Source: Martelella lutilitoris
Lineage (GTDB): Bacteria; Pseudomonadota; Alphaproteobacteria; Rhizobiales; Rhizobiaceae
Assembly (NCBI RefSeq): GCF_016598595.1
Contig: NZ_CP066787.1
Location: forward strand, 102,349 to 166,348
Direction: 5' to 3'
DNA: 64,000 nt
The notes below the pieces were generated by a model. That model had not been told where the DNA came from. It saw only the letters and a program-made list of their open reading frames with translations, and ran no database searches. This document shows positions 1-64,000 of the stretch, in pieces (position 1 is the stretch's first letter; each line of letters starts with the position of its first letter). The translations under genes and the position numbers were made by a program.

Positions 1-1724
<1,724 letters not shown>

Positions 1725-1751
1725 GGCGGACTCCTGTCTGGATTTGTCCGA

Positions 1752-1782
1752 AAGATAGGGGTTCCACCTGATGGAAGGTCAA
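1752..1782 (-). promoter_or_regulatory. CueR-type promoter of copA
   Basis: On the minus strand a TTGACC -35 (1782-1777) is followed by a 19-bp spacer holding TTCC and GGAA half-sites, then TATCTT as -10 (1757-1752). A 19-bp spacer with a central dyad is the hallmark of promoters activated by MerR-family metal sensors. It lies about 30 bp upstream of the copA start. The layout is seen in the sequence; binding by CueR is inferred. Confidence 0.75.
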
Positions 1783-1810
1783 TAGGGTTCAAAAATATTC
1801 CATTCCGTCC

Positions 1811-1841
1811 TTGACCTTCCTGCGGTGGAAGACCTCACCTG
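1811..1841 (+). promoter_or_regulatory. CueR-type promoter of the copZ-like gene
   Basis: TTGACC (1811-1816), a 19-bp spacer with TTCC and GGAA half-sites, and a weak -10 (CACCTG, 1836-1841). It faces away from the copA promoter, giving a divergent pair of the same type. The poor -10 makes this one of the less certain members of the set. Confidence 0.6.
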
Positions 1842-1865
1842 AACTGGAATTCGAAGGAGATAGGC

Positions 1866-2072
1866 ATGACCAGATTGAGCGTACCGGACATGAGCTGCGG
1901 GCACTGCACCGCTGCAATCGAGAAGGCGATCAAGGCAATTGATCCAACCGCCAGGGTTTCCTGTGACCTTGGGGCGCATATTGTCGAGGTGGAGAGCTTT
2001 CTAAGCGAGCGGGCCGTGTCCGAAGCAATTCGCGATGCCGGCTATGATGCAAAAACACCGGCAGCGACCTGA
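1866..2072 (+). CDS. copZ: CopZ-like heavy-metal-associated domain protein
   Basis: A 68-residue single-domain cytoplasmic metallochaperone. The fold signature is MSCGHC (the CxxC Cu+ site) followed by an amphipathic helix and the usual GYDAK-like C-terminal strand. Proteins of this type hand Cu+ to CopA-type ATPases and to copper sensors. The start ATG at 1866 follows GAAGGAGATAGGC, a strong ribosome site. It lies divergent from copA behind its own metal-type promoter. The last codons lie inside a 16-bp tandem duplication that contains the stop codon. Confidence 0.9.
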   Translation: MTRLSVPDMSCGHCTAAIEKAIKAIDPTARVSCDLGAHIVEVESFLSERAVSEAIRDAGYDAKTPAAT

Positions 2073-2094
2073 TACGAAAGCGACCTGATACGAA
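2063..2094 (+). repeat. 16-bp tandem duplication at the 3' end of copZ
   Basis: Two exact copies of agcgacctgatacgaa lie at 2063-2078 and 2079-2094. The copZ stop codon TGA (2070-2072) is in the first copy. It looks like a recent slippage duplication with no effect on the protein. Confidence 0.8.
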
Positions 2095-2095
2095 A

Positions 2096-2122
2096 AATGG
2101 CGCCGGCGGGTCCGGCGCCATT
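2096..2122 (-). terminator. Rho-independent terminator of the minus-strand cytochrome/oxidase operon
   Basis: A perfect 11-bp hairpin (2096-2106 pairing with 2112-2122, 5-nt loop), GC-rich in its core. Read on the minus strand it is followed by a run of five T. It lies just past the last gene of the 7728-2148 operon and 23 bp after the copZ stop, so it may also halt plus-strand transcription. Confidence 0.8.
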
Positions 2123-2147
2123 CCAACATCTGATCTGGCGAGCGAGA

Positions 2148-2876
2148 TCAGTCGCTTTCCCGTGTCTTGTCGACCAGAGCCTCCAGTTGATCCTGTTCGA
2201 CAAAGCCGGGCACGAGGTCGTCTCCGATCACGAAAGACGGTGTTCCGTTAAAGCCGAGCGCCTGGGACAGGCGCATCGACTCGTCGATATGCTCCTGCAC
2301 TTCGGGTTCGTCCATATCGGTACGAAGTCGTTTGACGTCGAGCCCGATCTCCTCGGCCAGGCGCATGACCGATGCTTCCTCGGCACGTTCTTCCATACCC
2401 ATCAGCGCCCAGTGAAACTCCTCGTATTTGTCCTGTTCCCTCGCGGCCAGGGCGGCTTTGGCCGCGAAGACAGACCCTTCGCTGAGAATGGGCCATTCGC
2501 GATAGACGAGCCGGACATCCTGGTCGGCATCGAGCAGCCCCTGAACCTCGGACATGGCCCGTCTGCAGTAGGGACAGTTGTAGTCGAAGAATTCCACGAC
2601 CGTGACATCGCCGTCGGGATTTCCGAGGACCGGCGCGTTCGGATCATGTTCGAGCGACTGGCGCTGGTTCTTCAGAACGTCGGCAGCTGCGTCTGCCTGC
2701 GTAGCCGCCTGCTGCTGTTCGAGCAACTGCACGGCTTCCATGATGATCTGCGGGTTTTCCCGGATCGCTTCCAGCGCCAGTTCCTTGATCCGAGCATCGC
2801 TCAGATCTTGCGCGAAGCCGGCAATCGGCGCGATAGCCAGACCAAGCGCCAGGGCTGTGGTTTTCATCGGGTGCAT
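2148..2876 (-). CDS. DsbA-family periplasmic thiol:disulfide oxidoreductase
   Basis: A 242-residue exported protein: a signal peptide (KTTALALGLAIAPIAGFAQ) followed by a thioredoxin-like domain with the NCPYC active site and the cis-proline segment GTPSFV. It resembles the DsbA/DsbG group (COG1651), which includes ScsC-like proteins. It is last in the multicopper oxidase/cytochrome operon; ATG at 2876 lies 2 bp after the upstream cytochrome stop, with GAAGGA inside that gene as ribosome site. A longer reading frame upstream has no signal-like start. A likely role is protecting or isomerising disulfides in the oxidase and cytochromes under copper stress; this is inferred. Confidence 0.88.
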   Translation of the reverse strand: MHPMKTTALALGLAIAPIAGFAQDLSDARIKELALEAIRENPQIIMEAVQLLEQQQAATQADAAADVLKNQRQSLEHDPNAPVLGNPDGDVTVVEFFDYNCPYCRRAMSEVQGLLDADQDVRLVYREWPILSEGSVFAAKAALAAREQDKYEEFHWALMGMEERAEEASVMRLAEEIGLDVKRLRTDMDEPEVQEHIDESMRLSQALGFNGTPSFVIGDDLVPGFVEQDQLEALVDKTRESD

Positions 2877-2878
2877 TG

Positions 2879-3358
2879 TCAATTTCCTTCTCTCTGGGCT
2901 TCGGCGGCGCTGCGTTCGGCCTGAATCTGCCGTTGCCGATCCGGCCATGTGGATTTGATATAGGCGAGGATATTCCAGATCTGATCGTCGGTCAGTTGGT
3001 CGCCGAAACCGGGCATGCCGCTTTCAAAATCGACGCCCTGTGCGGCGAGGGCCGCCTTGCCGCCGAGCTTGGTGTAGTCGAAGAGCACGCTGTCAGAATG
3101 GTGCCATGTATGACCCGTTTCGTCATGCGGTGGGGCGGGCAACACGCCAGCCGGGCCCGGTGAATGCCAGTCGGGCTGACCCTCGAGATTCGCGCCGTGG
3201 CAGGAGGCGCAGTAGCCCTGGTAGAGGTCCTCGCCCTGCGCCAGATCGAAGTCTTCCGGAGCAGCACTGGTTTGGGTGCCGGCCTGCGTCATGAGCCAGG
3301 CACGTGCTGCCGCACCGGACACCAGAATGACGGTCAGGATCAGGTATTTCCGCATCAT
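2879..3358 (-). CDS. Membrane-anchored or periplasmic monohaem cytochrome c
   Basis: A 159-residue class I cytochrome: an N-terminal hydrophobic export segment, one CASCH haem-attachment motif near residue 50, and the usual C-terminal MPGF..LTDDQIWNILAYIKSTWP segment with the distal Met ligand. Its ATG overlaps the stop of the multicopper oxidase gene (ATGA), so the two are translationally coupled. The pairing suggests it may accept or donate electrons for the oxidase; this is inference. Confidence 0.9.
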   Translation of the reverse strand: MMRKYLILTVILVSGAAARAWLMTQAGTQTSAAPEDFDLAQGEDLYQGYCASCHGANLEGQPDWHSPGPAGVLPAPPHDETGHTWHHSDSVLFDYTKLGGKAALAAQGVDFESGMPGFGDQLTDDQIWNILAYIKSTWPDRQRQIQAERSAAEAQREGN

Positions 3359-4746
3359 GTCACCTCGAGCCACGTCATCATGCCCGAAGCCGCATGGCTC
3401 AGCATATGACAGTGAAACAGCCATTTTCCCGGGTTGTCGGCGACAAAGGCAATGGTCCGGGTCTCGCCGCCGAGCATCAGCAGCGTATCGCGGAAGGGAC
3501 CAAGGGCCGCGTCCTTGGTCACCTCGCGGAAATGCATCCCGTGCAGGTGCATTGCATGGGGGAAGGACGTGTCGTTGTAGATTTCCAGCTTGATCGTCTC
3601 ACCCACGGGCACGCTCACGAGCGGGGTGTCGGTCATCCCGATCGTCCCGTTGAAGGACCAGAACTGGTTTGCCTCGACCAACTGGCGAAAGCTCTTGCGT
3701 TCGCCGTCGAGGGTGGCGGCATCGAGTGTGCCCATTGCCCCGCCCTGCATATTGAGCCGCGCCGTTACCGCTTTTTCCATGCCGGATATGTCCATGCGTG
3801 GGTTCGGGGGCAGGGGATGTGGCGACCCGCGCCGCGCCGCCGCCGCGCGGCCCGATACCGGAAACGCCACCTGTGAGACGCCCTCCTGATCCTCGACGCG
3901 CACAAGATGCGCTGTCTCGCCCGACGCCGCTGTGACGTCCACGATCAGATCGGCGCGCTGGCCCGGCCCAATGATCAGCACCTCACTTACTGGCTTGGGC
4001 TCGGACAGCGGCATGCCATCAAGGGCCACGGTCCAGCCTTCCATCCCGAAAATCGAAAGAACGAATATCCGGGCGTTGGCGGCATTGATCAGCCGCAGCC
4101 GCAGGCGTTCGTTCTGCTTCACGTCCAGCGACAGATCAAAGCGCCCGTTGGTGGCGATGAAGTTGCCGCGCCGCCCGGCATGGCTGCGATCATGGCGTGA
4201 CGTGAAGTCGGGGTCGATCTGTGCCGTTTCGGGATCGAGAAGCCAGTCGTCGAGGATCAATACCTCCTCGCGGTCGATATCCGGCGCCTCGGGCTCTTCC
4301 ACGATCAGCGCACCATAGAGTCCGCGCGCGACCTGCTCGGTTGACCGGTTGTGCGCGTGATACCAGTAGGTGCCGGCGTCCGGCACCACGAAATCATAGT
4401 CGAAACCCTGTCCCGGTTCGACAGCTGGCTGCGTCAGCCCGGGAACCCCGTCCATCGCGTTGTCGATGCGGATCCCGTGCCAATGAACCGAACTTGCCTG
4501 CGGCAGTTCGTTCAGGAACGATCTCTGGATGCGGGCGCCTTGAGCCATCCGCAACTCGGGTCCCGGCATCGCGCCGTCATAGCCCCAGATTTCAGTCTTG
4601 GGATAGGTTGGGGGTGCAAGTTGGACGCGCGCGGGCCGGGCCTTGAGTTCGGCAAAGCGTGGCGTTGCAGCACGCGCCAGGGCCGGAACGGCCAGAGCCG
4701 CAATCGTCGCCGCGCCCTGCTCAAGAAATTCTCGCCGTGTCGTCAT
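3355..4746 (-). CDS. Tat-exported multicopper oxidase
   Basis: A 463-residue laccase/CueO-like oxidase. The Tat signal TRREFL followed by a hydrophobic stretch marks export as a folded protein. All four copper-binding signatures are visible: HWHG, YWYHAH, HAMHLHG and HCHMLSH followed by the axial Met. Known relatives oxidise Cu+ to Cu2+ in the periplasm. ATG at 4746 was chosen because it begins the Tat signal and follows AAGGACACGG; the frame runs further upstream without a signal. It lacks the long Met-rich insert of the second oxidase at 40048. It sits between two cytochrome c genes, unusual company for CueO-like enzymes. Confidence 0.93.
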   Translation of the reverse strand: MTTRREFLEQGAATIAALAVPALARAATPRFAELKARPARVQLAPPTYPKTEIWGYDGAMPGPELRMAQGARIQRSFLNELPQASSVHWHGIRIDNAMDGVPGLTQPAVEPGQGFDYDFVVPDAGTYWYHAHNRSTEQVARGLYGALIVEEPEAPDIDREEVLILDDWLLDPETAQIDPDFTSRHDRSHAGRRGNFIATNGRFDLSLDVKQNERLRLRLINAANARIFVLSIFGMEGWTVALDGMPLSEPKPVSEVLIIGPGQRADLIVDVTAASGETAHLVRVEDQEGVSQVAFPVSGRAAAARRGSPHPLPPNPRMDISGMEKAVTARLNMQGGAMGTLDAATLDGERKSFRQLVEANQFWSFNGTIGMTDTPLVSVPVGETIKLEIYNDTSFPHAMHLHGMHFREVTKDAALGPFRDTLLMLGGETRTIAFVADNPGKWLFHCHMLSHAASGMMTWLEVT

Positions 4747-4795
4747 CTTTTCCGTGTCCTTGAAATGTGCGGGGCGATACGCCGCCCCGCCCGTG

Positions 4796-5737
4796 TCAAT
4801 CGATGGTTTTGCCGATACTCGGCCTCCCCGCCAAAGCCCTGCCTTCCGGTACATCGCTGTCGAGAAGATAGATCGCCATCGCTTTCAAATCGGACTTTGA
4901 GAGGAACCGCGTTCCGTTCTGGACAACCTCACCCATGCTGCCGCCGAACACGTCTCCTGACGGGGTAACACCACTTTGCAGAGCATATGACAGATTGGCG
5001 ACGGTCCATCCGCGATCTGCCAGATCGTCGGACAGGATTGATGGTGCCTTGTTTCCACCGGGCAGGTCGTCGTTGCCGGCAAAAACGGCATCTGGCATCC
5101 GGCCGCCCGCGAGGTTCCGACCGGTGTGACAGGCCCCGCAATGGGCGGCGCCGCGCACGAGTTGCCGGCCGCGGTTCCAGTCGACGCTCTTTCCTTCCAC
5201 CGGTTCGGTCTGCGGATCATGCATGAAAAGCGCACGCCATAGTTTCAGGCCCCAGCGTTGGTTGAACGGGAAACCGACATCGTGCGGTGGTGCGGGGTTG
5301 GTTACCGGTGCGACGGTCTGGAATGCTGCCCACATATCGGCGACGTCCTGATCGGAAAAATCCGCATAGAACGGATAGGTGAATGCCGGAAACAAGGGCT
5401 CGCCATCGGGCGAAACGCCCTGCCTGACAGTCATCGCGAAGTCAGACAGGCTCCAGTCTCCGATGCCGTGCTCGGGATCGGTGGTTATGTTCGGCGGGTA
5501 GAAGACGCCAAACGGGGTTTCGAGCGGGGCACCGCCCGCCAGCGGAGCGCCGCCATCCTCGAAATTCGTGTGACAGGCGATGCAACCGCTCGCGCGCGCC
5601 AGATAGGCACCGCGCTGGACATCGCCGGTCAACTCGATCTCGGCGGGCGGTCGGCCAATCGGCCAAACCACCAACGCCGCGATTGCCGCCGTGCCGGAAA
5701 GGGCAAGGACGGCAACACCTGCAAGAACCCGCCTCAT
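4796..5737 (-). CDS. Dihaem cytochrome c, dehydrogenase-subunit-like
   Basis: A 313-residue protein with an N-terminal membrane anchor or signal and two c-type haem motifs, CIACH near residue 53 and CGACH near 203. The layout (NITTDPEHGIGDWS, then MPDAVFAGNDD after the second haem) resembles cytochrome subunits of periplasmic alcohol and gluconate dehydrogenases, but no dehydrogenase flavin or quinone subunit is nearby. It starts 1 bp after the stop of the upstream cytochrome c' remnant. I infer that it relays electrons between the oxidase set and the membrane chain. Confidence 0.88.
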   Translation of the reverse strand: MRRVLAGVAVLALSGTAAIAALVVWPIGRPPAEIELTGDVQRGAYLARASGCIACHTNFEDGGAPLAGGAPLETPFGVFYPPNITTDPEHGIGDWSLSDFAMTVRQGVSPDGEPLFPAFTYPFYADFSDQDVADMWAAFQTVAPVTNPAPPHDVGFPFNQRWGLKLWRALFMHDPQTEPVEGKSVDWNRGRQLVRGAAHCGACHTGRNLAGGRMPDAVFAGNDDLPGGNKAPSILSDDLADRGWTVANLSYALQSGVTPSGDVFGGSMGEVVQNGTRFLSKSDLKAMAIYLLDSDVPEGRALAGRPSIGKTID

Positions 5738-5738
5738 G

Positions 5739-6324
5739 TCATTTCACCTTCGCGCGGAAGCGGGTGTGACAGGACGAACAGGTGTCGCTGACCTTCGCGA
5801 AAACCGCGTTGGCGGGCATCTCGGCCAGTTCTTCGCGCCCCATCGTGTCATCGGCCATCATGTCACCACTGCCCATCATCGAGTTGGCTCCCATCATGTC
5901 GGAGCCGCCCATCATGGCGCTTGTATTCGACTTGGTGTCCGACTGACTTGCGGGTGCGTTGTCAGCGGCAAGAGCCAGGCCTTCGGCGTATCTGTGCAAC
6001 TCCTCGGCCAGGCCTGCAAAGCTCTCCCAATCGTTCCATATGGCGTCTTTCGCGACCGATGGCATGCCTGCGCTGCCGTCCGGGAACAGACGGGTCATGG
6101 CATCGCCAGCGTGCATGCCGATGGTTTCCGCAGCGTGCCGCACGGTATCAGCATCATACCCCGTCTCGCCGCTCATCATCGGGGCGACCGTGTTTCACGG
6201 CCTTGCCCATTGCCGACATCGCGTCCATGCGCTCCTTCACGATACCGGTCGCGCCGCTATGGGCGAGCGCCGCCGATGCCACGCCGACAAGCACGGCGGA
6301 AGTGATAATCCCTGTAGGTTTCAT
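5739..6324 (-). pseudogene. Cytochrome c' (class II) gene broken by a frameshift
   Basis: The N-terminal part (ATG at 6324, after AAGGACAATGAC) encodes a signal peptide and the typical start ATGIVKERMDAMSAMGKAVK. The rest, with the four-helix-bundle pattern and C-terminal CSSCHTRFR haem motif, continues in another frame. The frames join near 6190-6200, where one extra base in AAACACGG would explain the shift; without it the text reads KAVK-TVAPMMSGETGYDAD. A Met/Ser-rich insert (MMGGSDMMGANSMMG) is unusual for the family and suggests copper binding. A real null allele and a sequencing error look the same here. Confidence 0.85.
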
Positions 6325-6325
6325 G

Positions 6326-6664
6326 TCATTGTCCTTCAAATCCTGATTTCGAGACGGGTCCGATCACGTGAGGAGGCCGGACCTTCGTGGTCGCGGCACG
6401 CCTGACGGGGTGTGCGCGCTCTGAATCCACCGTGATCGCCGCAAGTGCGCAGTCAATTCCCGGATGGCAATGTCCGAATGCCTCCTGGATGACAGTATGA
6501 TCTTCGCCATGATCATCGTCGACCACGGCGTGCGTTGAGCTTGTCGCGGCGGGAGCAGAAGAATGGGCTTCAGCGCCCTGAGGGGTCAAGCCGAATGCGA
6601 AAAGCGCGCAGAGAATCATCGCGCGTAGCAAGCCGACAGGTTCGATTTTGCGTCTTTCGTTCAA
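6326..6664 (-). CDS. Small exported His-containing protein, family unknown
   Basis: 112 residues with a signal peptide (AMILCALFAFGLTPQGAEA) and a mature part with HSSAP, DDDHGEDH and FGHCHPGIDC, which could bind metal. I recognise no family. The likely start is TTG at 6664 overlapping the upstream cytochrome stop; ATG at 6619 would leave almost no charged n-region. It lies between two cytochrome genes in the same operon. Confidence 0.6.
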   Translation of the reverse strand: MNERRKIEPVGLLRAMILCALFAFGLTPQGAEAHSSAPAATSSTHAVVDDDHGEDHTVIQEAFGHCHPGIDCALAAITVDSERAHPVRRAATTKVRPPHVIGPVSKSGFEGQ

Positions 6665-7119
6665 AAGATGCCGTTTTCCTTCTGAAGCTCACGAATGTAA
6701 CGCGTGATCATTTTCACGTCGCCATCGGTCACACCCTCCACCGCCGGCATGTTGCCGAAGTTCCAGTGATGCGCACGGACGCCGTTTTTTGCCGCGAGGA
6801 CGAATGCCATGTCGGAGTGATGGTTTGGCTCATAGGTCTTGTGTACAAGCGGTGGGGCGACGCCGTTCTGGCCCGCCGCATTCGCACCATGACACTCGGC
6901 GCATTTGGCGTCGAACGCCCGCTTTCCGATCTGCGCGTCCGCCGACAGTTCGGCGGGAAGCGCCACCTCGACGATCGGTGCGCCCTCGGCCAGGGTGCTG
7001 GTATCGGGCGGAATCATCGAATGGCCCGTGCCTTGCGTCGCCCGTTGCGTCGCATTCCAGTAGACCGCAACCCCCCCGACGAGAAAGAAGGCGACGATCG
7101 CCAGCAATGTCTTGTTCAT
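6661..7119 (-). CDS. Monohaem cytochrome c with N-terminal membrane anchor
   Basis: 152 residues: a hydrophobic N-terminus (LLAIVAFFLVGGVAVYW), one CAECH haem motif near residue 74, and a C-terminal segment containing NMPAVEGVTDGDVKMITRYIREL with the distal Met. It is the second gene of the CueR-type operon, 33 bp after the L,D-transpeptidase. The His-rich stretch around YEPNHHSDMAF resembles the other small cytochrome at 2879 (HTWHHSDS), suggesting that the two are related. The electron partner is unknown. Confidence 0.88.
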   Translation of the reverse strand: MNKTLLAIVAFFLVGGVAVYWNATQRATQGTGHSMIPPDTSTLAEGAPIVEVALPAELSADAQIGKRAFDAKCAECHGANAAGQNGVAPPLVHKTYEPNHHSDMAFVLAAKNGVRAHHWNFGNMPAVEGVTDGDVKMITRYIRELQKENGIF

Positions 7120-7152
7120 ACTTTTCTTGCCCCTCGCAACCGAATGCTTCGG

Positions 7153-7728
7153 TCAAATAAGTTTGACCTGTGTACCAACCGGCGATCTGTCGAAAACCCC
7201 GACAATTTGTTCGTTATAAAGGCCGATACAGCCATTCGACGATTTGCGACCGATCTTGCGCGTGTCGTTGGTGCCGTGAATGCGATAGTACTGCCAACTC
7301 AGGTGCATGGCACGAATACCCAGCGGATTGTCCGGCCCGGGCGCCACATAGCGCGGCAGCGTCGGATCGCGCTCGATCATCGAGGGTGTCGGCGCCCAAT
7401 CGGGGGCCTCATCCTTGAAGACCACTTCGGTATAACCGCGGCGTGTCAGCTCGTCGGACAACGGCACCGAGGTGGGATAGATACGCATCTCCCCATCGGC
7501 AGTCCAATGCTGGAGCACCCTGGTGTTCGTGTCCGAGAGCAGGATGCCTTTGCCAAGGCTGTCGAAGTGATCCTGCCAAGCGTGTAGCCGGAAGGAAGAC
7601 ATGTTGCGCCTCACCACGGACGCTTCCTCCGCCCGAAGGAGTGTTGGGGTCGCCAGCGCGATAACACCGCTGGCACCCGCCGCCAGAAATCCGCGCCGGT
7701 TGAGGGGCTTTTCGCCATTTTTTATCAT
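7153..7728 (-). CDS. L,D-transpeptidase (YkuD family), Tat-type signal
   Basis: 191 residues: NRRGFLAAGASGVIALATP is a Tat-like signal, and the catalytic core includes IHGTND and SSNGCIGL, matching the HGT...S.GCI/VR Cys-nucleophile signature of YkuD domains. Such enzymes form 3-3 peptidoglycan cross-links or attach proteins to peptidoglycan. It is first in the operon controlled by the CueR-type promoter at 7767-7797. Copper is known to inhibit L,D-transpeptidases through their active-site Cys, so copper-linked expression of one is noteworthy. ATG at 7728 is the only start before the signal. Confidence 0.88.
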   Translation of the reverse strand: MIKNGEKPLNRRGFLAAGASGVIALATPTLLRAEEASVVRRNMSSFRLHAWQDHFDSLGKGILLSDTNTRVLQHWTADGEMRIYPTSVPLSDELTRRGYTEVVFKDEAPDWAPTPSMIERDPTLPRYVAPGPDNPLGIRAMHLSWQYYRIHGTNDTRKIGRKSSNGCIGLYNEQIVGVFDRSPVGTQVKLI

Positions 7729-7766
7729 AACCTGCTCTCACATCTATTTCTTGCCTGTTTTAGCGG

Positions 7767-7797
7767 GATAAACCACCTTCCAGCACCGGAAGGTCAA
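7767..7797 (-). promoter_or_regulatory. CueR-type promoter of the transpeptidase/cytochrome/oxidase operon
   Basis: Minus strand: TTGACC (7797-7792), a 19-bp spacer and TTTATC (7772-7767). The spacer holds the best dyad in the window, a perfect ACCTTCC-N6-GGAAGGT at 7775-7794. It lies 39 bp upstream of the ATG and is the only promoter-like signal before the eight-gene run ending at the terminator at 2096. Confidence 0.82.
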
Positions 7798-7844
7798 GCA
7801 GATGCCCCCTGACAAGACCGTGATTTTTGTATCGGTTTGTATCG

Positions 7845-7875
7845 TTGACCTTCCGGCGCAGGAAGGCTTTAGCCC
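7845..7875 (+). promoter_or_regulatory. CueR-type promoter of the DUF2933/Scs/CDF operon
   Basis: TTGACC (7845-7850), a 19-bp spacer with ACCTTCC-N6-GGAAGGC, and TAGCCC (7870-7875) as -10. It is back-to-back with the promoter at 7767-7797; the two -35 elements are 47 bp apart. It points to the run 7906-14048. Confidence 0.8.
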
Positions 7876-7905
7876 ATCTCCTGTATGCTTGGAGATGCAA
7901 CGAAA

Positions 7906-8193
7906 ATGAATGAATCTGAAACTCCTGTTGAGAAATCGAGCACGATGCCGGTGATGAAATACGCCATGTGGGCCTGCTGCGCGGTAATGCTGCTTCCAAT
8001 CGCAGCGTTCGTGATGACGGGGGGACTTGCGGGCGGATTGACCTCCGGGCTCTACGTCTTCGCACCTCTGCTTTTGTGCGTCGCCGCACATTTGATCATG
8101 CATCAGATGATGGGAAAATCATGCCATGATACGAAGAGCGAGCGGACCGATGATGTTGCGATCCAGGTGGATCAAAAAGTAGCCGCCAATTAG
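7906..8193 (+). CDS. DUF2933-type small membrane protein
   Basis: 95 residues with two hydrophobic segments, the second ending LLLCVAAHLIMHQMMG. That end matches the C-terminal pattern of the DUF2933 protein at 32122 (LLLCVGMHFFMH). Members are short inner-membrane proteins found beside copper resistance genes; their role is not established to my knowledge. ATG at 7906 was preferred over ATG at 7885 because 7885 sits about 10 bp after the -10 and has no ribosome site. Confidence 0.72.
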   Translation: MNESETPVEKSSTMPVMKYAMWACCAVMLLPIAAFVMTGGLAGGLTSGLYVFAPLLLCVAAHLIMHQMMGKSCHDTKSERTDDVAIQVDQKVAAN

Positions 8194-8199
8194 GCCGGG

Positions 8200-8430
8200 G
8201 TGAGATTGGGTATCGTTCGCCGTCTTCTGCCGCTTTGGGCGATGCTCTTACTTGGCGCCTGCGCCCAGACCATCGCGCAATGCGAGCGAAGCGGTGATGT
8301 CCGGCTCTCTTCGAGCGGTCAGGTGGCCGACCTGCCTGCAGGTTGTGAGGTAAAGGAAATAACGGGCAGTGGGCTGGCAGTGCTTGAATGTCGGGACGGC
8401 AGGGAGGGCTTCGCCTTCGCTTTGGAATAG
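8200..8430 (+). CDS. Small putative lipoprotein, function unknown
   Basis: 76 residues. The N-terminus has two arginines, a hydrophobic stretch and LLLGAC, a good lipobox, so the mature protein is probably a lipid-anchored domain of ~55 residues with three further Cys. The start is GTG at 8200 or TTG at 8205; the lipobox is unaffected. It lies 6 bp after the DUF2933 gene. No family recognised. Confidence 0.62.
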   Translation: MRLGIVRRLLPLWAMLLLGACAQTIAQCERSGDVRLSSSGQVADLPAGCEVKEITGSGLAVLECRDGREGFAFALE

Positions 8431-8448
8431 TTGTGAAGGTGACGGGAT

Positions 8449-9219
8449 ATGATTGAAGGACGGCGGAATACATTGGCAGTTCTTGCGACTGTTGCGGCCG
8501 CCTACGCCGGGTTTTGGTATTTTCCGGAACTCGGTTCGACCGAACTCAACTTCGAGGACGTTCAATACCCGCGGGGCTTTCGCAGGCTGTCCGCCAGCGA
8601 AAGCTCGAGCGGCTTCGATCTCTTCATCGGAATGAACGCCATGGGTCCGGATAGTCTGGCGGATGCCGAAGCGCGGGTCAGGGCAGATATCTGCGGTGCG
8701 CTCTACGGCGATGACCTGTCTGCAACACAGCGCGTTCCGGTGGCGTTTTTTACAGAGTATTATTGCCCTTATTGCCGTGTTCAGACCAGGACGCTTGCGG
8801 CGCTCGATGCACGTCCCGACAGCAACCTGCGTGCCATCTGGCACGAATTGCCGCTTCTCGGGCAATCGTCGGAGGTCGCGGCCAAGGCGGCGCTGGCGGC
8901 GAAACGCCAGGGTGCCTATGTCGCATTTCATGAACGGCTCATGAAATCCTCGTTTGTGGCGACACCGGAATATTTACAGGCTTTGGCGCGAGACATCGGT
9001 GTCGATCACCAACGTCTGATTACCGACATGCGAAGCGCCCCTGTTACCGAAGAATTGGAAAACAGTGCTGCTCTCGCACGGGTATTCGGCATTTTTGGAA
9101 CGCCCGCCCTGATAATCGGGCGAACGATCATCCAGGGCCAGATCGATGAGAAGACCATTCTGCGTGTTGCCGAGATGGAAATCGAGGAAGATTGGACGTC
9201 CCAGTGTCAGACAGCGTGA
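8449..9219 (+). CDS. DsbA-like periplasmic thioredoxin-fold protein, ScsC-like
   Basis: 256 residues with a hydrophobic N-terminal anchor and a DsbA-type domain: active site CPYC near residue 107, the alternating helical segment, then GTPALIIGR as the cis-proline loop. The next gene, overlapping by one base, is an ScsB/DsbD-type reductase, and this gene order matches known copper-tolerance thiol systems (suppressor of copper sensitivity). The N-terminal ~90 residues before the thioredoxin fold look like an extra domain or long linker. A reductase partner role for the next protein is inferred from context. Confidence 0.85.
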   Translation: MIEGRRNTLAVLATVAAAYAGFWYFPELGSTELNFEDVQYPRGFRRLSASESSSGFDLFIGMNAMGPDSLADAEARVRADICGALYGDDLSATQRVPVAFFTEYYCPYCRVQTRTLAALDARPDSNLRAIWHELPLLGQSSEVAAKAALAAKRQGAYVAFHERLMKSSFVATPEYLQALARDIGVDHQRLITDMRSAPVTEELENSAALARVFGIFGTPALIIGRTIIQGQIDEKTILRVAEMEIEEDWTSQCQTA

Positions 9220-11333
9220 TGAACAAATTCTCGCGGCTTTTCGTCGCAAAGCTGATTCTGCTGGTCTGCCTCGGTTTTCTCGGCGCGGGGCTGGCCAGTA
9301 TGTCGAACGCCGCCGAATCCGGGAGCTTTTCCAACCCGGCTCTCGAGGCGCGTCTGATCGCAGCCGAAAACGGAGTCGGCCCGAACGCGACGTCCCTGTC
9401 CGCCGGGCTGCATCTGGAGTTGGGCGAGGGCTGGAAGACCTATTGGCGGTCCCCGGGCGAGGTCGGCATCCCGCCCTCGATCGACTGGGCGGGATCGGAG
9501 AATGTGGAAGAGGTCGAATTGCTCTGGCCCGCCCCGGAACGGTTCACGGCCTTCGGGATCGAGAATTTCGGATATCACGACGAGGTCGTATTTCCGCTGC
9601 GTATCGCATTGTCCGACCCCGGCGCGCCGGTGCGATTGAACGCCAATGTCACGCTTCTGACCTGCTCGACCGTTTGCGTCCCGCAGGAGTTCACACTGAC
9701 CCTGTCGCTGCCACGAGCCAGCGGAATCGACGCGGATGCGGCGGCGCTCATCTCGGCCTATGCCGAAAAGGTGCCGGAGGAGGGGGCTGAGAGCGGTATC
9801 TCGATCCAGTCGGCCTATCTCGACCCGGACATGACCGCCCTGACGCTGGTCGCACACAGTGAGCGTCCCTTCGCGGGCCCGGATGTCTTTCCCGAACTGG
9901 GCGCGGGCACGGCATTCGGCAAGCCGGATATTCGTCTGGGCGACGGGGGCCGTCTGCTCTGGGCCCGATTGCCCGTTCTGAGCGCGGCCGCGGATCTGCC
10001 CGATCTGCGGATCACCGTGACCGATGGCGACCGTGCGGCCAGCCTGTTCACGGAGTTGGCCGATGCAGCACCGCAGCCGCCCTTCGCCCTGGACCGCGTG
10101 CTGCCGGGTCTGGCGGAACTGGCCTGGATCGCCGCAATCGCCTTCCTCGGCGGTCTTGTCCTGAACGTCATGCCCTGCGTGCTGCCGGTGCTCTCCATCA
10201 AGCTGTCCTCGGCGATGAAGAGCCGCGACCAGGGCGTGGGCCGTATTCGCAAGGGGTTTGCCGTCTCCGCACTCGGCGTTCTGGCGTTCATGTGGTCGCT
10301 CGCCGCTTTGACCCTCGCGGCGCGCGGTCTGGGGATGACCGTGGGCTGGGGGCTGCAATTCCAGAACCCCGTATTCTTGGCGGTGATGTTCATTGTCCTG
10401 GCCGTGTTTTCCGCCAACCTTTTCGGGGCATTCGAAATCGAGCTGCCGTCTTCCTTGCAGACCCGGCTCGCCCGCGCCGGCGGTGGCAAAGGCTATAGCG
10501 GCGACTTTGCGACAGGTGCCTTTGCCGCCATCCTCGCGACACCCTGTTCGGCGCCGTTCCTGGGCACGGCTGTTGCCTTTGCGCTGGCCGGGCGGCTGCT
10601 CGATATCGCGGTGATCTTCACGGCCCTGGGGATCGGTCTGGCCTTGCCCTATCTCATCGTTGCCGCGTTTCCGGCGGCGATCTCGCGCCTGCCGAAACCG
10701 GGCCGCTGGATGCTGTGGCTGAAGATCCTGCTGGGGCTGGCATTGGCGGGCACAGCCGGCTGGCTGTTCTGGGTGCTGATCGGTGTCGGTGGCATGACGT
10801 CCGCGCTTGCGGTTCTGACAGCCAGCGCAGTCCTCGTCGTGATTCTGTCTTTCAGTCGCCTGGCCGCAGGTGCTCGCTTGTCCGGGGCTGCGGCCACGGG
10901 CGCGTTGGCCATCTTCCTGGCGGGATTCCTTTCTGCGGCCGGCACGCCGAACGCCAAGCCGGCGACGGACTGGGCCGCATTCGACCGTCGAGAAATTCCG
11001 AAGCTCGTGTCGCGCGGAGAGGTGGTTTTCGTGGATGTGACCGCCGATTGGTGTCTCACCTGCAAGGCCAACAAGGCGCTCGTGCTTGACCGCGCGCCGG
11101 TTCGAACGGCCCTTCGCGCGCCGGGCGTGACGGCGATGCAGGCCGATTGGACCCGGCCCGACGAGGCAATCTCGCGCTATCTGGAGACCTTCGACCGCTA
11201 CGGTATTCCGTTCAACGCTGTCTATGGACCCGGCGCTCCCGAGGGTATCGTCCTGCCCGAGCTCCTGTCGTCCGAAGCGGTTCTATCAGCGCTCGAGAAG
11301 GCGGCGGAGCGCGCGGTGGCGTCGGGCGGATAG
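9219..11333 (+). CDS. scsB: ScsB/DsbD-family membrane thiol-disulfide reductase
   Basis: 704 residues in three parts: a signal peptide and periplasmic N-terminal domain of ~280 residues with a Cys pair (LTCSTVCVPQ); a membrane core with the CcdA/DsbD redox Cys motifs NVMPCVLPVLSIK and ATPCSAPFLG; and a C-terminal thioredoxin domain with WCLTCK. It carries electrons from cytoplasmic thioredoxin to periplasmic thiol proteins. ATG at 9219 overlaps the preceding stop (TGATG) and begins a clear signal peptide. The large N-terminal domain fits ScsB better than classical DsbD. It probably reduces one or both DsbA-like proteins in this island. Confidence 0.9.
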   Translation: MNKFSRLFVAKLILLVCLGFLGAGLASMSNAAESGSFSNPALEARLIAAENGVGPNATSLSAGLHLELGEGWKTYWRSPGEVGIPPSIDWAGSENVEEVELLWPAPERFTAFGIENFGYHDEVVFPLRIALSDPGAPVRLNANVTLLTCSTVCVPQEFTLTLSLPRASGIDADAAALISAYAEKVPEEGAESGISIQSAYLDPDMTALTLVAHSERPFAGPDVFPELGAGTAFGKPDIRLGDGGRLLWARLPVLSAAADLPDLRITVTDGDRAASLFTELADAAPQPPFALDRVLPGLAELAWIAAIAFLGGLVLNVMPCVLPVLSIKLSSAMKSRDQGVGRIRKGFAVSALGVLAFMWSLAALTLAARGLGMTVGWGLQFQNPVFLAVMFIVLAVFSANLFGAFEIELPSSLQTRLARAGGGKGYSGDFATGAFAAILATPCSAPFLGTAVAFALAGRLLDIAVIFTALGIGLALPYLIVAAFPAAISRLPKPGRWMLWLKILLGLALAGTAGWLFWVLIGVGGMTSALAVLTASAVLVVILSFSRLAAGARLSGAAATGALAIFLAGFLSAAGTPNAKPATDWAAFDRREIPKLVSRGEVVFVDVTADWCLTCKANKALVLDRAPVRTALRAPGVTAMQADWTRPDEAISRYLETFDRYGIPFNAVYGPGAPEGIVLPELLSSEAVLSALEKAAERAVASGG

Positions 11334-11387
11334 GGCGCGCTCTTCATGTGGGGAGGCATCAATAAACTGCCACGGAAAGGAGGTTCG

Positions 11388-12332
11388 ATGAGTTCCGAAA
11401 CAGAATTCCATATTCGTGGACACGGATCGCACATGCCGACAAGCGGGCGGGGTATGGTCATCTCGGCCTGGCTGACCGGCGTCTATTTCATCATTGAGCT
11501 TGGTATCGGGCTCTGGACCGGATCGATCGCTGTCCTGTCGGATGCATTCCACACGTTTTCCGCCGTGGGCGGAATCCTCGTCGCCGTGGGCGCGGCCCGG
11601 CTTTCCCGGCGGCCTGCCGATGCAACATTCAGCTTTGGCTGGTACCGCTCCGAAATCCTCGGCGCGCTGGTGAATGGCGGGTTCCTGGCCGGAATGGCCT
11701 TCGTCGTTATCTATATGGCCGCGATGCGGCTGAACGCGCCCATCGACCTGCCGACAGGGCCAATGCTGCTTGCTGCAGCCGGGGGTCTTGTGACGGAGTT
11801 CATTTCGCTTGGCCTCATCTGGAAACAGAGCCGGAGCGACATGAACGTGCGCGGCGCGCTCTGGCACATCATCCAGACCTTCGTGGGCAGCCTGCTCATC
11901 ATCGTCACGGCGCTGGTGATCCGCTTTACCGGTTTCCTGATGATCGACCCACTTCTGGGCATGGCTTTCGGCTTCGTGCTGCTCTGGGCCAGCTGGGGCA
12001 TCCTGCGGGATGCGGCGCGGCTCTTGATGGAGGCAGCGCCGAGCGAGATAGATTTGAACTCGGTGATCGCGGATCTGGAAGCGCTCGACGGTGTGCACGA
12101 CGCGCATCATGTCCACGCATGGACATTGACCAGCGGGCGGAACGTGTTTTCGGCGCACCTTCGCGTGGGTGACGGCGTGGACCCGCAGGCGGTGCAACGA
12201 CGGGCGCACCGCTTGCTGCGCCGCGATCACGGCTTCTTCTTCGTAACGCTCCAGACTGAAACCGAGTGTCTGGACGAGTCGGGTGCCGAGACGATCGATA
12301 TCACCTCGGGCCATCAGGTCGGCCATGTCTGA
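11388..12332 (+). CDS. Cation diffusion facilitator transporter with altered metal site
   Basis: 314 residues, six membrane helices and a C-terminal cytoplasmic metal-binding domain (HDAHHVHAWTLTSG). Family members export divalent metals by proton antiport. ATG at 11388 has an excellent AAAGGAGG site. In CzcD-like relatives helix 2 has HxxxD and helix 5 has HxxxD. Here these read H55-TFS-A59 and H160-IIQ-T164, so both Asp ligands appear replaced while D52 is kept. The usual tetrahedral Zn site is therefore probably not intact, and a different substrate is possible. Follows scsB by 54 bp. Confidence 0.88.
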   Translation: MSSETEFHIRGHGSHMPTSGRGMVISAWLTGVYFIIELGIGLWTGSIAVLSDAFHTFSAVGGILVAVGAARLSRRPADATFSFGWYRSEILGALVNGGFLAGMAFVVIYMAAMRLNAPIDLPTGPMLLAAAGGLVTEFISLGLIWKQSRSDMNVRGALWHIIQTFVGSLLIIVTALVIRFTGFLMIDPLLGMAFGFVLLWASWGILRDAARLLMEAAPSEIDLNSVIADLEALDGVHDAHHVHAWTLTSGRNVFSAHLRVGDGVDPQAVQRRAHRLLRRDHGFFFVTLQTETECLDESGAETIDITSGHQVGHV

Positions 12333-13101
12333 CGGTTCGCTCCGCTTGTGGCTGGCACGCAAGCTGATCGGGCGCATCGTCGCCCGGGCGGCGGGGCGCG
12401 GCCTTGCCACGCGCGGCCTGCGCGACACGGAGGGGTGCGAGATCCGTTGGCTGACGCCCGAAATCGAGGCATTCGTGGTGGCGATGACCGCGGAAACCGT
12501 CCGCCTTCGCCCCCATGCGCAGCAGGCAGAGCTTCCGACTTTCGGTAGCCGGCTGATGGTGGAAATGGCGATCTGGACGATTGCAGCCGACCGCAGCCTG
12601 CGCGCTTGTGGCATCGCGCCCGAGACCGCGCGACAGGTGGTCGCCGATCTCGGCTGGGACATCTACCGGCGGATGCTGGCGCTCAGCGCATTGCCCGTGC
12701 GCCTGCTCACCCGCGATTCCGGCCGTCGGCTGCGCTGGACCATCCGCGCGCTGCTGGTGTTTCCCTTCGCGCCCTCCGGTGCGCCGGGTTACGCCGTTCG
12801 GGTCAGCCGGGACGGGGACGACCTGTTCACGCATTTCACCCATTGCCCGCCGCAGAGCTTCGTGCGCCGCATCGCCCGGGCGGAGGACGATCCTGAGTCG
12901 CTGGAGTCGTTCCGGCAGAGCTGGTGCCGCTACGACTGGCCCGGTGCCGACGTCATCGCCGGGGATGGCCAGCGCGGTCACTATCGCCGCCGGCGTACTC
13001 TGTCCCATGGCGACCCGGTCTGCGACATGTGCTGGATCGGGAACGCGAGCCGCGACGCAATAAGTGGCCAGGAGGACCGCGACGAGCCGGCGGCGTCCTG
13101 A
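12325..13101 (+). CDS. Probable L-2-amino-thiazoline-4-carboxylate hydrolase-like protein
   Basis: 258 residues, no signal peptide. The C-terminal half has HFTHCPPQSFVRR, FRQSWCRYDW, RTLSHGDPVCDMCW, which fits the pattern of ATC-hydrolase-like proteins (Pfam ATC_hydrolase), several of which have conserved Cys near the end. The N-terminal Arg-rich part has no match I can name. It overlaps the CDF gene by 8 bp. Its part in a copper operon is unclear; a soluble thiol-rich protein could buffer metal. Family call is moderate. Confidence 0.55.
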   Translation: MSDGSLRLWLARKLIGRIVARAAGRGLATRGLRDTEGCEIRWLTPEIEAFVVAMTAETVRLRPHAQQAELPTFGSRLMVEMAIWTIAADRSLRACGIAPETARQVVADLGWDIYRRMLALSALPVRLLTRDSGRRLRWTIRALLVFPFAPSGAPGYAVRVSRDGDDLFTHFTHCPPQSFVRRIARAEDDPESLESFRQSWCRYDWPGADVIAGDGQRGHYRRRRTLSHGDPVCDMCWIGNASRDAISGQEDRDEPAAS

Positions 13102-13133
13102 GAGCGTGAACGAGAGAGGATCAGAACCGACCC

Positions 13134-14048
13134 ATGCGCACCATCCTGTTACTGCTTCTCATCACCTTCTCGGAGGCGACAATCGGCGTCTTCGTCAAGC
13201 TGACAGGCGGTCTGATCCCGATCCACACGGTGAATTTCTACGCCATCCTCACGGCCGCGCTGTTCCTCATGATTCTGATGCCGTTCGCAACCGGGAACCC
13301 GCTTCGCGTTCCGTGGAAGAACCTCAAGGACACCGCCATCATCGGTATGCTGATCGCCACCCAGATCAGCGTCTTCAATTACGCCATGACCCTGGTGCCG
13401 ATTGCCAACGCGGTCATTTTCTGGAGTATCGCGCCGTTCTTCACCTTCATATTCTCGGCGCTGTTTCTCGATGAGAAAGCAAGCTGGGGTCACTACCTGA
13501 CCTTCGCGGTCGCCATCATGGGCATTGTTCTCGCGAAACCGCTGGAGGGCGGATACATGGTCGGAAATCTTGTCGCGCTTGCCGATGGGGCGATCTATGC
13601 CGCGATGATCACCTACATGCGCCACGAAGGCAAATCCGAGACCGGTAACGACATCGCCTGGTCCATGCTTGTTGCCGCCCTCGTGCTGTCGCCGGTGCTG
13701 GTGATCTTCGGACCCGGCGACATCATGGCAATGACAGTCAATGAGCGGATCGGCATTGCTGCTCCGGCCGGGCTCTGGGCGCTGATGCTGGGACTGGTCT
13801 CTACCGGGTTCGCCTATTTCGGCATCTCGCTTGTGCTGAAGACGCTGAACGCCAACGTCTATTCGCTGGTCGACATCATCGTATCGCCGGTGGTTGCGGC
13901 AACGCTGGGCTTTCTCGTATTCGGAGAGGTCCCGGCGACGGGCATGATCTATGGCGGCGCGTTGCTTCTGACGGCCGGGTTCGTCCTGACCCGTCTGACC
14001 ACCCGGGACGATCCAAACCTTGCGGCGCATCCCTGTCAGTGCACCTGA
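13134..14048 (+). CDS. EamA-family (DMT superfamily) transporter
   Basis: 304 residues, about ten predicted membrane helices arranged as two EamA repeats, with the typical ends NYAMTLVPIANAVIF and FGEVPATGMIYGGALLLTAGFVL. Exporters of this superfamily move amino acids, nucleosides or drugs; the substrate cannot be read from sequence. It lies 32 bp after the ATC-hydrolase-like gene and converges on ccmI, ending the plus-strand run. Confidence 0.88.
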   Translation: MRTILLLLLITFSEATIGVFVKLTGGLIPIHTVNFYAILTAALFLMILMPFATGNPLRVPWKNLKDTAIIGMLIATQISVFNYAMTLVPIANAVIFWSIAPFFTFIFSALFLDEKASWGHYLTFAVAIMGIVLAKPLEGGYMVGNLVALADGAIYAAMITYMRHEGKSETGNDIAWSMLVAALVLSPVLVIFGPGDIMAMTVNERIGIAAPAGLWALMLGLVSTGFAYFGISLVLKTLNANVYSLVDIIVSPVVAATLGFLVFGEVPATGMIYGGALLLTAGFVLTRLTTRDDPNLAAHPCQCT

Positions 14049-14084
14049 TCGCATTGGCAGGGAAACCATAGCGCTGTTTCGGCC

Positions 14085-15251
14085 TCAGCCGGGCAGCTCT
14101 GACATCGCCTGCCGGATTTCCTGCGCACGCGGGTCGTCGGGAGGCAGGGTCTCGGCGAGCCTGTTGGCGGTCAGATATGCCTCCCGCGCCTTCGCCGCCT
14201 CACCGAGGACGCGATAGGCGTTGCCCAGTCGCATCCAGCCATCCAGGTCATCAGGGTCGTCCCGCAGCCGCTCGGCCAGCCGCTCAACCATCGAGCGAAT
14301 AAAGGCGGCCCTGTCGTCCTCGCTCATGTCCGCTGCGGCGGCGACATCGCCCGCGGTGGGGCCCGGCGTATCGCCGCCAGCCGTGGGCGCGAATGCCGCG
14401 AGGCTGACCGGCTCGCGGCCGAGCGTCTCGCCGATGCTGTTGGCCTGCGCGACGAACGCCTCCATCCAGGGCGCGGGGCCATTGGCCGCGTCCAGCCGGG
14501 CAATCAGCAGATCGTGGGCCTCCGCGCCGTCGCCCGCCTGATCGAGCGCGATGGCCTCGTAGTACGTGGCCGCCGGATTGGACGGATCCATGTCGCGTGC
14601 CCGTCCGATGGCCGCGCGGGCCGCGGGCGTCACGATCCCGTCATCCGCGGCGATCAGCGCCTCGGCGTATTGCGACAGGATGGCCGAACTGGCATCCGGG
14701 CGCTCGGTCACGTTCTCCATGGCGGATACCGCATCCCTGTAGCGGCCCATGCGCATGTAGGTTTGGCCAAGCAACATCCACCCCTCGGTCGGGCCACCGC
14801 CCGGATCGCTTTGCAGGCGCTCCAGCAAACGTACCGTCAACCCGGCGATTTCAACCTGCTGGTTTCGCTCCGCCTCACGCTCGGCGAACGCGATGCTCGG
14901 CATGTCGGGCGATCCCAGTTGCAGGTAGAGCGCTGCCGCGGCCACAGGCACCGTCAAGGCGGTCGCCCAGACGACGACGCCGGCGGAGCGACCCGACATG
15001 GCCGGCCGCGCGCGTTGGCCTTTCCGTTCCAGCGACAGGATACGCCGCTTGATCTCGATCCGGGCGGCGCGGGCTTCCTCCGGCGAGATCAGGCCGCGTT
15101 CCGCATCGGCGTCCACCTCCCGCAGCTGATCGGAGAGGATGGAAATGGAGCCGTCGGTTCGGTCGGAAACCTTCGATCCGAAGGACCGCAGTGGAAGCAG
15201 CAGGAAACCTGCGGCAAGCAGCGCCAGAAACGCAAAGACAATCCAGAGCAT
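14085..15251 (-). CDS. ccmI: Cytochrome c maturation protein CcmI
   Basis: 388 residues. The N-terminal part has two membrane helices separated by a cytoplasmic loop with the CcmI signature (DQLREVDADAERGLISPEEARAARIEIKRRIL in two pieces), followed by TPR-like helices in the periplasm that hold the C-terminus of apocytochromes. ATG at 15251 overlaps the ccmH stop by one base (TGATG). It completes the haem-ligation module with CcmF and CcmH. Confidence 0.92.
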   Translation of the reverse strand: MLWIVFAFLALLAAGFLLLPLRSFGSKVSDRTDGSISILSDQLREVDADAERGLISPEEARAARIEIKRRILSLERKGQRARPAMSGRSAGVVVWATALTVPVAAAALYLQLGSPDMPSIAFAEREAERNQQVEIAGLTVRLLERLQSDPGGGPTEGWMLLGQTYMRMGRYRDAVSAMENVTERPDASSAILSQYAEALIAADDGIVTPAARAAIGRARDMDPSNPAATYYEAIALDQAGDGAEAHDLLIARLDAANGPAPWMEAFVAQANSIGETLGREPVSLAAFAPTAGGDTPGPTAGDVAAAADMSEDDRAAFIRSMVERLAERLRDDPDDLDGWMRLGNAYRVLGEAAKAREAYLTANRLAETLPPDDPRAQEIRQAMSELPG

Positions 15252-15727
15252 CACGGCTCATTCCTTTCGCGCTGCGCCAACAGTTCGGAAACCCGGCGCT
15301 CTTCTTCGGCGCTCAGGCCTGCCTTCGCCTTGCGCCGACCGGACCTGGCAAGGACCGCGACCACACCGCCGGCCCCCAGCAAAAAGAGTGCGAGCGGCGT
15401 CAACCAAAGAGCATAGGTTTCCGGTTTGAATGGCGGTTTCAACAGGACATAATCGCCATAGCGCGCCTGAATGTAATCCAGCACCTGCTGATCGGTGTCT
15501 CCGGCAACCAGCCTTTCACGGACCAGCAGCCGCAGATCGCGCGCAACGCCCGCGTTCGAGCTGTCGATGTCCTGGTTCTGGCAGACCACACAGCGCAAGT
15601 CTTTGGAGATCTCTCTCGCACGGGTCTCAAGGATCGGATCAGCCAGCATTTCGTCGGGTTCGACGGCATGGGAGGCAAGCGGCAAGGCGATCACGATCAG
15701 GATCGTCAGCACGACAATTCGGATCAT
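15251..15727 (-). CDS. ccmH: Cytochrome c maturation protein CcmH (CcmL-type)
   Basis: 158 residues: signal peptide, then the LRCVVCQNQ active site that reduces the apocytochrome CxxCH disulfide, and a C-terminal membrane anchor. ATG at 15727 overlaps the stop of ccmG (ATGA). Standard length for the family, without the fused TPR domain seen in some relatives because CcmI is separate here. Confidence 0.95.
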   Translation of the reverse strand: MIRIVVLTILIVIALPLASHAVEPDEMLADPILETRAREISKDLRCVVCQNQDIDSSNAGVARDLRLLVRERLVAGDTDQQVLDYIQARYGDYVLLKPPFKPETYALWLTPLALFLLGAGGVVAVLARSGRRKAKAGLSAEEERRVSELLAQRERNEP

Positions 15728-16287
15728 GTTCCCGCTCCTGTTGCAGCACGTGCCTGCGCGAGCGCGGTTGCGAACTTCTCTTCCGCCTCTGCGCCGACGA
15801 CCGGGCCGACATAGCGGAAAAGAACCGTGCCGTTGCCCGAGACGATGAAGGTTTCCGGCACGCCTGAAATGCCCCACTCGATCCCGGCGCGGCCGTTCAG
15901 ATCGGATCCGATCCGCTCATAGGGGTTGCCCAGGTTCTCCAGCCAGGCGCGCGCGTCCTCGGGCTTGTCCTTGTAGTTGATGCCCATGAGTCGCACGCCG
16001 CCCTGTTCGACCATTCGGGTCAGGACCGCATGTTCGGCCCGGCAGGGGACGCACCAGGAGGCGAAGACATTGACCACGACCGGCGCAGGATTGTCCGTCA
16101 GGTCCGCCCGTGACAGGCCGGGCACACCCACGTGATCCACCGGCGCCAGATCGAATTCCGGTGCCGGCTGAGAGATCAGCACCGACGGGATCGCGTTCGG
16201 GTCGCGGCTTGGATTGAGGCCCCAGAGAAAGAAACCGCCGACAATCAGCGCAATCAGGATCGGCAGGGCGGCGAGGGCTCGGGTCAT
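15724..16287 (-). CDS. ccmG: Thiol:disulfide oxidoreductase CcmG/DsbE
   Basis: 187 residues: N-terminal membrane anchor, thioredoxin fold with WCVPC, and the cis-proline segment GVPETFIV with the conserved acidic residues. It keeps haem-binding Cys of apocytochromes reduced. ATG at 16287 starts directly before the anchor; it is 4 bp after the ccmF stop. Confidence 0.95.
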   Translation of the reverse strand: MTRALAALPILIALIVGGFFLWGLNPSRDPNAIPSVLISQPAPEFDLAPVDHVGVPGLSRADLTDNPAPVVVNVFASWCVPCRAEHAVLTRMVEQGGVRLMGINYKDKPEDARAWLENLGNPYERIGSDLNGRAGIEWGISGVPETFIVSGNGTVLFRYVGPVVGAEAEEKFATALAQARAATGAGT

Positions 16288-16291
16288 GGAC

Positions 16292-18292
16292 TTACTCCGC
16301 CGGCGTTGCTTGTGGTTTCGGAATAGTAGCGCGGCGCGGCGCACCGACCCGCAGGCGCCGATCCGAAAGCGACAGACCGCCGCCCAGCACCAGAAGCGCC
16401 GCCCCGATCCAGATGAAATTGACCAGCGGCTCGTAGAGGATTCGCAAGGTCCAGGCCCCAGATTGCGCCGCGCCCTCCGCGGCCGGCTCGGCCAGCGAGG
16501 CGTAGAGGTCGCCCGCCAGCGTCGAGCGGATGGCAGATTCGGTGGTCGTGCTCTGGGCGACCGGATAGAAACGGCGCTCGGGGTAGAGTGTCGTGACGGG
16601 TGCACCATCGCGCGTGACCACCAGCGTGCCGCGGTCGGCGACATAGTTCGGACCCTGCACCCTTTGGACACCGTCGAAGCGCACGTCGAAACCTGCGATC
16701 TCGGTCACGGCGCCGGATTGGACGAAAACAATTTTCTCGGATTTCCAGGCGCTCGACCCGACGAAGCCGAAGACCGCCACGGCAAGTCCCGCGTGTGCCA
16801 GCGTCATGCCGTGGGCCGCGCGGGGCAGGTTGCGCGCCCTCCGAACAGCCTGCGCGAACGGCACATCGAAGAGTCTGATCCGGGCCGCCCATTCCCGCAA
16901 TGTCGCCAGAAGGAGCCAGGTGGCTATCGCGATTGGAAGATAGGCCAGGGCGGGCCCGCCCTCGGTCAGGTACCAGACCGCAAGTGCGGCCAGCCCTGAC
17001 AGCAGCGCGACAAAGCGCAGGCGCTGGAATACCCCCTTCAGGTCGGCGCGTTTCCACGACAGGAGCGGCCCGACGGCCATGATCGCCAGCAACGGCAGCA
17101 TGATCGGTATGAAGGACGCGTTGAAGAACGGTGGTCCGACCGAAATCTTCTGATCGGCCAGGGCTTCGGTGAACAGCGGATAGAGCGTGCCGACCAGCAC
17201 GGTTCCGGTGGCCACGACCAGCAGCAGGTTGTTGATCAAGAGGCCACCCTCGCGACTGATCGGCGCGAAGAGGCCGCCGCCTTCCATCGACGGGGCGCGC
17301 CAGGCATAGAGCGCGAGCGAGCCGCCGATGGAGAGGCCCAGCAGGCCGAGAATGTAGAGGCCTCGTTCGGGATCGACGGCGAAGGCGTGGACGGATGTCA
17401 GAAGGCCCGACCGGACGATGAACGTGCCCAGCAGAGACAGCGAGAATGTCAGGATGGCCAGCAGGATCGTCCAGCTTTTGAAGGCATCGCGCTTTTCGGT
17501 GACGATGGCCGAATGCAACAGCGCCGTGCCCAGAAGCCAGGGCATGAAGCTGACATTCTCCACCGGATCCCAGAACCACCAACCGCCCCAGCCCAGTTCG
17601 TAGTAGGCCCACCATGATCCGAGCGCGATGCCCGCCGTCAGGCTCATCCAAGCCGCCAGCGTCCACGGCCTGACCCAGCGGGCCCAGGCCGCGTCGACAC
17701 GGCCCTCGATCAGTGCGGCAACCGCGAAGGAGAAGACGATCGAGAACCCGACATACCCGAAATAGAGAAGCGGCGGATGCATCGCCAGCCCCACATCCTG
17801 CAGCAGCGGATTGAGGTCGTTGCCATCCAGCGGCGGCGGGAACACACGTTCGAACGGGTTGGAGGTCAGCAGCAGGAAGGATAGGAATCCCGTGCTGATC
17901 CAGGCTTGCACGGACAGGGTCCGCGCCTTCAGCGCATCGGGAATGTTCGTCCCGAGCAGGGCGACACCTGCGCCGAAAGCCGCGAGGATCAGCACCCAGA
18001 GCAGCAGAGACCCCTCATGGCTTCCCCAGGTCCCTGCGATCTTGTAGAGCATCGGCTTGAGCGAATGCGAGTTCTCGACGACATTCGCCACCGTGAAATC
18101 GCTGACCATGAAGGAGCGCATGAGGGCGGCGAACGCGATACCGATGAAAACCAGCTGAGCGAGCGCCGATGTCCGCGCACTCCGCATCCAGACCAGATCG
18201 CCGCGCGAGGCGCCGAGGATCGGTAGAACGCTTTGCACCAGGGCAATGATCAGCGCCAGTGCCAGCGCGAATTGTCCGATTTCAGGTGTCAT
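16292..18292 (-). CDS. ccmF: Haem lyase CcmF
   Basis: 666 residues, many membrane helices, with the haem-handling motif GWGGWWFWDPVEN and conserved His in the flanking loops. It is the core of the complex attaching haem to apocytochromes c. The order here is ccmF-ccmG-ccmH-ccmI; ccmABCDE are not in the window, so this set is partial and must work with haem-export genes encoded elsewhere, or is a second copy. A CueR-like promoter lies 33 bp upstream. Confidence 0.95.
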   Translation of the reverse strand: MTPEIGQFALALALIIALVQSVLPILGASRGDLVWMRSARTSALAQLVFIGIAFAALMRSFMVSDFTVANVVENSHSLKPMLYKIAGTWGSHEGSLLLWVLILAAFGAGVALLGTNIPDALKARTLSVQAWISTGFLSFLLLTSNPFERVFPPPLDGNDLNPLLQDVGLAMHPPLLYFGYVGFSIVFSFAVAALIEGRVDAAWARWVRPWTLAAWMSLTAGIALGSWWAYYELGWGGWWFWDPVENVSFMPWLLGTALLHSAIVTEKRDAFKSWTILLAILTFSLSLLGTFIVRSGLLTSVHAFAVDPERGLYILGLLGLSIGGSLALYAWRAPSMEGGGLFAPISREGGLLINNLLLVVATGTVLVGTLYPLFTEALADQKISVGPPFFNASFIPIMLPLLAIMAVGPLLSWKRADLKGVFQRLRFVALLSGLAALAVWYLTEGGPALAYLPIAIATWLLLATLREWAARIRLFDVPFAQAVRRARNLPRAAHGMTLAHAGLAVAVFGFVGSSAWKSEKIVFVQSGAVTEIAGFDVRFDGVQRVQGPNYVADRGTLVVTRDGAPVTTLYPERRFYPVAQSTTTESAIRSTLAGDLYASLAEPAAEGAAQSGAWTLRILYEPLVNFIWIGAALLVLGGGLSLSDRRLRVGAPRRATIPKPQATPAE

Positions 18293-18324
18293 GTCGATTC
18301 CTCGTCAATCTCTCGTTTTGGCGG

Positions 18325-18355
18325 TGCATGCCGCCTTCCCGGACTGGAACGTCAA
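18325..18355 (-). promoter_or_regulatory. CueR-like promoter of ccmFGHI
   Basis: Minus strand: TTGACG (18355-18350), a 19-bp spacer with TTCC and GGAAGG half-sites, CATGCA (18330-18325) as -10. One base of the -35 and part of the dyad differ from the stronger sites. Spacing and position argue for it being real. Confidence 0.6.
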
Positions 18356-18420
18356 GTCCGGTATCGGCACCCGGTCTCACATTGCCGTTAGTTGGATCAT
18401 TGCCGTTTACCCGGTCCGGC

Positions 18421-19434
18421 CTACGGCATTACGGCGAACTGATGGGCGGTACTGTTCGTGGCAATCGTCTGGCGAAGCTCCAGCGTCTCGGGATCGAGAA
18501 TCCACAGTTCCGGCTTGCCGGCACTGCTCACCAGCAAGGCATCCTCAACGCGCGCCATGTGGTAAGGTTCAGGTCCGACGTTGACTTCCAGGCGTTCACC
18601 GGTCGACCGGTCGACACGCACAACGAGATTGCGTTCACGCGCGCTCGACCAGATCGCGTCCGGGTCAACCGCTACGCCATGCAATTCTCCGCCGATGTCG
18701 AACCTGTCGAGGATCTCGCCGCTGTCGGCATCGACGATGGAAACGGTTCCGTTGAAGGATTCGCTGACGATCAGTTGACGGGTATCGGCATCGAGCTGGA
18801 TGTGCTTGGGTGGCCCCTGCAGCTTGAAATTTCGCGTCACGATCCCGTCCTCCGGATCAAGCACACTGATCGTTGCGTTGCCGGCGTTGGAGACAAGGAA
18901 GTTTCCGGTCTTCGGATCGGCGACCGCATATTCCGGAATCGGGCCGGTGGCGACCGTCGCGGTGACCTGGCCACTCTCAAGGTCAATTACCGAAACAGCA
19001 TCGAGCCCGGGGTGGGTCACGGCGGCAAACCGTTCATCCGACGAAATCCCGACATGGTGAACGATGCCCGGCACCTCGATTCGGCGCCGAATTTCGCGAC
19101 TGTCAGCGTCAACCAGCGTTACCAGACTTACCGCGTCCGGCTTGGCCGTGTTTCCACCCCCGTGATGGGCCGCGTGCTCCTCTTCCGAGACGGCGGCCGG
19201 CTTGGCCACATCGCCGGGTGTGGATTCCGACAGGCTGCCGGCCACCAGTATGCCCCGTTCGGGCGCACCGGCGAGACCGTGGACGTTATCGAGCCCTTCG
19301 ATGCGACCCATCTCATTGAAGGATCGATCCAGATGAAGCACTGTTCCGAGCTCGCCTTCGGGGATGTAGACGTCGGCAATCGCGGCGCTGCCGGTCATCA
19401 AGACCGCACTGAGTGTCAGGGTCGTGATGCGCAT
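18421..19434 (-). CDS. Exported YncE-like beta-propeller protein
   Basis: 337 residues with a signal peptide (TLSAVLMTGSAAIA) and repeated blade motifs such as VSVIDLESGQV, ISVLDPEDG, VSIVDADSGEI and VVRVDRSTGERL. A His-rich loop (EEEHAAHHGGGN) near residue 85 could bind metal. Propellers of this kind are found near copper genes, but no enzyme role is established. Downstream of the SHOCT/two-component group on the same strand, with 223 bp between, so it may have its own promoter. Confidence 0.78.
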   Translation of the reverse strand: MRITTLTLSAVLMTGSAAIADVYIPEGELGTVLHLDRSFNEMGRIEGLDNVHGLAGAPERGILVAGSLSESTPGDVAKPAAVSEEEHAAHHGGGNTAKPDAVSLVTLVDADSREIRRRIEVPGIVHHVGISSDERFAAVTHPGLDAVSVIDLESGQVTATVATGPIPEYAVADPKTGNFLVSNAGNATISVLDPEDGIVTRNFKLQGPPKHIQLDADTRQLIVSESFNGTVSIVDADSGEILDRFDIGGELHGVAVDPDAIWSSARERNLVVRVDRSTGERLEVNVGPEPYHMARVEDALLVSSAGKPELWILDPETLELRQTIATNSTAHQFAVMP

Positions 19435-19657
19435 GATGTATTTCCTTTCATGGGTGTAATTGCGTCTATCGAGAACGTACGGACGGGATTGCGACTATCA
19501 AGACAGCCTCGCGGCCTTTCATGTAAGCGTTTGTCGCAATGCCGGAGCCTGTTACAGTGAGAGACAATTTTTTCGTGTAAAGACGGGCAAACACCGACGT
19601 GCCGGGCTGACGAGGACTCCGACCGGCACTTTCAGTACCGGTCCGGTTCCGTACACA

Positions 19658-19972
19658 TCATCGTTTTCGGGCCTCCAGTTTGGCCAGCCGCCGCTCGAAT
19701 TCATCCTCGTCGATTTCGCCGCGGGCATAGCGTTCACGAAGGACATCCATCGCAGTCTGACCATTCCCGGTGTCGGAGCGGTTGGAAAAGCCGCGAACCG
19801 CAAGAAAAATCAGACCGATGATAAGTGCCCAGAAAATCACCATCATCAGGCCTCCAAAGATACCGTGCCCACCCCACATCATGTGGCCGGAGCCATCGTA
19901 GATATCGGCCATGCCCGGCGTTGCGACGAAGAGGAGCGATCCTGCAGAGATGACTGAGCCGTTGAGTTTCAT
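19658..19972 (-). CDS. Small membrane protein with C-terminal SHOCT domain
   Basis: 104 residues: signal or anchor segment, a Gly/Met/His stretch (GSGHMMWGGHGIFGG), one membrane helix, then a short SHOCT domain (AMDVLRERYARGEIDEDEFERRLAKLE). SHOCT domains are thought to mediate oligomerisation. It overlaps the histidine kinase gene by 4 bp and so belongs to that operon. Confidence 0.8.
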   Translation of the reverse strand: MKLNGSVISAGSLLFVATPGMADIYDGSGHMMWGGHGIFGGLMMVIFWALIIGLIFLAVRGFSNRSDTGNGQTAMDVLRERYARGEIDEDEFERRLAKLEARKR

Positions 19973-21378
19973 GTCGTTGTCCTTTCCTGTTTCAGGGGTT
20001 CCGGTCCCAGCGGCAGCGTCACGGTCGCCACGAGGCCGCCTTCTGCCCGGTTGGTGAGGCCAATGTCCCCGCCATGCGCCCGGACGATCGTCCGGGCGAT
20101 GGACAGTCCAAGTCCGGTGCCGCCGGTCTCTCTCGAGCGGGATTTCTCAAGCCTGAAATAGGGCTCGAAGACCTGTTCAAGCTCGCCGTCCGGTATACCG
20201 GGGCCATTGTCAGCGACGCGGATAATGGCGTGATCGTCCTCGCGTCCATAGCTGACATCAACCATTCCGCCATAGCGTTCGGCATTGTCGATGAGGTTGC
20301 GAAGCGCGCGCCGGACTGATTGCGACCGCAAGCGCAGGTGAATGGTTTCGCCCTCCTTCAGAGAAAAACCGTTCAGCATATCGGCGCGGAGTTGACCCAG
20401 AAACGCGCCCATTTCGACGGTCTCGTAGTCTTCCGAGCTTGTGATCCCGCGCGCGAAGGAAAGCGTCGAGTCCACCATCTCCTGCATCTCCTCGATTGAG
20501 GTTATGAGGCTGTCGCGTGTTTCCCGCTCGTCGACCATCTCCGAGCGAACGCGGAGTGCCGTGAGAGGCGAGCGCAGGTCATGTCCAAGGGCCGCGAGAA
20601 GCCGGGTCCGGTCCGCGAGGAAGCGGGTCAGCCGGGCCTGCATCCGGTTGAATGTCCGGGTCAGGTCGCGCACCTCGGCGGGTCCGATCAAGGGCAGTGG
20701 TCTGACATTTTCGCCGCGCCCGAGACTGTCGGCGGCACGGGACACGCGCAAGAGCGGGCCAGTCAGACGGGTCAGAAGAAACCAGCAGGCGGCAACAAGA
20801 ATAATGGCAGCCGTGAGCCCGAAGCTCAGGAAAGAGGCCCAGGGCCATTGCAGGGGCGGGCGCTCGAACCGCGTGCCGACATTGAGCCACTGTCCGCCCG
20901 TCAGGGCGATGGACAGCTGCATCTCGATGGCCGACAGATCGCCCCGCATCATCGCCAGATGCATTTCCGCCATCTCGGGCGCCATATGCGGCATCGGAAG
21001 GATGCCGTGATCGACCTCGTGCACCTCCACGCGAATTTCACGGTTGTCCTTGGCTCCGAGAAGACCACGCACTCTTGCCTCGATAGCACCGCTGTCCGCG
21101 TGGCTGTCGTGATCGACGGTCGGTGTATCAGACAGGTCAAAGCGCACCAGCGGTGAATTCGCCGCGCGCAGAATGGCCGGTTCCAGCGTTGCCGGCGCTT
21201 CCTCGATCAACCGCGCGACGTTCGCGGCCCGCCCCGCTGCCTCGAAGCCGAGCGCGGCCCGCACGGCCAGGCCGCGCTCGTCAACGAACAACCAGAGGCT
21301 GACCGCTTGGGCGGCGGCGAGTGCCGCGATGATTAACAGGACCAGTTGGCCGCGCAGACTGTCAAAGAAGCGCCACAT
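19969..21378 (-). CDS. Sensor histidine kinase, HAMP type
   Basis: 469 residues: two membrane helices flanking a periplasmic sensor domain of ~150 residues rich in His/Met (SHADSG, ILPMPHMAPEMAEMHLAMM), HAMP linker, dimerisation domain with H-box ALGHDLRSPLTALR, and an ATPase domain (NAERYGG, NGPGIPD, TGLGLSIA). The Met/His sensor loop suggests metal sensing, probably copper or silver as in CusS. ATG at 21378 overlaps the regulator stop (TGATG). Confidence 0.9.
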   Translation of the reverse strand: MWRFFDSLRGQLVLLIIAALAAAQAVSLWLFVDERGLAVRAALGFEAAGRAANVARLIEEAPATLEPAILRAANSPLVRFDLSDTPTVDHDSHADSGAIEARVRGLLGAKDNREIRVEVHEVDHGILPMPHMAPEMAEMHLAMMRGDLSAIEMQLSIALTGGQWLNVGTRFERPPLQWPWASFLSFGLTAAIILVAACWFLLTRLTGPLLRVSRAADSLGRGENVRPLPLIGPAEVRDLTRTFNRMQARLTRFLADRTRLLAALGHDLRSPLTALRVRSEMVDERETRDSLITSIEEMQEMVDSTLSFARGITSSEDYETVEMGAFLGQLRADMLNGFSLKEGETIHLRLRSQSVRRALRNLIDNAERYGGMVDVSYGREDDHAIIRVADNGPGIPDGELEQVFEPYFRLEKSRSRETGGTGLGLSIARTIVRAHGGDIGLTNRAEGGLVATVTLPLGPEPLKQERTTT

Positions 21379-22100
21379 CAATCCAACTCCGTCACATCGG
21401 CGGCAAGGCAATATCCGCCACCGCGCACGGTCGTGATCAGCCGGGGCCTGGATGGATCGGCCTCGATCTTTCTGCGAAGGCGGCTGATCTGATTGTCGAT
21501 CGTCCGATCGAGCGGGGAGGCCGCGCGCCCTGCAGTGAGATCGAGAAGCTGATCACGGTTGAGGACGAGGCGGGGCCGTTCGAGCAAGACAACCAGAAGC
21601 TTGAGTTCCGAACCGGTGAGATCGATTTGCGCACCGTTTTCATCGGTCAACAACCGGCTGTCGGTATCGAGAGTCCATTGTGCGAATGCGATGCGTCTTC
21701 CCGAGAGTTTTCCGGCATAGGTCTCGGGCAGGGATGAACGCCGCAGGATGGCCTTGATCCGCGCAAGCAGCTCTCGCGGATTGAATGGTTTGGCCAGATA
21801 GTCGTCCGCGCCGATTTCGAGCCCGACGATGCGATCCGTCTCTTCGCCAAGCGCCGTCAGCATCAGGATCGGTACGCCACCCGTGGATGACAGACGGCGG
21901 CAGACCGACAGCCCGTCCTCGCCGGGCATCATGACATCCAGAACGATCAGATCGTACTGACCCATCGCGAGCTTGGCGTCCATCTCGACCGCATCCCGCG
22001 CCGAGGTCGCACGCAGGCCGTTCTTCTCCAGATAGCGCGAAACCGAGTCTCGGATTTCGCGATGATCGTCGACGACGAGGATATGAGGCTGATCGTTCAT
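21378..22100 (-). CDS. OmpR/PhoB-family response regulator
   Basis: 240 residues: receiver domain (VVDDHREIRDSV, phospho-Asp in DLIVLDVMMPG, conserved Lys in DYLAKPFNPREL) and a winged-helix DNA-binding domain (RDQLLDLTAGR...DNQISRLRRKIE). ATG at 22100 follows AGAAGGAAG. Forms a pair with the downstream kinase. It is divergent from the Met-rich EF-hand gene, a probable target. Confidence 0.92.
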   Translation of the reverse strand: MNDQPHILVVDDHREIRDSVSRYLEKNGLRATSARDAVEMDAKLAMGQYDLIVLDVMMPGEDGLSVCRRLSSTGGVPILMLTALGEETDRIVGLEIGADDYLAKPFNPRELLARIKAILRRSSLPETYAGKLSGRRIAFAQWTLDTDSRLLTDENGAQIDLTGSELKLLVVLLERPRLVLNRDQLLDLTAGRAASPLDRTIDNQISRLRRKIEADPSRPRLITTVRGGGYCLAADVTELD

Positions 22101-22144
22101 GTTCTTCCTTCTAACGGTTGCCGCATTGGTTTCCCGAAGAGATT

Positions 22145-22161
22145 TGTCACGAAATGTAACA
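22145..22161. promoter_or_regulatory. Candidate response-regulator box
   Basis: The dyad TGTCAC-N5-GTAACA lies between the divergent regulator gene and the EF-hand gene; a related TTGTGACAC follows at about 22171-22179. Position and symmetry fit an autoregulatory operator. No experimental support is possible from sequence. Confidence 0.4.
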
Positions 22162-22270
22162 GGGGCGGCGCTTGTGACACGGCGATACAATACCGTTGTT
22201 TCCTCGCATTTCATCACGGCCTAACGCTGCCATATGAAATCTATCGAAACCGAAACATGAGGAGATAACG

Positions 22271-22858
22271 ATGACCCGCAAAACCCTGCTCGCAGCGACC
22301 GTTTTGGCCGCAACTGCAATCGGAGGAGCCGCGATCGCGGATTCCAATCACGGACATGGGGGCCAGTCCGGCCCGAAGGATCGCGCTGGCATGATGCAGG
22401 GCGGTTCCGGAATGATGGGCAACATGGGCGGCATGTCCGATATGATGGGCATGATGAAGCGCATGCACGGCCAGATGATGGGCGGCGGCATGATGGGCGG
22501 AATGGGTCCGATGGGCGGCGGAATGATGCAGATGTTCGACGCTGACGGCGACGGCACGGTGACGCCCGAGGAAATGCGCGCCGGACTGCAGGCCAAGCTG
22601 ACCGAATACGACAGCGACGGTGACGGCACCCTGTCTATCGAGGAATTCGAGGCGCTGCACAGCGCGATGATCCGCGAGATGATGGTGGATCGCTTCCAGC
22701 ATCTGGATGCCGATGGCGACGGCGCCATCACAGCCGAAGAAATGGCGGCGCCGGCCGACAAGATGGAGCGCATGCAGAAGATGCGCGACGCAATGGGGCA
22801 GATGCAGCCCGGCGAGAGCCCCGGCATGGGCGACGGCGACATGATGAACAACGATTGA
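22271..22858 (+). CDS. Exported Met-rich EF-hand protein
   Basis: 195 residues: signal peptide, then a Met/Gly/His-rich segment (residues ~36-88, with repeated MMGG and MGGM) and three EF-hand loops (DADGDGTVT, DSDGDGTLS, DADGDGAIT, each followed by E at position 12). The Met-rich part can hold Cu+ or Ag+, the EF hands Ca2+. A combined calcium/copper periplasmic buffer is my inference. ATG at 22271 follows GAGGAGATAACG. Single gene, divergent from the two-component system. Confidence 0.82.
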   Translation: MTRKTLLAATVLAATAIGGAAIADSNHGHGGQSGPKDRAGMMQGGSGMMGNMGGMSDMMGMMKRMHGQMMGGGMMGGMGPMGGGMMQMFDADGDGTVTPEEMRAGLQAKLTEYDSDGDGTLSIEEFEALHSAMIREMMVDRFQHLDADGDGAITAEEMAAPADKMERMQKMRDAMGQMQPGESPGMGDGDMMNND

Positions 22859-22868
22859 GCGCTTTCGG

Positions 22869-22890
22869 GCGTCGGCCTATGGGCCGACGC
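22869..22890 (+). terminator. Hairpin after the EF-hand gene
   Basis: A perfect 9-bp stem (22869-22877 with 22882-22890, loop TATG) lies 10 bp after the EF-hand stop. There is no T-run, so termination is likely but not certain. Confidence 0.5.
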
Positions 22891-22960
22891 TCGTATCCGG
22901 CACCGAGGCACGGTTTGCGAAACGGTGCTGACCTTCCCTGCTTTGACGGAGGCAGACCTC

Positions 22961-23053
22961 ATGAGCCTTGAAATGATGACCGTTTTGCTGGTTCTCGCGA
23001 CAACTGCGATCATGCGGGGACGGCTCAAACCGATCAGGCAGTCGTTCGAATAA
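22961..23053 (+). CDS. Putative 30-residue membrane peptide
   Basis: ATG at 22961 preceded by GGAGG at a suitable distance; the reading frame gives one hydrophobic segment (MMTVLLVLATTAIM) followed by a basic tail (RGRLKPIRQ). It ends 15 bp before the ATG of the DUF302 gene, whose ribosome site directly follows. Short and unrecognised, but the ribosome site, membrane segment and spacing are what a real small gene would show. Confidence 0.5.
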   Translation: MSLEMMTVLLVLATTAIMRGRLKPIRQSFE

Positions 23054-23068
23054 CCGAAGGAGATTGAA

Positions 23069-23455
23069 ATGAATTATACCTATGACCGCTCACTCATAGG
23101 CGTCAGCATCGACGACGCGGAAATGCGCGTTCGCGCCGCCCTAGCTGATCGGGGTTTCGGTGTTCTTACCGAAATCGACGTCAAGATGACGATGAAGCAG
23201 AAGATCGACGTCGATATGGACGGCTATCGCATCCTTGGCGCCTGCAATCCGCAAATGGCCCACAAGGCGATCGGGATCGAACCGCGCGTGGGCGCGATGT
23301 TGCCATGCAACGTTATCCTGCGCGAAACGGACGGCGGCACCGAGATCAGCGCCATCGATCCGGTGGCGTCAATGCAGGCAATCGACAACGATCAGCTCCA
23401 TGAAGTCGCGTGCGAGGTGCGCGACATGCTGCGCGAGGCCGTCGATGCTGCATGA
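23069..23455 (+). CDS. DUF302 protein
   Basis: 128 residues, no signal peptide. Pattern VSIDDAEMRVRAALADRGFGVLTEIDV then YRILGACNPQMAHKAI and VGAMLPCNVILRE matches the DUF302 family, often found near metal and sulfur genes. The two Cys (GACNP, LPCNV) are typical. Function unknown. ATG at 23069 follows GAAGGAG. Confidence 0.85.
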   Translation: MNYTYDRSLIGVSIDDAEMRVRAALADRGFGVLTEIDVKMTMKQKIDVDMDGYRILGACNPQMAHKAIGIEPRVGAMLPCNVILRETDGGTEISAIDPVASMQAIDNDQLHEVACEVRDMLREAVDAA

Positions 23456-23466
23456 TCGCCATATCG

Positions 23467-23497
23467 TTGACCTTCCGGTCACTGGAGGGCGTATGCA
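23467..23497 (+). promoter_or_regulatory. CueR-type promoter of the 23543 operon
   Basis: TTGACC (23467-23472), a 19-bp spacer with ACCTTCC and TGGAGGG half-sites, and a good TATGCA -10 (23492-23497). It drives the membrane protein, VTT-domain protein, the 39-residue frame and lgt. Confidence 0.75.
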
Positions 23498-23542
23498 TCG
23501 GGGAATCGGGTTCGAACCCCAGTAACCGGGAGACAAGGCGGT

Positions 23543-23983
23543 ATGGTGGCTGACAGCATCCAGGATACAGAAGAATCCCCAACCTTCGGCGAGGGCTTCT
23601 GGGGGCCTGGCGCTGTGGGTGCCGTCTTGTTTCTGATCGCCGCTCCGGTGCATCTACTGGTGCCCCATCAGATATCGGTGGCGATCGCCGCGGTAACGTT
23701 GGCGCTGATCGGCGGAGCCTACATCGGATTTGGTGCGACCGCCAATTCGCTGAAACGCTTTTTGGCGGAACTGGCGGTCGCAGCCCTGTTCGCGGCGACC
23801 GCGCTGGCCGGATTGCTCTGGGCTCCATTGGCCTTGCCTGTCGGGTTCGCCGCACATGCCGCGTGGGATCTTCTGCATCACAACAGGGTGTTCGGCGCGC
23901 CGGTCCCGCGATGGTACATTCCGTTCTGCGTCGTCTTCGAGCTGTTGGCGGCAGCTTTTCTCTTCGTGCTGTATGTGCCGTGA
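23543..23983 (+). CDS. Four-helix inner-membrane protein, function unknown
   Basis: 146 residues: a soluble acidic N-terminus, then about four or five hydrophobic helices. A conserved-looking HAAWDLLHH motif sits near residue 113, where two His could bind metal or haem. I do not recognise the family with confidence. First gene after a CueR-type promoter; its stop overlaps the next gene's GTG start. Confidence 0.68.
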   Translation: MVADSIQDTEESPTFGEGFWGPGAVGAVLFLIAAPVHLLVPHQISVAIAAVTLALIGGAYIGFGATANSLKRFLAELAVAALFAATALAGLLWAPLALPVGFAAHAAWDLLHHNRVFGAPVPRWYIPFCVVFELLAAAFLFVLYVP

Positions 23984-24675
23984 GGCCGGGAATACCACGG
24001 TTCGTGTTCGGGCGAACCGCACAATTGGTTGCTGCGGCACTGCTAATCTTCGCCATCGTCGCCCTGGCCTTGGGTCCGCTCGCCGACGTCATCGAGAGCT
24101 TCGACGGCGAGAGAATCTCCGGCTGGATCGAGGCTGCCGGCATATGGGGACCGATCCTCATCGTCTCGCTCATGACGATCGCGATCGTCGCGACGCCTAT
24201 TCCGAGCGCACCGATCGCATTGGCGGCCGGTGCCGCCTACGGGCATACTTTGGGGACCGTTTACATCGTTGCCGGAGCCGAACTCGGCGCACTTGTCGCA
24301 TTCGGATTGGCGAGGGTCCTCGGGCGCGACGTGCTCGTCGGATGGCTTGGCGACAAGGTGGATGCAGGCTGGCTCGGCTCTCAGAACGCTTTGACTTTCA
24401 CCGTCTTCGCCAGCCGTCTGATGCCGTTCATCTCATTCGACATTGTCAGCTACGCGGCCGGGTTGAGCCGCCTTCACTTCTGGCGTTTCGCACTCGCCAC
24501 GCTTGCGGGGATCATCCCGGCCAGCTTTGTGCTCGCCCATTTAGGCAACGAGGCGGTCAGTGGGCCTTCTTCCCGCGCAATCTGGGCCGCGATCGGGCTG
24601 GGAGCGTTGACGTTTGCACCTCTTCTGATTGTCGCCGTCAGGGACTGGAAAAAGCACCGGATGACCCATGACTGA
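23980..24675 (+). CDS. TVP38/TMEM64-type VTT (DedA-like) membrane protein
   Basis: 231 residues from GTG at 23980 (overlapping the upstream stop as GTGA). It carries the VTT-domain pattern ATPIPSAPIALAAGAAYG, then FASRLMPFISFDIVSYAAGLSRLHFWRF and IPASFVLAHLGN. Related proteins act in membrane lipid scrambling or transport. A longer frame starting at 23863 would run inside the preceding gene and adds Arg/Ser-rich text typical of a shadow frame. Confidence 0.85.
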   Translation: MRPGIPRFVFGRTAQLVAAALLIFAIVALALGPLADVIESFDGERISGWIEAAGIWGPILIVSLMTIAIVATPIPSAPIALAAGAAYGHTLGTVYIVAGAELGALVAFGLARVLGRDVLVGWLGDKVDAGWLGSQNALTFTVFASRLMPFISFDIVSYAAGLSRLHFWRFALATLAGIIPASFVLAHLGNEAVSGPSSRAIWAAIGLGALTFAPLLIVAVRDWKKHRMTHD

Positions 24676-24787
24676 TCGCCGAAAATCTCGCCTGCCGTTT
24701 CGTCGACAGGCTTCCTATCACCTCCGGCGCGCAGCCGCCGTGGCCAATCAACCGCAAACACCAGATCAGGACCTACAGATATGTTGA
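24668..24787 (+). CDS. Possible 39-residue basic peptide linking the VTT gene and lgt
   Basis: ATG at 24668 overlaps the preceding gene's end by 8 bp and the frame stops 7 bp inside lgt, so it fills the gap exactly. The product is Arg-rich ([14 protein letters not shown]) without a membrane segment. It could be a translational coupling frame rather than a functional peptide. Low confidence. Confidence 0.3.
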
Positions 24788-25704
24788 CCGCCGCAATTCC
24801 ATTTCCCAACATCGGCCCCGATCTTTTCTCTATCGAGATCGGCGGGTTCACGTTGGCGCTGCGCTGGTATGCGCTCGCTTACATCGTCGGTATCCTGATC
24901 GGCTGGCGCATCTGCGTCGCTGCCGTTGCGCGCCCTGCGCTGTGGCCCGCTGCCGGGCCGCCACTTGATCGCCGTCAGATCGAAGACCTGCTGACCTGGA
25001 TCATTATCGGCGTGATCGCTGGTGGCCGACTGGGTTTCGTGCTGTTCTACCAGCCCGAATATTACCTGGCCAATCCGCTGGAAATACTCATGATCTGGCA
25101 GGGCGGCATGTCCTTCCACGGCGGGTTCCTCGGCGTCGCCGTTGCTGGCCTGGCATATTGTATTCGTCAGAACGCATCCATGCTGAGCACGACCGATCTT
25201 CTGGCCATCGCTACACCACCGGGGCTGTTTCTGGGGCGGATTGCGAATTTCATCAACAACGAACTCTGGGGGCGGCCCACGGACGTGCCTTGGGCCGTGA
25301 TCTTTCCGGGCGAGGTCGCCCAGACCTGTCCGGGCATCACCTCGATATGTGCCCGCCACCCCTCGCAGCTTTATGAAGGTCTGCTCGAAGGGCTGCTGCT
25401 CGGGTTCATCCTTCTTTACCTCGCCTGGCGCCGGGGCTGGCTCAGGATGCCCGGCGCGCTGACAGGTGTTTTCCTGACCGGCTACGGTCTTGCCAGAAGC
25501 TTTGTCGAGTTGTTCCGGCAGCCCGACATGCAGTTCGTGACCTCCGACAATCCGATCGGCCATGCCCTGCACTTCGGCGATTGGGGGCTGACGATGGGAC
25601 AGGTTCTTTCTGCGCCAATGATCCTGGTCGGGCTGGCGCTGATCCTTCGAGCGGTGAACGGATCCGGGGGCGCAACCGGGCAACGATCGAAAAAAACTGC
25701 CTGA
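24781..25704 (+). CDS. lgt: Prolipoprotein diacylglyceryl transferase
   Basis: 307 residues, seven membrane helices. Signature elements FHGGFLG, the Lgt motif [17 protein letters not shown], and [13 protein letters not shown] are present. It transfers diacylglycerol to the lipobox Cys of prolipoproteins. A plasmid or island copy beside copper genes is probably a second lgt; its partner could be the lipoproteins of this island. ATG at 24781. Confidence 0.92.
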
Positions 25705-25742
25705 CCTCGGCAGCGATCTGCAACTGGTGATTGGGAAATAGG

Positions 25743-26504
25743 ATGGCCGCAAAGTCACTTATGAATCGATTGACGGCACCCATGAACTCGATCGTCCGTG
25801 GTACCGGGTCGATGCGAAGGTGGCGGAAAACGAAGTTTATGGGTCCAGTAATGAGACAATACGTCGGGCAAATGGGGGCATGGAATCTCACCGTTCTTGC
25901 CATCATAATTGCCTCTTGGGTCATATATAGATATTTTGCACCAAGTAACTGGCGGGAGTGGGCCAGTGCCGGCATCGTGCAAGCGTTTATCATTTCACTT
26001 TACGCCGAAATGTACGGCTTCCCTCTTACAGTATACCTTGCTGTTCGATTTTTCGGAATGGACAGGGGCGATCTCACGACCAACTTGTGGTCAAGCCTTC
26101 TGGGCTTCGACGAGGCCATGGTTCTTGCAATGCTATTAGGCTATGCGCTCGCGCTGGTCGGCATTTGCCTCATAGTGGGAGGTTGGCGCGAACTCTACAG
26201 GAATCGAAAGAAAGGTACCCTTGCGACGGGTCGCCTTTATAAATTTGTCCGGCACCCTCAATATTTGGGTCTGTTTATCGTCCTATTTGGAGAGGGAGTG
26301 GTGCATTGGCCAACACTACTATCTGTTTCTTTGCTCCCGTTCATCATGTTCTTTTACATAGCATTGGCGAAAAGGGAGGAGGAGACTCTGGAACGATTGT
26401 TCGGCAAACAATATGCGCTGTATAAGCAGGATGTTCCTGCGTTTGTTCCGCGTTGGGATCAGCTTCGAGACGCTGTGATGATATGGATTTTGTTCCGAGA
26501 CTAA
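25743..26504 (+). CDS. Isoprenylcysteine carboxylmethyltransferase-family membrane protein
   Basis: 253 residues with about five helices and the family core YKFVRHPQYLGL. It shares EMYGFPLT, RHPQY-G, WPTLL and PAF(V/I)P with the protein at 32391, so the two are paralogues. ICMT-like bacterial proteins use S-adenosylmethionine at the RHPxY region; real substrates are unknown. The gene is visibly richer in A+T than its neighbours, suggesting separate acquisition. ATG at 25743 chosen; ATG at 25881 is an alternative start nearer the first helix. Confidence 0.75.
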   Translation: MAAKSLMNRLTAPMNSIVRGTGSMRRWRKTKFMGPVMRQYVGQMGAWNLTVLAIIIASWVIYRYFAPSNWREWASAGIVQAFIISLYAEMYGFPLTVYLAVRFFGMDRGDLTTNLWSSLLGFDEAMVLAMLLGYALALVGICLIVGGWRELYRNRKKGTLATGRLYKFVRHPQYLGLFIVLFGEGVVHWPTLLSVSLLPFIMFFYIALAKREEETLERLFGKQYALYKQDVPAFVPRWDQLRDAVMIWILFRD

Positions 26505-26512
26505 ACGACAGA

Positions 26513-27306
26513 TGCGACCGCCCCAGCCATTCGGCGGAGCAGATGTTCTGGTCTGCGAGTCCACCTATGGCAACCGGTCCCATTCCGACGTGGACCCAGA
26601 AGCCGAACTGGCACCGATCCTCAAACGCACCTTTGCCCGCGGCGGCACGGTGCTGATCCCGTCCTTTGCCGTCGGACGGGTGCAGGGGCTGATGCTGCAC
26701 ATTGCGCGATTGATGGAGCGCGGCGATATTCCCTATGTCCCGGTGTTCCTCAACAGCCCGATGGCGGTGAATGCGACCGAGATCTATCACCGTCATCACG
26801 CCGAGCACCACGTCAGCCGCGAAGACTGCATTGCGATGTTCGAGATCGCCAAGAGGGTAAACACGGTCGAGCAATCCAAGGAGCTGAACACGCGCCAGGG
26901 CCCGATGATCATCGTCTCCGCCAGCGGAATGCTGACCGGCGGGCGTATCCTGCACCATCTGGCCAGCTTCGGCGGCGATCGGCGGAACGCGATCTTGCTC
27001 TCCGGTTTCCAGGCCGGTGGCACGCGCGGCGCGGCGCTGGCCGGAGGCGCGCGGACATTGCGCATGTTCGGACGGGAGTTCCCGATCGAGGCCGAAGTGG
27101 TTCAGCTCCAGTCCTTTTCCGGACATGCCGATGCCGATGAGATCCTGCGCTGGATGTCCGCCGGTCCCGCCCCCGAGATGACCTATCTCACCCATGGGGA
27201 ACCTGTCGCCGCCGATACCCTGCGATTTCGCGTCGAACACGAGCTAGGGCGATCCGTGCGCGTGCCCGAACATCTCGAACCCGTCTACCTGGACAGGCCG
27301 CGATGA
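26513..27306 (+). pseudogene. Beta-CASP metallo-beta-lactamase-fold RNase-like protein, N-terminus missing
   Basis: 264 residues matching the second half of RNA-processing-like metallo-hydrolases (COG1236): VCESTYGNRSH, GGTVLIPSFAVGR, SASGMLTGGR, SGHADADEI and the C-terminal THGE. The first ~190 residues with the HxHxDH zinc motif are absent; upstream bases belong to an unrelated A+T-rich gene. So this is a truncated, probably inactive remnant that still overlaps the next gene. It could still be translated from ATG at 26512-26514. Confidence 0.8.
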
Positions 27307-28811
27307 CCGAAACGCTTGCCCTCGTTTCCTCCGGCATCGACACCTACCGGCAGCCGGTCGTCTATATGCAAGAAGACTGTCACATCTGCCGTTCCGAGGG
27401 GTTTGCTGCCCAGACACGCATACGGATCGACCTGAAGGACCGCTGGATCATCGCGACCCTGAATGTCGTCGGCCGCGGAGCATGGCTTGCCGTGGACCAG
27501 GCGGCATTGTCCGTTTCCGCCTGGGCCGCGCTTGGCGCTGAGATTGGAGACGACGCCGCTTTCTCGCACCCTGAACCGCCCGCTTCCGCGTCTATGATCC
27601 GGGCGAAAGCCTATGGCGAAAGACTGGATCAGGCCGGTTTCGCAGGAATCGTCAGCGACACTCTCAACAGTCGGCTTTCGGATCTCGACCTTGCCGCCTT
27701 CGTGACCGCCTGCGCCGGCGACAGGCTGAACGAGGCCGAAACCGTGGCGCTGACCCGCGCCATGAAGGAAGCAGGGCAGACGCTCGACTGGGGGCAGCAC
27801 ACTGTCCTCGATAAGCATTGCGTCGGCGGATTGCCGGGCAACCGCACGACACCCATCGTCGTCGCCATCGTCGCGGCGGCGGGGTATCTGTTCCCCAAGA
27901 CGTCCAGCAGGGCGATCACCTCGCCGGCGGGGACGGCCGACACGATGGAGGTCATGGCGCCCGTCGCGCTTGACGCCGCCGCGCTGCGCCGGGTGGTCGA
28001 AGCCGAGGGCGGTTGCCTCGTCTGGGGTGGCGGGCTCGCCCTCAGTCCTGCCGACGATCATTTCATCCGTGTCGAACGCCCCCTCGATTTCGACTCCACC
28101 GATCAACTCGTTGCGAGCGTACTGTCGAAAAAGGCGGCCGCCGGTGCCACCCATGTTCTGATCGACATGCCGGTCGGACCAACGGCCAAGGTGCGGTCTG
28201 CCGGAGCGGCGGAGGCTCTCGGGATACGGCTGTCTTCGGTGGCCAAGGCCTTGGGTCTGAACCTGGCGCTGCATATCAGCGACGGCATGGCTCCTGTGGG
28301 ACGCGGCATCGGCCCGGCATTGGAAGCCATGGACGTGCTGGCGGTTCTGCGGCGCGCGCCGGACGCGCCTGTCGATCTGCGCGCACGGGCGCTGGATCTG
28401 GCCGGACATCTTCTAGACCTGGCACCGGACGCCGTTGTGGGGCAGGGTCGGGTCCGCGCGCAGTCGTTTCTCGATAGTGGTGCAGCGGAGGCAAAGTTCA
28501 TGGCAATTTGCGCGGCGCAGGGCGGTTTCCGCGAACCCGGAACCGCAGCGCAGCAGATCGAAATACGCGCCCCCCATGCGGGCCAGTTGACCGCCATCGA
28601 CAACCGACGCATCGCACGCATCGCCAAGCTGGCCGGTGCCCCGCGTCAGAAGAGCGCAGGCGTCCGCCTTCTGGTGCGGATCGGGGATCATATGGACAAG
28701 GGCCAGCCGCTCTATGAACTCCATGCCGAGACACCAGGCGAACTGGCCTATGCCCTGGCCTATGCCGAGTCCCAGACCGGCGTGCTGACGCTGTCCGAGG
28801 CAGTGTCATGA
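27303..28811 (+). CDS. Thymidine/AMP phosphorylase family protein
   Basis: 502 residues. An N-terminal extension of ~85 residues precedes the glycosyltransferase domain with DKHCVGGLPGNRTTPIVV (phosphate/ribose site) and the C-terminal barrel-sandwich domain (GDHMDKGQPLYELHAETP). This architecture is that of archaeal-type AMP phosphorylases and related bacterial proteins rather than classical DeoA. It probably releases a base from a nucleoside monophosphate and feeds ribose phosphate to the next gene's pathway. ATG overlaps the upstream stop. Confidence 0.85.
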   Translation: MTETLALVSSGIDTYRQPVVYMQEDCHICRSEGFAAQTRIRIDLKDRWIIATLNVVGRGAWLAVDQAALSVSAWAALGAEIGDDAAFSHPEPPASASMIRAKAYGERLDQAGFAGIVSDTLNSRLSDLDLAAFVTACAGDRLNEAETVALTRAMKEAGQTLDWGQHTVLDKHCVGGLPGNRTTPIVVAIVAAAGYLFPKTSSRAITSPAGTADTMEVMAPVALDAAALRRVVEAEGGCLVWGGGLALSPADDHFIRVERPLDFDSTDQLVASVLSKKAAAGATHVLIDMPVGPTAKVRSAGAAEALGIRLSSVAKALGLNLALHISDGMAPVGRGIGPALEAMDVLAVLRRAPDAPVDLRARALDLAGHLLDLAPDAVVGQGRVRAQSFLDSGAAEAKFMAICAAQGGFREPGTAAQQIEIRAPHAGQLTAIDNRRIARIAKLAGAPRQKSAGVRLLVRIGDHMDKGQPLYELHAETPGELAYALAYAESQTGVLTLSEAVS

Positions 28812-29755
28812 TCCTTGTCGCGTTTCCCGAGATGAGGCCGCTTGCCGAAGACCTGGCACTCGCGCTTGGGGCGGACCTGCTCGCTCTCGGCTGGCACCAC
28901 TTCCCCGATGGCGAAAGCCTGATTTCGCTGCCCGGCGATCTGGACGGGGCCGATGTGGCATTTCTGGCGACTTTGCGCGATCCCGATCGCCTTGCCCTGC
29001 CCTTGCGCTTCGCCGCGGCGACGGCGCGCGAGATGGGCGCGCGTCGCGTCGGATTGATCGCGCCTTATCTTGGCTACATGCGGCAGGACCATCGCTTCGA
29101 GCGCGGGCAGGCGGTAAGCGCACCGCTGTTCGCGCAATTCCTGGGGGAAAGTTTCGACTGGCTGGTGACCGTGGATCCGCATCTGCACCGCATCGCGCGG
29201 CTGCAAAATGTCTTCCCGATGCCTGCCATTCGCGCCGTATCCGCCCCGCTGCTTGCGACCTGGATCAGCACGAACCTGCCAGACGCCGTTCTTCTGGGCC
29301 CTGACAGCGAAAGCCAACAATGGGTGGCTGAGGTGGCCCGGCTGGCCGGACGGCCCTATGAGGTCTTGCGCAAGGTGAGATCCGGTGACCGCAGTGTCGA
29401 TGTCAGTGTGCCCGAAAGCGCGGCGCTGCGCGAAGGCACACCGATGATCCTCGACGACATCGCGTCTTCGGGGTCCACGATGGCTCGTGCCGTCGAAAGG
29501 TTGCTTGCGGCCGGAACCGCCGCGCCTGTCTGCCTGGCTATCCATGCGGTCTTTGCGCACGGCGCTCAGGACGCCATTCTGTCGGCTGGTGCGGCAAGGA
29601 TCATCACCACCGACACCATACCCCATCCAACGAATGCGATCGGAATTGCCGGTTTATTGGCCGAAGCGATCCTTTCTGTGGTGACAGCCCTTGACCTTCC
29701 AGTTGCCGGAACAATTAGGCTGGACCCGAATCACGCCGAGAGGACAACCGAATGA
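28808..29755 (+). CDS. prs: Ribose-phosphate pyrophosphokinase
   Basis: 315 residues: both PRPP synthase halves, with the catalytic flexible-loop region ([16 protein letters not shown]), the VDPHLHRI metal-binding segment and the PRPP-binding loop [11 protein letters not shown]. It makes PRPP from ribose 5-phosphate and ATP. The pairing with a nucleotide phosphorylase suggests nucleotide salvage. Its last 22 codons contain the CueR-type promoter for the next gene and overlap the copper ATPase start by 4 bp. Confidence 0.9.
29691..29721 (+). promoter_or_regulatory. CueR-type promoter inside the end of prs
   Basis: TTGACC (29691-29696), a 19-bp spacer with TTCC and GGAA half-sites, TAGGCT (29716-29721) as -10. 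It lies wholly within prs coding sequence, 30 bp before the ATG of the second copper ATPase. Confidence 0.75.
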
Positions 29756-32106
29756 ACGACCAAGTAAGCCATGCTTCACATGAAACCGAATCCAACATTT
29801 ACGCCTGCCCGATGCACCCTGAGGTACGGCAGAACGGTCCGGGCGATTGCCCGAAATGCGGGATGCATCTTGTGCCCGAGGCGGAGCTCGACAGCCATGC
29901 CGGGCATGATCACCACGGTCATGACCATAACGCTGGTGCCGCCCCGGCGGACGGCAGATACGATACCGTCCCGGAGGGCTATGACGGCGCCGTCTACACC
30001 TGTCCGATGCACCCGCAGGTTCGCCAGGTCGAGCACGGCTCCTGCCCGATCTGCGGAATGGGGCTGGAGCTTGAGTCCGGGGTCCCGATGGACGACGGCC
30101 CGAACCCCGAACTGGTGGATTTCACCCGGCGTTTCTGGGTTGGCACGGTACTGACCATTCCGCTTCTGATCCTCACCATGGGTCCCTATCTCGGCTTCCC
30201 GGAAGTGCGAGAGATTCTCGGCGAGCGCGCAACCCTCTGGATCGAGTTGGTTCTCGGAACCCCGGTTGTTCTTTGGTGCGGCTGGCCGTTTCTGGTTCGG
30301 GGCTGGAATTCGTTCCGGACGATGAATCTCAACATGTTCTCCCTGATCGGTATGGGGGTAATCGCGGCCTGGCTCTTCAGCGTCGTCGCCGTTCTGGCAC
30401 CCGGCATATTCCCGGACGGATTTCGCGACGCCGAAGGTCATGTCGGCGTCTATTTCGAGGCGGCGGCGGTGATCGTGACGCTTGTGCTGCTTGGCCAGGT
30501 GATGGAATTGCGCGCCCGTGAAGGCACTGGCAAGGCGATCCGCGCGCTTCTCGACATGGCGGCAAAGACCGCGCGGGTCATCCGGGACGACGGATCCGAA
30601 GAGGAGATTCCGCTGGAGGATGTGCAGGTCGGCGACCGGCTGCGCGTGCGTCCCGGAGACAAGGTGCCGGTAGATGGCGTGGTTCTGGAAGGCCGGTCCT
30701 CAGTCGACGAAAGCATGATCTCCGGAGAACCCGTGCCAGTCGAGAAGACCGAGGGCGACCCGTTGACCGGTGCCACCATCAACGGCACCGGCAGCCTCGT
30801 GATGGAGGCGACGCGGGTCGGATCCGACACGATGCTGGCGCAGATCGTCGAGATGGTCTCCAACGCGCAACGGTCGCGCGCACCGATCCAGAAGTATGCC
30901 GACAAAGTGGCGGGATATTTCGTTCCGGCCGTGATCGGTATCGCGCTCCTGTCCTTCATCGCATGGGCGATCTGGGGGCCCGCGCCTGCGCTGTCCTACG
31001 CATTGATCTCGGCTGTCGCCGTGTTGATCATCGCCTGTCCCTGTGCGCTCGGCCTCGCCACGCCGATGTCGATCATGACGGCGACGGGGCGGGGGGCCCA
31101 GGCCGGGGTACTTATCAAGAACGCCGAGGCGCTGGAGCGGTTCGAGAAGGTCGATACCCTGATCGTCGACAAGACCGGCACGTTGACGATGGGCAAGCCG
31201 CAGCTTGTCGCCGTCCTGCCGCAACCCGGTCACGACGAGGCCGAGGTCCTGCGTCTCGCCGCATCGCTGGAGCGCGGATCGGAACACCCGCTTGCCGAGG
31301 CCATCGTGCGCGGCGCGGAAGAGCGCGATGTGAAGATGGCGAATGCCGACGACTTCGAGGCGGTCACCGGCAAGGGCGTCAAGGGGGTCGTCGACGGCAA
31401 AGCGGTCGCGCTCGGCAATCTGGCGATGATCCGGGACCTTGGCCTTGAGGCGGGCGACCTGACCGCCAAGGCAAATGCCCGTCGCGACGAGGGCGAGACA
31501 GTAATGTTCGTGGTGCTGGATGGCAAGATCGCCGGTCTTGTCGGGGTCGCTGACCCGGTGAAGGAAACCACACCCGCCGCCATCAAGGATCTGCATGAAT
31601 TGGGGTTCCGCGTTATCATGGCGACCGGAGACAACGAACGCACGGCCAAGGCCATCGGCGCGCGTCTGGGCATAGACGAGATCCGGGCCGATGTGCTGCC
31701 GGAGGACAAGGCACGGATCATCAAGGAATTGCAGCAGCAGGGCCGCAAGGTCGCGATGGCCGGCGATGGCGTCAATGACGCACCGGCCTTGGCACAGGCC
31801 GATGTCGGCATTGCCATGGGCACCGGGGCCGATGTGGCCATCGAAAGCGCGGGCATCACACTGGTCAAGGGCAACCTCGACGGTATCGTGCGCGCTCGGC
31901 GGCTCGCACGGGCCACCATGCGTAATATCCGGCAGAACCTGTTCTTCGCGCTGATCTACAACGCCTCTGGCGTGCCTGTCGCGGCGGGGGTGCTGTTTCC
32001 GTTCTTCGGCATCCTCATCAGCCCGATGTTTGCCGCCTTCGCCATGAGCGCCTCGTCGATCTCGGTGGTGCTCAATTCGCTGCGCCTTCGCGGCGCAAAG
32101 ATCTAG
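29752..32106 (+). CDS. Cu+-transporting P1B-type ATPase with heavy-metal-binding HMBD repeats
   Basis: 784 residues. Instead of HMA domains the N-terminus carries two zinc-ribbon-like metal-binding repeats (YACPMHPEV...CPKCGM near 18-40 and YTCPMHPQV...CPICGM near 82-105) separated by a His-rich linker ([12 protein letters not shown]). The transport core has [36 protein letters not shown] and GDGVNDAP. Full length. Second copper ATPase of the window; the different N-terminus suggests a different partner or flux role. ATG at 29752 overlaps the prs stop. Confidence 0.95.
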
Positions 32107-32121
32107 AAAGGAAGCCACAAC

Positions 32122-32391
32122 GTGACCCATCAACCTGATCCATCACATGTTAATCAAAGTCAATCGGAGCATGCCCCCCGCCCGCCCTCATTCTGGCGAT
32201 CACGCGCCGGCATCTATCTGATCGTTGCGCTGGCAGTTGGCGGCCTTCTCCTGGGTTACGAGCACCGGGTGCACATCCTGAGCAGCGGATTGCTGATCTG
32301 GCTGCCATTGCTGCTTTGCGTTGGAATGCACTTCTTTATGCACGGCGGTCATGGAGGCCACGGCGGGCACGGTAAGGGAGACGACCAGTAA
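32122..32391 (+). CDS. DUF2933 small membrane protein
   Basis: 89 residues: soluble Pro/His-rich N-terminus, two hydrophobic segments, and a His/Gly-rich tail (HGGHGGHGGHGKGDD). Typical DUF2933 core FWRSRAGIYLIVALAVGG and LLLCVGMHFFMH. Start is GTG at 32122 after AAAGGAAG. Follows the copper ATPase closely, which is the common place for this family. Confidence 0.85.
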   Translation: MTHQPDPSHVNQSQSEHAPRPPSFWRSRAGIYLIVALAVGGLLLGYEHRVHILSSGLLIWLPLLLCVGMHFFMHGGHGGHGGHGKGDDQ

Positions 32392-33044
32392 TGACCGATG
32401 CAGGTGCTTCCTATGGACTCTGGCTGCTAGTATTTATCAATTCGGCGGTGTTCATCATTTTCGCCTTCAGTTTCTTCAAGCCGCAGACAAAACGCGACTG
32501 GCGCAGTTTTGGAGCGTTCAGCGCCTTTGTCGTAGCTCTCTTCACCGAGATGTATGGGTTCCCGTTGACCATCTTCTTTCTTTCCGGCTGGCTGCAATCG
32601 ACCTGGCCGGAGGTAGACTGGTTTGCCCACGACAGCGGACATCTCCCCGAAATGATGTTCGGCTGGCAATCGAACCCGCATTTCGGGCCGTTCCACCTCC
32701 TGAGCTTCGTCTTTATCGGCGGCGGCTTCTGGCTCATATCCGTGGCATGGTACCATCTGTGGAACGCGCAGCGTCAGGGGTTGCTTGCGACGACAGGCCC
32801 CTATGCCCGCATTCGCCATCCCCAGTATGTGGGGTTCGTGCTGATCATGCTGGGCTTTCTCGTGCAATGGCCGACCCTCCTGACGCTCGCGATGTTCCCG
32901 GTGCTGGTCTGGATGTACGCACGGCTTGCCCGCGGCGAGGAGGGGGACAGTCGCGCCCGTTTTGGCGAAAGCTGGGACAGGTATGCCAGCCGGGTTCCGG
33001 CTTTCATACCAAACGTCAACACTCTGCAGAATGTTGAACGCTGA
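32391..33044 (+). CDS. Isoprenylcysteine carboxylmethyltransferase-family membrane protein
   Basis: 217 residues, about five helices, core ARIRHPQYVGFVL and the EMYGFPLT segment. Paralogue of the product at 25743. ATG overlaps the DUF2933 stop (TAATG). The DUF2933-ICMT pair is probably a functional unit; its reaction is unknown. Confidence 0.85.
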   Translation: MTDAGASYGLWLLVFINSAVFIIFAFSFFKPQTKRDWRSFGAFSAFVVALFTEMYGFPLTIFFLSGWLQSTWPEVDWFAHDSGHLPEMMFGWQSNPHFGPFHLLSFVFIGGGFWLISVAWYHLWNAQRQGLLATTGPYARIRHPQYVGFVLIMLGFLVQWPTLLTLAMFPVLVWMYARLARGEEGDSRARFGESWDRYASRVPAFIPNVNTLQNVER

Positions 33045-33126
33045 TTGGAAGCGAAAGCCGATCTGATGTGCTATTTGCGTGCCTAAAACATCTTTGGAAG
33101 ACTGCAAACATACGGTATCTGAAACC

Positions 33127-33834
33127 ATGATGAAAAAACCCGCCCTTCTGCGGCGCGTACTAATCATAGGAACGTCCGTGCTGACGGGATACCTGCTGCT
33201 TGCTTCGTGTGCCGAGTGGTCGGAGATGCACCGCTACAACCGAGCGCTGGGGGATCTTTCACTGCTGCTCATCGTTGCTGCAATGGCGATTGGGCCGCTC
33301 GCACGCTTGTCGTCTACGCCCTTTTTACGGAAGCTTATGCCGTACCGACGCGAGCTCGGTATTTATGCGGTTCTGGCGGCGACGGTGCATACCATCATAA
33401 TACTGATCGGCTGGGTCGAGCTTGATTTTGCACGGCTGTTCGGTTTTGAGTATCACCCCCAACTGCAACGCTACGTGATGCTTCAGCACGGGTTTGCGCT
33501 GGCCAATGTGGTTGGGATCGCGGCACTGCTCTACGGCTTTGTGCTTGCCGGTACGTCGAATAATTTCAGCCAAAGGGTACTTGGCACGTCCGTGTGGAAA
33601 TACATCCAGCAGGGCGCTTATGTTCTGTGGTGGCTGGCAGTGCTGCACACGGCCTATTTCTTGTTCTTTCATTTTCTTGATTTCCACCGCCAAATGCCTG
33701 AGCCAAACTGGGCGCGATGGCCGTTCGTTGCCCTTGTGGCGTCAGTTATCGCTCTGCAAGGGGCCGCCGTTGTAGTCACATGGCGTTCGCAAACTTCCCG
33801 GCGGATCTACGGCGCACCCTCGCAACGGGAGTAG
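33127..33834 (+). CDS. Ferric-reductase-like haem b membrane protein
   Basis: 235 residues with six hydrophobic helices and the His spacing of ferric reductase transmembrane domains (AATVHTIIILIGW, LQHGFALANVVG, WWLAVLHTAYFLFFHFLDFH). Related MsrQ proteins pass electrons from quinol to a periplasmic reductase. No flavin domain is present. ATG at 33127; the upstream frame lacks a ribosome site. Role with copper proteins is inference. Confidence 0.75.
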   Translation: MMKKPALLRRVLIIGTSVLTGYLLLASCAEWSEMHRYNRALGDLSLLLIVAAMAIGPLARLSSTPFLRKLMPYRRELGIYAVLAATVHTIIILIGWVELDFARLFGFEYHPQLQRYVMLQHGFALANVVGIAALLYGFVLAGTSNNFSQRVLGTSVWKYIQQGAYVLWWLAVLHTAYFLFFHFLDFHRQMPEPNWARWPFVALVASVIALQGAAVVVTWRSQTSRRIYGAPSQRE

Positions 33835-33942
33835 TCGCGATTTCATCAGACGCCCAGGGTCGGGACTTCTGGCGGCCTGAAACCGATCGGGTGGGCATGC
33901 GCAGAGGCGTAACGACCTAAAAAGCAACCAAGGCAGATCGAA

Positions 33943-35286
33943 ATGCAGAAACACGATAAAAACCGCGATGGGAACGACGGCTACCGTGAAGGCTCGATCA
34001 GCCTTGGCGGAGCTGTTGCCATGGGCACGGGCGTGATGATCGGTGCGGGCATCTTTGCCCTGACCGGACAAATCGCCCAGCTGGCTGGACCACTATTTCC
34101 ACTCGCGTTCATCGCTGGTGCCATCGTGACCAGCTTCAGCGCTTACAGCTACATCAAGATGTCGAACGCCTGGCCCTCGGCAGGGGGCATCGCGATGATC
34201 CTTCAGAAATGCTATGGATCGGGGGCGGTCGCGGCGGGAGCGGCGCTCTTGATGGCGCTCAGCATGGTGATCGCGGAAAGCCTCGTCGCACGGACATTCG
34301 CCACTTATGTCTTGCGGCCTTTGGATATCACGGGCGGGCCACTTGTGCCCGTTCTGGCGGTTGCCGTGATCGTGTTCGCATTCTTGGTCAACATCGCAGG
34401 AAACCGCTCCGTCGGGCTATTCTCTCTAGTCATGGCGGCGATCAAGATCGGGGGCATCGCGCTGTTCGGTATCGCAGCACTCTGGTCAAGCGGGTTTCAG
34501 TTCGCCGCCGCGTCAGAAACGGCCGAGACCTTTGGAGTGACAGGCTTCATCGCGTCCGTTGCGCTGGCGATCCTTGCCTTCAAGGGCTTTACCACGATCA
34601 CCAACAGCGGCGGCGAAATCACCGATCCCCACCGCAATGTGGGCCGCACTATCATGCTGTCCATCGCGATCTGCGTGGTGGTCTACCTGCTTGTGGCCTT
34701 TGGCGTGGGCGCGAGCCTGACAATCGACGAAATCATCGCCGCGCGCGACTATTCGCTGGCCCAGGCGGCTGAGCCCGCACTCGGGCAGGTCGGCTTTTAC
34801 TTGACGGTCGTGTTGGCGGCCGTGGCCACAGCATCCGGCGTGCTGGCCAGCGTTTTCGCAGTGTCGCGGATGCTGACCATGCTGACGGAGATGAAAATGA
34901 TCCCGCACAGCCATTTTGGCATGTCCGGGGCTGTCCAGCGGCATATGCTGGTCTATACAGTCGTTATCGCCTCGACGCTGGCCGTGCTCTTTGATTTGGG
35001 ACGGATCGCATCCCTTGGTGCCTTCTTTTACCTCGTCATGGACATGATCATACATTGGGGCGTGTTCCGCTATCGTCGAACCGAAGTTGGCGCCTCCAGT
35101 ATCGTGCTTTTGTCTGCGCTCTCTCTCGATGCAATTGTATTGGCAGCTTTCACCGTAATGAAGCTTCAAAGTGATCCAATGATCGTTCTGTATGCGGCTG
35201 TCGGAATGATCGCTGTCTTCGCTTTCGAGCGCGTTTACTTGTCGCGATGGTTGGCACCTCAGGCCGCGCATTCCCACGGTGAATAG
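33943..35286 (+). CDS. APC-superfamily amino acid permease
   Basis: 447 residues, twelve helices, with the APC signature GTGVMIGAGIFALTGQIAQLAGP in helix 1 (positions ~28-50) and FKGFTTITNSGGEITDPHRNVGR in the helix 6-7 loop. Substrate unknown. Last complete gene before the IS21 element; ATG at 33943. Confidence 0.88.
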   Translation: MQKHDKNRDGNDGYREGSISLGGAVAMGTGVMIGAGIFALTGQIAQLAGPLFPLAFIAGAIVTSFSAYSYIKMSNAWPSAGGIAMILQKCYGSGAVAAGAALLMALSMVIAESLVARTFATYVLRPLDITGGPLVPVLAVAVIVFAFLVNIAGNRSVGLFSLVMAAIKIGGIALFGIAALWSSGFQFAAASETAETFGVTGFIASVALAILAFKGFTTITNSGGEITDPHRNVGRTIMLSIAICVVVYLLVAFGVGASLTIDEIIAARDYSLAQAAEPALGQVGFYLTVVLAAVATASGVLASVFAVSRMLTMLTEMKMIPHSHFGMSGAVQRHMLVYTVVIASTLAVLFDLGRIASLGAFFYLVMDMIIHWGVFRYRRTEVGASSIVLLSALSLDAIVLAAFTVMKLQSDPMIVLYAAVGMIAVFAFERVYLSRWLAPQAAHSHGE

Positions 35287-36273
35287 CCAGCCATCATCTA
35301 GCCCTGAAGGAATGCGATGCCTTGTGCACCGATTGCGATCAATCTGAGATCGGCGGTGCAAAAGTCGGCCACGGAAGCGGCGGAATAATTCGGTCGCGGG
35401 CGGCGTAAAAACCGGCCACCTATTTTCCTTCTGCAATGAGCGCAGGAGGGACAGAGGATTTACACCGTGGATCTTTATCTGAAGGTTCGCCTGGCGGTCT
35501 CGGAAGGGATGAGCCGACGTCAGGCAGCCAAACACTTCAACATATCCCGCGACAGCGTAGCGAAGATGCTGACGTATTCGACGCCTCCTGGCTATCAGCG
35601 ACAATCACCAGTCCGGCGACCGAAGCTGGACGCGTTCGTTTCGACGATCGACCACTGGTTGGCTGAAGACGCGAAGGTACCGCGCAAACAGCGCCATACG
35701 GCCAAGCGTGTGTTTGACCGGCTTCGCGACGAATGCGGGTTCACCGGCGGCTATACGATCATCAAGGATTATATCCGCGAGCGGGAACAGCGTCGCCAGG
35801 AAGTGTTCGTGCCGCTTTCTCATCCGCCCGGCCATGCGCAGGCTGATTTCGGTGAGGCGACGGTGGTGATCGGCGGTATCGAGCAGAAAGCCCGGTTCTT
35901 TGTGCTCGATCTTCCGCATAGCGACGGCTGCTACGTGCGGGCTTATCCGGCGGCGGTGGCCGAGGCCTGGGTCGATGGCCACGTCCATGCGTTCGCCTTC
36001 TTCGGGGCCGTGCCGCAGTCGATCGTTTATGACAATGACCGCTGCCTTGTGGCGAGTATCCTGCCTGACGGCACGCGCAAGCGGGCGACACTGTTCAGCG
36101 GGTTCCTGTCCCATTATCTGATCCGGGATCGCTATGGCCGACCCGGAAAGGGCAATGACACGGATGAGATCGAATAGCCCCTTCGACAGAAATTGTGGTA
36201 TTTTCTTCAGGCCCACGGGCGACCACGTGGTGAACGGCCGGGCATGAGGTTCAAGCCCTGCGGCGCAGCCAGA

Positions 36274-37503
36274 TCATCGTCGCTCCTCATTTGTGGCGTC
36301 CGTGGGTTTTGAGCGGGCCCCTCGTTGTCGCCATCCGTCGGTCATTCGCCGATATGCGCCTTCGGCCTGCTGAGCGCGGTTGCGCTCCTCCCGGCGACGT
36401 TGCGTGATGTTGTAGTCATAGCCGGCACCTTTCTGGCCGCGTCTCGGCGGATGTCCGGCGCGCAGTTCGAGGTCACGAAGTTTCTTGGCATGTAGCGAGG
36501 GGCGAACCCAGCTGTAGTCTTCACCTTTGGTCAGCAGGTGCCAGATGATTACTGCCAGCTTACGGGCAACCGCCACTGCGGCAATGTGATTGCCGCGTTT
36601 GCTCCGCACGCGCTCGTAGAAGGCACGCAACGGCCCTGGACTTCGCACGGTCTGCCAGGCCGCTTCGACAAGTAAATGGCGGGCATTTGCGCGTCCGCGT
36701 TTGGTGATCCGACCATGATGGGCGGGGCCATCACCAGATTGATGGACGCTTGGATTGAGACCGATATAGGCAACCAGCTTGTCGGGGTTGTCAAAACGCT
36801 CGATTTTGCCGATCGCCGCCATCAATCCGACAGCAACCACCATGTCGATGCCCGGGATCGTCATCAATCGTGTCACGTTCGGATCGGACAAGGCGGCGCG
36901 TGCAATGTCACGTTCCACTCCCTTCAGTGCATCGGACTGGCGGTCATATTCCTCGACGTGCCGTTCAATGGCCTCCCGCTCGTCGTCCGGTAGATACTGG
37001 GCCCGCAGCCAGATCCGCCCCTTGCCGCCGAAGAGATCGGCAAATGGGCAGGGTGGAATCAGGTTCGCGTGCAGGATCGACTGGACGATCGATTTTAGAC
37101 GGGTCCGTTGCCGGACAAGTTGCGTTCGGCGCGTCACCTGACGTCGGCGAGCCAAGGCTGCCGCGTCCGGGATCCAGACCTCCGGCAGGAAGCCGGCGGC
37201 GTAGAGTTGCGCCAGGACGCGCGCGTCGATCGCGTCAGTCTTGATCTTCGCCTTGGCGATCAGATGGACCTGCAACGGATTTGCCACGGCCACCCTTGCC
37301 ACGCGCGGAGCGAGAATCTCCACAACCGCGGTCGCATTGCCGGTCGCTTCCACCACGACATGATCCGACGGCAGAAGTGTTCTGGCAAAGTCTTCCAGAT
37401 GCTCCCGCGTCATGCCGATCCGGCCAAGTCGCTTGGTTTCTCCATCTTCAAGGGCCACCGCTTCGGCGAAGACGCGGTGGATATCCATGCCGATGATGCG
37501 CAT
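36274..37503 (-). CDS. IS110-family transposase/recombinase
   Basis: 409 residues: N-terminal RuvC-like DEDD domain (IIGMDIHRVF, VVVEATGN, KTDAIDARVLAQL) and C-terminal Tnp20 domain with the catalytic Ser region (TIPGIDMVVAVGLMAAIG, LVAYIGLNPSVHQSG). ATG at 37503 follows AAAGGAGGTAGAT. Recent work shows that this family is guided by a bridge RNA from the noncoding end; see the adjacent entry. Confidence 0.92.
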   Translation of the reverse strand: MRIIGMDIHRVFAEAVALEDGETKRLGRIGMTREHLEDFARTLLPSDHVVVEATGNATAVVEILAPRVARVAVANPLQVHLIAKAKIKTDAIDARVLAQLYAAGFLPEVWIPDAAALARRRQVTRRTQLVRQRTRLKSIVQSILHANLIPPCPFADLFGGKGRIWLRAQYLPDDEREAIERHVEEYDRQSDALKGVERDIARAALSDPNVTRLMTIPGIDMVVAVGLMAAIGKIERFDNPDKLVAYIGLNPSVHQSGDGPAHHGRITKRGRANARHLLVEAAWQTVRSPGPLRAFYERVRSKRGNHIAAVAVARKLAVIIWHLLTKGEDYSWVRPSLHAKKLRDLELRAGHPPRRGQKGAGYDYNITQRRREERNRAQQAEGAYRRMTDGWRQRGARSKPTDATNEERR

Positions 37504-37756
37504 ATCTACCTCCTTTGCTATGTCATCCCTCTTCTCAGGAACTGGCGGGCTACACGGCAACTACGGATCCGCGCTCGCAGCGCATTCGGGTAAGCCGCAG
37601 GGGCGACCATATAAAGGCTCGGGCTCGCAGCCCATGTCTTTCGCTCGGCCTGCCCGCACTCGCGTGCTCCCGACGCCCCACATCCCGAATGGTCTCACCA
37701 TAGCGCCTGCCACCGAAGTGCGGCAAAGATATCGAGGCGTCAGCGTGATCATGCCA
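37504..37756 (-). ncRNA. Candidate IS110 bridge RNA region
   Basis: The ~250-bp noncoding end upstream of the transposase is where IS110-group elements encode their bridge RNA. It is free of convincing genes. I did not fold it, and the guide loops are not identified; they should match gggcaatGA/GAtaagggc in istA. Assignment rests on position only. Confidence 0.4.
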
Positions 37757-38559
37757 GATAAGGGCAACGTCGAGGGCCTTGTCGGTTATGCCCGGCGTAA
37801 CTTCATGGTCCCCATCCCGCAGTTTGCGACCTTTGATGCGTTCAATGCCTTTCTGGAAGAACAGTGCCGCAAGCGCCAGCGCGACAGGCTGCGCGGTGAG
37901 AGCGAGACGATCGGTGAACGGCTGCAGCGTGATCTGGCTGCCATGCAGCCCTTGCCAGCGTCGCCCTTCGATGCCTGCGATCAGGCCAGTGCCAAGGTCA
38001 CGGCACAGTCTCTCGTTCGCTACAAGACGAACGATTATTCCGTACCCGCCGCCTACGGTCATCAGGACGTTTGGATCCGAGGCTATGTCGATGAGGTCGT
38101 GATCGGTTGCCGCAGCGAGGTCATCGCTCGCCATCCCCGAAGCTGGGATCGGGAGGATGTCATCTTCGACCCTGTTCATTACCTGCCGCTGATCGAACAG
38201 AAGATCAATGCGCTGGATCAGGCGGCCCCTTTGCAGGGCTGGGATCTGCCGGAGGAATTCGCCACACTGTGCCGCCTGATGGAAGGCCGCATGGCAAAAC
38301 ATGGCAGGCGGGAATACGTGCAGGTACTTCGACTGCTGGAAAACTTCGATATGGCCGACCTGCATGCGGCGGTGAAGCAGGCCATTCATCTCGGCGCGAT
38401 CGGCTTCGACGCCGTCAAACATCTGATTCTTTGCCGGGTGGAGCGCCGGCCGCCGCGACTGGATCTATCGATCTATCCCTACCTGCCGAGAGCAACCGTC
38501 GAGACGACATCGGCGAAGGCGTATATGGGCCTCCTGTCATCGGGGAAGGGAGAAGCGGC

Positions 38560-39318
38560 ATGAGCACCGAAGCACCTGATATCCTGCTTGCCCACTACCT
38601 CAAGAGCCTGAAGCTGCCAACATTCCAACGGGAGTATCAGAAACTGGCCCGGCTTTGCGCCACCGAGGGCGTCGATCATATCGGATACCTTACCCGGCTT
38701 GCCGAACGTGAGATGATCGAACGGGATCGTCGCAAGGTCGAGCGGCGTATCAAGGCAGCCAAATTCCCGGTCGTCAAAAGTCTCGACAGTTTCGATTTTG
38801 CCGCCATCCCGAAGCTCAACAAGATGCAGGTTCTGGAACTTGCCCGCTGCGAATGGATCGAGCGTCGCGAGAACGTCATCGCTCTCGGCCCCAGTGGAAC
38901 CGGCAAGACGCACATAGCGCTCGCCCTGGGCCTTGCCGCCTGCCAGAAGGGCCTGTCCGTTTGCTTCACCACAGCCGCTGCCCTGGTCAGTGAGATGATG
39001 GAAGCCCGTGACGAGCGGCGTCTCTTACGTTTCCAAAAGCAGATGGCAGGATGCAAGCTGCTGATCATCGACGAACTCGGCTTCGTGCCGCTCTCCAAGA
39101 CCGGCGCAGAACTGCTGTTCGAGCTGATCTCGCAACGCTATGAACGGGGCGCCACCCTGTTCACCAGCAATCTGCCCTTTGACGAATGGACCGAAATTCT
39201 GGGTTCGGAGCGACTGACCGGCGCTCTGCTCGACCGTGTCACCCATCACGTCAACATTCTCGAAATGAACGGCGACAGCTATCGTCTCGCCCAAAGCCGC
39301 GCCCGAAAGGCCGGCTGA
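38560..39318 (+). CDS. istB: IS21 helper ATPase IstB
   Basis: 252 residues, AAA+ protein with Walker A GPSGTGKTH, Walker B LLIIDELGF and the sensor region LFTSNLPFDEW. Helps IstA during transposition. ATG at 38560 overlaps the istA stop (ATGA). Intact. Confidence 0.93.
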   Translation: MSTEAPDILLAHYLKSLKLPTFQREYQKLARLCATEGVDHIGYLTRLAEREMIERDRRKVERRIKAAKFPVVKSLDSFDFAAIPKLNKMQVLELARCEWIERRENVIALGPSGTGKTHIALALGLAACQKGLSVCFTTAAALVSEMMEARDERRLLRFQKQMAGCKLLIIDELGFVPLSKTGAELLFELISQRYERGATLFTSNLPFDEWTEILGSERLTGALLDRVTHHVNILEMNGDSYRLAQSRARKAG

Positions 39319-39611
39319 AACCCTTCAGAAAATCGCAACGCCGGTATGAGGCCCCCGCTCGGGCTACGCCCTCCCGCGGGCCTCATACCGGCGTCCAAAG
39401 TGGCCGACTTTTGCTCCGCCCCGTGGCCGGTTTTTACGCCGCCGTTGACAAGGGAACAGGTTCGATCGTACAAGGCCCGTCGTGTCGGCGCCGGCGAAAC
39501 GAAGCGACCACGGCGCCAGAGAGCAATAGCCATGACCCCGGTGCAATGTGTCGCGCCGGGGTCGACCATGATCGTCTTGATGGCGTTTCCGCCCGGGATT
39601 ACTATTCGACT

Positions 39612-39983
39612 ATGTTCGTGCTCGCTTCGTACATCATGCGGATTGTTGCTGTTGTCACAGTGGTTCTGTCGATGACAGCCATGTCGTGGGCACAGATGTC
39701 CGGCGATGGCAGTCTCGTGCAGCACCATAAGGCGCATCAGGTCAGCGCGGATGCTACGGTTTCGATGACCGGGCACGGACCCGAGAACAAGAAGACCGGG
39801 CTGCACCACAACACGCTTTGCGCAACCGCGTGCGCCCTTGCTGGAACATTTCCAACGGCCTTGGACTTTAACTACCCACTTAGCTTAGAGCTGAAGTCTA
39901 CGCCATTTAACGATATAGGCCGGCCGGCCTTCGGCCCCGAGCCGGGCCGCCGCCCTCCAAAATCCAACCCGATCCTCGCCTGA
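39612..39983 (+). CDS. Small exported His-containing protein upstream of the copper oxidase
   Basis: 123 residues from ATG at 39612: signal peptide (IVAVVTVVLSMTAMSWAQ), then a His/Met-containing mature part (VQHHKAHQV, MTGHGPEN, GLHHNTLCATACALAG). Position directly before a copper oxidase and the metal-type residues fit a copper-induced periplasmic protein; no family recognised. The frame extends upstream into the IS21 end, but no start there gives a signal peptide. The 160 bp between IS21 and this gene show nothing I can name. Confidence 0.6.
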   Translation: MFVLASYIMRIVAVVTVVLSMTAMSWAQMSGDGSLVQHHKAHQVSADATVSMTGHGPENKKTGLHHNTLCATACALAGTFPTALDFNYPLSLELKSTPFNDIGRPAFGPEPGRRPPKSNPILA

Positions 39984-40047
39984 AGCTCCGCCTTGTTGGG
40001 CGGAAATGTACAGTCGCGCCTTCGCGCGCAAAGATCGGATAATTGGA

Positions 40048-41508
40048 ATGACTATCACCTTGAACCGCCGTGGCTTTCTCACGGCGACAGCCGCACTTGC
40101 GGCATCCACTGCTTTCCCTTTTGCAAGTCAGGGCCAAGAACCTGTCCGCCGACTCGTCGCCTCCACTCGCACGATCGAGGTCAATGGAAAGACCGCCTCC
40201 GTCTATGGCATTTCCGGCCCAGATGGGCGGCAGGGGCTTACCCTCGATCCCGGCGAACGTTTCGCACTCACCCTCGAAAACAGCCTGGACGTCGAGACTA
40301 TAATTCACTGGCATGGACAGCTTCCCCCCAACGCGCAGGACGGGGTCCCCGACATGCCGATGCCCAAACTCGCTAGTGGCGAAATCCGGTCCTATGATTT
40401 CGAACCTCTGGCAGGAACCCATTGGATGCACAGCCACGTGCCGATCCAGGAGATGAACCTGCTTGCCGCCCCTCTCATCGTCCGCAGCGTAGAGGACGTA
40501 GCTGAGGATCGGCAGGAGGTTGTTATGTTCCTTCACGATTTTTCCTTCAAGAACCCTGAAACGATCCTCGAAGAGATTACCAGCGGAACCGGGCATGGGG
40601 ATATGAGCCACGGTTCATCGATGCCGATGGATCATGGCGGCATGGATATGGAGCGAATGGACATGAGCGACATGGAGAGCATGTCCACGATGGCCATGGA
40701 CCTCAACGATTTCGATTTCGACGCGTACCTCGTCAATGATCGGACCCTGGACGATCCCGAACTCGTGCATGTCGAACGCCGAGGACGGGTTAAGCTGCGC
40801 ATCATTAACGGGTCTTCGGCGACGTCCTTCTGGATCGATACCGGAGTTGATGGGCGCCTAGTAGCAGTCGATGGCCACAAGGTCGCTCCCATCACCGGAC
40901 GTCGGTTCGGCCTTGCTATGGGACAGCGTCTCGACATCGACCTTGATCTGCCCACAGAGTCCCGGGCGTTCCCCATTCTGGCGCTGCGCGAAGGTGAGCG
41001 GGAACGCACCGGTCTGATCCTCGCACCGCGAGGAGCAGCAGTCCCGACGATGTCAGGAATGAGCGATACTGCTGCCCCGGCGTTCGACGTCGATTTCTCG
41101 CAAGAGGCAGCTTTACAGGCTCTCGACCCTCTGCCCGAACGGACGGTTTCCAATAGTCGGATGGTGATGCTGGAAGGGACCATGTCCCCCTATGTCTGGA
41201 CCATCGACGGTCGCGGCTGGGGCGAACATGAACCGATCGTCGCCAAAAGCGGTGAGCGTGTCGAACTCACTTTCCACAACATGTCGATGATGGGCCACCC
41301 GATGCACCTGCATGGCCACGCCTTTCAAGTCGTGGGTCACGGATCGCGTCGTTTTTGGGGCGCGGTGCGCGACACAGTTTACGTGCCGCCGATGGCGAGC
41401 GTGACAATCGCCATTGATGCGGGCGAAGCGGCAAGGTGGATGCTCCATTGTCACCATATGCCTCACCTCTCAACGGGCATGATGACCGAATTCCGCGTCG
41501 AGACTTGA
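40048..41508 (+). CDS. Met-rich multicopper oxidase, CopA/CueO-like
   Basis: 486 residues with Tat signal (NRRGFLTATAALAAS) and the four copper motifs HWHGQ, HWMHSH, HPMHLHGH, HCHHMPH. Between cupredoxin domains 1 and 2 lies a Met/His/Asp-rich insert (residues ~190-226: GHGDMSHGSSMPMDHGG, then MDMERMDMSDMESM) that would bind Cu+ near the type 1 site. ATG at 40048 begins the Tat signal. Differs clearly from the oxidase at 3355, which lacks the insert. Confidence 0.93.
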   Translation: MTITLNRRGFLTATAALAASTAFPFASQGQEPVRRLVASTRTIEVNGKTASVYGISGPDGRQGLTLDPGERFALTLENSLDVETIIHWHGQLPPNAQDGVPDMPMPKLASGEIRSYDFEPLAGTHWMHSHVPIQEMNLLAAPLIVRSVEDVAEDRQEVVMFLHDFSFKNPETILEEITSGTGHGDMSHGSSMPMDHGGMDMERMDMSDMESMSTMAMDLNDFDFDAYLVNDRTLDDPELVHVERRGRVKLRIINGSSATSFWIDTGVDGRLVAVDGHKVAPITGRRFGLAMGQRLDIDLDLPTESRAFPILALREGERERTGLILAPRGAAVPTMSGMSDTAAPAFDVDFSQEAALQALDPLPERTVSNSRMVMLEGTMSPYVWTIDGRGWGEHEPIVAKSGERVELTFHNMSMMGHPMHLHGHAFQVVGHGSRRFWGAVRDTVYVPPMASVTIAIDAGEAARWMLHCHHMPHLSTGMMTEFRVET

Positions 41509-41565
41509 GCCGAAACCAGCCGGCCTCGAACAACGGGGTCGGCACTGACATTTGAGGAGATGACC

Positions 41566-42426
41566 ATGTCATTTTTCAAGACTGCTTCGGTCGCATTGGT
41601 CGCCGCGTTGCTGGTTTCGCCACACATCGCACTGAGCCAGGAAGCCCGCCCGCTGAGCGAAGTCCTTAAGCAGACCCACGTTCACGGCCTGGCACCTGAG
41701 CTGAATTCGAGCCGTATCCTGATGGCGACGCACCACGGCTTATGGGCTGTCAATCTCGATCAGGAGACAGCACATCTGCTGGGAGACAGCCGCGACGACT
41801 TCATGGGCTTCTCGCACCACCCTGCCGATGCTGGAAGGTTTTGGGCAAGTGGCCATCCGATTACAGGTGGCAATCTCGGTGTGATCATGAGTACGGATGG
41901 TGGTGAGAACTGGACGAAAGTTGCCGAGGGTGTCGGCGGCCCCGTCGACTTCCACCAAATGACCGTTAGCCAAGCTGATCCAGACGTACTTTACGGCGTT
42001 CACCACGGCGCAAGCCTTCAGAAGAGCGACGACGGTGGGCGCAGCTGGGACGAAGTCGGGCTTCTGCCCGACGGCATTATCGATCTAGCTGCCTCCGCGA
42101 TCGCGCCAAACGCTCTATTCGCGGCCACCAACACGGGACTTTTCAAGAGTGAAGATGCAGGCCGGACGTGGATTAGGAGCTATGAGAGCAGCGCCCCGGT
42201 TTCTTCGATTCACGTAGACGAGACCGGTGTCGTCGCCTTCATCCTTGGCGTCGGGATAGTCACGGCGAGCGAGAACGACCTCGCCTTTTCTGTTGTCGCC
42301 GATGGCTTTGGCGACACTTACCTGTTGCATCTGACGTCCATCGAGGAAGGGTTCGTGGCCGTGACGGATCAAAACGCCCTTGTCGTCCTGTCACCCGAAG
42401 GCGAACCGGTAAAATCGATTTTGTGA
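41566..42426 (+). CDS. Exported BNR/Asp-box beta-propeller protein
   Basis: 286 residues: signal peptide, then propeller blades with Asp-box motifs STDGGENW, SDDGGRSW and SEDAGRTW. The Pro/His start QTHVHGLAPE is shared by propeller proteins found beside copper oxidases and annotated as F510_1955-type glycosylhydrolases, though no catalytic sialidase set is seen. ATG at 41566 has GAGGAG at proper spacing; ATG at 41560 is too close to it. Confidence 0.8.
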   Translation: MSFFKTASVALVAALLVSPHIALSQEARPLSEVLKQTHVHGLAPELNSSRILMATHHGLWAVNLDQETAHLLGDSRDDFMGFSHHPADAGRFWASGHPITGGNLGVIMSTDGGENWTKVAEGVGGPVDFHQMTVSQADPDVLYGVHHGASLQKSDDGGRSWDEVGLLPDGIIDLAASAIAPNALFAATNTGLFKSEDAGRTWIRSYESSAPVSSIHVDETGVVAFILGVGIVTASENDLAFSVVADGFGDTYLLHLTSIEEGFVAVTDQNALVVLSPEGEPVKSIL

Positions 42427-42435
42427 CGAAGAGCA

Positions 42436-42459
42436 TTGGGGGCGCATTGGCGCCCCCAA
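42436..42459. terminator. Hairpin after the propeller gene
   Basis: Perfect 10-bp stem (TTGGGGGCGC with GCGCCCCCAA, loop ATTG) 9 bp after the propeller stop and 10 bp beyond the YtkA-like remnant stop on the other strand. No T-run on either side; probably a shared bidirectional terminator. Confidence 0.55.
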
Positions 42460-42469
42460 GGCAGGGGTC

Positions 42470-42666
42470 CTACCATCGAAGTTCGATCTGTCCGAACTCA
42501 TCAGCGAATCGAATTCGAACCTCCCAGATCCCAGCCATGGGAAGAATGGCACTCGCTTGGTAAGCTCCTGGCCCGGCAGACAGGATCTCGACCGGGACAT
42601 GTCGATTTGCCTTTGAAACCGGGACTCGCGCCTTGAGCGTTTTCAAGGATTTGCGTGAGACTGAAG
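42470..42666 (-). pseudogene. C-terminal remnant of a YtkA/FixH-like domain protein
   Basis: An open minus-strand frame ending at TAG (42472-42470) reads VPVEILSAGPGAYQASAI then LPMAGIWEVRIRFADEFG, the pattern of the last two strands of YtkA-like domains, often found near copper genes. The upstream part is missing; the frame runs into the transposon end at ~42667. About 65 residues remain. Confidence 0.55.
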
Positions 42667-42760
42667 TGTAACGCCTTTCACTTCAAACGAGACTCCAGGG
42701 GGCTTTTGTTACACTCAAATTGGGATTGATCGACCGGTCGATCGACCGTAATGTCGGTGT

Positions 42761-44377
42761 ATGATTTCACCCCTCGAAGACCCCAAAATCGGCCAGGACA
42801 CTGGGGACGACGGTCCACAAGAATTCCTGCGAGATCTTTTGCGCCGTAGCGGTGGAACGGTAAATGCTGAGGTGGTCGCAGAGGCACGTGAAGAATATGG
42901 TATTCCGCGCTCGACGTTATTTCGGCTCGTTGCGCGGTTTAGAAAAACGCAGCGCACCTCAAGCCTCAAACCCAAAAAACGCGGGACGCAGGAAGGCGTG
43001 ACCCGTCTGGACCCGAGAACGGAGCGGGTTATTGCCGAACAAGTGGATGACTTATGGCTCAAGAAGGAAAGGCCGAGCTTTGCTGCACTATTACGACGAA
43101 TCCGGGAAGTCTGCCTTGCAGAGGGCCTGTCTGCTCCGGCCCGTAGAACAGTGCAACGGAGAGTTTCGGAACTGATCCCGATTTCCGCGGCCCGCAAGCG
43201 CGGGGAACGAGAGATCGAAGCTGCATCAACGCCAAGTCCTGGCCAGTTATCTGTTGCCAAGCCGAACGCTCTTTGGCAGATCGACCACACAATCGTCGAT
43301 GTCATCGTTGTCGATGAACAGTATCGTCAGCCCATCGGACGGCCAGTGCTGACAATTGCTATTGATGTTTGCACCAGAATGGTCGCCGGTTTCCATTTGT
43401 CATTGGAAGCCCCGTCCAGAACGTCTGTTGGCCTTTGCCTCCTGCACGCGGTTTACGACAAAACGGCATGGCTGGACGAGAGGGGCATTGATATTCCCTG
43501 GCCCGTCGCCGGACTACCCACGGTTCTCCATTGCGACAATGGCGCCGAATTCAGATCGCGCGCGCTCGCCGACGCTTGCAAGGAATATGGCATCAAACTG
43601 CAGTTTAGACCGCCAGCGACACCGCGCTTCGGTGGACACATCGAGCGGCTGATCGGAACGATGATGGGAGCTGTTCATCTGCTGCCAGGGACAACGTTCA
43701 GCAATGTGAAAATCAGGGGTGATTACGATTCCGAGGACCGTGCGACCTTTACATTACGCGAACTGGAAAAGTGGATCGCACTGGAAATCGTTGGGAAATA
43801 CCATCAACGTATTCACGCCTCACTGTTGCGCCCTCCCCTGGCCCTATGGCGCGAACGGCAAGGTGAAGTCGATTTCGACTTGCCGCCGGACCGAATGGCG
43901 TTCTGGACCAGCTTCCTGCCAGGCGACCGGAGGCGCCTGCTGAAGGACGGCATTCACCTGGAGAAGATTCGCTACTGGTCGGACGCCCTATCACGGGATG
44001 TCGGCCGGGGTGCAGAGCTTGAGATCAAATATGATCCACGAGACCTTTCCCGGATATTCGTTCGCCAGTCGGACGGCCGGTTTGTAGAGGCGCGGTATCG
44101 AAATCTCGCCTATCCGCCGGTCTCATGGTGGGAATGGAAACACGCCAAGAAAAGGCTGCGAGACCAGGGACGGCGTGAGTTACAGGAAGACGTTATTTTT
44201 GCAGCGATCGCAAAACAGCGACAGATTGAGGACATTGCCGCATCCTCAAGCGCTAAAGCGCGCCGGAGTACCGCGCGAAGACCTGTTAAACAGGACCAAA
44301 AGGAAAGCGGCCATGTCACGACCATAGATATGACCAAACCAACTGCTTCAGGCGACGACACGGAATTTTGGGATTGA
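42761..44377 (+). CDS. tniA: Mu/TniA-type DDE transposase
   Basis: 538 residues: N-terminal HTH domains, integrase core with DDE residues in WQIDHTIVD, LHCDNGAEF and GGHIERLIG, and a Mu-transposase C-terminal beta-barrel (PPDRMAFWTSFLPGDRR...KYDPRDLSRIFV). Predicted to cut and join the transposon ends together with TniB. ATG at 42761. It uses fewer G/C-ending codons than neighbouring copper genes. Confidence 0.9.
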   Translation: MISPLEDPKIGQDTGDDGPQEFLRDLLRRSGGTVNAEVVAEAREEYGIPRSTLFRLVARFRKTQRTSSLKPKKRGTQEGVTRLDPRTERVIAEQVDDLWLKKERPSFAALLRRIREVCLAEGLSAPARRTVQRRVSELIPISAARKRGEREIEAASTPSPGQLSVAKPNALWQIDHTIVDVIVVDEQYRQPIGRPVLTIAIDVCTRMVAGFHLSLEAPSRTSVGLCLLHAVYDKTAWLDERGIDIPWPVAGLPTVLHCDNGAEFRSRALADACKEYGIKLQFRPPATPRFGGHIERLIGTMMGAVHLLPGTTFSNVKIRGDYDSEDRATFTLRELEKWIALEIVGKYHQRIHASLLRPPLALWRERQGEVDFDLPPDRMAFWTSFLPGDRRRLLKDGIHLEKIRYWSDALSRDVGRGAELEIKYDPRDLSRIFVRQSDGRFVEARYRNLAYPPVSWWEWKHAKKRLRDQGRRELQEDVIFAAIAKQRQIEDIAASSSAKARRSTARRPVKQDQKESGHVTTIDMTKPTASGDDTEFWD

Positions 44378-45255
44378 TGATTGAATTCACGCATTTAGCG
44401 CCCGGCGCCGCAGCACTTGCCAACGCACCAAACGAAACACGGATTCGTGCCATTCGATCTGATCGTTGGGTCGGTTTTGATCGCGCCCGTCGTGTGTTGC
44501 GGCATCTTGATGGACTTTGCGACCATCCACCATCAACGCGTCCGCCGGGGCTTGCAATTTATGGCCATAGCGGCATGGGCAAAACTATGCTGGTGGAAAA
44601 GTTCAAACGTGATCACCCACCAGTTATTAATCACAGCACCGGTGTTGAGAGTATGCCAGTGCTGGCAATCACACTGACGTCACGACCTACGGAACGCCGA
44701 ATATATGGGCAATTGCTGATGGCCATGGGAGCGAGCATCAACGAACGCCTGACGCTCATGGAACTTGAGATAAGGACCGTTCTCCTCCTGAAAAGCAATA
44801 ACGTTCGCGTTCTGGTATTCGATGAGGTTCACAACCTGCTTGCGGGAACCCCGAGAGAACAGCGTGTGATCCTCCAACTGTTGCGATATCTCAGTAACGA
44901 GACCAAAGCCTCGCTCGTCTGCCTTGGTGTGTCCGAAGCCCGCGACGCGATTGCCGGCGACACTCAACTGGCACGGCGCCTGGATCAGTTTGTGCTGCCT
45001 AGATGGAATGCAAATGAGGAGTTTCAGGAACTGGTCACCGCAATTCTGCGCAGTCTACCGCTCCAACTTCCGTCCGCCTTATCGAGCCAAAGTCTGCGAC
45101 ACCTCTCCCGTCTCGGCGACGGCATAACGGCACGTGTGTTTGGGATACTCAACGAACTCGCAATTGAAGCCATTCAGGATGGCACAGAGCGGATCACCGA
45201 TGAAAACATTGAATCCTGGAAGCCTTCCTTGGAAAAAGAAGCGGCATTCGCCTAG
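44377..45255 (+). CDS. tniB: TniB-type AAA+ transposition ATPase
   Basis: 292 residues with Walker A YGHSGMGKTMLVEKF, Walker B VRVLVFDEVHNLL and sensor 1 in LVCLGVSEARDAI. Works as target-selection/activation ATPase for TniA. ATG at 44377 overlaps the tniA stop (TGATG). No TniQ follows; the element ends 5-100 bp later. Confidence 0.9.
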   Translation: MIEFTHLAPGAAALANAPNETRIRAIRSDRWVGFDRARRVLRHLDGLCDHPPSTRPPGLAIYGHSGMGKTMLVEKFKRDHPPVINHSTGVESMPVLAITLTSRPTERRIYGQLLMAMGASINERLTLMELEIRTVLLLKSNNVRVLVFDEVHNLLAGTPREQRVILQLLRYLSNETKASLVCLGVSEARDAIAGDTQLARRLDQFVLPRWNANEEFQELVTAILRSLPLQLPSALSSQSLRHLSRLGDGITARVFGILNELAIEAIQDGTERITDENIESWKPSLEKEAAFA

Positions 45256-45259
45256 CCGA

Positions 45260-45322
45260 CAAAACGTTACACTTCAATTGAGACTTTTCGGGCTTGAGTC
45301 TCAATTGAAGTGTAACGTTTTG
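45260..45322. repeat. Perfect 26-bp inverted repeat at the transposon right end
   Basis: 45260-45285 pairs perfectly with 45297-45322, with an 11-nt loop between. The core GTTACACTTCAATTGAGACT is the motif repeated in looser form at both transposon ends, so it is probably two transposase-binding sites in inverted order. It also encodes the foreign tail of the truncated EamA gene. Confidence 0.85.
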
Positions 45323-46064
45323 GTATAAACTGACCGAGTCTCAGTTTGGAGTGCAAATCGATAGCCGCTGCCAGAACGCCAGCCCCGGCGAGACTCAACG
45401 CAATCTGCGGGTTTAGGCGGCTGAGCATCTTATGTAGATCCGAGGTCATCAGCATGAGCAACACCAGCGTGATGCAAGCATAAGCAGCGGACCCGAGTTG
45501 GAACGTCAGTGCGGAGGCAGTTCGCGTCGCCCTACGTGTGATGATCATGTTCAGCGCATAAGCGACTGCGGCAGCGACTGGCAGAAAAACTGTTAGACCA
45601 AAGGTTGCAAAATTTGGTCGCAGGATCAGAAGAACACCTAACATCCCGATTCCGATCGCAGCATAGCGATGCGGTCCGGGTTTTTCTCCGAGCAGAAATC
45701 CTGCGAGAAGTGTTAAGAGCAACGGCTCAACGAAAAAAATTGCGATAGCCGTCGCAATGGGCATGGTTTTGAAGGCTGTAATCAGGCTCAGGCTGATAAC
45801 CGAAACACATTGGCCTGAGAGAAACGACCATATCGAGAAAGGACGCCCTGAGAGGCGATGACGCATCAGCATAAAAGCCCCAGCTAGAAAGCCAGCCTGC
45901 ACAAGGGCTCGGACCGCCGCAATCTGTGACGGTGGCAGAGCGCTCGTCAGGGATTTTGTGATGGCATCCCCTGCCGGTAGAAGAAGCATTGCAAGTGACA
46001 TGGTGATCATGCCGAGCAGAGGGGGGTAGGACTGGCGCAGCGGCGCCTGAACGATAACAGACAT
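45267..46064 (-). pseudogene. EamA-family transporter truncated by the transposon
   Basis: From ATG at 46064 (after GAAGGAG) about 235 native residues cover the first EamA repeat and part of the second, up to SLAGAGVLAAA. The last ~30 residues (from about DLHSKLRLG onward) are encoded by the transposon end. Two or three C-terminal helices are missing, so the protein is probably inactive. Confidence 0.78.
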
Positions 46065-46296
46065 CTCGAACTCCTTCGCCGTAGCTTTGCTACGGCTCAA
46101 GATCCGGGCGTGCAGGACTGAATGATGAAAGTGCTTCGCGACGCCATCGCAAGCAGACAGTCTGCCTAAGGGAGATAAGAGGCCACTGTCAACGGCGTGA
46201 GCGGCATATCTTATCTTCTGGTTGACACGACGCGGCCTCTGGCCATGTCTGAACGGGGCGGTTGTTGTTCATGACCGACCTCTTCCCTGTTGGACT

Positions 46297-46327
46297 GGCC
46301 GGCGACCCGGATGTCGCCGGCCTTTTT
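46297..46327 (+). terminator. Rho-independent terminator
   Basis: GGCCGGCGAC, a 6-nt loop, GTCGCCGGCC, then TTTTT on the plus strand. A textbook terminator. On the minus strand it lies directly after the stop of the membrane-protein remnant. No intact plus-strand gene leads into it, so it probably belonged to a lost gene. The ~230 bp between the EamA start and this hairpin hold no gene I can support. Confidence 0.75.
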
Positions 46328-46440
46328 CTAAATCAAACTGCTGCCCTTGCTGCGGCCTTTGCGCCATTCCTTCCAGAATGCGCTGACCAGTACAAAGAGG
46401 ACGCCTGCGACGATGAGGGGCTGAGCTACTCCCCATCTCT
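46328..46440 (-). pseudogene. C-terminal remnant of a membrane protein
   Basis: A 36-residue minus-strand frame ending at TAG 46330-46328: RWGVAQPLIVAGVLFVLV then SAFWKEWRKGRSKGSSLI. This is one hydrophobic helix followed by a basic tail, the look of a true C-terminus. It is cut at 46440 where IS3-like sequence begins. Family unknown. Confidence 0.5.
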
Positions 46441-46560
46441 TGGACAGGATCTGGCGTAAATTAAGCTACTCGTTGCACCTGCTGATCGGGTTGGTTGATA
46501 TCATTTCTCTGCCAGTAGACCAGCGCCGGGGGCTGGCCGCCCAAGGCTGAATGCGGGCGC
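46441..46560 (-). mobile_element. IS3-family remnant (end plus transposase C-terminus)
   Basis: Starts with TGGACAGGATCTGGCG as a probable terminal repeat. The minus strand then reads RPHSALGGQPPALVYWQRND...VQRVA and a stop at 46461, matching the last ~33 residues of IS3-type OrfB integrases (RPHSALGGxTP). Everything upstream is lost or shifted in frame. Confidence 0.7.
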
Positions 46561-46842
46561 TGGCCGGGTTCTCCGTGGGGCGGTGGCGAGGTTGCCCGCT
46601 ACATGCCCCCCACACGGTGGCCGCAACGTCGCGGAGGCAGGGTCCTGACCCGTCAAAGGCTAAGATTGAAACCGGACCACACAAAAGGGCATGCCAATGT
46701 GAATCCCCGACAGGCTTCGTGAAACAAGGCCATTTCGAGACGCCTCCCGCTTAAAGGCACTCAGCCGAGAACCGCATGATGGATGGGGCTGCGCCCTTAC
46801 TTGCGGCTGCTAGGTCAATGCTCCTGGGGGATGTCTCCGTCT
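46561..46842. other. Unassigned sequence between IS3 and IS6
   Basis: About 280 bp. No frame here has a plausible start, ribosome site or recognisable protein; it is probably scrambled mobile-element debris. Confidence 0.5.
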
Positions 46843-47651
46843 GGCACCGTAAACTTAACACCCGATAGGCTCTGGTTTGCCCGGTTGCTCGACTTGTCGA
46901 CTAAATCCGAGCGATTTCCGCCCATATGCTCATGGCTGAGGCGCGCAGTTCGCGATGGTGGCTGGTGGAAATGTCGTGGCGAGGGATGTGGAAGAGGTTG
47001 GCGATCGGATCGTGAATGGAAACGAAGCGTTGGAGATGTCGCTTTGACTTGAAGCGCTTCATGATCCGCTCTCGCCGTCGGACTGGCTGGTGGGAATTCT
47101 CCGCCCGATTGTTCAGGCCCTTATGCGAGCGGTGCTCGACGCCGTGCATGATTTTCTGCTTTGCGGCTGCATAGGAGCGAAGCTTGTCGGTGATCATCAC
47201 GCGCGGCGATCGTCCCTGGCCTTTCAAAAGCTTGCGCATCAGGCGCTTGGCCGCCTTGGTGTCGCGGCGGCTTTGCACCAGGACCTCCAGGACGAAACCG
47301 TCCTGATCCACGGCGCGCCATAGCCAATGCTTCTTGCCCCGGATCGAGATAACGGCCTCATCTAGGTGCCACTTATCACCAAGCCGCCCGGATGACCGGC
47401 GACGGATCTCGTTGGCGAAGGTCCGGCCAAACTTCTCCGCCCACAGTCTGTCGGTCTGATGCGAGACAATGATGCCACGCGCCGCCAACAAATCCTCTAC
47501 CATCCGCAGGCTCAGGGGAAAGCGGAAATAGAGCCACACCGCATGGGCGATGATTTCGGGTGGAAAACGATGGCGGCGGTAAAGAGGATCTCGGTCAGTC
47601 ATGGCCGAGCATCCCACATTCAGGTCCAAGCTTCGTTAAGTTGACGATGCC
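46843..47651 (-). mobile_element. IS6-family element, copy 1
   Basis: 809 bp bounded by inverted repeats GGCACCGTAAACTTAAC (46843) and GGCATCGTCAACTTAAC (read inward from 47651). One transposase gene inside. Same length and ends as copy 2 at 58361, in the opposite orientation. Flanking octamers differ, so no target duplication remains. Confidence 0.92.
46901..47602 (-). CDS. IS6-family transposase, copy 1
   Basis: 233 residues from ATG at 47602. DDE residues sit in WHLDEAV, ITDKLRSY and NNRAENSHQPVRRRE, the IS26-like signature. Predicted protein identical to copy 2. Moves by replicative cointegrate formation. Confidence 0.95.
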   Translation of the reverse strand: MTDRDPLYRRHRFPPEIIAHAVWLYFRFPLSLRMVEDLLAARGIIVSHQTDRLWAEKFGRTFANEIRRRSSGRLGDKWHLDEAVISIRGKKHWLWRAVDQDGFVLEVLVQSRRDTKAAKRLMRKLLKGQGRSPRVMITDKLRSYAAAKQKIMHGVEHRSHKGLNNRAENSHQPVRRRERIMKRFKSKRHLQRFVSIHDPIANLFHIPRHDISTSHHRELRASAMSIWAEIARI

Positions 47652-47703
47652 CTCCTGAGCCTTCGGCGTGGCATCCGACGTTCTACTGTGATAGGAATGT
47701 GAC

Positions 47704-48036
47704 ATGAACAACACGAGGTTTTTGGGCGGGCTCGTAGAGCGACTGCAGAGAATGGGGATCAGCGCGGACACGCTGCGTGCCACCGGCGCGCTGCTTTGGC
47801 GTAGCGTTCTGCTTGGAACCGCACTCTATCTGCTTCTCGGCAAGGATCCTGAAGCCAACCTCAAGCTCAACGGCGTATCCTACATTGTTGCCCTCGTCTG
47901 GTCCTACTATGATGGCATGTTCGCCAGACGGGTTTGGTCGATGGCGTTCGTGGAGGCGATCTTCCTGCATCTGCTGGGGATCCAGGTCGGTAACCTGCTC
48001 GCGGCGATCTTTGGCAATCCGCTACTCGGCACATGA
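47704..48036 (+). CDS. Small membrane protein, function unknown
   Basis: 110 residues with two or three hydrophobic segments (SVLLGTALYLLLG, VSYIVALVWSYYDG, IFLHLLGIQVGNLLAAIF). No family recognised. ATG at 47704 lies 53 bp after the IS6 border; its own promoter may have been lost or replaced by the IS. Overlaps the next gene by 4 bp. Confidence 0.62.
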   Translation: MNNTRFLGGLVERLQRMGISADTLRATGALLWRSVLLGTALYLLLGKDPEANLKLNGVSYIVALVWSYYDGMFARRVWSMAFVEAIFLHLLGIQVGNLLAAIFGNPLLGT

Positions 48037-48311
48037 CAGGCGGCGGCGGAAGACAGTTCCACGCGCCTCACCGCTCGTTGACCCGCATCAGGACGCTGCA
48101 CGAACGGTCGCGCGGTGAAGGCGGCGCATCGCGGCATGAGAAGTGGTCCCTTGTGGAGGTGGACGGGGAACGTAGGGTTCTCTTCGAGGCTCACAGCCCC
48201 GATAAAGGCGGCGTTTCGCCGCCCCTCGAACAACGCCTCATGACCTTGCAGGAGGCGCTCCGCGGACCGCGGACGGTCGCACGGCAAATCTGGTTGGCAC
48301 TCGAAGACTGA
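48033..48311 (+). CDS. Small basic protein, function unknown
   Basis: 92 residues, soluble, Arg-rich N-terminus, then a segment KWSLVEVDGERRVLFEAHS that looks like a beta hairpin. Its ATG overlaps the previous stop (ATGA), so both are probably real and coupled. No family recognised. Confidence 0.55.
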   Translation: MTGGGGRQFHAPHRSLTRIRTLHERSRGEGGASRHEKWSLVEVDGERRVLFEAHSPDKGGVSPPLEQRLMTLQEALRGPRTVARQIWLALED

Positions 48312-48352
48312 CCCACGACCCGCACTCGGCGTCGCAAGAGTTGACGCGTGCC

Positions 48353-49216
48353 TCATTCCCCGCGTTGCGGGGGAATGGCTAGGACGTCGATCTGTGCCGT
48401 CCTGAGCACCTGCTCCGTTACGCTGCCGATGAGCATCTTGGCCAGTCCGCTTCGGCCATGCGTCGACATCACGATCAGGTCCGCCTGCTCTTCTCCGGCC
48501 GCTTTCAGGATTTCGTGCGGCGCTGGCGTCGCCTCGTAGCGCACGATCTGTCTCGGATGGCCCAGACCTGCCGAGGAGAGGAAGCGAACAAGATTGAGGG
48601 AAGCATCGCGCTGTTCTTCCTCGAGGTAGTGCTTCTGATCGTCCTTCGGAATCGAATGACTGAAGACAAGACGGAGCGCAGGAGCATCAAAGATATGGAG
48701 CAACGACGTCCGGGATTGGTCGGCAAGCCCCAGCTCTTGGAATCGCAGCAACGCGTCGCGGGAGCTGTCGGACAGGTCGGTTGTCTGCAGCACATGGCGA
48801 TAATGTCCGACGGGCGTGGCATTCACGATCAGGACCGGGCAATCCACCGACCGGATCGTCCTCTCCGCCGTTGTGCCGACGAACACGTCCCTGAGCACCT
48901 GGCGTCGATGCGGGCCGATGACGAGAAGGTCGGGCGTCACGTCCTTCACGGCTTGGGCGATGCCGACAAATGGGGACGCGAGTATGACCCGCGTCTCGGT
49001 GGTCACACCGTCCACGTCGCTCAGTGTGGCGGCCATCTGGCGAAGAAGCGTCGTGGCCTCGTCGCGCTCAGCGTCCACGATCCGGCGCGGCTGATCGTCG
49101 TCGACCACATGAACGAGCAGGATGGCGGATTCGAATTGACGGGCCAGGAGGGTGGCACGCCGCAGCGCCCGATCCGACCGTTCCGAAAAGTCCGTCGCCA
49201 CCATGATTGTCTTCAT
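48353..49216 (-). CDS. Universal stress protein, two tandem UspA domains
   Basis: 287 residues: domain 1 (MVATDFSERSDRALRRA to CPVLIVNA) and domain 2 (VLQTTDLSDSSRDALLRF to IDVLAIPP). Domain 2 keeps the ATP-binding STHGRSGLAKMLIGSVTEQVL; domain 1 has a weaker GPHRRQVLRDVFVGTTAERTI. ATG at 49216 begins the first strand. Often linked with cation antiporters, as here. Confidence 0.9.
   Translation of the reverse strand: MKTIMVATDFSERSDRALRRATLLARQFESAILLVHVVDDDQPRRIVDAERDEATTLLRQMAATLSDVDGVTTETRVILASPFVGIAQAVKDVTPDLLVIGPHRRQVLRDVFVGTTAERTIRSVDCPVLIVNATPVGHYRHVLQTTDLSDSSRDALLRFQELGLADQSRTSLLHIFDAPALRLVFSHSIPKDDQKHYLEEEQRDASLNLVRFLSSAGLGHPRQIVRYEATPAPHEILKAAGEEQADLIVMSTHGRSGLAKMLIGSVTEQVLRTAQIDVLAIPPQRGE
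48354..48377. terminator. Hairpin between converging genes
   Basis: CATTCCCCGC and GCGGGGGAATG form a stem with one bulge, overlapping the last codons of the stress-protein gene and 42 bp after the converging small gene. A shared terminator is plausible. Confidence 0.45.
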
Positions 49217-49346
49217 CGTTTCCGGTCCCGGGCCGTGGCCTCTCATTTGCGAGCGACACGCTGCGACGCATCAAGCTCTGTCTGAATCAAATCATCTGTT
49301 CTATACTACGCTATATTAAGCCAAACCCGGTGAAAAGGCGTTCAAC

Positions 49347-49601
49347 ATGCCACGCGAGCAATATCAGACCGTCAAGGAGATTGCAGATCTTCTGAAGGTC
49401 AACGAGGCCACGGTCAGACGCTGGATCAAGGACGGCGAGCTTCGGGCGATCGATATCGGTAAGGGATGGCGAATCGGCGGGGATGACCTTGATGCCTTTA
49501 TCGAAGGTCACGCGACGCGGCCCGCTGCCAGGCCAAATGGGGACGCGAATACTGCCCCGGACTTGACCGAAGCAAAGAACACGAAGGAACAGAAGAATTG
49601 A
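49347..49601 (+). CDS. Excisionase/MerR-type helix-turn-helix protein
   Basis: 84 residues: one HTH_17-type DNA-binding domain (YQTVKEIADLLKVNEATVRRW then IKDGELRAIDIGKGWRIG) and a polar tail. Such small proteins are excisionases or local regulators. It overlaps the antiporter gene by one base (TGATG), so local control of the antiporter is more likely than phage excision. No metal-binding Cys; not a CueR. Confidence 0.82.
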   Translation: MPREQYQTVKEIADLLKVNEATVRRWIKDGELRAIDIGKGWRIGGDDLDAFIEGHATRPAARPNGDANTAPDLTEAKNTKEQKN

Positions 49602-51328
49602 TGGAAGTTATTGTTCAGTCGCCGTTTGCGGAGATTGCTGCACTGCTCGTGCTGGCGGCGGTGATCGGGTTCTTGGGGATTATTTTGCGCCAGCCGCTTA
49701 TCGTCAGCTTCATCGCCGTTGGCCTGATCGCGGGGCCCTCGGCGCTGGACCTGGTGCGGTCCGACGAGCAGATCAGCCTTCTTTCGGAACTCGGGATCGC
49801 GGTGCTGCTGTTCCTCGTCGGCATCAAGCTCGACGTGAAGCTTATTCGCTCCCTGGGGGCGGTCTCGCTTCTGACCGGCCTCGGCCAGGTCGCGTTCACG
49901 TCGATCTTCGGCTACCTGATCGGGCTCGCGCTTGGACTTGGTCATATCACCAGCCTTTATATCGCCGTGGCACTCACCTTCTCCTCGACCATCATCATCG
50001 TGAAGCTCTTGTCGGACAAGCGCGAGATCGACAGCCTGCACGGCCAGATCGCGCTTGGTTTTCTCATCGTGCAGGACCTCGTTGTCGTGCTGGCAATGAT
50101 CGTGCTCTCGACCATCGGCATCGGTGCGGCAGGTGACGGCGGGCATGGCGGCGGGTCTGTCTCACTAGTGCTGGCCTCAGGCGTCGCGATGGTGGCGCTG
50201 GTGGTGCTCTTCGTGCGCTACGTCGCCAATCCGCTGACCGAGCGGCTGGCCCGGGCACCCGAACTTCTGGTGATCTTCGCCATCGCCATGGCCGCGATGT
50301 TCGCAGCGGTGGGCGACATCGTGGGTCTCGGCAAGGAGGTGGGCGGCCTGCTGGCCGGCGTCGCGCTTGCCTCGACGCCCTACCGGGAGACCATCGCAGC
50401 GCGCCTCGCGCCGCTGCGGGACTTCCTGCTGCTGTTCTTCTTCATCGCGCTCGGCTCTGCGCTCGATCTTTCGCTTCTTGGTGCGCATGTCAGCGGGGCC
50501 ATTGTCTTTTCGCTCTTCGTGCTTATCGGCAACCCGCTCATCGTGCTCACGATCATGGGGGCGATGGGCTACCGCAAGCGTACGGGCTTCCTCGCAGGTC
50601 TGACCGTGGCGCAGATCAGCGAGTTTTCCCTGATCTTCGTCGCTATGGGCGTGTCGCTCGGCCATGTGCAGGAAGACGCGCTCGGGCTCGTCACCATGGT
50701 CGGTCTCGTGACCATTGCGGCCTCGACCTACATGATCACCTATTCGCACCAGCTCTACGCCGTCTTTGAGCCGCTGCTCGGCTTCTTCGAGCGCCAGGGC
50801 ACACCGCGCGAGCCGTCGGAAGCCGGGGCGCACCGCGAGGACGGCTTCAAGGTGATCGTCTTCGGACTGGGGCGTTTCGGCACTGCCATTGGGATGCGCC
50901 TGAAGAAGCGGGGTATTCGGGTGCTTGGGGTGGATTTCAACCCGCTCGCGGTCCGGCGCTGGCGGGAACTTGGGCTCGAGACCGAGTTCGGCGATGCCAC
51001 TGACCCGGAGTTCGTGGCCGAGCTTCCTCTGTCGCGGGCGGAATGGATCGTCTCAACCGTGCCGATTCACCCGACCGGCCTCAGCCACGAGGACACGCGC
51101 ACGACGCTGATCCAGCTCACGCGCACTTCTGGTTTCCGCGGGCGCGTGGCCGTCGCGTCTCATCACCCCAAGGACACCGAGGAACTCTTCGCCTCCGGCG
51201 CGGACATGGTGCTGGAGCCGTTCCAGGACGCGGCCGACCGCGCCGTCGATTTGCTATGTGGCGCGCCTGAGGAAGAGCGGACCGAGATCCCGTCCATCGA
51301 AACGGAAGAGGCTCAAGGGGCATCATGA
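49601..51328 (+). CDS. Kef/CPA2-type cation:proton antiporter with TrkA-N domain
   Basis: 575 residues: about twelve helices of a sodium/hydrogen exchanger domain (QPLIVSFIAVGLIAGP, FSSTIIIVKLLSDKREIDSLHG, GFLIVQDLVVVLAMI, AQISEFSLIF) and a C-terminal Rossmann RCK domain (VIVFGLGRFGTAIGMRLKKR). Exports K+ in exchange for protons; regulated by NAD(H) or glutathione adducts in relatives. ATG at 49601. Confidence 0.92.
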   Translation: MEVIVQSPFAEIAALLVLAAVIGFLGIILRQPLIVSFIAVGLIAGPSALDLVRSDEQISLLSELGIAVLLFLVGIKLDVKLIRSLGAVSLLTGLGQVAFTSIFGYLIGLALGLGHITSLYIAVALTFSSTIIIVKLLSDKREIDSLHGQIALGFLIVQDLVVVLAMIVLSTIGIGAAGDGGHGGGSVSLVLASGVAMVALVVLFVRYVANPLTERLARAPELLVIFAIAMAAMFAAVGDIVGLGKEVGGLLAGVALASTPYRETIAARLAPLRDFLLLFFFIALGSALDLSLLGAHVSGAIVFSLFVLIGNPLIVLTIMGAMGYRKRTGFLAGLTVAQISEFSLIFVAMGVSLGHVQEDALGLVTMVGLVTIAASTYMITYSHQLYAVFEPLLGFFERQGTPREPSEAGAHREDGFKVIVFGLGRFGTAIGMRLKKRGIRVLGVDFNPLAVRRWRELGLETEFGDATDPEFVAELPLSRAEWIVSTVPIHPTGLSHEDTRTTLIQLTRTSGFRGRVAVASHHPKDTEELFASGADMVLEPFQDAADRAVDLLCGAPEEERTEIPSIETEEAQGAS

Positions 51329-51424
51329 TCGTGGCTGTGGTGGAATAAGAACCTTCTGCCAAAAAACGTCGTGAGTTTTACTGTGCTTTGATGGCATCAG
51401 CAGAATGAAGCCGCTAACGAATTC

Positions 51425-52207
51425 CTAGGCAGTGTGGACGGATTTTATGAGGTTGAACGCTGTAGCGATTGACACGATGGCTGAGAAGTTGCGTTTGGTT
51501 TTCTCACAGCGCAGAGCCACCCGTTTGAAGCGCTTGAGCTTTCCCACAGCCTGCTCGATGCGGGCGCGACCTCGGTAGATGGCCTTGGCAAAGCGGGCAG
51601 GTTTGCCTTTCTCGTTGGCTTTATGCGGGATCACCGGAATGGCACCGCGAGAACGGGCTGCGTTTCGGTTAGCCTTGCTGGCATACCCCTTATCCGCGAC
51701 AACCGCGCGGGGTGTTACGTCGGGACCGAGGTCCAACAGGATCCGGAAATGCGGAGCATCGCCTTTTTCTCCGCCGGTCAGATCGAATGCGATTGGCAGG
51801 CCGTCGAAATCCGTCTTCAGATGGATCTTGGTCGTGAAACCGCCGCGTGACCGGCCGAGCGCCTGACCTTTCTGCCCCCCTTTGCGCCAGCAGCCGAAAA
51901 CATGAGCGCGGAGGATTGTGGAATCAAACATCTGAACCAGACTGGCCGTGGAGGACAGAGAGGCCAGATGTTCGAAGAAGAGATCGAAGGTGCCGCCCTT
52001 GCTCAGTCGGTCGAACCGTTTCCAGACGCTATTCCATTTGCCGAAGCGCTCCGGCAGGGCGCGCCAAGTGATATTGTGAACCGCGAAATAATGCAGGGCC
52101 TCCAGAAAAAGTCGGTCATCCCGGCCTTTGTCGCCCCTGCGGGGCAGTGACGCCCGGAAAACCTCAAGCGCGACATCCCAGTCGTCTTCTGTCATCTTCG
52201 TGCTCAT
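51425..52207 (-). CDS. IS5-family transposase (IS427-like group)
   Basis: 260 residues, single frame: KRFDRLSKGGTFDLFFEHL, then DDE core with MFDSTILRAH, VVADKGYAS and RIEQAVGKLKRFKRV. ATG at 52207. The stop codon TAG (51427-51425) lies just outside the element's inverted repeat, in the flanking target sequence. Confidence 0.92.
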   Translation of the reverse strand: MSTKMTEDDWDVALEVFRASLPRRGDKGRDDRLFLEALHYFAVHNITWRALPERFGKWNSVWKRFDRLSKGGTFDLFFEHLASLSSTASLVQMFDSTILRAHVFGCWRKGGQKGQALGRSRGGFTTKIHLKTDFDGLPIAFDLTGGEKGDAPHFRILLDLGPDVTPRAVVADKGYASKANRNAARSRGAIPVIPHKANEKGKPARFAKAIYRGRARIEQAVGKLKRFKRVALRCEKTKRNFSAIVSIATAFNLIKSVHTA

Positions 52208-52300
52208 GCCGACCTCCAATCAGTCGACATCCCATGAATCAGACAAAGCTCAGCAGGGAAATCTCATTTCTTCAAACTGCGGCAATCCGTCCACACCGCC
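51428..52300 (-). mobile_element. IS5-family insertion sequence
   Basis: 873 bp with 15-bp-class inverted repeats GGCAGTGTGGACGGATT (left) and GGCGGTGTGGACGGATT (right, read inward). Flanks CTA on the left and TAG on the right share TA, consistent with a short target duplication. Inserted 13 bp after the stop of the next gene. Confidence 0.9.
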
Positions 52301-52313
52301 TAGATGTGGAGCC

Positions 52314-52961
52314 TCAAGAGGTTGTCTCGATCCATCCTTCATCTTGGCGTTCATAATCAACTGTGCCGTTCCGTACGGGCGCGACGATCGACATGAACGG
52401 ACCCGACAGCCTCAGGGTAAAGCCGTCATCGCTCCAGCGCGTCTGGAGGCTGGCCGGATTGTCCAGTTCGGGGCCGTAGACGGGAAACACGAGAAAATCG
52501 TCGCGGCCCGTATCGGCCAGACGATTGTCAAAGTGAGTCGATGCATACGCCCCGGCTGGCGCGTTCTGAAGCTCAAGACCGTGGACTGCCCGAACTACCC
52601 TGCCCTCCGGGCCGCAGGGGATAGAGCCGATGTGAATCTCGGAGTAGTCCACCCCGTCGCGATGACGATGGTCATGCAGCACAATACCGAAATCGTTGCG
52701 GCCCTCATAACCACGCCGCACGAACACCGCCTGGCCTGCCATTTGCCCGTCGGCCTGCGACACCGAACTTCCGCTGATCGTGCCCTGCCACGTCCCCACA
52801 AGCTGGCCGCGGGTCAGCACGTCATAGGCGTCCTCATAGGGCGCGTTTGGATCGACGGTCCGCGCTCTGGCCTGCGGGACGAATGCGAGGGCCGGCAGGA
52901 CGAGCGCACAAATGAGCGCGCACCGCATCAACCACGGCATCGCCGTCCGATAGCCTACCAT
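52314..52961 (-). CDS. Exported protein, function unknown
   Basis: 215 residues from ATG at 52961: signal peptide (MRCALICALVLPALAFVPQARA), then a beta-rich domain beginning QLVGTWQGTISGSS. This start resembles lipocalin-like or GTWxG domains. Last gene of the minus-strand group 58307-52314; an IS5 copy sits right after it. Function not recognised. Confidence 0.65.
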   Translation of the reverse strand: MVGYRTAMPWLMRCALICALVLPALAFVPQARARTVDPNAPYEDAYDVLTRGQLVGTWQGTISGSSVSQADGQMAGQAVFVRRGYEGRNDFGIVLHDHRHRDGVDYSEIHIGSIPCGPEGRVVRAVHGLELQNAPAGAYASTHFDNRLADTGRDDFLVFPVYGPELDNPASLQTRWSDDGFTLRLSGPFMSIVAPVRNGTVDYERQDEGWIETTS

Positions 52962-53013
52962 GCTTTCCCCCTCTTCCAGAGCGCCGATACCGGGGCGCCC
53001 GAAAATTCCCGCC

Positions 53014-53559
53014 TCAATCGGCCTTGCGCAATGCGGTATCGAAAGTGCCCTCAATGGGCAGGCAGTCGCTTGTGTCGGCGTCCGCAAACATCCCATCCCT
53101 GCGGCAGACGACAGCCGAAAAACTGCCCTGAGCGGCGGCAGCCCCGTCTTCCAGAGAAATCGCATCAAAGACGATCTCGGGGGCCGTTCCGCTATCCTCA
53201 CTGAGATAGAAGGGCTCGCTCATCCCGTCCGGCCACCAGGAAACGGACACATCCATGATGGAGGCCGACGCGTCACTGCCCATCAGCGAGACCTCGACAG
53301 ACAGAACGTTGCGCATGATGCTTTCAGCTTGAGGATCGTGCGCCTGGATGGAGAGAGACGTTACCGGGCCAAAGGATCGGAATTCGGCCGTCGTTGTTCC
53401 CTCGGATGGAACGTCGAGCGTTTCGCCTGCATAGGGTGTGCCATCGATGGTGGCATTGACCGCGCCGACCGGCGTTCTTGCGATTTGAGCCAGCGCAGGT
53501 TGCGCCAGGCACAGGGTGAGTCCGAATGCAGCCAGGATCGGCGCTTGATCCAGTTTCAT
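53014..53559 (-). CDS. Exported protein, function unknown
   Basis: 181 residues from ATG at 53559, signal peptide (ILAAFGLTLCLAQPALAQ) and a mature beta-sandwich-like region with two Cys near the end (VVCRRDG, SDCLPIEG). AAGGA precedes the start. Neighbouring genes suggest it acts with the von Willebrand A protein in the envelope. No family recognised. Confidence 0.62.
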   Translation of the reverse strand: MKLDQAPILAAFGLTLCLAQPALAQIARTPVGAVNATIDGTPYAGETLDVPSEGTTTAEFRSFGPVTSLSIQAHDPQAESIMRNVLSVEVSLMGSDASASIMDVSVSWWPDGMSEPFYLSEDSGTAPEIVFDAISLEDGAAAAQGSFSAVVCRRDGMFADADTSDCLPIEGTFDTALRKAD

Positions 53560-53580
53560 TGAAGAAGTCCTTTTATGCAC

Positions 53581-54435
53581 TTACGGGTACGACCAGCCGT
53601 CGTGTTCGATGCGGAAAATGCGCAGCGGCGCGTCGGGCCGGGTGGTGTCTCCGCGCAGGCGGAAGACGGCCGTGTGCGTCTGGCCGAAATTCTCGACCTC
53701 GACATTGATCGTGATCATGCCCCGAAACATGGGCTGACCAGGGTCAGGCACCGGCTCGGAAACCCTGCCCTGGAAATCCTGCGCGCCAATGAGCAGGTCC
53801 GCGCCGGGCGGGCGGGATCGCAGCGCCTCCCTGAATTCGGTGGAGAAAAATACATCGGGCGCCGCCGGATCGCGATGGCTCACCCCCCGAGCAGGGTCAT
53901 CATAGGCATAAAGCGCCGCAACGAGCCCACGCGCGTGTTCGATCAGTTCGTCGCTTGACCACGCGTGAGGACCGGTCGTGGGGGCGGGAAGGATCTTTTC
54001 GACATCCACCACCTCCTCAGGTTCATCATACGCTCCGCCATTCCCGAAAAGGACGTCATCATCGAAATCGGCGATCAGGTAGCGTTGCGCCACCCAGCCT
54101 GCCTTGCTCAAATCGGCTGAACGCATCAGGCACCAACTCGGCGGAAGGGAGTCGATCTCCGCGTTGGTCATCACCGAAAAATGCGCCATTGTGTAAAACG
54201 GAACGCAGGTGATCTGCTGCAGGCCCCGCTCGTCATGCGCGAAGGTTTCGATAACGGGATAGTTGGTGCCGGGTCCCATGCGAGCATTGAGCACATCGTT
54301 GGCCCCAACGTCTATGACCCGCCACGCGTCGGGACCGTGGCCGTCGATCTGGGCGTGAGCAACTGAAGCAAAGAAGCAAAGCGCCATGGCAACGGTCGCC
54401 ATAGCAAGTCCGCGAGATTGTCTACCCCCAGGCAT
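53581..54435 (-). CDS. Exported protein with SH3-like and DUF3828-like regions
   Basis: 284 residues: signal peptide (LAMATVAMALCFFASVAHAQ), an SH3_3-type domain (VLNARMGPGTNYPVIETF then GWVAQRYL, with a Cys pair between), and a C-terminal DUF3828-like domain (LVAALYAYDDPARG, FFSTEFREALRS, RIFRIEHDGW). SH3 domains of this type bind cell-wall peptides. Starts 2 bp after the stop of the von Willebrand A gene. Confidence 0.7.
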   Translation of the reverse strand: MPGGRQSRGLAMATVAMALCFFASVAHAQIDGHGPDAWRVIDVGANDVLNARMGPGTNYPVIETFAHDERGLQQITCVPFYTMAHFSVMTNAEIDSLPPSWCLMRSADLSKAGWVAQRYLIADFDDDVLFGNGGAYDEPEEVVDVEKILPAPTTGPHAWSSDELIEHARGLVAALYAYDDPARGVSHRDPAAPDVFFSTEFREALRSRPPGADLLIGAQDFQGRVSEPVPDPGQPMFRGMITINVEVENFGQTHTAVFRLRGDTTRPDAPLRIFRIEHDGWSYP

Positions 54436-54437
54436 GG

Positions 54438-56201
54438 TTATTCCACCTCCACGATGGCGCGGCCGAGAACGGCCTGCCCGCTGATATCGAGATACCGGAC
54501 CTCATAGCGGCCCGGTTCGTCCGGCATGGACAATTCGAGTGTGGTTTCCTCGCCGATACGATGGGCTTCGATCCAACTGAAATCGGCCTGATCGGCCCGG
54601 GCGAGCGAAACACGCTGGTCGGCGCTGTCGGCACCACCGGACCAGGAAACGGTGATGGTCTCGCTGGGGCGGGCCTGGACAGGAACGACCAGACCCACAC
54701 CGTCATCGAGCGGAGCGTCAGCCCCGACGACTTCCAGCATGCGGCTGGAAACCGTGCGGTCGCCTTCTTGCAGAACATATCTGATCTCGTAAAGGCCGGG
54801 CTCGGCAGGTGCGTTCATGTCACCCTCTAGGTCAGTCCTGACGCGGATATAGTCCTGATAAGTGCCCTCATCGGCTCCGGCCGAGACGATGGTGATATAG
54901 TCCTGGGGGTGAATAGCCATAGACCAGCTGATGCGCAGCGGTGATTGTGCACGCGCCATGTCCGGAGCGTCCAGGGCAACCTCCGCCGCGACGACCTCCA
55001 CAGGCCTTGAAGCCAGGGTCCTCGATCCCTCGTCCAGCACATAACGGACCTCGTAGAGACCGGGTTCGGCCGGGGCGGTCAGACTGTTTTCCGTGTCGTC
55101 ACGCACGCGCTGGTAATTGGTATAGCTCCCGTCATCGGCGCCAGCAGGAACGATGGTGACGTAGTCCTGCCGATGGACCGAGGATGACCAGGAAACAGTG
55201 AATCTGGCTCCCGTCGTGACCTCATCGGGTGCAGATATGGTGACTTCGGCCTCGACCACCTCCACCGGGGCGGAGCCCAGCACACGTGTGCCCTCGTCCA
55301 GGAGATAGCGCACCTCGTAAAGGCCCGGATCTGCTGGAGCGATGAGGCTCGCTTCTGTTTCGTCCCGTACGCGCTGGTAGTCACCATAGGTGGTGTCATC
55401 CGCCCCAACGGGAACGATGGTGACATAATCCTGCGGATCGATCGCAGACGACCACGAAACGGTGAAGCTGGCACCGGTGAGCACTGTAGCGGGCACTTCA
55501 AGCTCGATCTCGGCATCGGCCTGCTGTTCCGGTTCGGGTTCAGGCTCCGTCACGGGCTCGGGCGGGGAGAGCGGCTGAAGGTCCACCACATTTTGCACAT
55601 GAGCCAGCGCATCACGCAGCTCATCGGCATCTTGTGCGGGCACAAACACCCCGCCCGTGTTTTCCGCAATACAGGCAAGGCCGGCATGTTCTTCTTCGGT
55701 CAGATCAAAGCCGACCACATGGGCGGTGAAGTTGACGCCTTGCTGCGCCAGTTCCGCCGACAGCGCACAAGGATCGGCCTGGCAGGTTTCCAGTCCATCC
55801 GAAATCAGGATCACGGTAGCCTGCGTGTCGCGATACGAAAGAAGTTCGGCGGCCTGACGAACCGATTCGGTGAGCGGCGTGCGCCCGCGCGGTGTCACCT
55901 CGTTGACTGCCGAAATGAAGGCCGGCTGGTCCGGCGGGGACGGTACAATCAGGGTCTCGATGTCGGAGCAGTCTGCTTCGCGCCGGTGCCCATAGGCCAT
56001 GAGCCCCACATTGGCCCCTTCGGGCCAGGTCGCGATGAGGTCACTCATGACATCGCGCGCGATCTCGACCTTGGAGACGCCGTCGATCTGCCCCCACATC
56101 GAACCTGAGCCATCATAAACGACCATCACATCCTCGGCGACCGCGATGGACGGCGTGCAGGCCGCGGCGAGCGTCAGCAACAAGACGGCAAAGGGTCTCA
56201 T
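54438..56201 (-). CDS. Exported von Willebrand A protein with four tandem beta-sandwich repeats
   Basis: 587 residues: signal peptide with a Cys at 15, a VWA domain with complete MIDAS start D30-G-S-G-S (then TPLTES and ISDGLET), a Pro/Glu linker (EPVTEPEPEPEQ), and four ~90-residue repeats. Each of the first three carries SW S, DY(V/I)TIV, Y-DY/NYQRVR or IRVR and PGLYE(V/I)RY. The fourth is divergent. Probably an adhesive or scaffolding envelope protein; partner unknown. ATG at 56201 chosen for its ribosome site GAGGAAG; ATG at 56228 overlaps the upstream stop. Confidence 0.78.
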   Translation of the reverse strand: MRPFAVLLLTLAAACTPSIAVAEDVMVVYDGSGSMWGQIDGVSKVEIARDVMSDLIATWPEGANVGLMAYGHRREADCSDIETLIVPSPPDQPAFISAVNEVTPRGRTPLTESVRQAAELLSYRDTQATVILISDGLETCQADPCALSAELAQQGVNFTAHVVGFDLTEEEHAGLACIAENTGGVFVPAQDADELRDALAHVQNVVDLQPLSPPEPVTEPEPEPEQQADAEIELEVPATVLTGASFTVSWSSAIDPQDYVTIVPVGADDTTYGDYQRVRDETEASLIAPADPGLYEVRYLLDEGTRVLGSAPVEVVEAEVTISAPDEVTTGARFTVSWSSSVHRQDYVTIVPAGADDGSYTNYQRVRDDTENSLTAPAEPGLYEVRYVLDEGSRTLASRPVEVVAAEVALDAPDMARAQSPLRISWSMAIHPQDYITIVSAGADEGTYQDYIRVRTDLEGDMNAPAEPGLYEIRYVLQEGDRTVSSRMLEVVGADAPLDDGVGLVVPVQARPSETITVSWSGGADSADQRVSLARADQADFSWIEAHRIGEETTLELSMPDEPGRYEVRYLDISGQAVLGRAIVEVE

Positions 56202-56227
56202 GATCAACTTCCTCGTATTGTTTCCCA

Positions 56228-57202
56228 TCAGGCAAGTTCGGCGCTGGCATCTGGCCGTGCCCGCTCGCCGAAGGCACGCGCCTTGAGCTCGCGGAACTTG
56301 CCCGACATCTGCTCGAGCCGCGCATCCCATTCGGGATCGGGCCGCTGGCCTTCGATGGACTTGAAATAGACCTGCATCAGGCAGGTGATGGCGAAGGGTT
56401 CCAAAACTGCGGCCTTGACGGCCCAGGCGAACAAAAGCGCGAACACGAACCCGCCAGCCGACCATGCGCCCGGCATCAGGTAGACGATCAGCGCCGCGGG
56501 CGCGAGCATCACCAGAAAAACGACAAAGCTCAGGAGATAAACGATGATGGCCAGCCAGGCGGCGTTCTTGAGCATCACCTTGTAGTTCTGCCCATAGAGC
56601 ACCAGCGCGTCCTTGGCCGAACCGCACGGATTGGTCGAGCCGGTTCTGATGGCGTAGGCCAGGATCACCTCGTCGATGAACCCGACCGCTACCCTCAGGA
56701 AGGCATGCAGGATGCCGGTCAATTGCCGGGCGCCGGGTATCGGCAATATGGTCAGAATACCCCGGACCAGCCCCGTGATCGCCCGCAACACGCCTTTGAT
56801 GAGCTGGTCGACGGCGAATAGCACGCTGGCCTGCGCGAACCGCTCCGTCACGACGACTCTGCCATGCCCGACCTGCGAGCGCCCCGCGGGCATTGGCTTG
56901 CCGTCCATCAACTCGACCAGCACGGCAATATGCCCCGCCTTGACGATGTAGAGGATGTATTCGCGCGCCCAGTACATGACGGCTCCGACAATACCGAAGC
57001 CGATCAGGCCGCCCCAGAAGGTCGAACCGGCCTGAAAACCGGCATCGCCCAAAGCACCAACGCCAAATCCGATTCCCGCGCCAGCGCCGGTCACAAGAAT
57101 ATAGGCCAGCGTGATCCCGAAATAGACCGCCATCCTGAGCACGACGAAAGGCAGGGTCTGCATCATCAGACCCATCGCCCTGCCAACACTAAAATCCCAC
57201 AT
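56228..57202 (-). CDS. Polytopic membrane protein, function unknown
   Basis: 324 residues from ATG at 57202 (after GGAGGGTGC). About six helices, Gly-rich early (VTGAGAGIGFGVGALG), a central segment VGFIDEVILAYAIRTG followed by ALVLYGQNYKVMLKNAAW, and a soluble C-terminus. The central pattern is faintly like choline-transporter-like proteins, but I would not assign the family. First structural gene after the LuxR regulator. Confidence 0.65.
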   Translation of the reverse strand: MWDFSVGRAMGLMMQTLPFVVLRMAVYFGITLAYILVTGAGAGIGFGVGALGDAGFQAGSTFWGGLIGFGIVGAVMYWAREYILYIVKAGHIAVLVELMDGKPMPAGRSQVGHGRVVVTERFAQASVLFAVDQLIKGVLRAITGLVRGILTILPIPGARQLTGILHAFLRVAVGFIDEVILAYAIRTGSTNPCGSAKDALVLYGQNYKVMLKNAAWLAIIVYLLSFVVFLVMLAPAALIVYLMPGAWSAGGFVFALLFAWAVKAAVLEPFAITCLMQVYFKSIEGQRPDPEWDARLEQMSGKFRELKARAFGERARPDASAELA

Positions 57203-57311
57203 GCACCCTCCGGTTACGCCCGCTCTCATCTGGCAGGCTACCCAAGGTATACCGAGTCCAGGCTCGATTGAGAATAGAGCATTTGCCCTATTGACAGCGC
57301 AGCACGGGCAG

Positions 57312-58307
57312 TTACTTCCCGCCAGCAAGTGTCGCGAGCTGCGCTTTACTGGAAATACCGAGCTTTTCGTAGATGTGTACAATCTGATTGCGAACGGTGG
57401 AGGGCGATGTGCCCAGGGCACGCGCGACCTGCTTGGTGGTCATGCCGGATGCGAACAATCGAGCGACTTCGCGTTCACGCGGAGACAAGCTCGAAAGGAT
57501 CGGATGGATCGACAGGTGAACGAAATAATTTCGGCCGAATGGAGACAAACGCATGTCCAGCATTTGTCCCCGCCACCGTCGGCCGCGCTTGAGCGCGCTC
57601 ATAACGTGGGCGGGAAGCTGTGCGACACGCGCACCCCATTCGTTTGCGGTAAAATCATGGAAAGGCCCATGGACGCACAGCACCCAACCTTCCCCGTCGA
57701 TCAGCCCGACAGCTTCATGGCCTATCGCGGCGCGGCCGGTCCACAGTTCTCGGTTCATGCGCAGCGCCTGGGACAAGTGCGGCATAAGCAACTGCTTGAA
57801 CATGCGCTCGGTGTCGGAGAAAGTCATCGGCCTGTCATCCGCGCAAAGTCCCACGAAGCTGACATAGCCGTCGGTTTTTTCACCGACGATGGTGGCCATC
57901 ATGTGCGAAGCGTCGAAGCGTCGCCAATGCTCGTTGTAGGCCAGACTTGTGCGATAGTCCGGAACGTCATCGAAGCGGGCCGTCGCGCCCAGACGATTGA
58001 GTGTCAGATCGCAGAAGGCGTCCTCCCGGGCGACAGATGCCCACTCGCCCAATATCGCCTCGCTTTGGTTGAGAACGGTCAGGTCCGTGACCAGCCGGCC
58101 ATCCGCCCAGCCGCCACCCCACACCCCGAAATCGAAGGGAATGAAGCGCTGCAGGTTTTTCAATACGCGGAGGCGGAGTACGTCGGGCGTACATTCCGAG
58201 GCGTCATGGTAAAGTTCCAGCAGAAAATCGCTGACTCTCAGTGCGTTCTCCGTTTCCCCCATCGCGACAGGCGCCTCTCCCTGTAAATGCTCCGTGCCAG
58301 CAAGCAT
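57312..58307 (-). CDS. LuxR-type transcriptional regulator
   Basis: 331 residues. The C-terminal HTH is clear: LSPREREVARLFASGMTTKQVARALGTSPSTVRNQIVHIYEKLGI. The N-terminal ~240 residues resemble a GAF/PAS-like sensor without a recognisable ligand motif. ATG at 58307. It lies 109 bp upstream of the membrane-protein gene in the same direction, so it probably controls that group. Confidence 0.85.
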   Translation of the reverse strand: MLAGTEHLQGEAPVAMGETENALRVSDFLLELYHDASECTPDVLRLRVLKNLQRFIPFDFGVWGGGWADGRLVTDLTVLNQSEAILGEWASVAREDAFCDLTLNRLGATARFDDVPDYRTSLAYNEHWRRFDASHMMATIVGEKTDGYVSFVGLCADDRPMTFSDTERMFKQLLMPHLSQALRMNRELWTGRAAIGHEAVGLIDGEGWVLCVHGPFHDFTANEWGARVAQLPAHVMSALKRGRRWRGQMLDMRLSPFGRNYFVHLSIHPILSSLSPREREVARLFASGMTTKQVARALGTSPSTVRNQIVHIYEKLGISSKAQLATLAGGK

Positions 58308-58360
58308 ATACAGAAGACGAGCAAATCTAAATGCTCAAGGGGAACAATACCAGTGCGTTA

Positions 58361-59169
58361 GGCATCGTCAACTTAACGAAGCTTGGACCTGAATGTGGGA
58401 TGCTCGGCCATGACTGACCGAGATCCTCTTTACCGCCGCCATCGTTTTCCACCCGAAATCATCGCCCATGCGGTGTGGCTCTATTTCCGCTTTCCCCTGA
58501 GCCTGCGGATGGTAGAGGATTTGTTGGCGGCGCGTGGCATCATTGTCTCGCATCAGACCGACAGACTGTGGGCGGAGAAGTTTGGCCGGACCTTCGCCAA
58601 CGAGATCCGTCGCCGGTCATCCGGGCGGCTTGGTGATAAGTGGCACCTAGATGAGGCCGTTATCTCGATCCGGGGCAAGAAGCATTGGCTATGGCGCGCC
58701 GTGGATCAGGACGGTTTCGTCCTGGAGGTCCTGGTGCAAAGCCGCCGCGACACCAAGGCGGCCAAGCGCCTGATGCGCAAGCTTTTGAAAGGCCAGGGAC
58801 GATCGCCGCGCGTGATGATCACCGACAAGCTTCGCTCCTATGCAGCCGCAAAGCAGAAAATCATGCACGGCGTCGAGCACCGCTCGCATAAGGGCCTGAA
58901 CAATCGGGCGGAGAATTCCCACCAGCCAGTCCGACGGCGAGAGCGGATCATGAAGCGCTTCAAGTCAAAGCGACATCTCCAACGCTTCGTTTCCATTCAC
59001 GATCCGATCGCCAACCTCTTCCACATCCCTCGCCACGACATTTCCACCAGCCACCATCGCGAACTGCGCGCCTCAGCCATGAGCATATGGGCGGAAATCG
59101 CTCGGATTTAGTCGACAAGTCGAGCAACCGGGCAAACCAGAGCCTATCGGGTGTTAAGTTTACGGTGCC
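58361..59169 (+). mobile_element. IS6-family element, copy 2
   Basis: 809 bp, same terminal repeats as copy 1 (GGCATCGTCAACTTAAC at 58361; GGCACCGTAAACTTAAC inward from 59169), opposite orientation. Right side cuts directly into an IS630 remnant. Confidence 0.92.
58410..59111 (+). CDS. IS6-family transposase, copy 2
   Basis: 233 residues, predicted protein identical to the transposase of copy 1, with all DDE residues. ATG at 58410. Confidence 0.95.
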   Translation: MTDRDPLYRRHRFPPEIIAHAVWLYFRFPLSLRMVEDLLAARGIIVSHQTDRLWAEKFGRTFANEIRRRSSGRLGDKWHLDEAVISIRGKKHWLWRAVDQDGFVLEVLVQSRRDTKAAKRLMRKLLKGQGRSPRVMITDKLRSYAAAKQKIMHGVEHRSHKGLNNRAENSHQPVRRRERIMKRFKSKRHLQRFVSIHDPIANLFHIPRHDISTSHHRELRASAMSIWAEIARI

Positions 59170-59518
59170 CCTTGATGGCCCCATCAATGGCATCGCCTTC
59201 ACAGCATGGGTCCAGCAATGCCTGGTGCCAACGCTGAAGGCTGGCGATATCGTCATCCTCGACAATCTGGGAAGTCACAAAGGAAAGCCGGCCCGCGATG
59301 CGATCCGTGATGTCGGCGCGCACCTCTTCTTCCTGCCGCCATACAGTCCAGACCTCAATCCCATCGAGATGATGTTCGCCAAGCTCAAGACGCTCGTCAG
59401 AAAGGCGGACGAAAGAACCGTGGAAACAACATGGAGACGAATAGGTGAACTCCTGAAGGCGTTCAGCCCGCAGGAGTGTTCCAACTACATCAGACATGCA
59501 GGATATGGCTCAAAGTAA
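59170..59518 (+). pseudogene. IS630-family transposase, C-terminal fragment
   Basis: About 115 residues of the DDE_3 domain: LDGPINGIAFTAWV, VILDNLGSHKGKPA (second Asp), and FFLPPYSPDLNPIEMMFAKLK (final Glu). The first Asp and the N-terminal HTH part are gone; the IS6 copy sits at the break. The missing half is not at the outer side of IS6 copy 1. Confidence 0.9.
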
Positions 59519-59724
59519 ACCTGACAGACTCTAGGTTTGCTACTTCCTCGACTGTTGCCGTGCGCTGGATGATGGATGTGGGACGATGCGCCATGACGAA
59601 GTCGCGGGCGACATCTTCTCCGACAGGCCCGGTGCCCACCTTGCGCTCAACGAATACGGCAGCTCATTCTCCACCGCCGTTTCCGCCTCAATGAGCCTCC
59701 GGAATTACACCACGTGCGCGGACG
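59519..59724. other. Unassigned sequence between IS630 remnant and phnL
   Basis: About 200 bp. Short frames exist on both strands but none has a recognisable domain. Where other phn operons continue with phnM, phnN or an acetyltransferase gene, nothing of that sort can be read here. Confidence 0.5.
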
Positions 59725-60375
59725 CTACCCTTTTGTTAGATCCAGTGAGATCGCTGTCCTTGCCGTTGGGATGCCGTCCTCGGTTTGGTGCACGCCGATG
59801 AGCGACGCGGTGCCCGCTCTCGCCAAGTCCGATAGAAAAGACCAAATGATGGGGTGCAGCGGTCGATCGAGCGAGGCGAAGGGCTCATCGAGTAGAAGTA
59901 TTCGCGGTCGCCGCAAGGCGGCGAGCGCGATGTTGAGACGTTGCTTCTCTCCACCGGACCAGGTCACGGCAGGCAGGTCCCAGATATGTGGCGGCAGCGC
60001 CAACTGCTCAAAGAGCCCTTCTATTTCGGTGAGGCAAGTGCCGGGCGCGGCCATCTCTCGGGCAAGGTCGAGTCCGGACTTGCCCGGAATAGCTGTCAGA
60101 AACTGCGTGCAATAGCCAATGGTCGAACGCCTGATCGAGATCAGTTCCACCACGGAAAGGGTGAGAAGATCGCGCCGCCACCCGCCGGTATCCAGGATCG
60201 CCGTGCCCGCGCTCGCCACGCGAGTACCGTAGATAAGGTCCAGCAGCGTCGATTTTCCCGAGCCCGAGCCGCCGACGACCAGTCCCACCTCGCCCGCCGT
60301 CAGCGTGAAGGTCGCCGGGCCGATTGTCCGGTCGCCATAACGTTTCGCAAGGCCTTCGACACACAGGATCGTCAT
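59725..60375 (-). CDS. phnL: C-P lyase ABC-type protein PhnL
   Basis: 216 residues: Walker A GGSGSGKST, signature WSGGEKQRLNIA, Walker B RILLLDEPFASLD. PhnL joins the C-P lyase complex in the phosphonate pathway; it is required for activity though its exact step is unclear. ATG at 60375 is 9 bp after the phnK stop. Slightly short for the family. Confidence 0.92.
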   Translation of the reverse strand: MTILCVEGLAKRYGDRTIGPATFTLTAGEVGLVVGGSGSGKSTLLDLIYGTRVASAGTAILDTGGWRRDLLTLSVVELISIRRSTIGYCTQFLTAIPGKSGLDLAREMAAPGTCLTEIEGLFEQLALPPHIWDLPAVTWSGGEKQRLNIALAALRRPRILLLDEPFASLDRPLHPIIWSFLSDLARAGTASLIGVHQTEDGIPTARTAISLDLTKG

Positions 60376-60383
60376 TCGAACAC

Positions 60384-61151
60384 TCAAATCATCGACGCGA
60401 CGAGATCGCGACTTGCTGGATGGCAGGGATCGGCAACCAATCGGTCCGGCGGCGCTTCCTCGACGATCCGCCCCTCGTGCAGAACGATGACGCGGTGCGC
60501 GAGGAGTCGGGCTATGCGCAAGTCGTGGGTCACGAGCAGCATCGCCACGTCCGTCCGGCGCTGGAGTTCGGACAAGAGCCTCAGGAGCCGCGCCTGGGCG
60601 GACGTGTCGAGGCCCGTCGTTGGTTCGTCCAGGAGCAGGATGTCCGGCTCGTGCACGAGCGCGCGAGCGATTTGCAGCCGCTGCTGCATGCCGCCGGAAA
60701 AGGCGCCTGGCAGGTCCCGCATCCGCGCTTCATCAAGGTCCAGTGCCCCAAACCAGTGCCGTGCAGCCTCCAAGGCCCGGCCGAAGTGGCGTTCGCCATT
60801 GTCGAAGAGCGTCTGGGCGATGTTGGCGGCAGCGCTCGCGGCCAGGTCGAGCGTATCGCGGGCATCCTGTGCGACGAAGCCGAACCGCCGGCGGCGGAGC
60901 GGGACGAGGGCCTGCTCCGGCAGATCGTAGAGAGACAGCGGCGTCCCGTCATCGACGGAGAGCAGGACCTGACCCTTCGTCGGAGGCAGGCATCCGGCCG
61001 CCGTGCGCAGCATTGTCGACTTTCCCGCGCCGGATTTTCCAACGAGACAAAGAACCTCGCCTGGATAGAGCGAAAGCGAAGCACCTCGCACGATGCGCCC
61101 GCCGAAGGAGATGTGGTCAAGCGTCAGGAGGGGCTGCGGTAGGTCAGGCAC
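60384..61151 (-). CDS. phnK: C-P lyase ABC-type protein PhnK
   Basis: 255 residues from GTG at 61151, which overlaps the phnJ stop by 8 bp. Walker A GKSGAGKST, signature FSGGMQQRLQIARAL, Walker B ILLLDEPTTGLD, H-loop VTHDL. PhnK docks on the PhnGHIJ core and uses ATP during turnover. Confidence 0.92.
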   Translation of the reverse strand: MPDLPQPLLTLDHISFGGRIVRGASLSLYPGEVLCLVGKSGAGKSTMLRTAAGCLPPTKGQVLLSVDDGTPLSLYDLPEQALVPLRRRRFGFVAQDARDTLDLAASAAANIAQTLFDNGERHFGRALEAARHWFGALDLDEARMRDLPGAFSGGMQQRLQIARALVHEPDILLLDEPTTGLDTSAQARLLRLLSELQRRTDVAMLLVTHDLRIARLLAHRVIVLHEGRIVEEAPPDRLVADPCHPASRDLVASMI

Positions 61152-61989
61152 TGGCGGCTTCCTCCGCACGCTCGGCACAGCATTCCGTGTCGGAGCAGAC
61201 CCATTCGCTCGTTCCGTCGTCCTTGAGGAGAAGGTGGTCGAGATGGCTCGTGGCGCACCCGCATATCACGCATTGCCGTCCGTCCGAGGGATGACTGGTG
61301 TTAAAGGGAACGTCCTCGAAGGCGATGCTTTCCACGCGCGTATAGGGTGGCAGCGCATAGAGTCGGCGTTCGCGTGCCGCGCCGAAGATCTGGATGGCCG
61401 GTGAATTGTCGAGGCGGACATTGTCGCGCTTGGGGATAGGAGAAGGTGACATCAGATAGCGACCTTCCACCATGACGGGATAGTCATAGCCGGGCTGGGC
61501 GACGCTTCCGCTTCCCGCCCTCTCCTCGAAGAGCCGCGTATAGACCCGACCGTAGTCAGATGCCGCGTGCATGCGGGCCGCCTCGCCGGCTGAATTGACG
61601 AAGGCGCGCAGCGGGTCCGGCCGCGGCACCTGGTAGACGACGACCTGTCCCTCTGCGAGCATCGCCTCGGGCACGCGCTGGCGGACCTGGATCAGCGTTG
61701 CCTCACGGGTCCGGGTCGTGGTGGCAACGAAGGCGGTGCGCGTGAAGAAGGCGCGGATATTGACGGCATTCACGGTCTCGTCGGAGCCGTGGTCGGTCAC
61801 TTTCAGACGGTCGTCTGCACCGATGAGGCTTGCGGTCACGACCATGCCGCCAACACCCCAACCATAGGCGATCGGCATTTCCGGCGCGATGAAGGGCACC
61901 TGGTAACCGGGAACGGCTAGTGCCTTCAGAATGGTACGACGGACGGAGCGTTTGCTGTCTTCATCGAGATAGGCGAAGGTCTCAGTCAT
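61144..61989 (-). CDS. phnJ: Carbon-phosphorus lyase catalytic subunit PhnJ
   Basis: 281 residues. Near the C-terminus a Cys cluster (CVICGCATS, WVCSDTECC) gives the 4Fe-4S site and the catalytic Cys of this radical-SAM enzyme, which breaks the C-P bond of ribose-1-phosphonate phosphate to release the alkane. ATG at 61989 overlaps the end of phnI by 8 bp. Confidence 0.95.
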   Translation of the reverse strand: MTETFAYLDEDSKRSVRRTILKALAVPGYQVPFIAPEMPIAYGWGVGGMVVTASLIGADDRLKVTDHGSDETVNAVNIRAFFTRTAFVATTTRTREATLIQVRQRVPEAMLAEGQVVVYQVPRPDPLRAFVNSAGEAARMHAASDYGRVYTRLFEERAGSGSVAQPGYDYPVMVEGRYLMSPSPIPKRDNVRLDNSPAIQIFGAARERRLYALPPYTRVESIAFEDVPFNTSHPSDGRQCVICGCATSHLDHLLLKDDGTSEWVCSDTECCAERAEEAASA

Positions 61990-62995
61990 CGTCGGCAAGC
62001 CTCCGGATCGTTTCGAGATCGGCCTGGAAATCGGAGTAGTGCGGCAGCTTGAGATGCGAGACGTAGCCGCTCGCCTCGACCCCGTCGCCATGCGTCAGCA
62101 CTAGGTCCGGGTCGAGCCCAGATTTCATCGCCTGATCGACTGTCGCCATCGCCACGGCCTTGCGCTCGTTGGCGCCGAAGGCAACGCCGAAGCCCGGGGA
62201 CAGATGCGATTGCCGCCCGTCGAGTACCGGGGCCACCATGCGGCAGGCCGTCACCTCGATATCGCCAACAGAGACGGTGAGGCCGAGCTCCTCCAACTCG
62301 ACGAAAACCTCGACTTCCCCTGCGGAAAGCTCCTCGACATAGGGATGGGACGCGCCGGCGGTGCGAAGGCGCGTATAGGCAATGCCCGTCAAGAAGCCTT
62401 CCTCGCCCCGCACCAGATGGCCGAGCGTTTCGGATGCACCGTAGGGAGGACGCAGCGGCACCCGCGTGATGTCGACCGGCGCCTCCTCCCGCTCCTGACT
62501 CTCCCCGGGAAGGCGATCGCGGCAGCGGGATGAGGGAGGCGCGCATGGAGTGCTCGCAACCTCCTCGGGAAGAGGAAAAAAAGCCGCCTCCTCCATGAGC
62601 GAGAAATCGAGCAGCCGGTGGGTATAGTCGTAGGTCGCCCCCAGAATCTGGCCGCCCGGCAGTTCCTTCACCGCGGCTGAGATATGCCGGTCGTGACGGA
62701 TGGCCGAAAAGTCGATAGGCGCGCTATGGCCCATACGCCGCAAGGTCGCACGATGGGCGCGCAGCAGGAACGTCGCCTCTGCCACGTCGCCCTGTGCCTG
62801 TTTAAGCGCAAGGGCTGCGAGGTCCCGATCGTAAAGCGCACCTTCGGTCATAACCCTGTCCACTGCACCGCGCATCTGCTCACCTATCTGGGCAACCGTG
62901 AGTTCCGGCACGGAGGGATCACCCCGACGCCTGCGCGCCAGCGCATCAAGACTTGCAGCGATAGCGGCCTCGCCGCCCTTAACGGGAACGTACAT
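61982..62995 (-). CDS. phnI: C-P lyase core subunit PhnI
   Basis: 337 residues with the family text MYVPVKGGEAAI and LPHYSDFQADLETIRRL. PhnI joins phosphonate to the ribose of ATP in the core complex with PhnG, PhnH and PhnL. An insert around residue 155 (CAPPSSRCRDRLPG) is Cys/Arg-rich. ATG overlaps phnH by 17 bp. Confidence 0.95.
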   Translation of the reverse strand: MYVPVKGGEAAIAASLDALARRRRGDPSVPELTVAQIGEQMRGAVDRVMTEGALYDRDLAALALKQAQGDVAEATFLLRAHRATLRRMGHSAPIDFSAIRHDRHISAAVKELPGGQILGATYDYTHRLLDFSLMEEAAFFPLPEEVASTPCAPPSSRCRDRLPGESQEREEAPVDITRVPLRPPYGASETLGHLVRGEEGFLTGIAYTRLRTAGASHPYVEELSAGEVEVFVELEELGLTVSVGDIEVTACRMVAPVLDGRQSHLSPGFGVAFGANERKAVAMATVDQAMKSGLDPDLVLTHGDGVEASGYVSHLKLPHYSDFQADLETIRRLADDD

Positions 62996-63554
62996 CGGAT
63001 ATCTCCAGCCTCACGCTACGGGGAAGGCAGGCGCACCAATCTCCCGCCGTCAGGATGAGGTCGACGCCGAGCGGATAGGCAGCGTTGTTGCACGTCCATT
63101 GCGCGAGAAACGTCGCCGGCAGGCCAAGGGGGGCGAGGGTCCGACCCCCGGGTCCGATTCCCGGCCCCGAAAGGTTGAGCGCCGGACCGCCCGAAAGGCC
63201 CGTGACCTCCGCAATGACCGTGGCGGAAAGATGCGGGTCGGCCGGGCTTCCCTTCGGAAAGATATCGATCCGATCCAGCATCTCGCCACGACAGAGGGCA
63301 AAGGTGCAGGACTTTCTATCCACCATCGGCCACCGCGCCGCGATTGCGCGATCCCGAATATCCACGAAGCTTTCGTCGATCCAGAGCGGTGTCGTAGTGT
63401 CGGCCAATGTTGACAGAACGACCGCGTGCGCCGCCTTGCCTTCAGCAAGGACCACGACTTTGCCGGGGTAGGAGAAGGCTTCCAGAAGCCGACGGAATAC
63501 GCGCTGGTCCTCGTGGATACGATCCGTGCCACGCCGGTCGATCTCGATTTTCAC
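62979..63554 (-). CDS. phnH: C-P lyase core subunit PhnH
   Basis: 191 residues from GTG at 63554, overlapping the phnG stop (GTGA). Family text FRRLLEAFSYPGKVV, TLWIDESF-type segment and GPGIGPGGRTLAPLGL are present. Structural partner of PhnGIJ. Confidence 0.93.
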   Translation of the reverse strand: MKIEIDRRGTDRIHEDQRVFRRLLEAFSYPGKVVVLAEGKAAHAVVLSTLADTTTPLWIDESFVDIRDRAIAARWPMVDRKSCTFALCRGEMLDRIDIFPKGSPADPHLSATVIAEVTGLSGGPALNLSGPGIGPGGRTLAPLGLPATFLAQWTCNNAAYPLGVDLILTAGDWCACLPRSVRLEISDVRSR

Positions 63555-64000
63555 GGTGCACTTCCTTGTCTCGTCGCGGTGAAGAAATGCGCCGCCGTCT
63601 TCTGCGCCTCCTCGGCCTTGCGGCATCGCCGCGCCATGATGGCGTCTTCGGCCGGCTGCAGCAGCTCCAATGCGAGCAGGGCGTGCGACTGCGGATCCTG
63701 CAGCAGCGCGTCGAAGAAGGCGGCGAGTTCAGCCCGCTCCGGATCGCGGCCGAGCACCACGGCATAACCGCGCCGACCGTCGATCTCCACGATGCAGCGC
63801 GTCATGGTCGCCTCGCCGAGATGGAAGGGCGTTCCCGTCACGGGCGCTTTCGCACACAACTGAAGAAGGCCGACCTCCGGTCCGACAAACCGGCGCGCCG
63901 CATGGCGCTGCCGGCTGCCGTCGAAGGCCGATCTCAAGAGGTCGATAGGGGCGCGGGCAAGCACCCCCATCCATTCACGACGCCCGCCCTCGGTGGAACA
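63551..64000 (-). CDS. phnG: C-P lyase core subunit PhnG, 5' end outside window
   Basis: At least 149 residues; the frame is open to the window edge (GGRREWMGVLARAPIDLL at the left end of the protein). Conserved GTPFHLGEATMTRCIVE and GYAVVLGRD are present. The internal ATG at 63970 is unlikely to be the true start because EW before it is typical of the family. Any promoter and phnF-like regulator lie beyond the window. Confidence 0.9.
   Translation of the reverse strand, partial: CSTEGGRREWMGVLARAPIDLLRSAFDGSRQRHAARRFVGPEVGLLQLCAKAPVTGTPFHLGEATMTRCIVEIDGRRGYAVVLGRDPERAELAAFFDALLQDPQSHALLALELLQPAEDAIMARRCRKAEEAQKTAAHFFTATRQGSAP

Follow-up and report, generated by a model that had tools for sequence, protein, structure and literature searches.

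A 64,000-nucleotide stretch of Martelella lutilitoris DNA (hereafter the window; contig NZ_CP066787.1, C2, positions 102,349 to 166,348) raises an awkward question: according to a first-pass annotation it carries seven CueR-type promoters heading about 30 genes, and yet no gene for CueR. Are the sites genuine, which protein reads them, and is the regulon as anomalous as it appears? On re-reading, all seven sites were found where the annotation had placed them, each with TTGAC(C/G), TTCC and a spacer of exactly 19 bp to a −10-like hexamer; the shape common to them is TTGAC(C/G)-TTCC-N6/7-GGA(A/G). The −35 element is TTGACC in six and TTGACG in the other (18325–18355), and a start codon lies 55–76 nt downstream on the same strand in every case (that of the DUF2933 gene being taken from the Martelella annotation). 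The hexamer readable at 19 bp is of the [CT]A type in all except site 3. Those of sites 2–4 are weak relative to TATAAT, a feature that we counted against reading the sites as CueR operators.

The sites lie at the heads of copper genes for the most part. Site 1 (1752..1782, minus strand; N7, −10 TATCTT) heads copA, cueR and an ion channel gene, a series that runs beyond the left edge of the window; the 5′ part of copA, encoding a Cu(I)-exporting P1B ATPase with two HMA domains (Pfam E1-E2_ATPase, HMA), occupies 3..1724 on the minus strand, and the gene extends leftward (5566-8073 in locus L031). Site 2 (1811..1841, plus; N6, CACCTG) heads copZ, the gene of a 68-aa HMA copper chaperone (1866..2072, plus; Pfam HMA). 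Site 3 (7767..7797, minus; N6, TTTATC) heads YkuD, cytochrome c, multicopper oxidase and DsbA genes, a periplasmic copper set at 2148..7728 (minus; Pfam) with three c-type cytochromes, a split cytochrome c′ and a ScsC/DsbA-like protein. Site 4 (7845..7875, plus; N6, TAGCCC) heads genes for DUF2933, DsbA, DsbD and CDF efflux, in a run that also holds a hypothetical and an EamA gene (7906..14048, plus; Pfam and the annotation of an identical Martelella island). Site 5 (18325..18355, minus; N6, CATGCA) heads ccmF-ccmG-ccmH-ccmI (14085..18292, minus; Pfam/NCBIfam, ccmG per the Martelella annotation), a second cytochrome c maturation set, another CcmF being encoded on chromosome C1. Site 6 (23467..23497, plus; N7, TATGCA) heads DUF6010, VTT, lgt, ICMT, an MBL/beta-CASP fragment, an AMP/thymidine phosphorylase-like gene and PRPP synthase (23543..29755, plus; Pfam/NCBIfam). 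Finally, site 7 (29691..29721, plus; N7, TAGGCT), which lies inside the PRPP synthase reading frame at its 3′ end, heads a CopB-like copper P1B ATPase with HMBD domains (29752..32106, plus; PF19335, TIGR01511 592.6 bits). As a tally of co-directional genes the estimate of about 30 is borne out: we count some 33, cueR and the ion channel gene, left of the window, among them. Scanned for general promoter and terminator consensus sequences, 1-19900 and 22000-36000 yielded no more matches than expected from shuffling, the one exception being terminator-like sites in 22000-36000 (15 versus 11.3, sd 3.5).

Could such sites be chance matches? The left half alone is unexceptional: with one mismatch it occurs 13 times in the window, about twice the 6.6 expected (13 was reached in 2 of 100 shuffles), and genome-wide its exact form is rarer than a reversed control (22 versus 36). 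Significance is carried by the dyad. The full pattern, TTGACSTTCCN{6,7}GGAR, matches exactly the seven sites in 64 kb, against a first-order Markov estimate of 0.004, and no match arose in 100 shuffles; site positions are moreover kept before orthologous genes. Chance is thus scarcely credible, and for the seven-site set as a whole we reject it on the shuffles.

The missing regulator turns out to be an effect of the window's edge. None of the genome's eight MerR_1 matches falls within C2:102349-166348, and the window indeed encodes no MerR-family gene, with or without paired cysteines; the claim that CueR is absent holds for the window and fails for the replicon. A search for the homologue found a plasmid copy and a chromosomal one. 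The plasmid cueR (C2:101132-101551, or 5133-5552 in L031; TIGR02044, 161.9 bits against a cut-off of 147.4) starts 798 nt to the left of window base 1 and 13 nt behind copA, completing a classical copA-cueR operon headed by site 1 and excluding a regulon without a regulator. The protein carries the paired cysteines (CAGDHRPDCPI) and, scored on a sequence eight residues short, reaches 147.9 bits as CueR versus 87.4 as ZntR, 75.5 as MerR and 67.1 as CadR-PbrR. With these lower scores, and half-sites that read TTCC/GGAA, a mercury (MerR), ZntR or CadR/PbrR regulon was rejected (MerR and ZntR consensus sites were those given in PMC1526738).

The second CueR, on C1, scores 162.3 bits and shares 71 of 126 residues with the plasmid protein. 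That it chiefly governs the island, or divides the task with its plasmid counterpart, is rather unlikely but deserves weight: two strict N7 sites stand on the chromosome, before a 71-aa HMA protein and a YHS/HMBD copper ATPase, and we counted against our own reading that a chromosomal CueR could serve the same sites. A self-contained regulon is nonetheless what the company of cueR fits, for the gene follows copA in each of the eight islands whose retrieved stretch includes copA (Dinoroseobacter, Sagittula, Martelella, Roseovarius, Salipiger, Phaeobacter, Paracoccus and Celeribacter).

Diverged roseobacter plasmids retain the island and as many as five of its sites, those before copA, copZ, DUF2933, DUF6010 and the CopB-like ATPase, at about 75% DNA identity over the alignable parts (L032, L033 and L036, being near-identical, represent one lineage). 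The order of the periplasmic genes is similar in L032-L034, L036 and L037, and L035 holds a shorter set. The counterpart of site 1, at copA, is N7 throughout the five diverged islands compared (L032, L033, L035, L036, L037) and in Celeribacter (L088); that of site 6 is N7, 37–38 nt before DUF6010, in L032, L033, L036, L037 and L086; and that of site 7 is N7, 60 nt before the ATPase gene and between it and lgt, in L033, L036 and L037, and 73 nt before it in Marinovum (L085). Site 4 has an N6 counterpart before DUF2933 in L032, L033, L036, L037 and L085, degenerate in L088. At copZ the gap varies: N6 in Roseovarius (L035), N7 in L033, L036, L037 and L088, N8 in L032. Site 3 is matched by an N6 site at the Roseovarius YkuD orthologue and by another before a short YkuD-like remnant, judged by eye, in L085; no counterpart of such form was found in L032, L033 or L037, and none of site 5 upstream of ccmF in five diverged islands (L032, L033, L036, L037, L086), both absences being counted against CueR operators. 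No site was found in Pseudosulfitobacter (L087).

A competing switch lies within the island itself, a two-component system of kinase and OmpR-type response regulator (19969-22100). Were this the main copper switch, the CueR sites would be minor at the periplasmic operons, and a direct repeat, TGTATC-N4-TGTATC, does abut the −35 of site 4, a similar repeat being kept in other islands. But the exact repeat occurs at one place in the window, its relaxed form is not above chance there (17 versus 21 expected), and the CueR sites are kept independently, all of which makes such a role for the two-component system improbable.

Behind the earlier description of a dyad of varying quality are two discrete half-site gaps that had passed unnoticed: N7 in sites 1, 6 and 7 (21-bp operators) and N6 in sites 2–5 (20 bp), with the spacer at 19 throughout. 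Measured against the fixed-centre 21-bp operator ACCTTCC-N7-GGAAGGT, the half-sites conform in all seven and the gap in only three, so that sites 2–5 are classed as variants and not as plain members of the CueR/HmrR regulon. With the spacer fixed at 19, the position of the dyad centre on the promoter would differ by half a base pair between the two gaps.

Are the N6 sites decayed, able only to repress, or read by some other MerR-family protein? Their frequency alone lends them no support, since exact N6 matches outside the island number six in 247 genomes, against five for the reversed pattern, and two of the six (L070, L074) fall inside long open frames; further MerR-family genes exist in this genome as in G248 and G198; and a CueR motif search built on the 21-bp fixed-centre site treated other geometries as false positives (PMC5045206, in the part available). 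Yet forward counts in the 247 genomes are 12 for N6, six of them the present island in two genomes, versus one each for N5 and N8, and since the reversed patterns give seven and six for N5 and N8 (five for N6), they overstate the background. The N6 form recurs at the same promoters – DUF2933 in five islands, YkuD and copZ in Roseovarius – and appears at copZ promoters of other genera (30 fetched loci examined, of 113 genomes with a CopZ-like match), the −10 staying at 19 bp. Its half-sites are CueR half-sites, and G248 and G198 each have both gaps and a single CueR over the cut-off, which argues against a special second regulator. We therefore consider these alternatives unlikely.

The position of the −10 element is instructive here. 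With near-identical sites merged (at most 6 mismatches in 45), [CT]A stands at 19 bp in 16 of 24 distinct N6 sites and 59 of 66 distinct N7 sites among the loci examined, figures in which only the −10 position is informative and the N6:N7 ratio meaningless, the loci having come partly from N5-, N6-, N7- and N8-specific searches. Elsewhere in the 24 N6 sites it falls twice at 17 bp, never at 18, once at 20 and six times at 21. At the window's [CT]A frequency the 16 carry a rough binomial P of about 1e-12, with related sites treated as independent. An origin of N6 by one-base deletion with an 18-bp spacer was rejected, given 0 of 24 at 18 bp versus 16 at 19.

Taken together, we consider it very probable that all seven sites serve as operator-promoters for the CueR of the plasmid, which would read both gaps at a constant spacer of 19. 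Sites, spacing, gene order, conservation and the place of cueR are read directly from the DNA; from them we infer binding by CueR, a response to copper and a function for the N6 sites, on a mechanism taken from CueR of E. coli. At low copper, apo-CueR between −35 and −10 would hold each 19-bp-spaced promoter shut; once Cu(I) from the cytosol is bound at CAGDHRPDC, CueR would distort the DNA and so bring both promoter boxes into register with RNA polymerase. Activation would supply the efflux pumps CopA and the CopB-like ATPase together with the chaperone CopZ; in the periplasm, the multicopper oxidase and the c-type cytochromes would serve oxidation and electron transfer, and DsbA and DsbD the repair of thiols. 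It would also provide a spare set for cytochrome c maturation and more CueR, the same protein presumably acting on 21-bp and 20-bp operators alike. When metal is bound, the two DNA-binding domains of CueR lie at a different distance from each other and the dyad is kinked at its centre (PMC9909328, as excerpted); N6 operators may for that reason already be closer to the active shape, with a shifted copper threshold or basal level; on this fuller proposal, dual reading included, our judgement is evenly balanced. If true, copA would have one copper threshold or basal level, and copZ and the periplasmic operons of the same regulon another.

What looked like an orphan regulon is a self-contained copper island of an ordinary kind, found on alphaproteobacterial plasmids of which many are typed as conjugative. 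Our data further suggest that a second, conserved operator form escapes motif searches for CueR that assume 21 bp; a search in the manner of PMC5045206, as far as its available text goes, would probably have discarded it, and the open-licence literature searched, in the parts available, holds no description of a 6-nt CueR half-site gap. If N6 operators work, N6 and N7 promoters coexist in one natural regulon under one CueR, and whether half-site spacing and promoter spacing act as separate controls in MerR-type activation becomes directly testable. The ccmFGHI link suggests that copper-stressed cells replace their cytochrome c maturation machinery, which PMC8456105, in the part available, names as one of the main targets of excess copper in the periplasm.

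How does the island compare with known systems? The CueR/HmrR regulon (actP-hmrR of rhizobia, copA-cueR) shares the TIGR02044 regulator, the copA-cueR operon, the 19-bp spacer, the dyad TTGACCTTCC...GGAAGG, and copA, copZ and oxidase as targets, all present here; the available text of PMC1526738 gives its signal as ACCTTCCAG-(3)-CTGGAAGG, with a 19-bp spacer and an actP-hmrR operon. The designation of these promoters as CueR-type is supported. The island differs in gathering roughly 33 co-directional genes in a single stretch of plasmid, in four of seven operators being 20 bp (N6), and in its ccmFGHI set. The roseobacter plasmid islands (such as pDSHI01 of Dinoroseobacter shibae and Phaeobacter pP30_b) are largely alike in gene order from cueR to VTT and in several sites, but match at about 75% DNA identity over around a fifth of the query, differ in some genes (with no annotated DsbA2, EamA or propeller gene, for instance), and lack a CueR site at ccmF and one of such form at YkuD. 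As for size, the annotation's two or three usual CueR targets is too low: at least five are attributed to CueR of Pseudomonas aeruginosa (PMC12833586, as excerpted), and the nine strict sites of our genome (totals taken from per-genome tables and added by eye) are the highest number among 247 family genomes, shared with G222, G242, G318 and G361; its very large local regulon is large, then, and not unique. G361 (contig C22) has seven CueR sites in a 19.5-kb stretch that surrounds a copA and a cueR of its own, with a multicopper oxidase, a CDF and a CopB-like ATPase as here, but all seven are N7 and the gene order is different. The P. aeruginosa regulon (copZ1, copZ2, mexPQ-opmE, copA1, PA3515-3519) likewise sets several promoters with graded dyads under one CueR; its half-sites read ACCTTG in the two promoters shown in that excerpt, and the targets listed there name no cytochrome c maturation genes.

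Seven predicted CueR-type promoters lie in the window, at 1752-1782(-), 1811-1841(+), 7767-7797(-), 7845-7875(+), 18325-18355(-), 23467-23497(+) and 29691-29721(+) (sites 1-7), and the 19-bp spacer claimed for them in the first-pass annotation is borne out by direct reading. Each carries TTCC and a second half-site (GGAA or GGAG), with a hexamer lying 19 bp past a -35 of TTGACC (sites 1-4, 6 and 7) or TTGACG (site 5). The gap between TTCC and GGA is seven bases at sites 1, 6 and 7 (N7, a 21-bp operator) and six at sites 2-5 (N6, 20 bp). The strict pattern TTGACSTTCCN{6,7}GGAR finds exactly these seven in the whole window – against none in 100 shuffles and a Markov estimate of 0.004 chance matches – while the left half-site by itself shows just a mild excess in the window and, genome-wide, is rarer than its reversed control (22 versus 36). 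Each of the seven faces a start codon at a distance of 55-76 nt. Their binding by CueR and response to copper are predicted throughout from sequence.

That no CueR gene accompanies the sites is true of the window, but not of the contig. The window occupies bases 102349-166348 of C2, a contig of 166,348 bases, and one of the genome's eight MerR_1 matches falls at C2:101351-101551 on the minus strand. The cueR frame (5133-5552 of L031, our C2 segment reaching left of the window) follows the copA stop after 13 nt; the 5′ part of copA is inside the window, cueR itself being outside; site 1 therefore heads copA-cueR, the order given as usual for hmrR in a passage of PMC1526738. The plasmid protein bears the motif CAGDHRPDCPI and scores 161.9 bits against the CueR equivalog model (cut-off 147.4). 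A second CueR homologue (162.3 bits) is found on the chromosome, together with two strict N7 sites, one before an HMA protein and one before a YHS/HMBD copper ATPase. An orphan regulon was rejected as an edge effect: cueR sits just past the window edge. A plasmid record of equal length, CP070277.1 (166,348 bp), matches C2 along 22 kb with 100% identity; its label, 'Dysgonomonadaceae bacterium zrk40', is odd for an alphaproteobacterial plasmid.

Counted as co-directional genes, some 33 stand behind the seven sites (led in order by copA-cueR, copZ, YkuD, DUF2933, ccmF, DUF6010 and a CopB-like ATPase), in line with the earlier estimate of about 30. Pfam and NCBIfam scans predict that a large part of the segment serves copper handling: CopA, CopZ, a multicopper oxidase, several c-type cytochromes, DsbA, DsbD, a CDF transporter, the CopB-like ATPase, CcmF/H/I (CcmG by Martelella annotation) and an OmpR-type regulator with a kinase. 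The ccm set is, as far as CcmF shows, the genome's second copy, which fits a statement in PMC8456105 that excess copper in the periplasm has cytochrome c maturation as a major target.

The cytochrome c′ gene (5739-6330(-)) is seemingly split, likewise in the identical Martelella copy; the Dinoroseobacter island has a single 594-nt cytochrome gene there. Within 26512-29755, before the CopB-like ATPase, lie an MBL/beta-CASP fragment (264 aa; 460 aa in Paracoccus), an AMP/thymidine phosphorylase-like protein and a PRPP synthase, a run also present in Paracoccus in a different setting. The PRPP synthase frame contains site 7 in its 3′ end (29691-29755); the equivalent of site 7 in Sagittula, Salipiger and Phaeobacter is intergenic, after lgt. 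It looks as though the frame came to end over this promoter after rearrangement. A direct repeat, TGTATC-N4-TGTATC, stands at 7828-7843, directly upstream of the site 4 -35, and recurs, identical or nearly so, before DUF2933 in Dinoroseobacter, Sagittula, Salipiger, Phaeobacter and Celeribacter; a two-mismatch copy (22174-22189) lies near the response-regulator start. It is possibly a box for the island's OmpR-type regulator, which would give the divergon two copper inputs.

The first 24 kb of the window are 100% identical in the Martelella plasmid pMM259, and many roseobacter plasmids align over about one fifth of them at ~75% identity. Eight annotated islands besides the window were compared, with segments from Marinovum, Sulfitobacter and Pseudosulfitobacter; those of Dinoroseobacter, Sagittula and Salipiger are near-identical, and the comparison therefore covers roughly five independent lineages. 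The copA site is N7 in five diverged islands (these three, Roseovarius and Phaeobacter) and in Celeribacter, the DUF6010 site is N7 in five compared islands and the CopB-like ATPase site in four. At DUF2933 the site is N6 in Dinoroseobacter, Sagittula, Salipiger, Phaeobacter and Marinovum, and degenerate in Celeribacter. At YkuD, Roseovarius keeps an N6 site, and Dinoroseobacter, Sagittula and Phaeobacter show no site of this form; no site precedes ccmF in five diverged islands (Dinoroseobacter, Sagittula, Salipiger, Phaeobacter and Sulfitobacter) or occurs anywhere in the Pseudosulfitobacter segment. The copZ site is N6 in Roseovarius, N7 in Sagittula, Salipiger, Phaeobacter and Celeribacter, and N8 in Dinoroseobacter. 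An extra G in a G run of the Dinoroseobacter operator (L032 3803) yields N8 and a promoter spacer of 20, a natural one-base difference from the N7 of the near-identical Sagittula island (L033 20147). In Marinovum a second N6 site, divergent, lies on the other side of DUF2933, before a short ORF resembling, by eye, the YkuD end. Left of the window, at L031 4642-4665, the palindrome CTCC-AGCGCT-GGAA (N6) lies upstream of a DUF305 gene without a TTGAC -35; kept in Sagittula and Phaeobacter and nearly so in Roseovarius, it might be a CueR site that only represses, or a former one.

Exact TTGACCTTCC-N4..9-GGAAG matches occur in 185 of 247 family genomes. Exact N6 gives 12 matches in eight of them, N5 and N8 occurring in one genome each; reversed patterns in the same 247 give 5 (N6), 7 (N5) and 6 (N8), read by eye from tables. 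Half of the N6 matches are the present island, in two genomes; the remaining six do not exceed the count for the reversed control, and their evidence therefore lies in position and gene. In five of these six, [CT]A falls where a 19-bp spacer puts it; three precede CopZ-like HMA proteins by 55-59 nt, and two (L070, L074) are inside long open frames. Among 30 CopZ-like loci examined, 20 carry a site upstream (14 N7, 6 N6) and 10 lack one, with no N4, N5, N8 or N9 site; the six N6 loci span four genera, each with CA at 19 bp. Across all collected loci, de-duplicated, [CT]A is at 19 bp in 59 of 66 N7 and 16 of 24 N6 sites (2, 0, 1 and 6 of the 24 at 17, 18, 20 and 21 bp); site 3 (TTTATC) and its Roseovarius counterpart (TTTATG) are among the eight N6 sites that do not conform. 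In most N6 sites the promoter spacer thus stays at 19 and the operator is one base shorter.

If E. coli CueR is a guide, apo-CueR would keep promoter DNA in an inactive shape, and the metal-bound form would alter domain distance and kink the dyad centre, rendering the long-spaced promoter usable; a section of PMC9909328 describes metal binding as changing the distance of the CueR DNA-binding domains and kinking the dyad centre. Two family genomes (G248, G198) have both N6 and N7 sites and one CueR over cut-off each, from which we infer that the same CueR may serve both; the N6 geometry could, hypothetically, change the copper threshold or basal level.

With nine strict matches our genome has the maximum among the 247 (table read by eye), shared with G222, of the same genus and carrying the same island, G242, G318 and G361, in which seven of nine sites fall within 19.5 kb around its own cueR. 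The regulon, first described as very large, is therefore large, but not unique. What remains of interest in the island is the breadth of this regulon and the 20-bp operator form. A published CueR motif study, in the part of PMC5045206 that describes the motif, defines the site as 21 bp about a fixed centre and treats other distances as false positives; the N6 form would therefore probably have been missed there.
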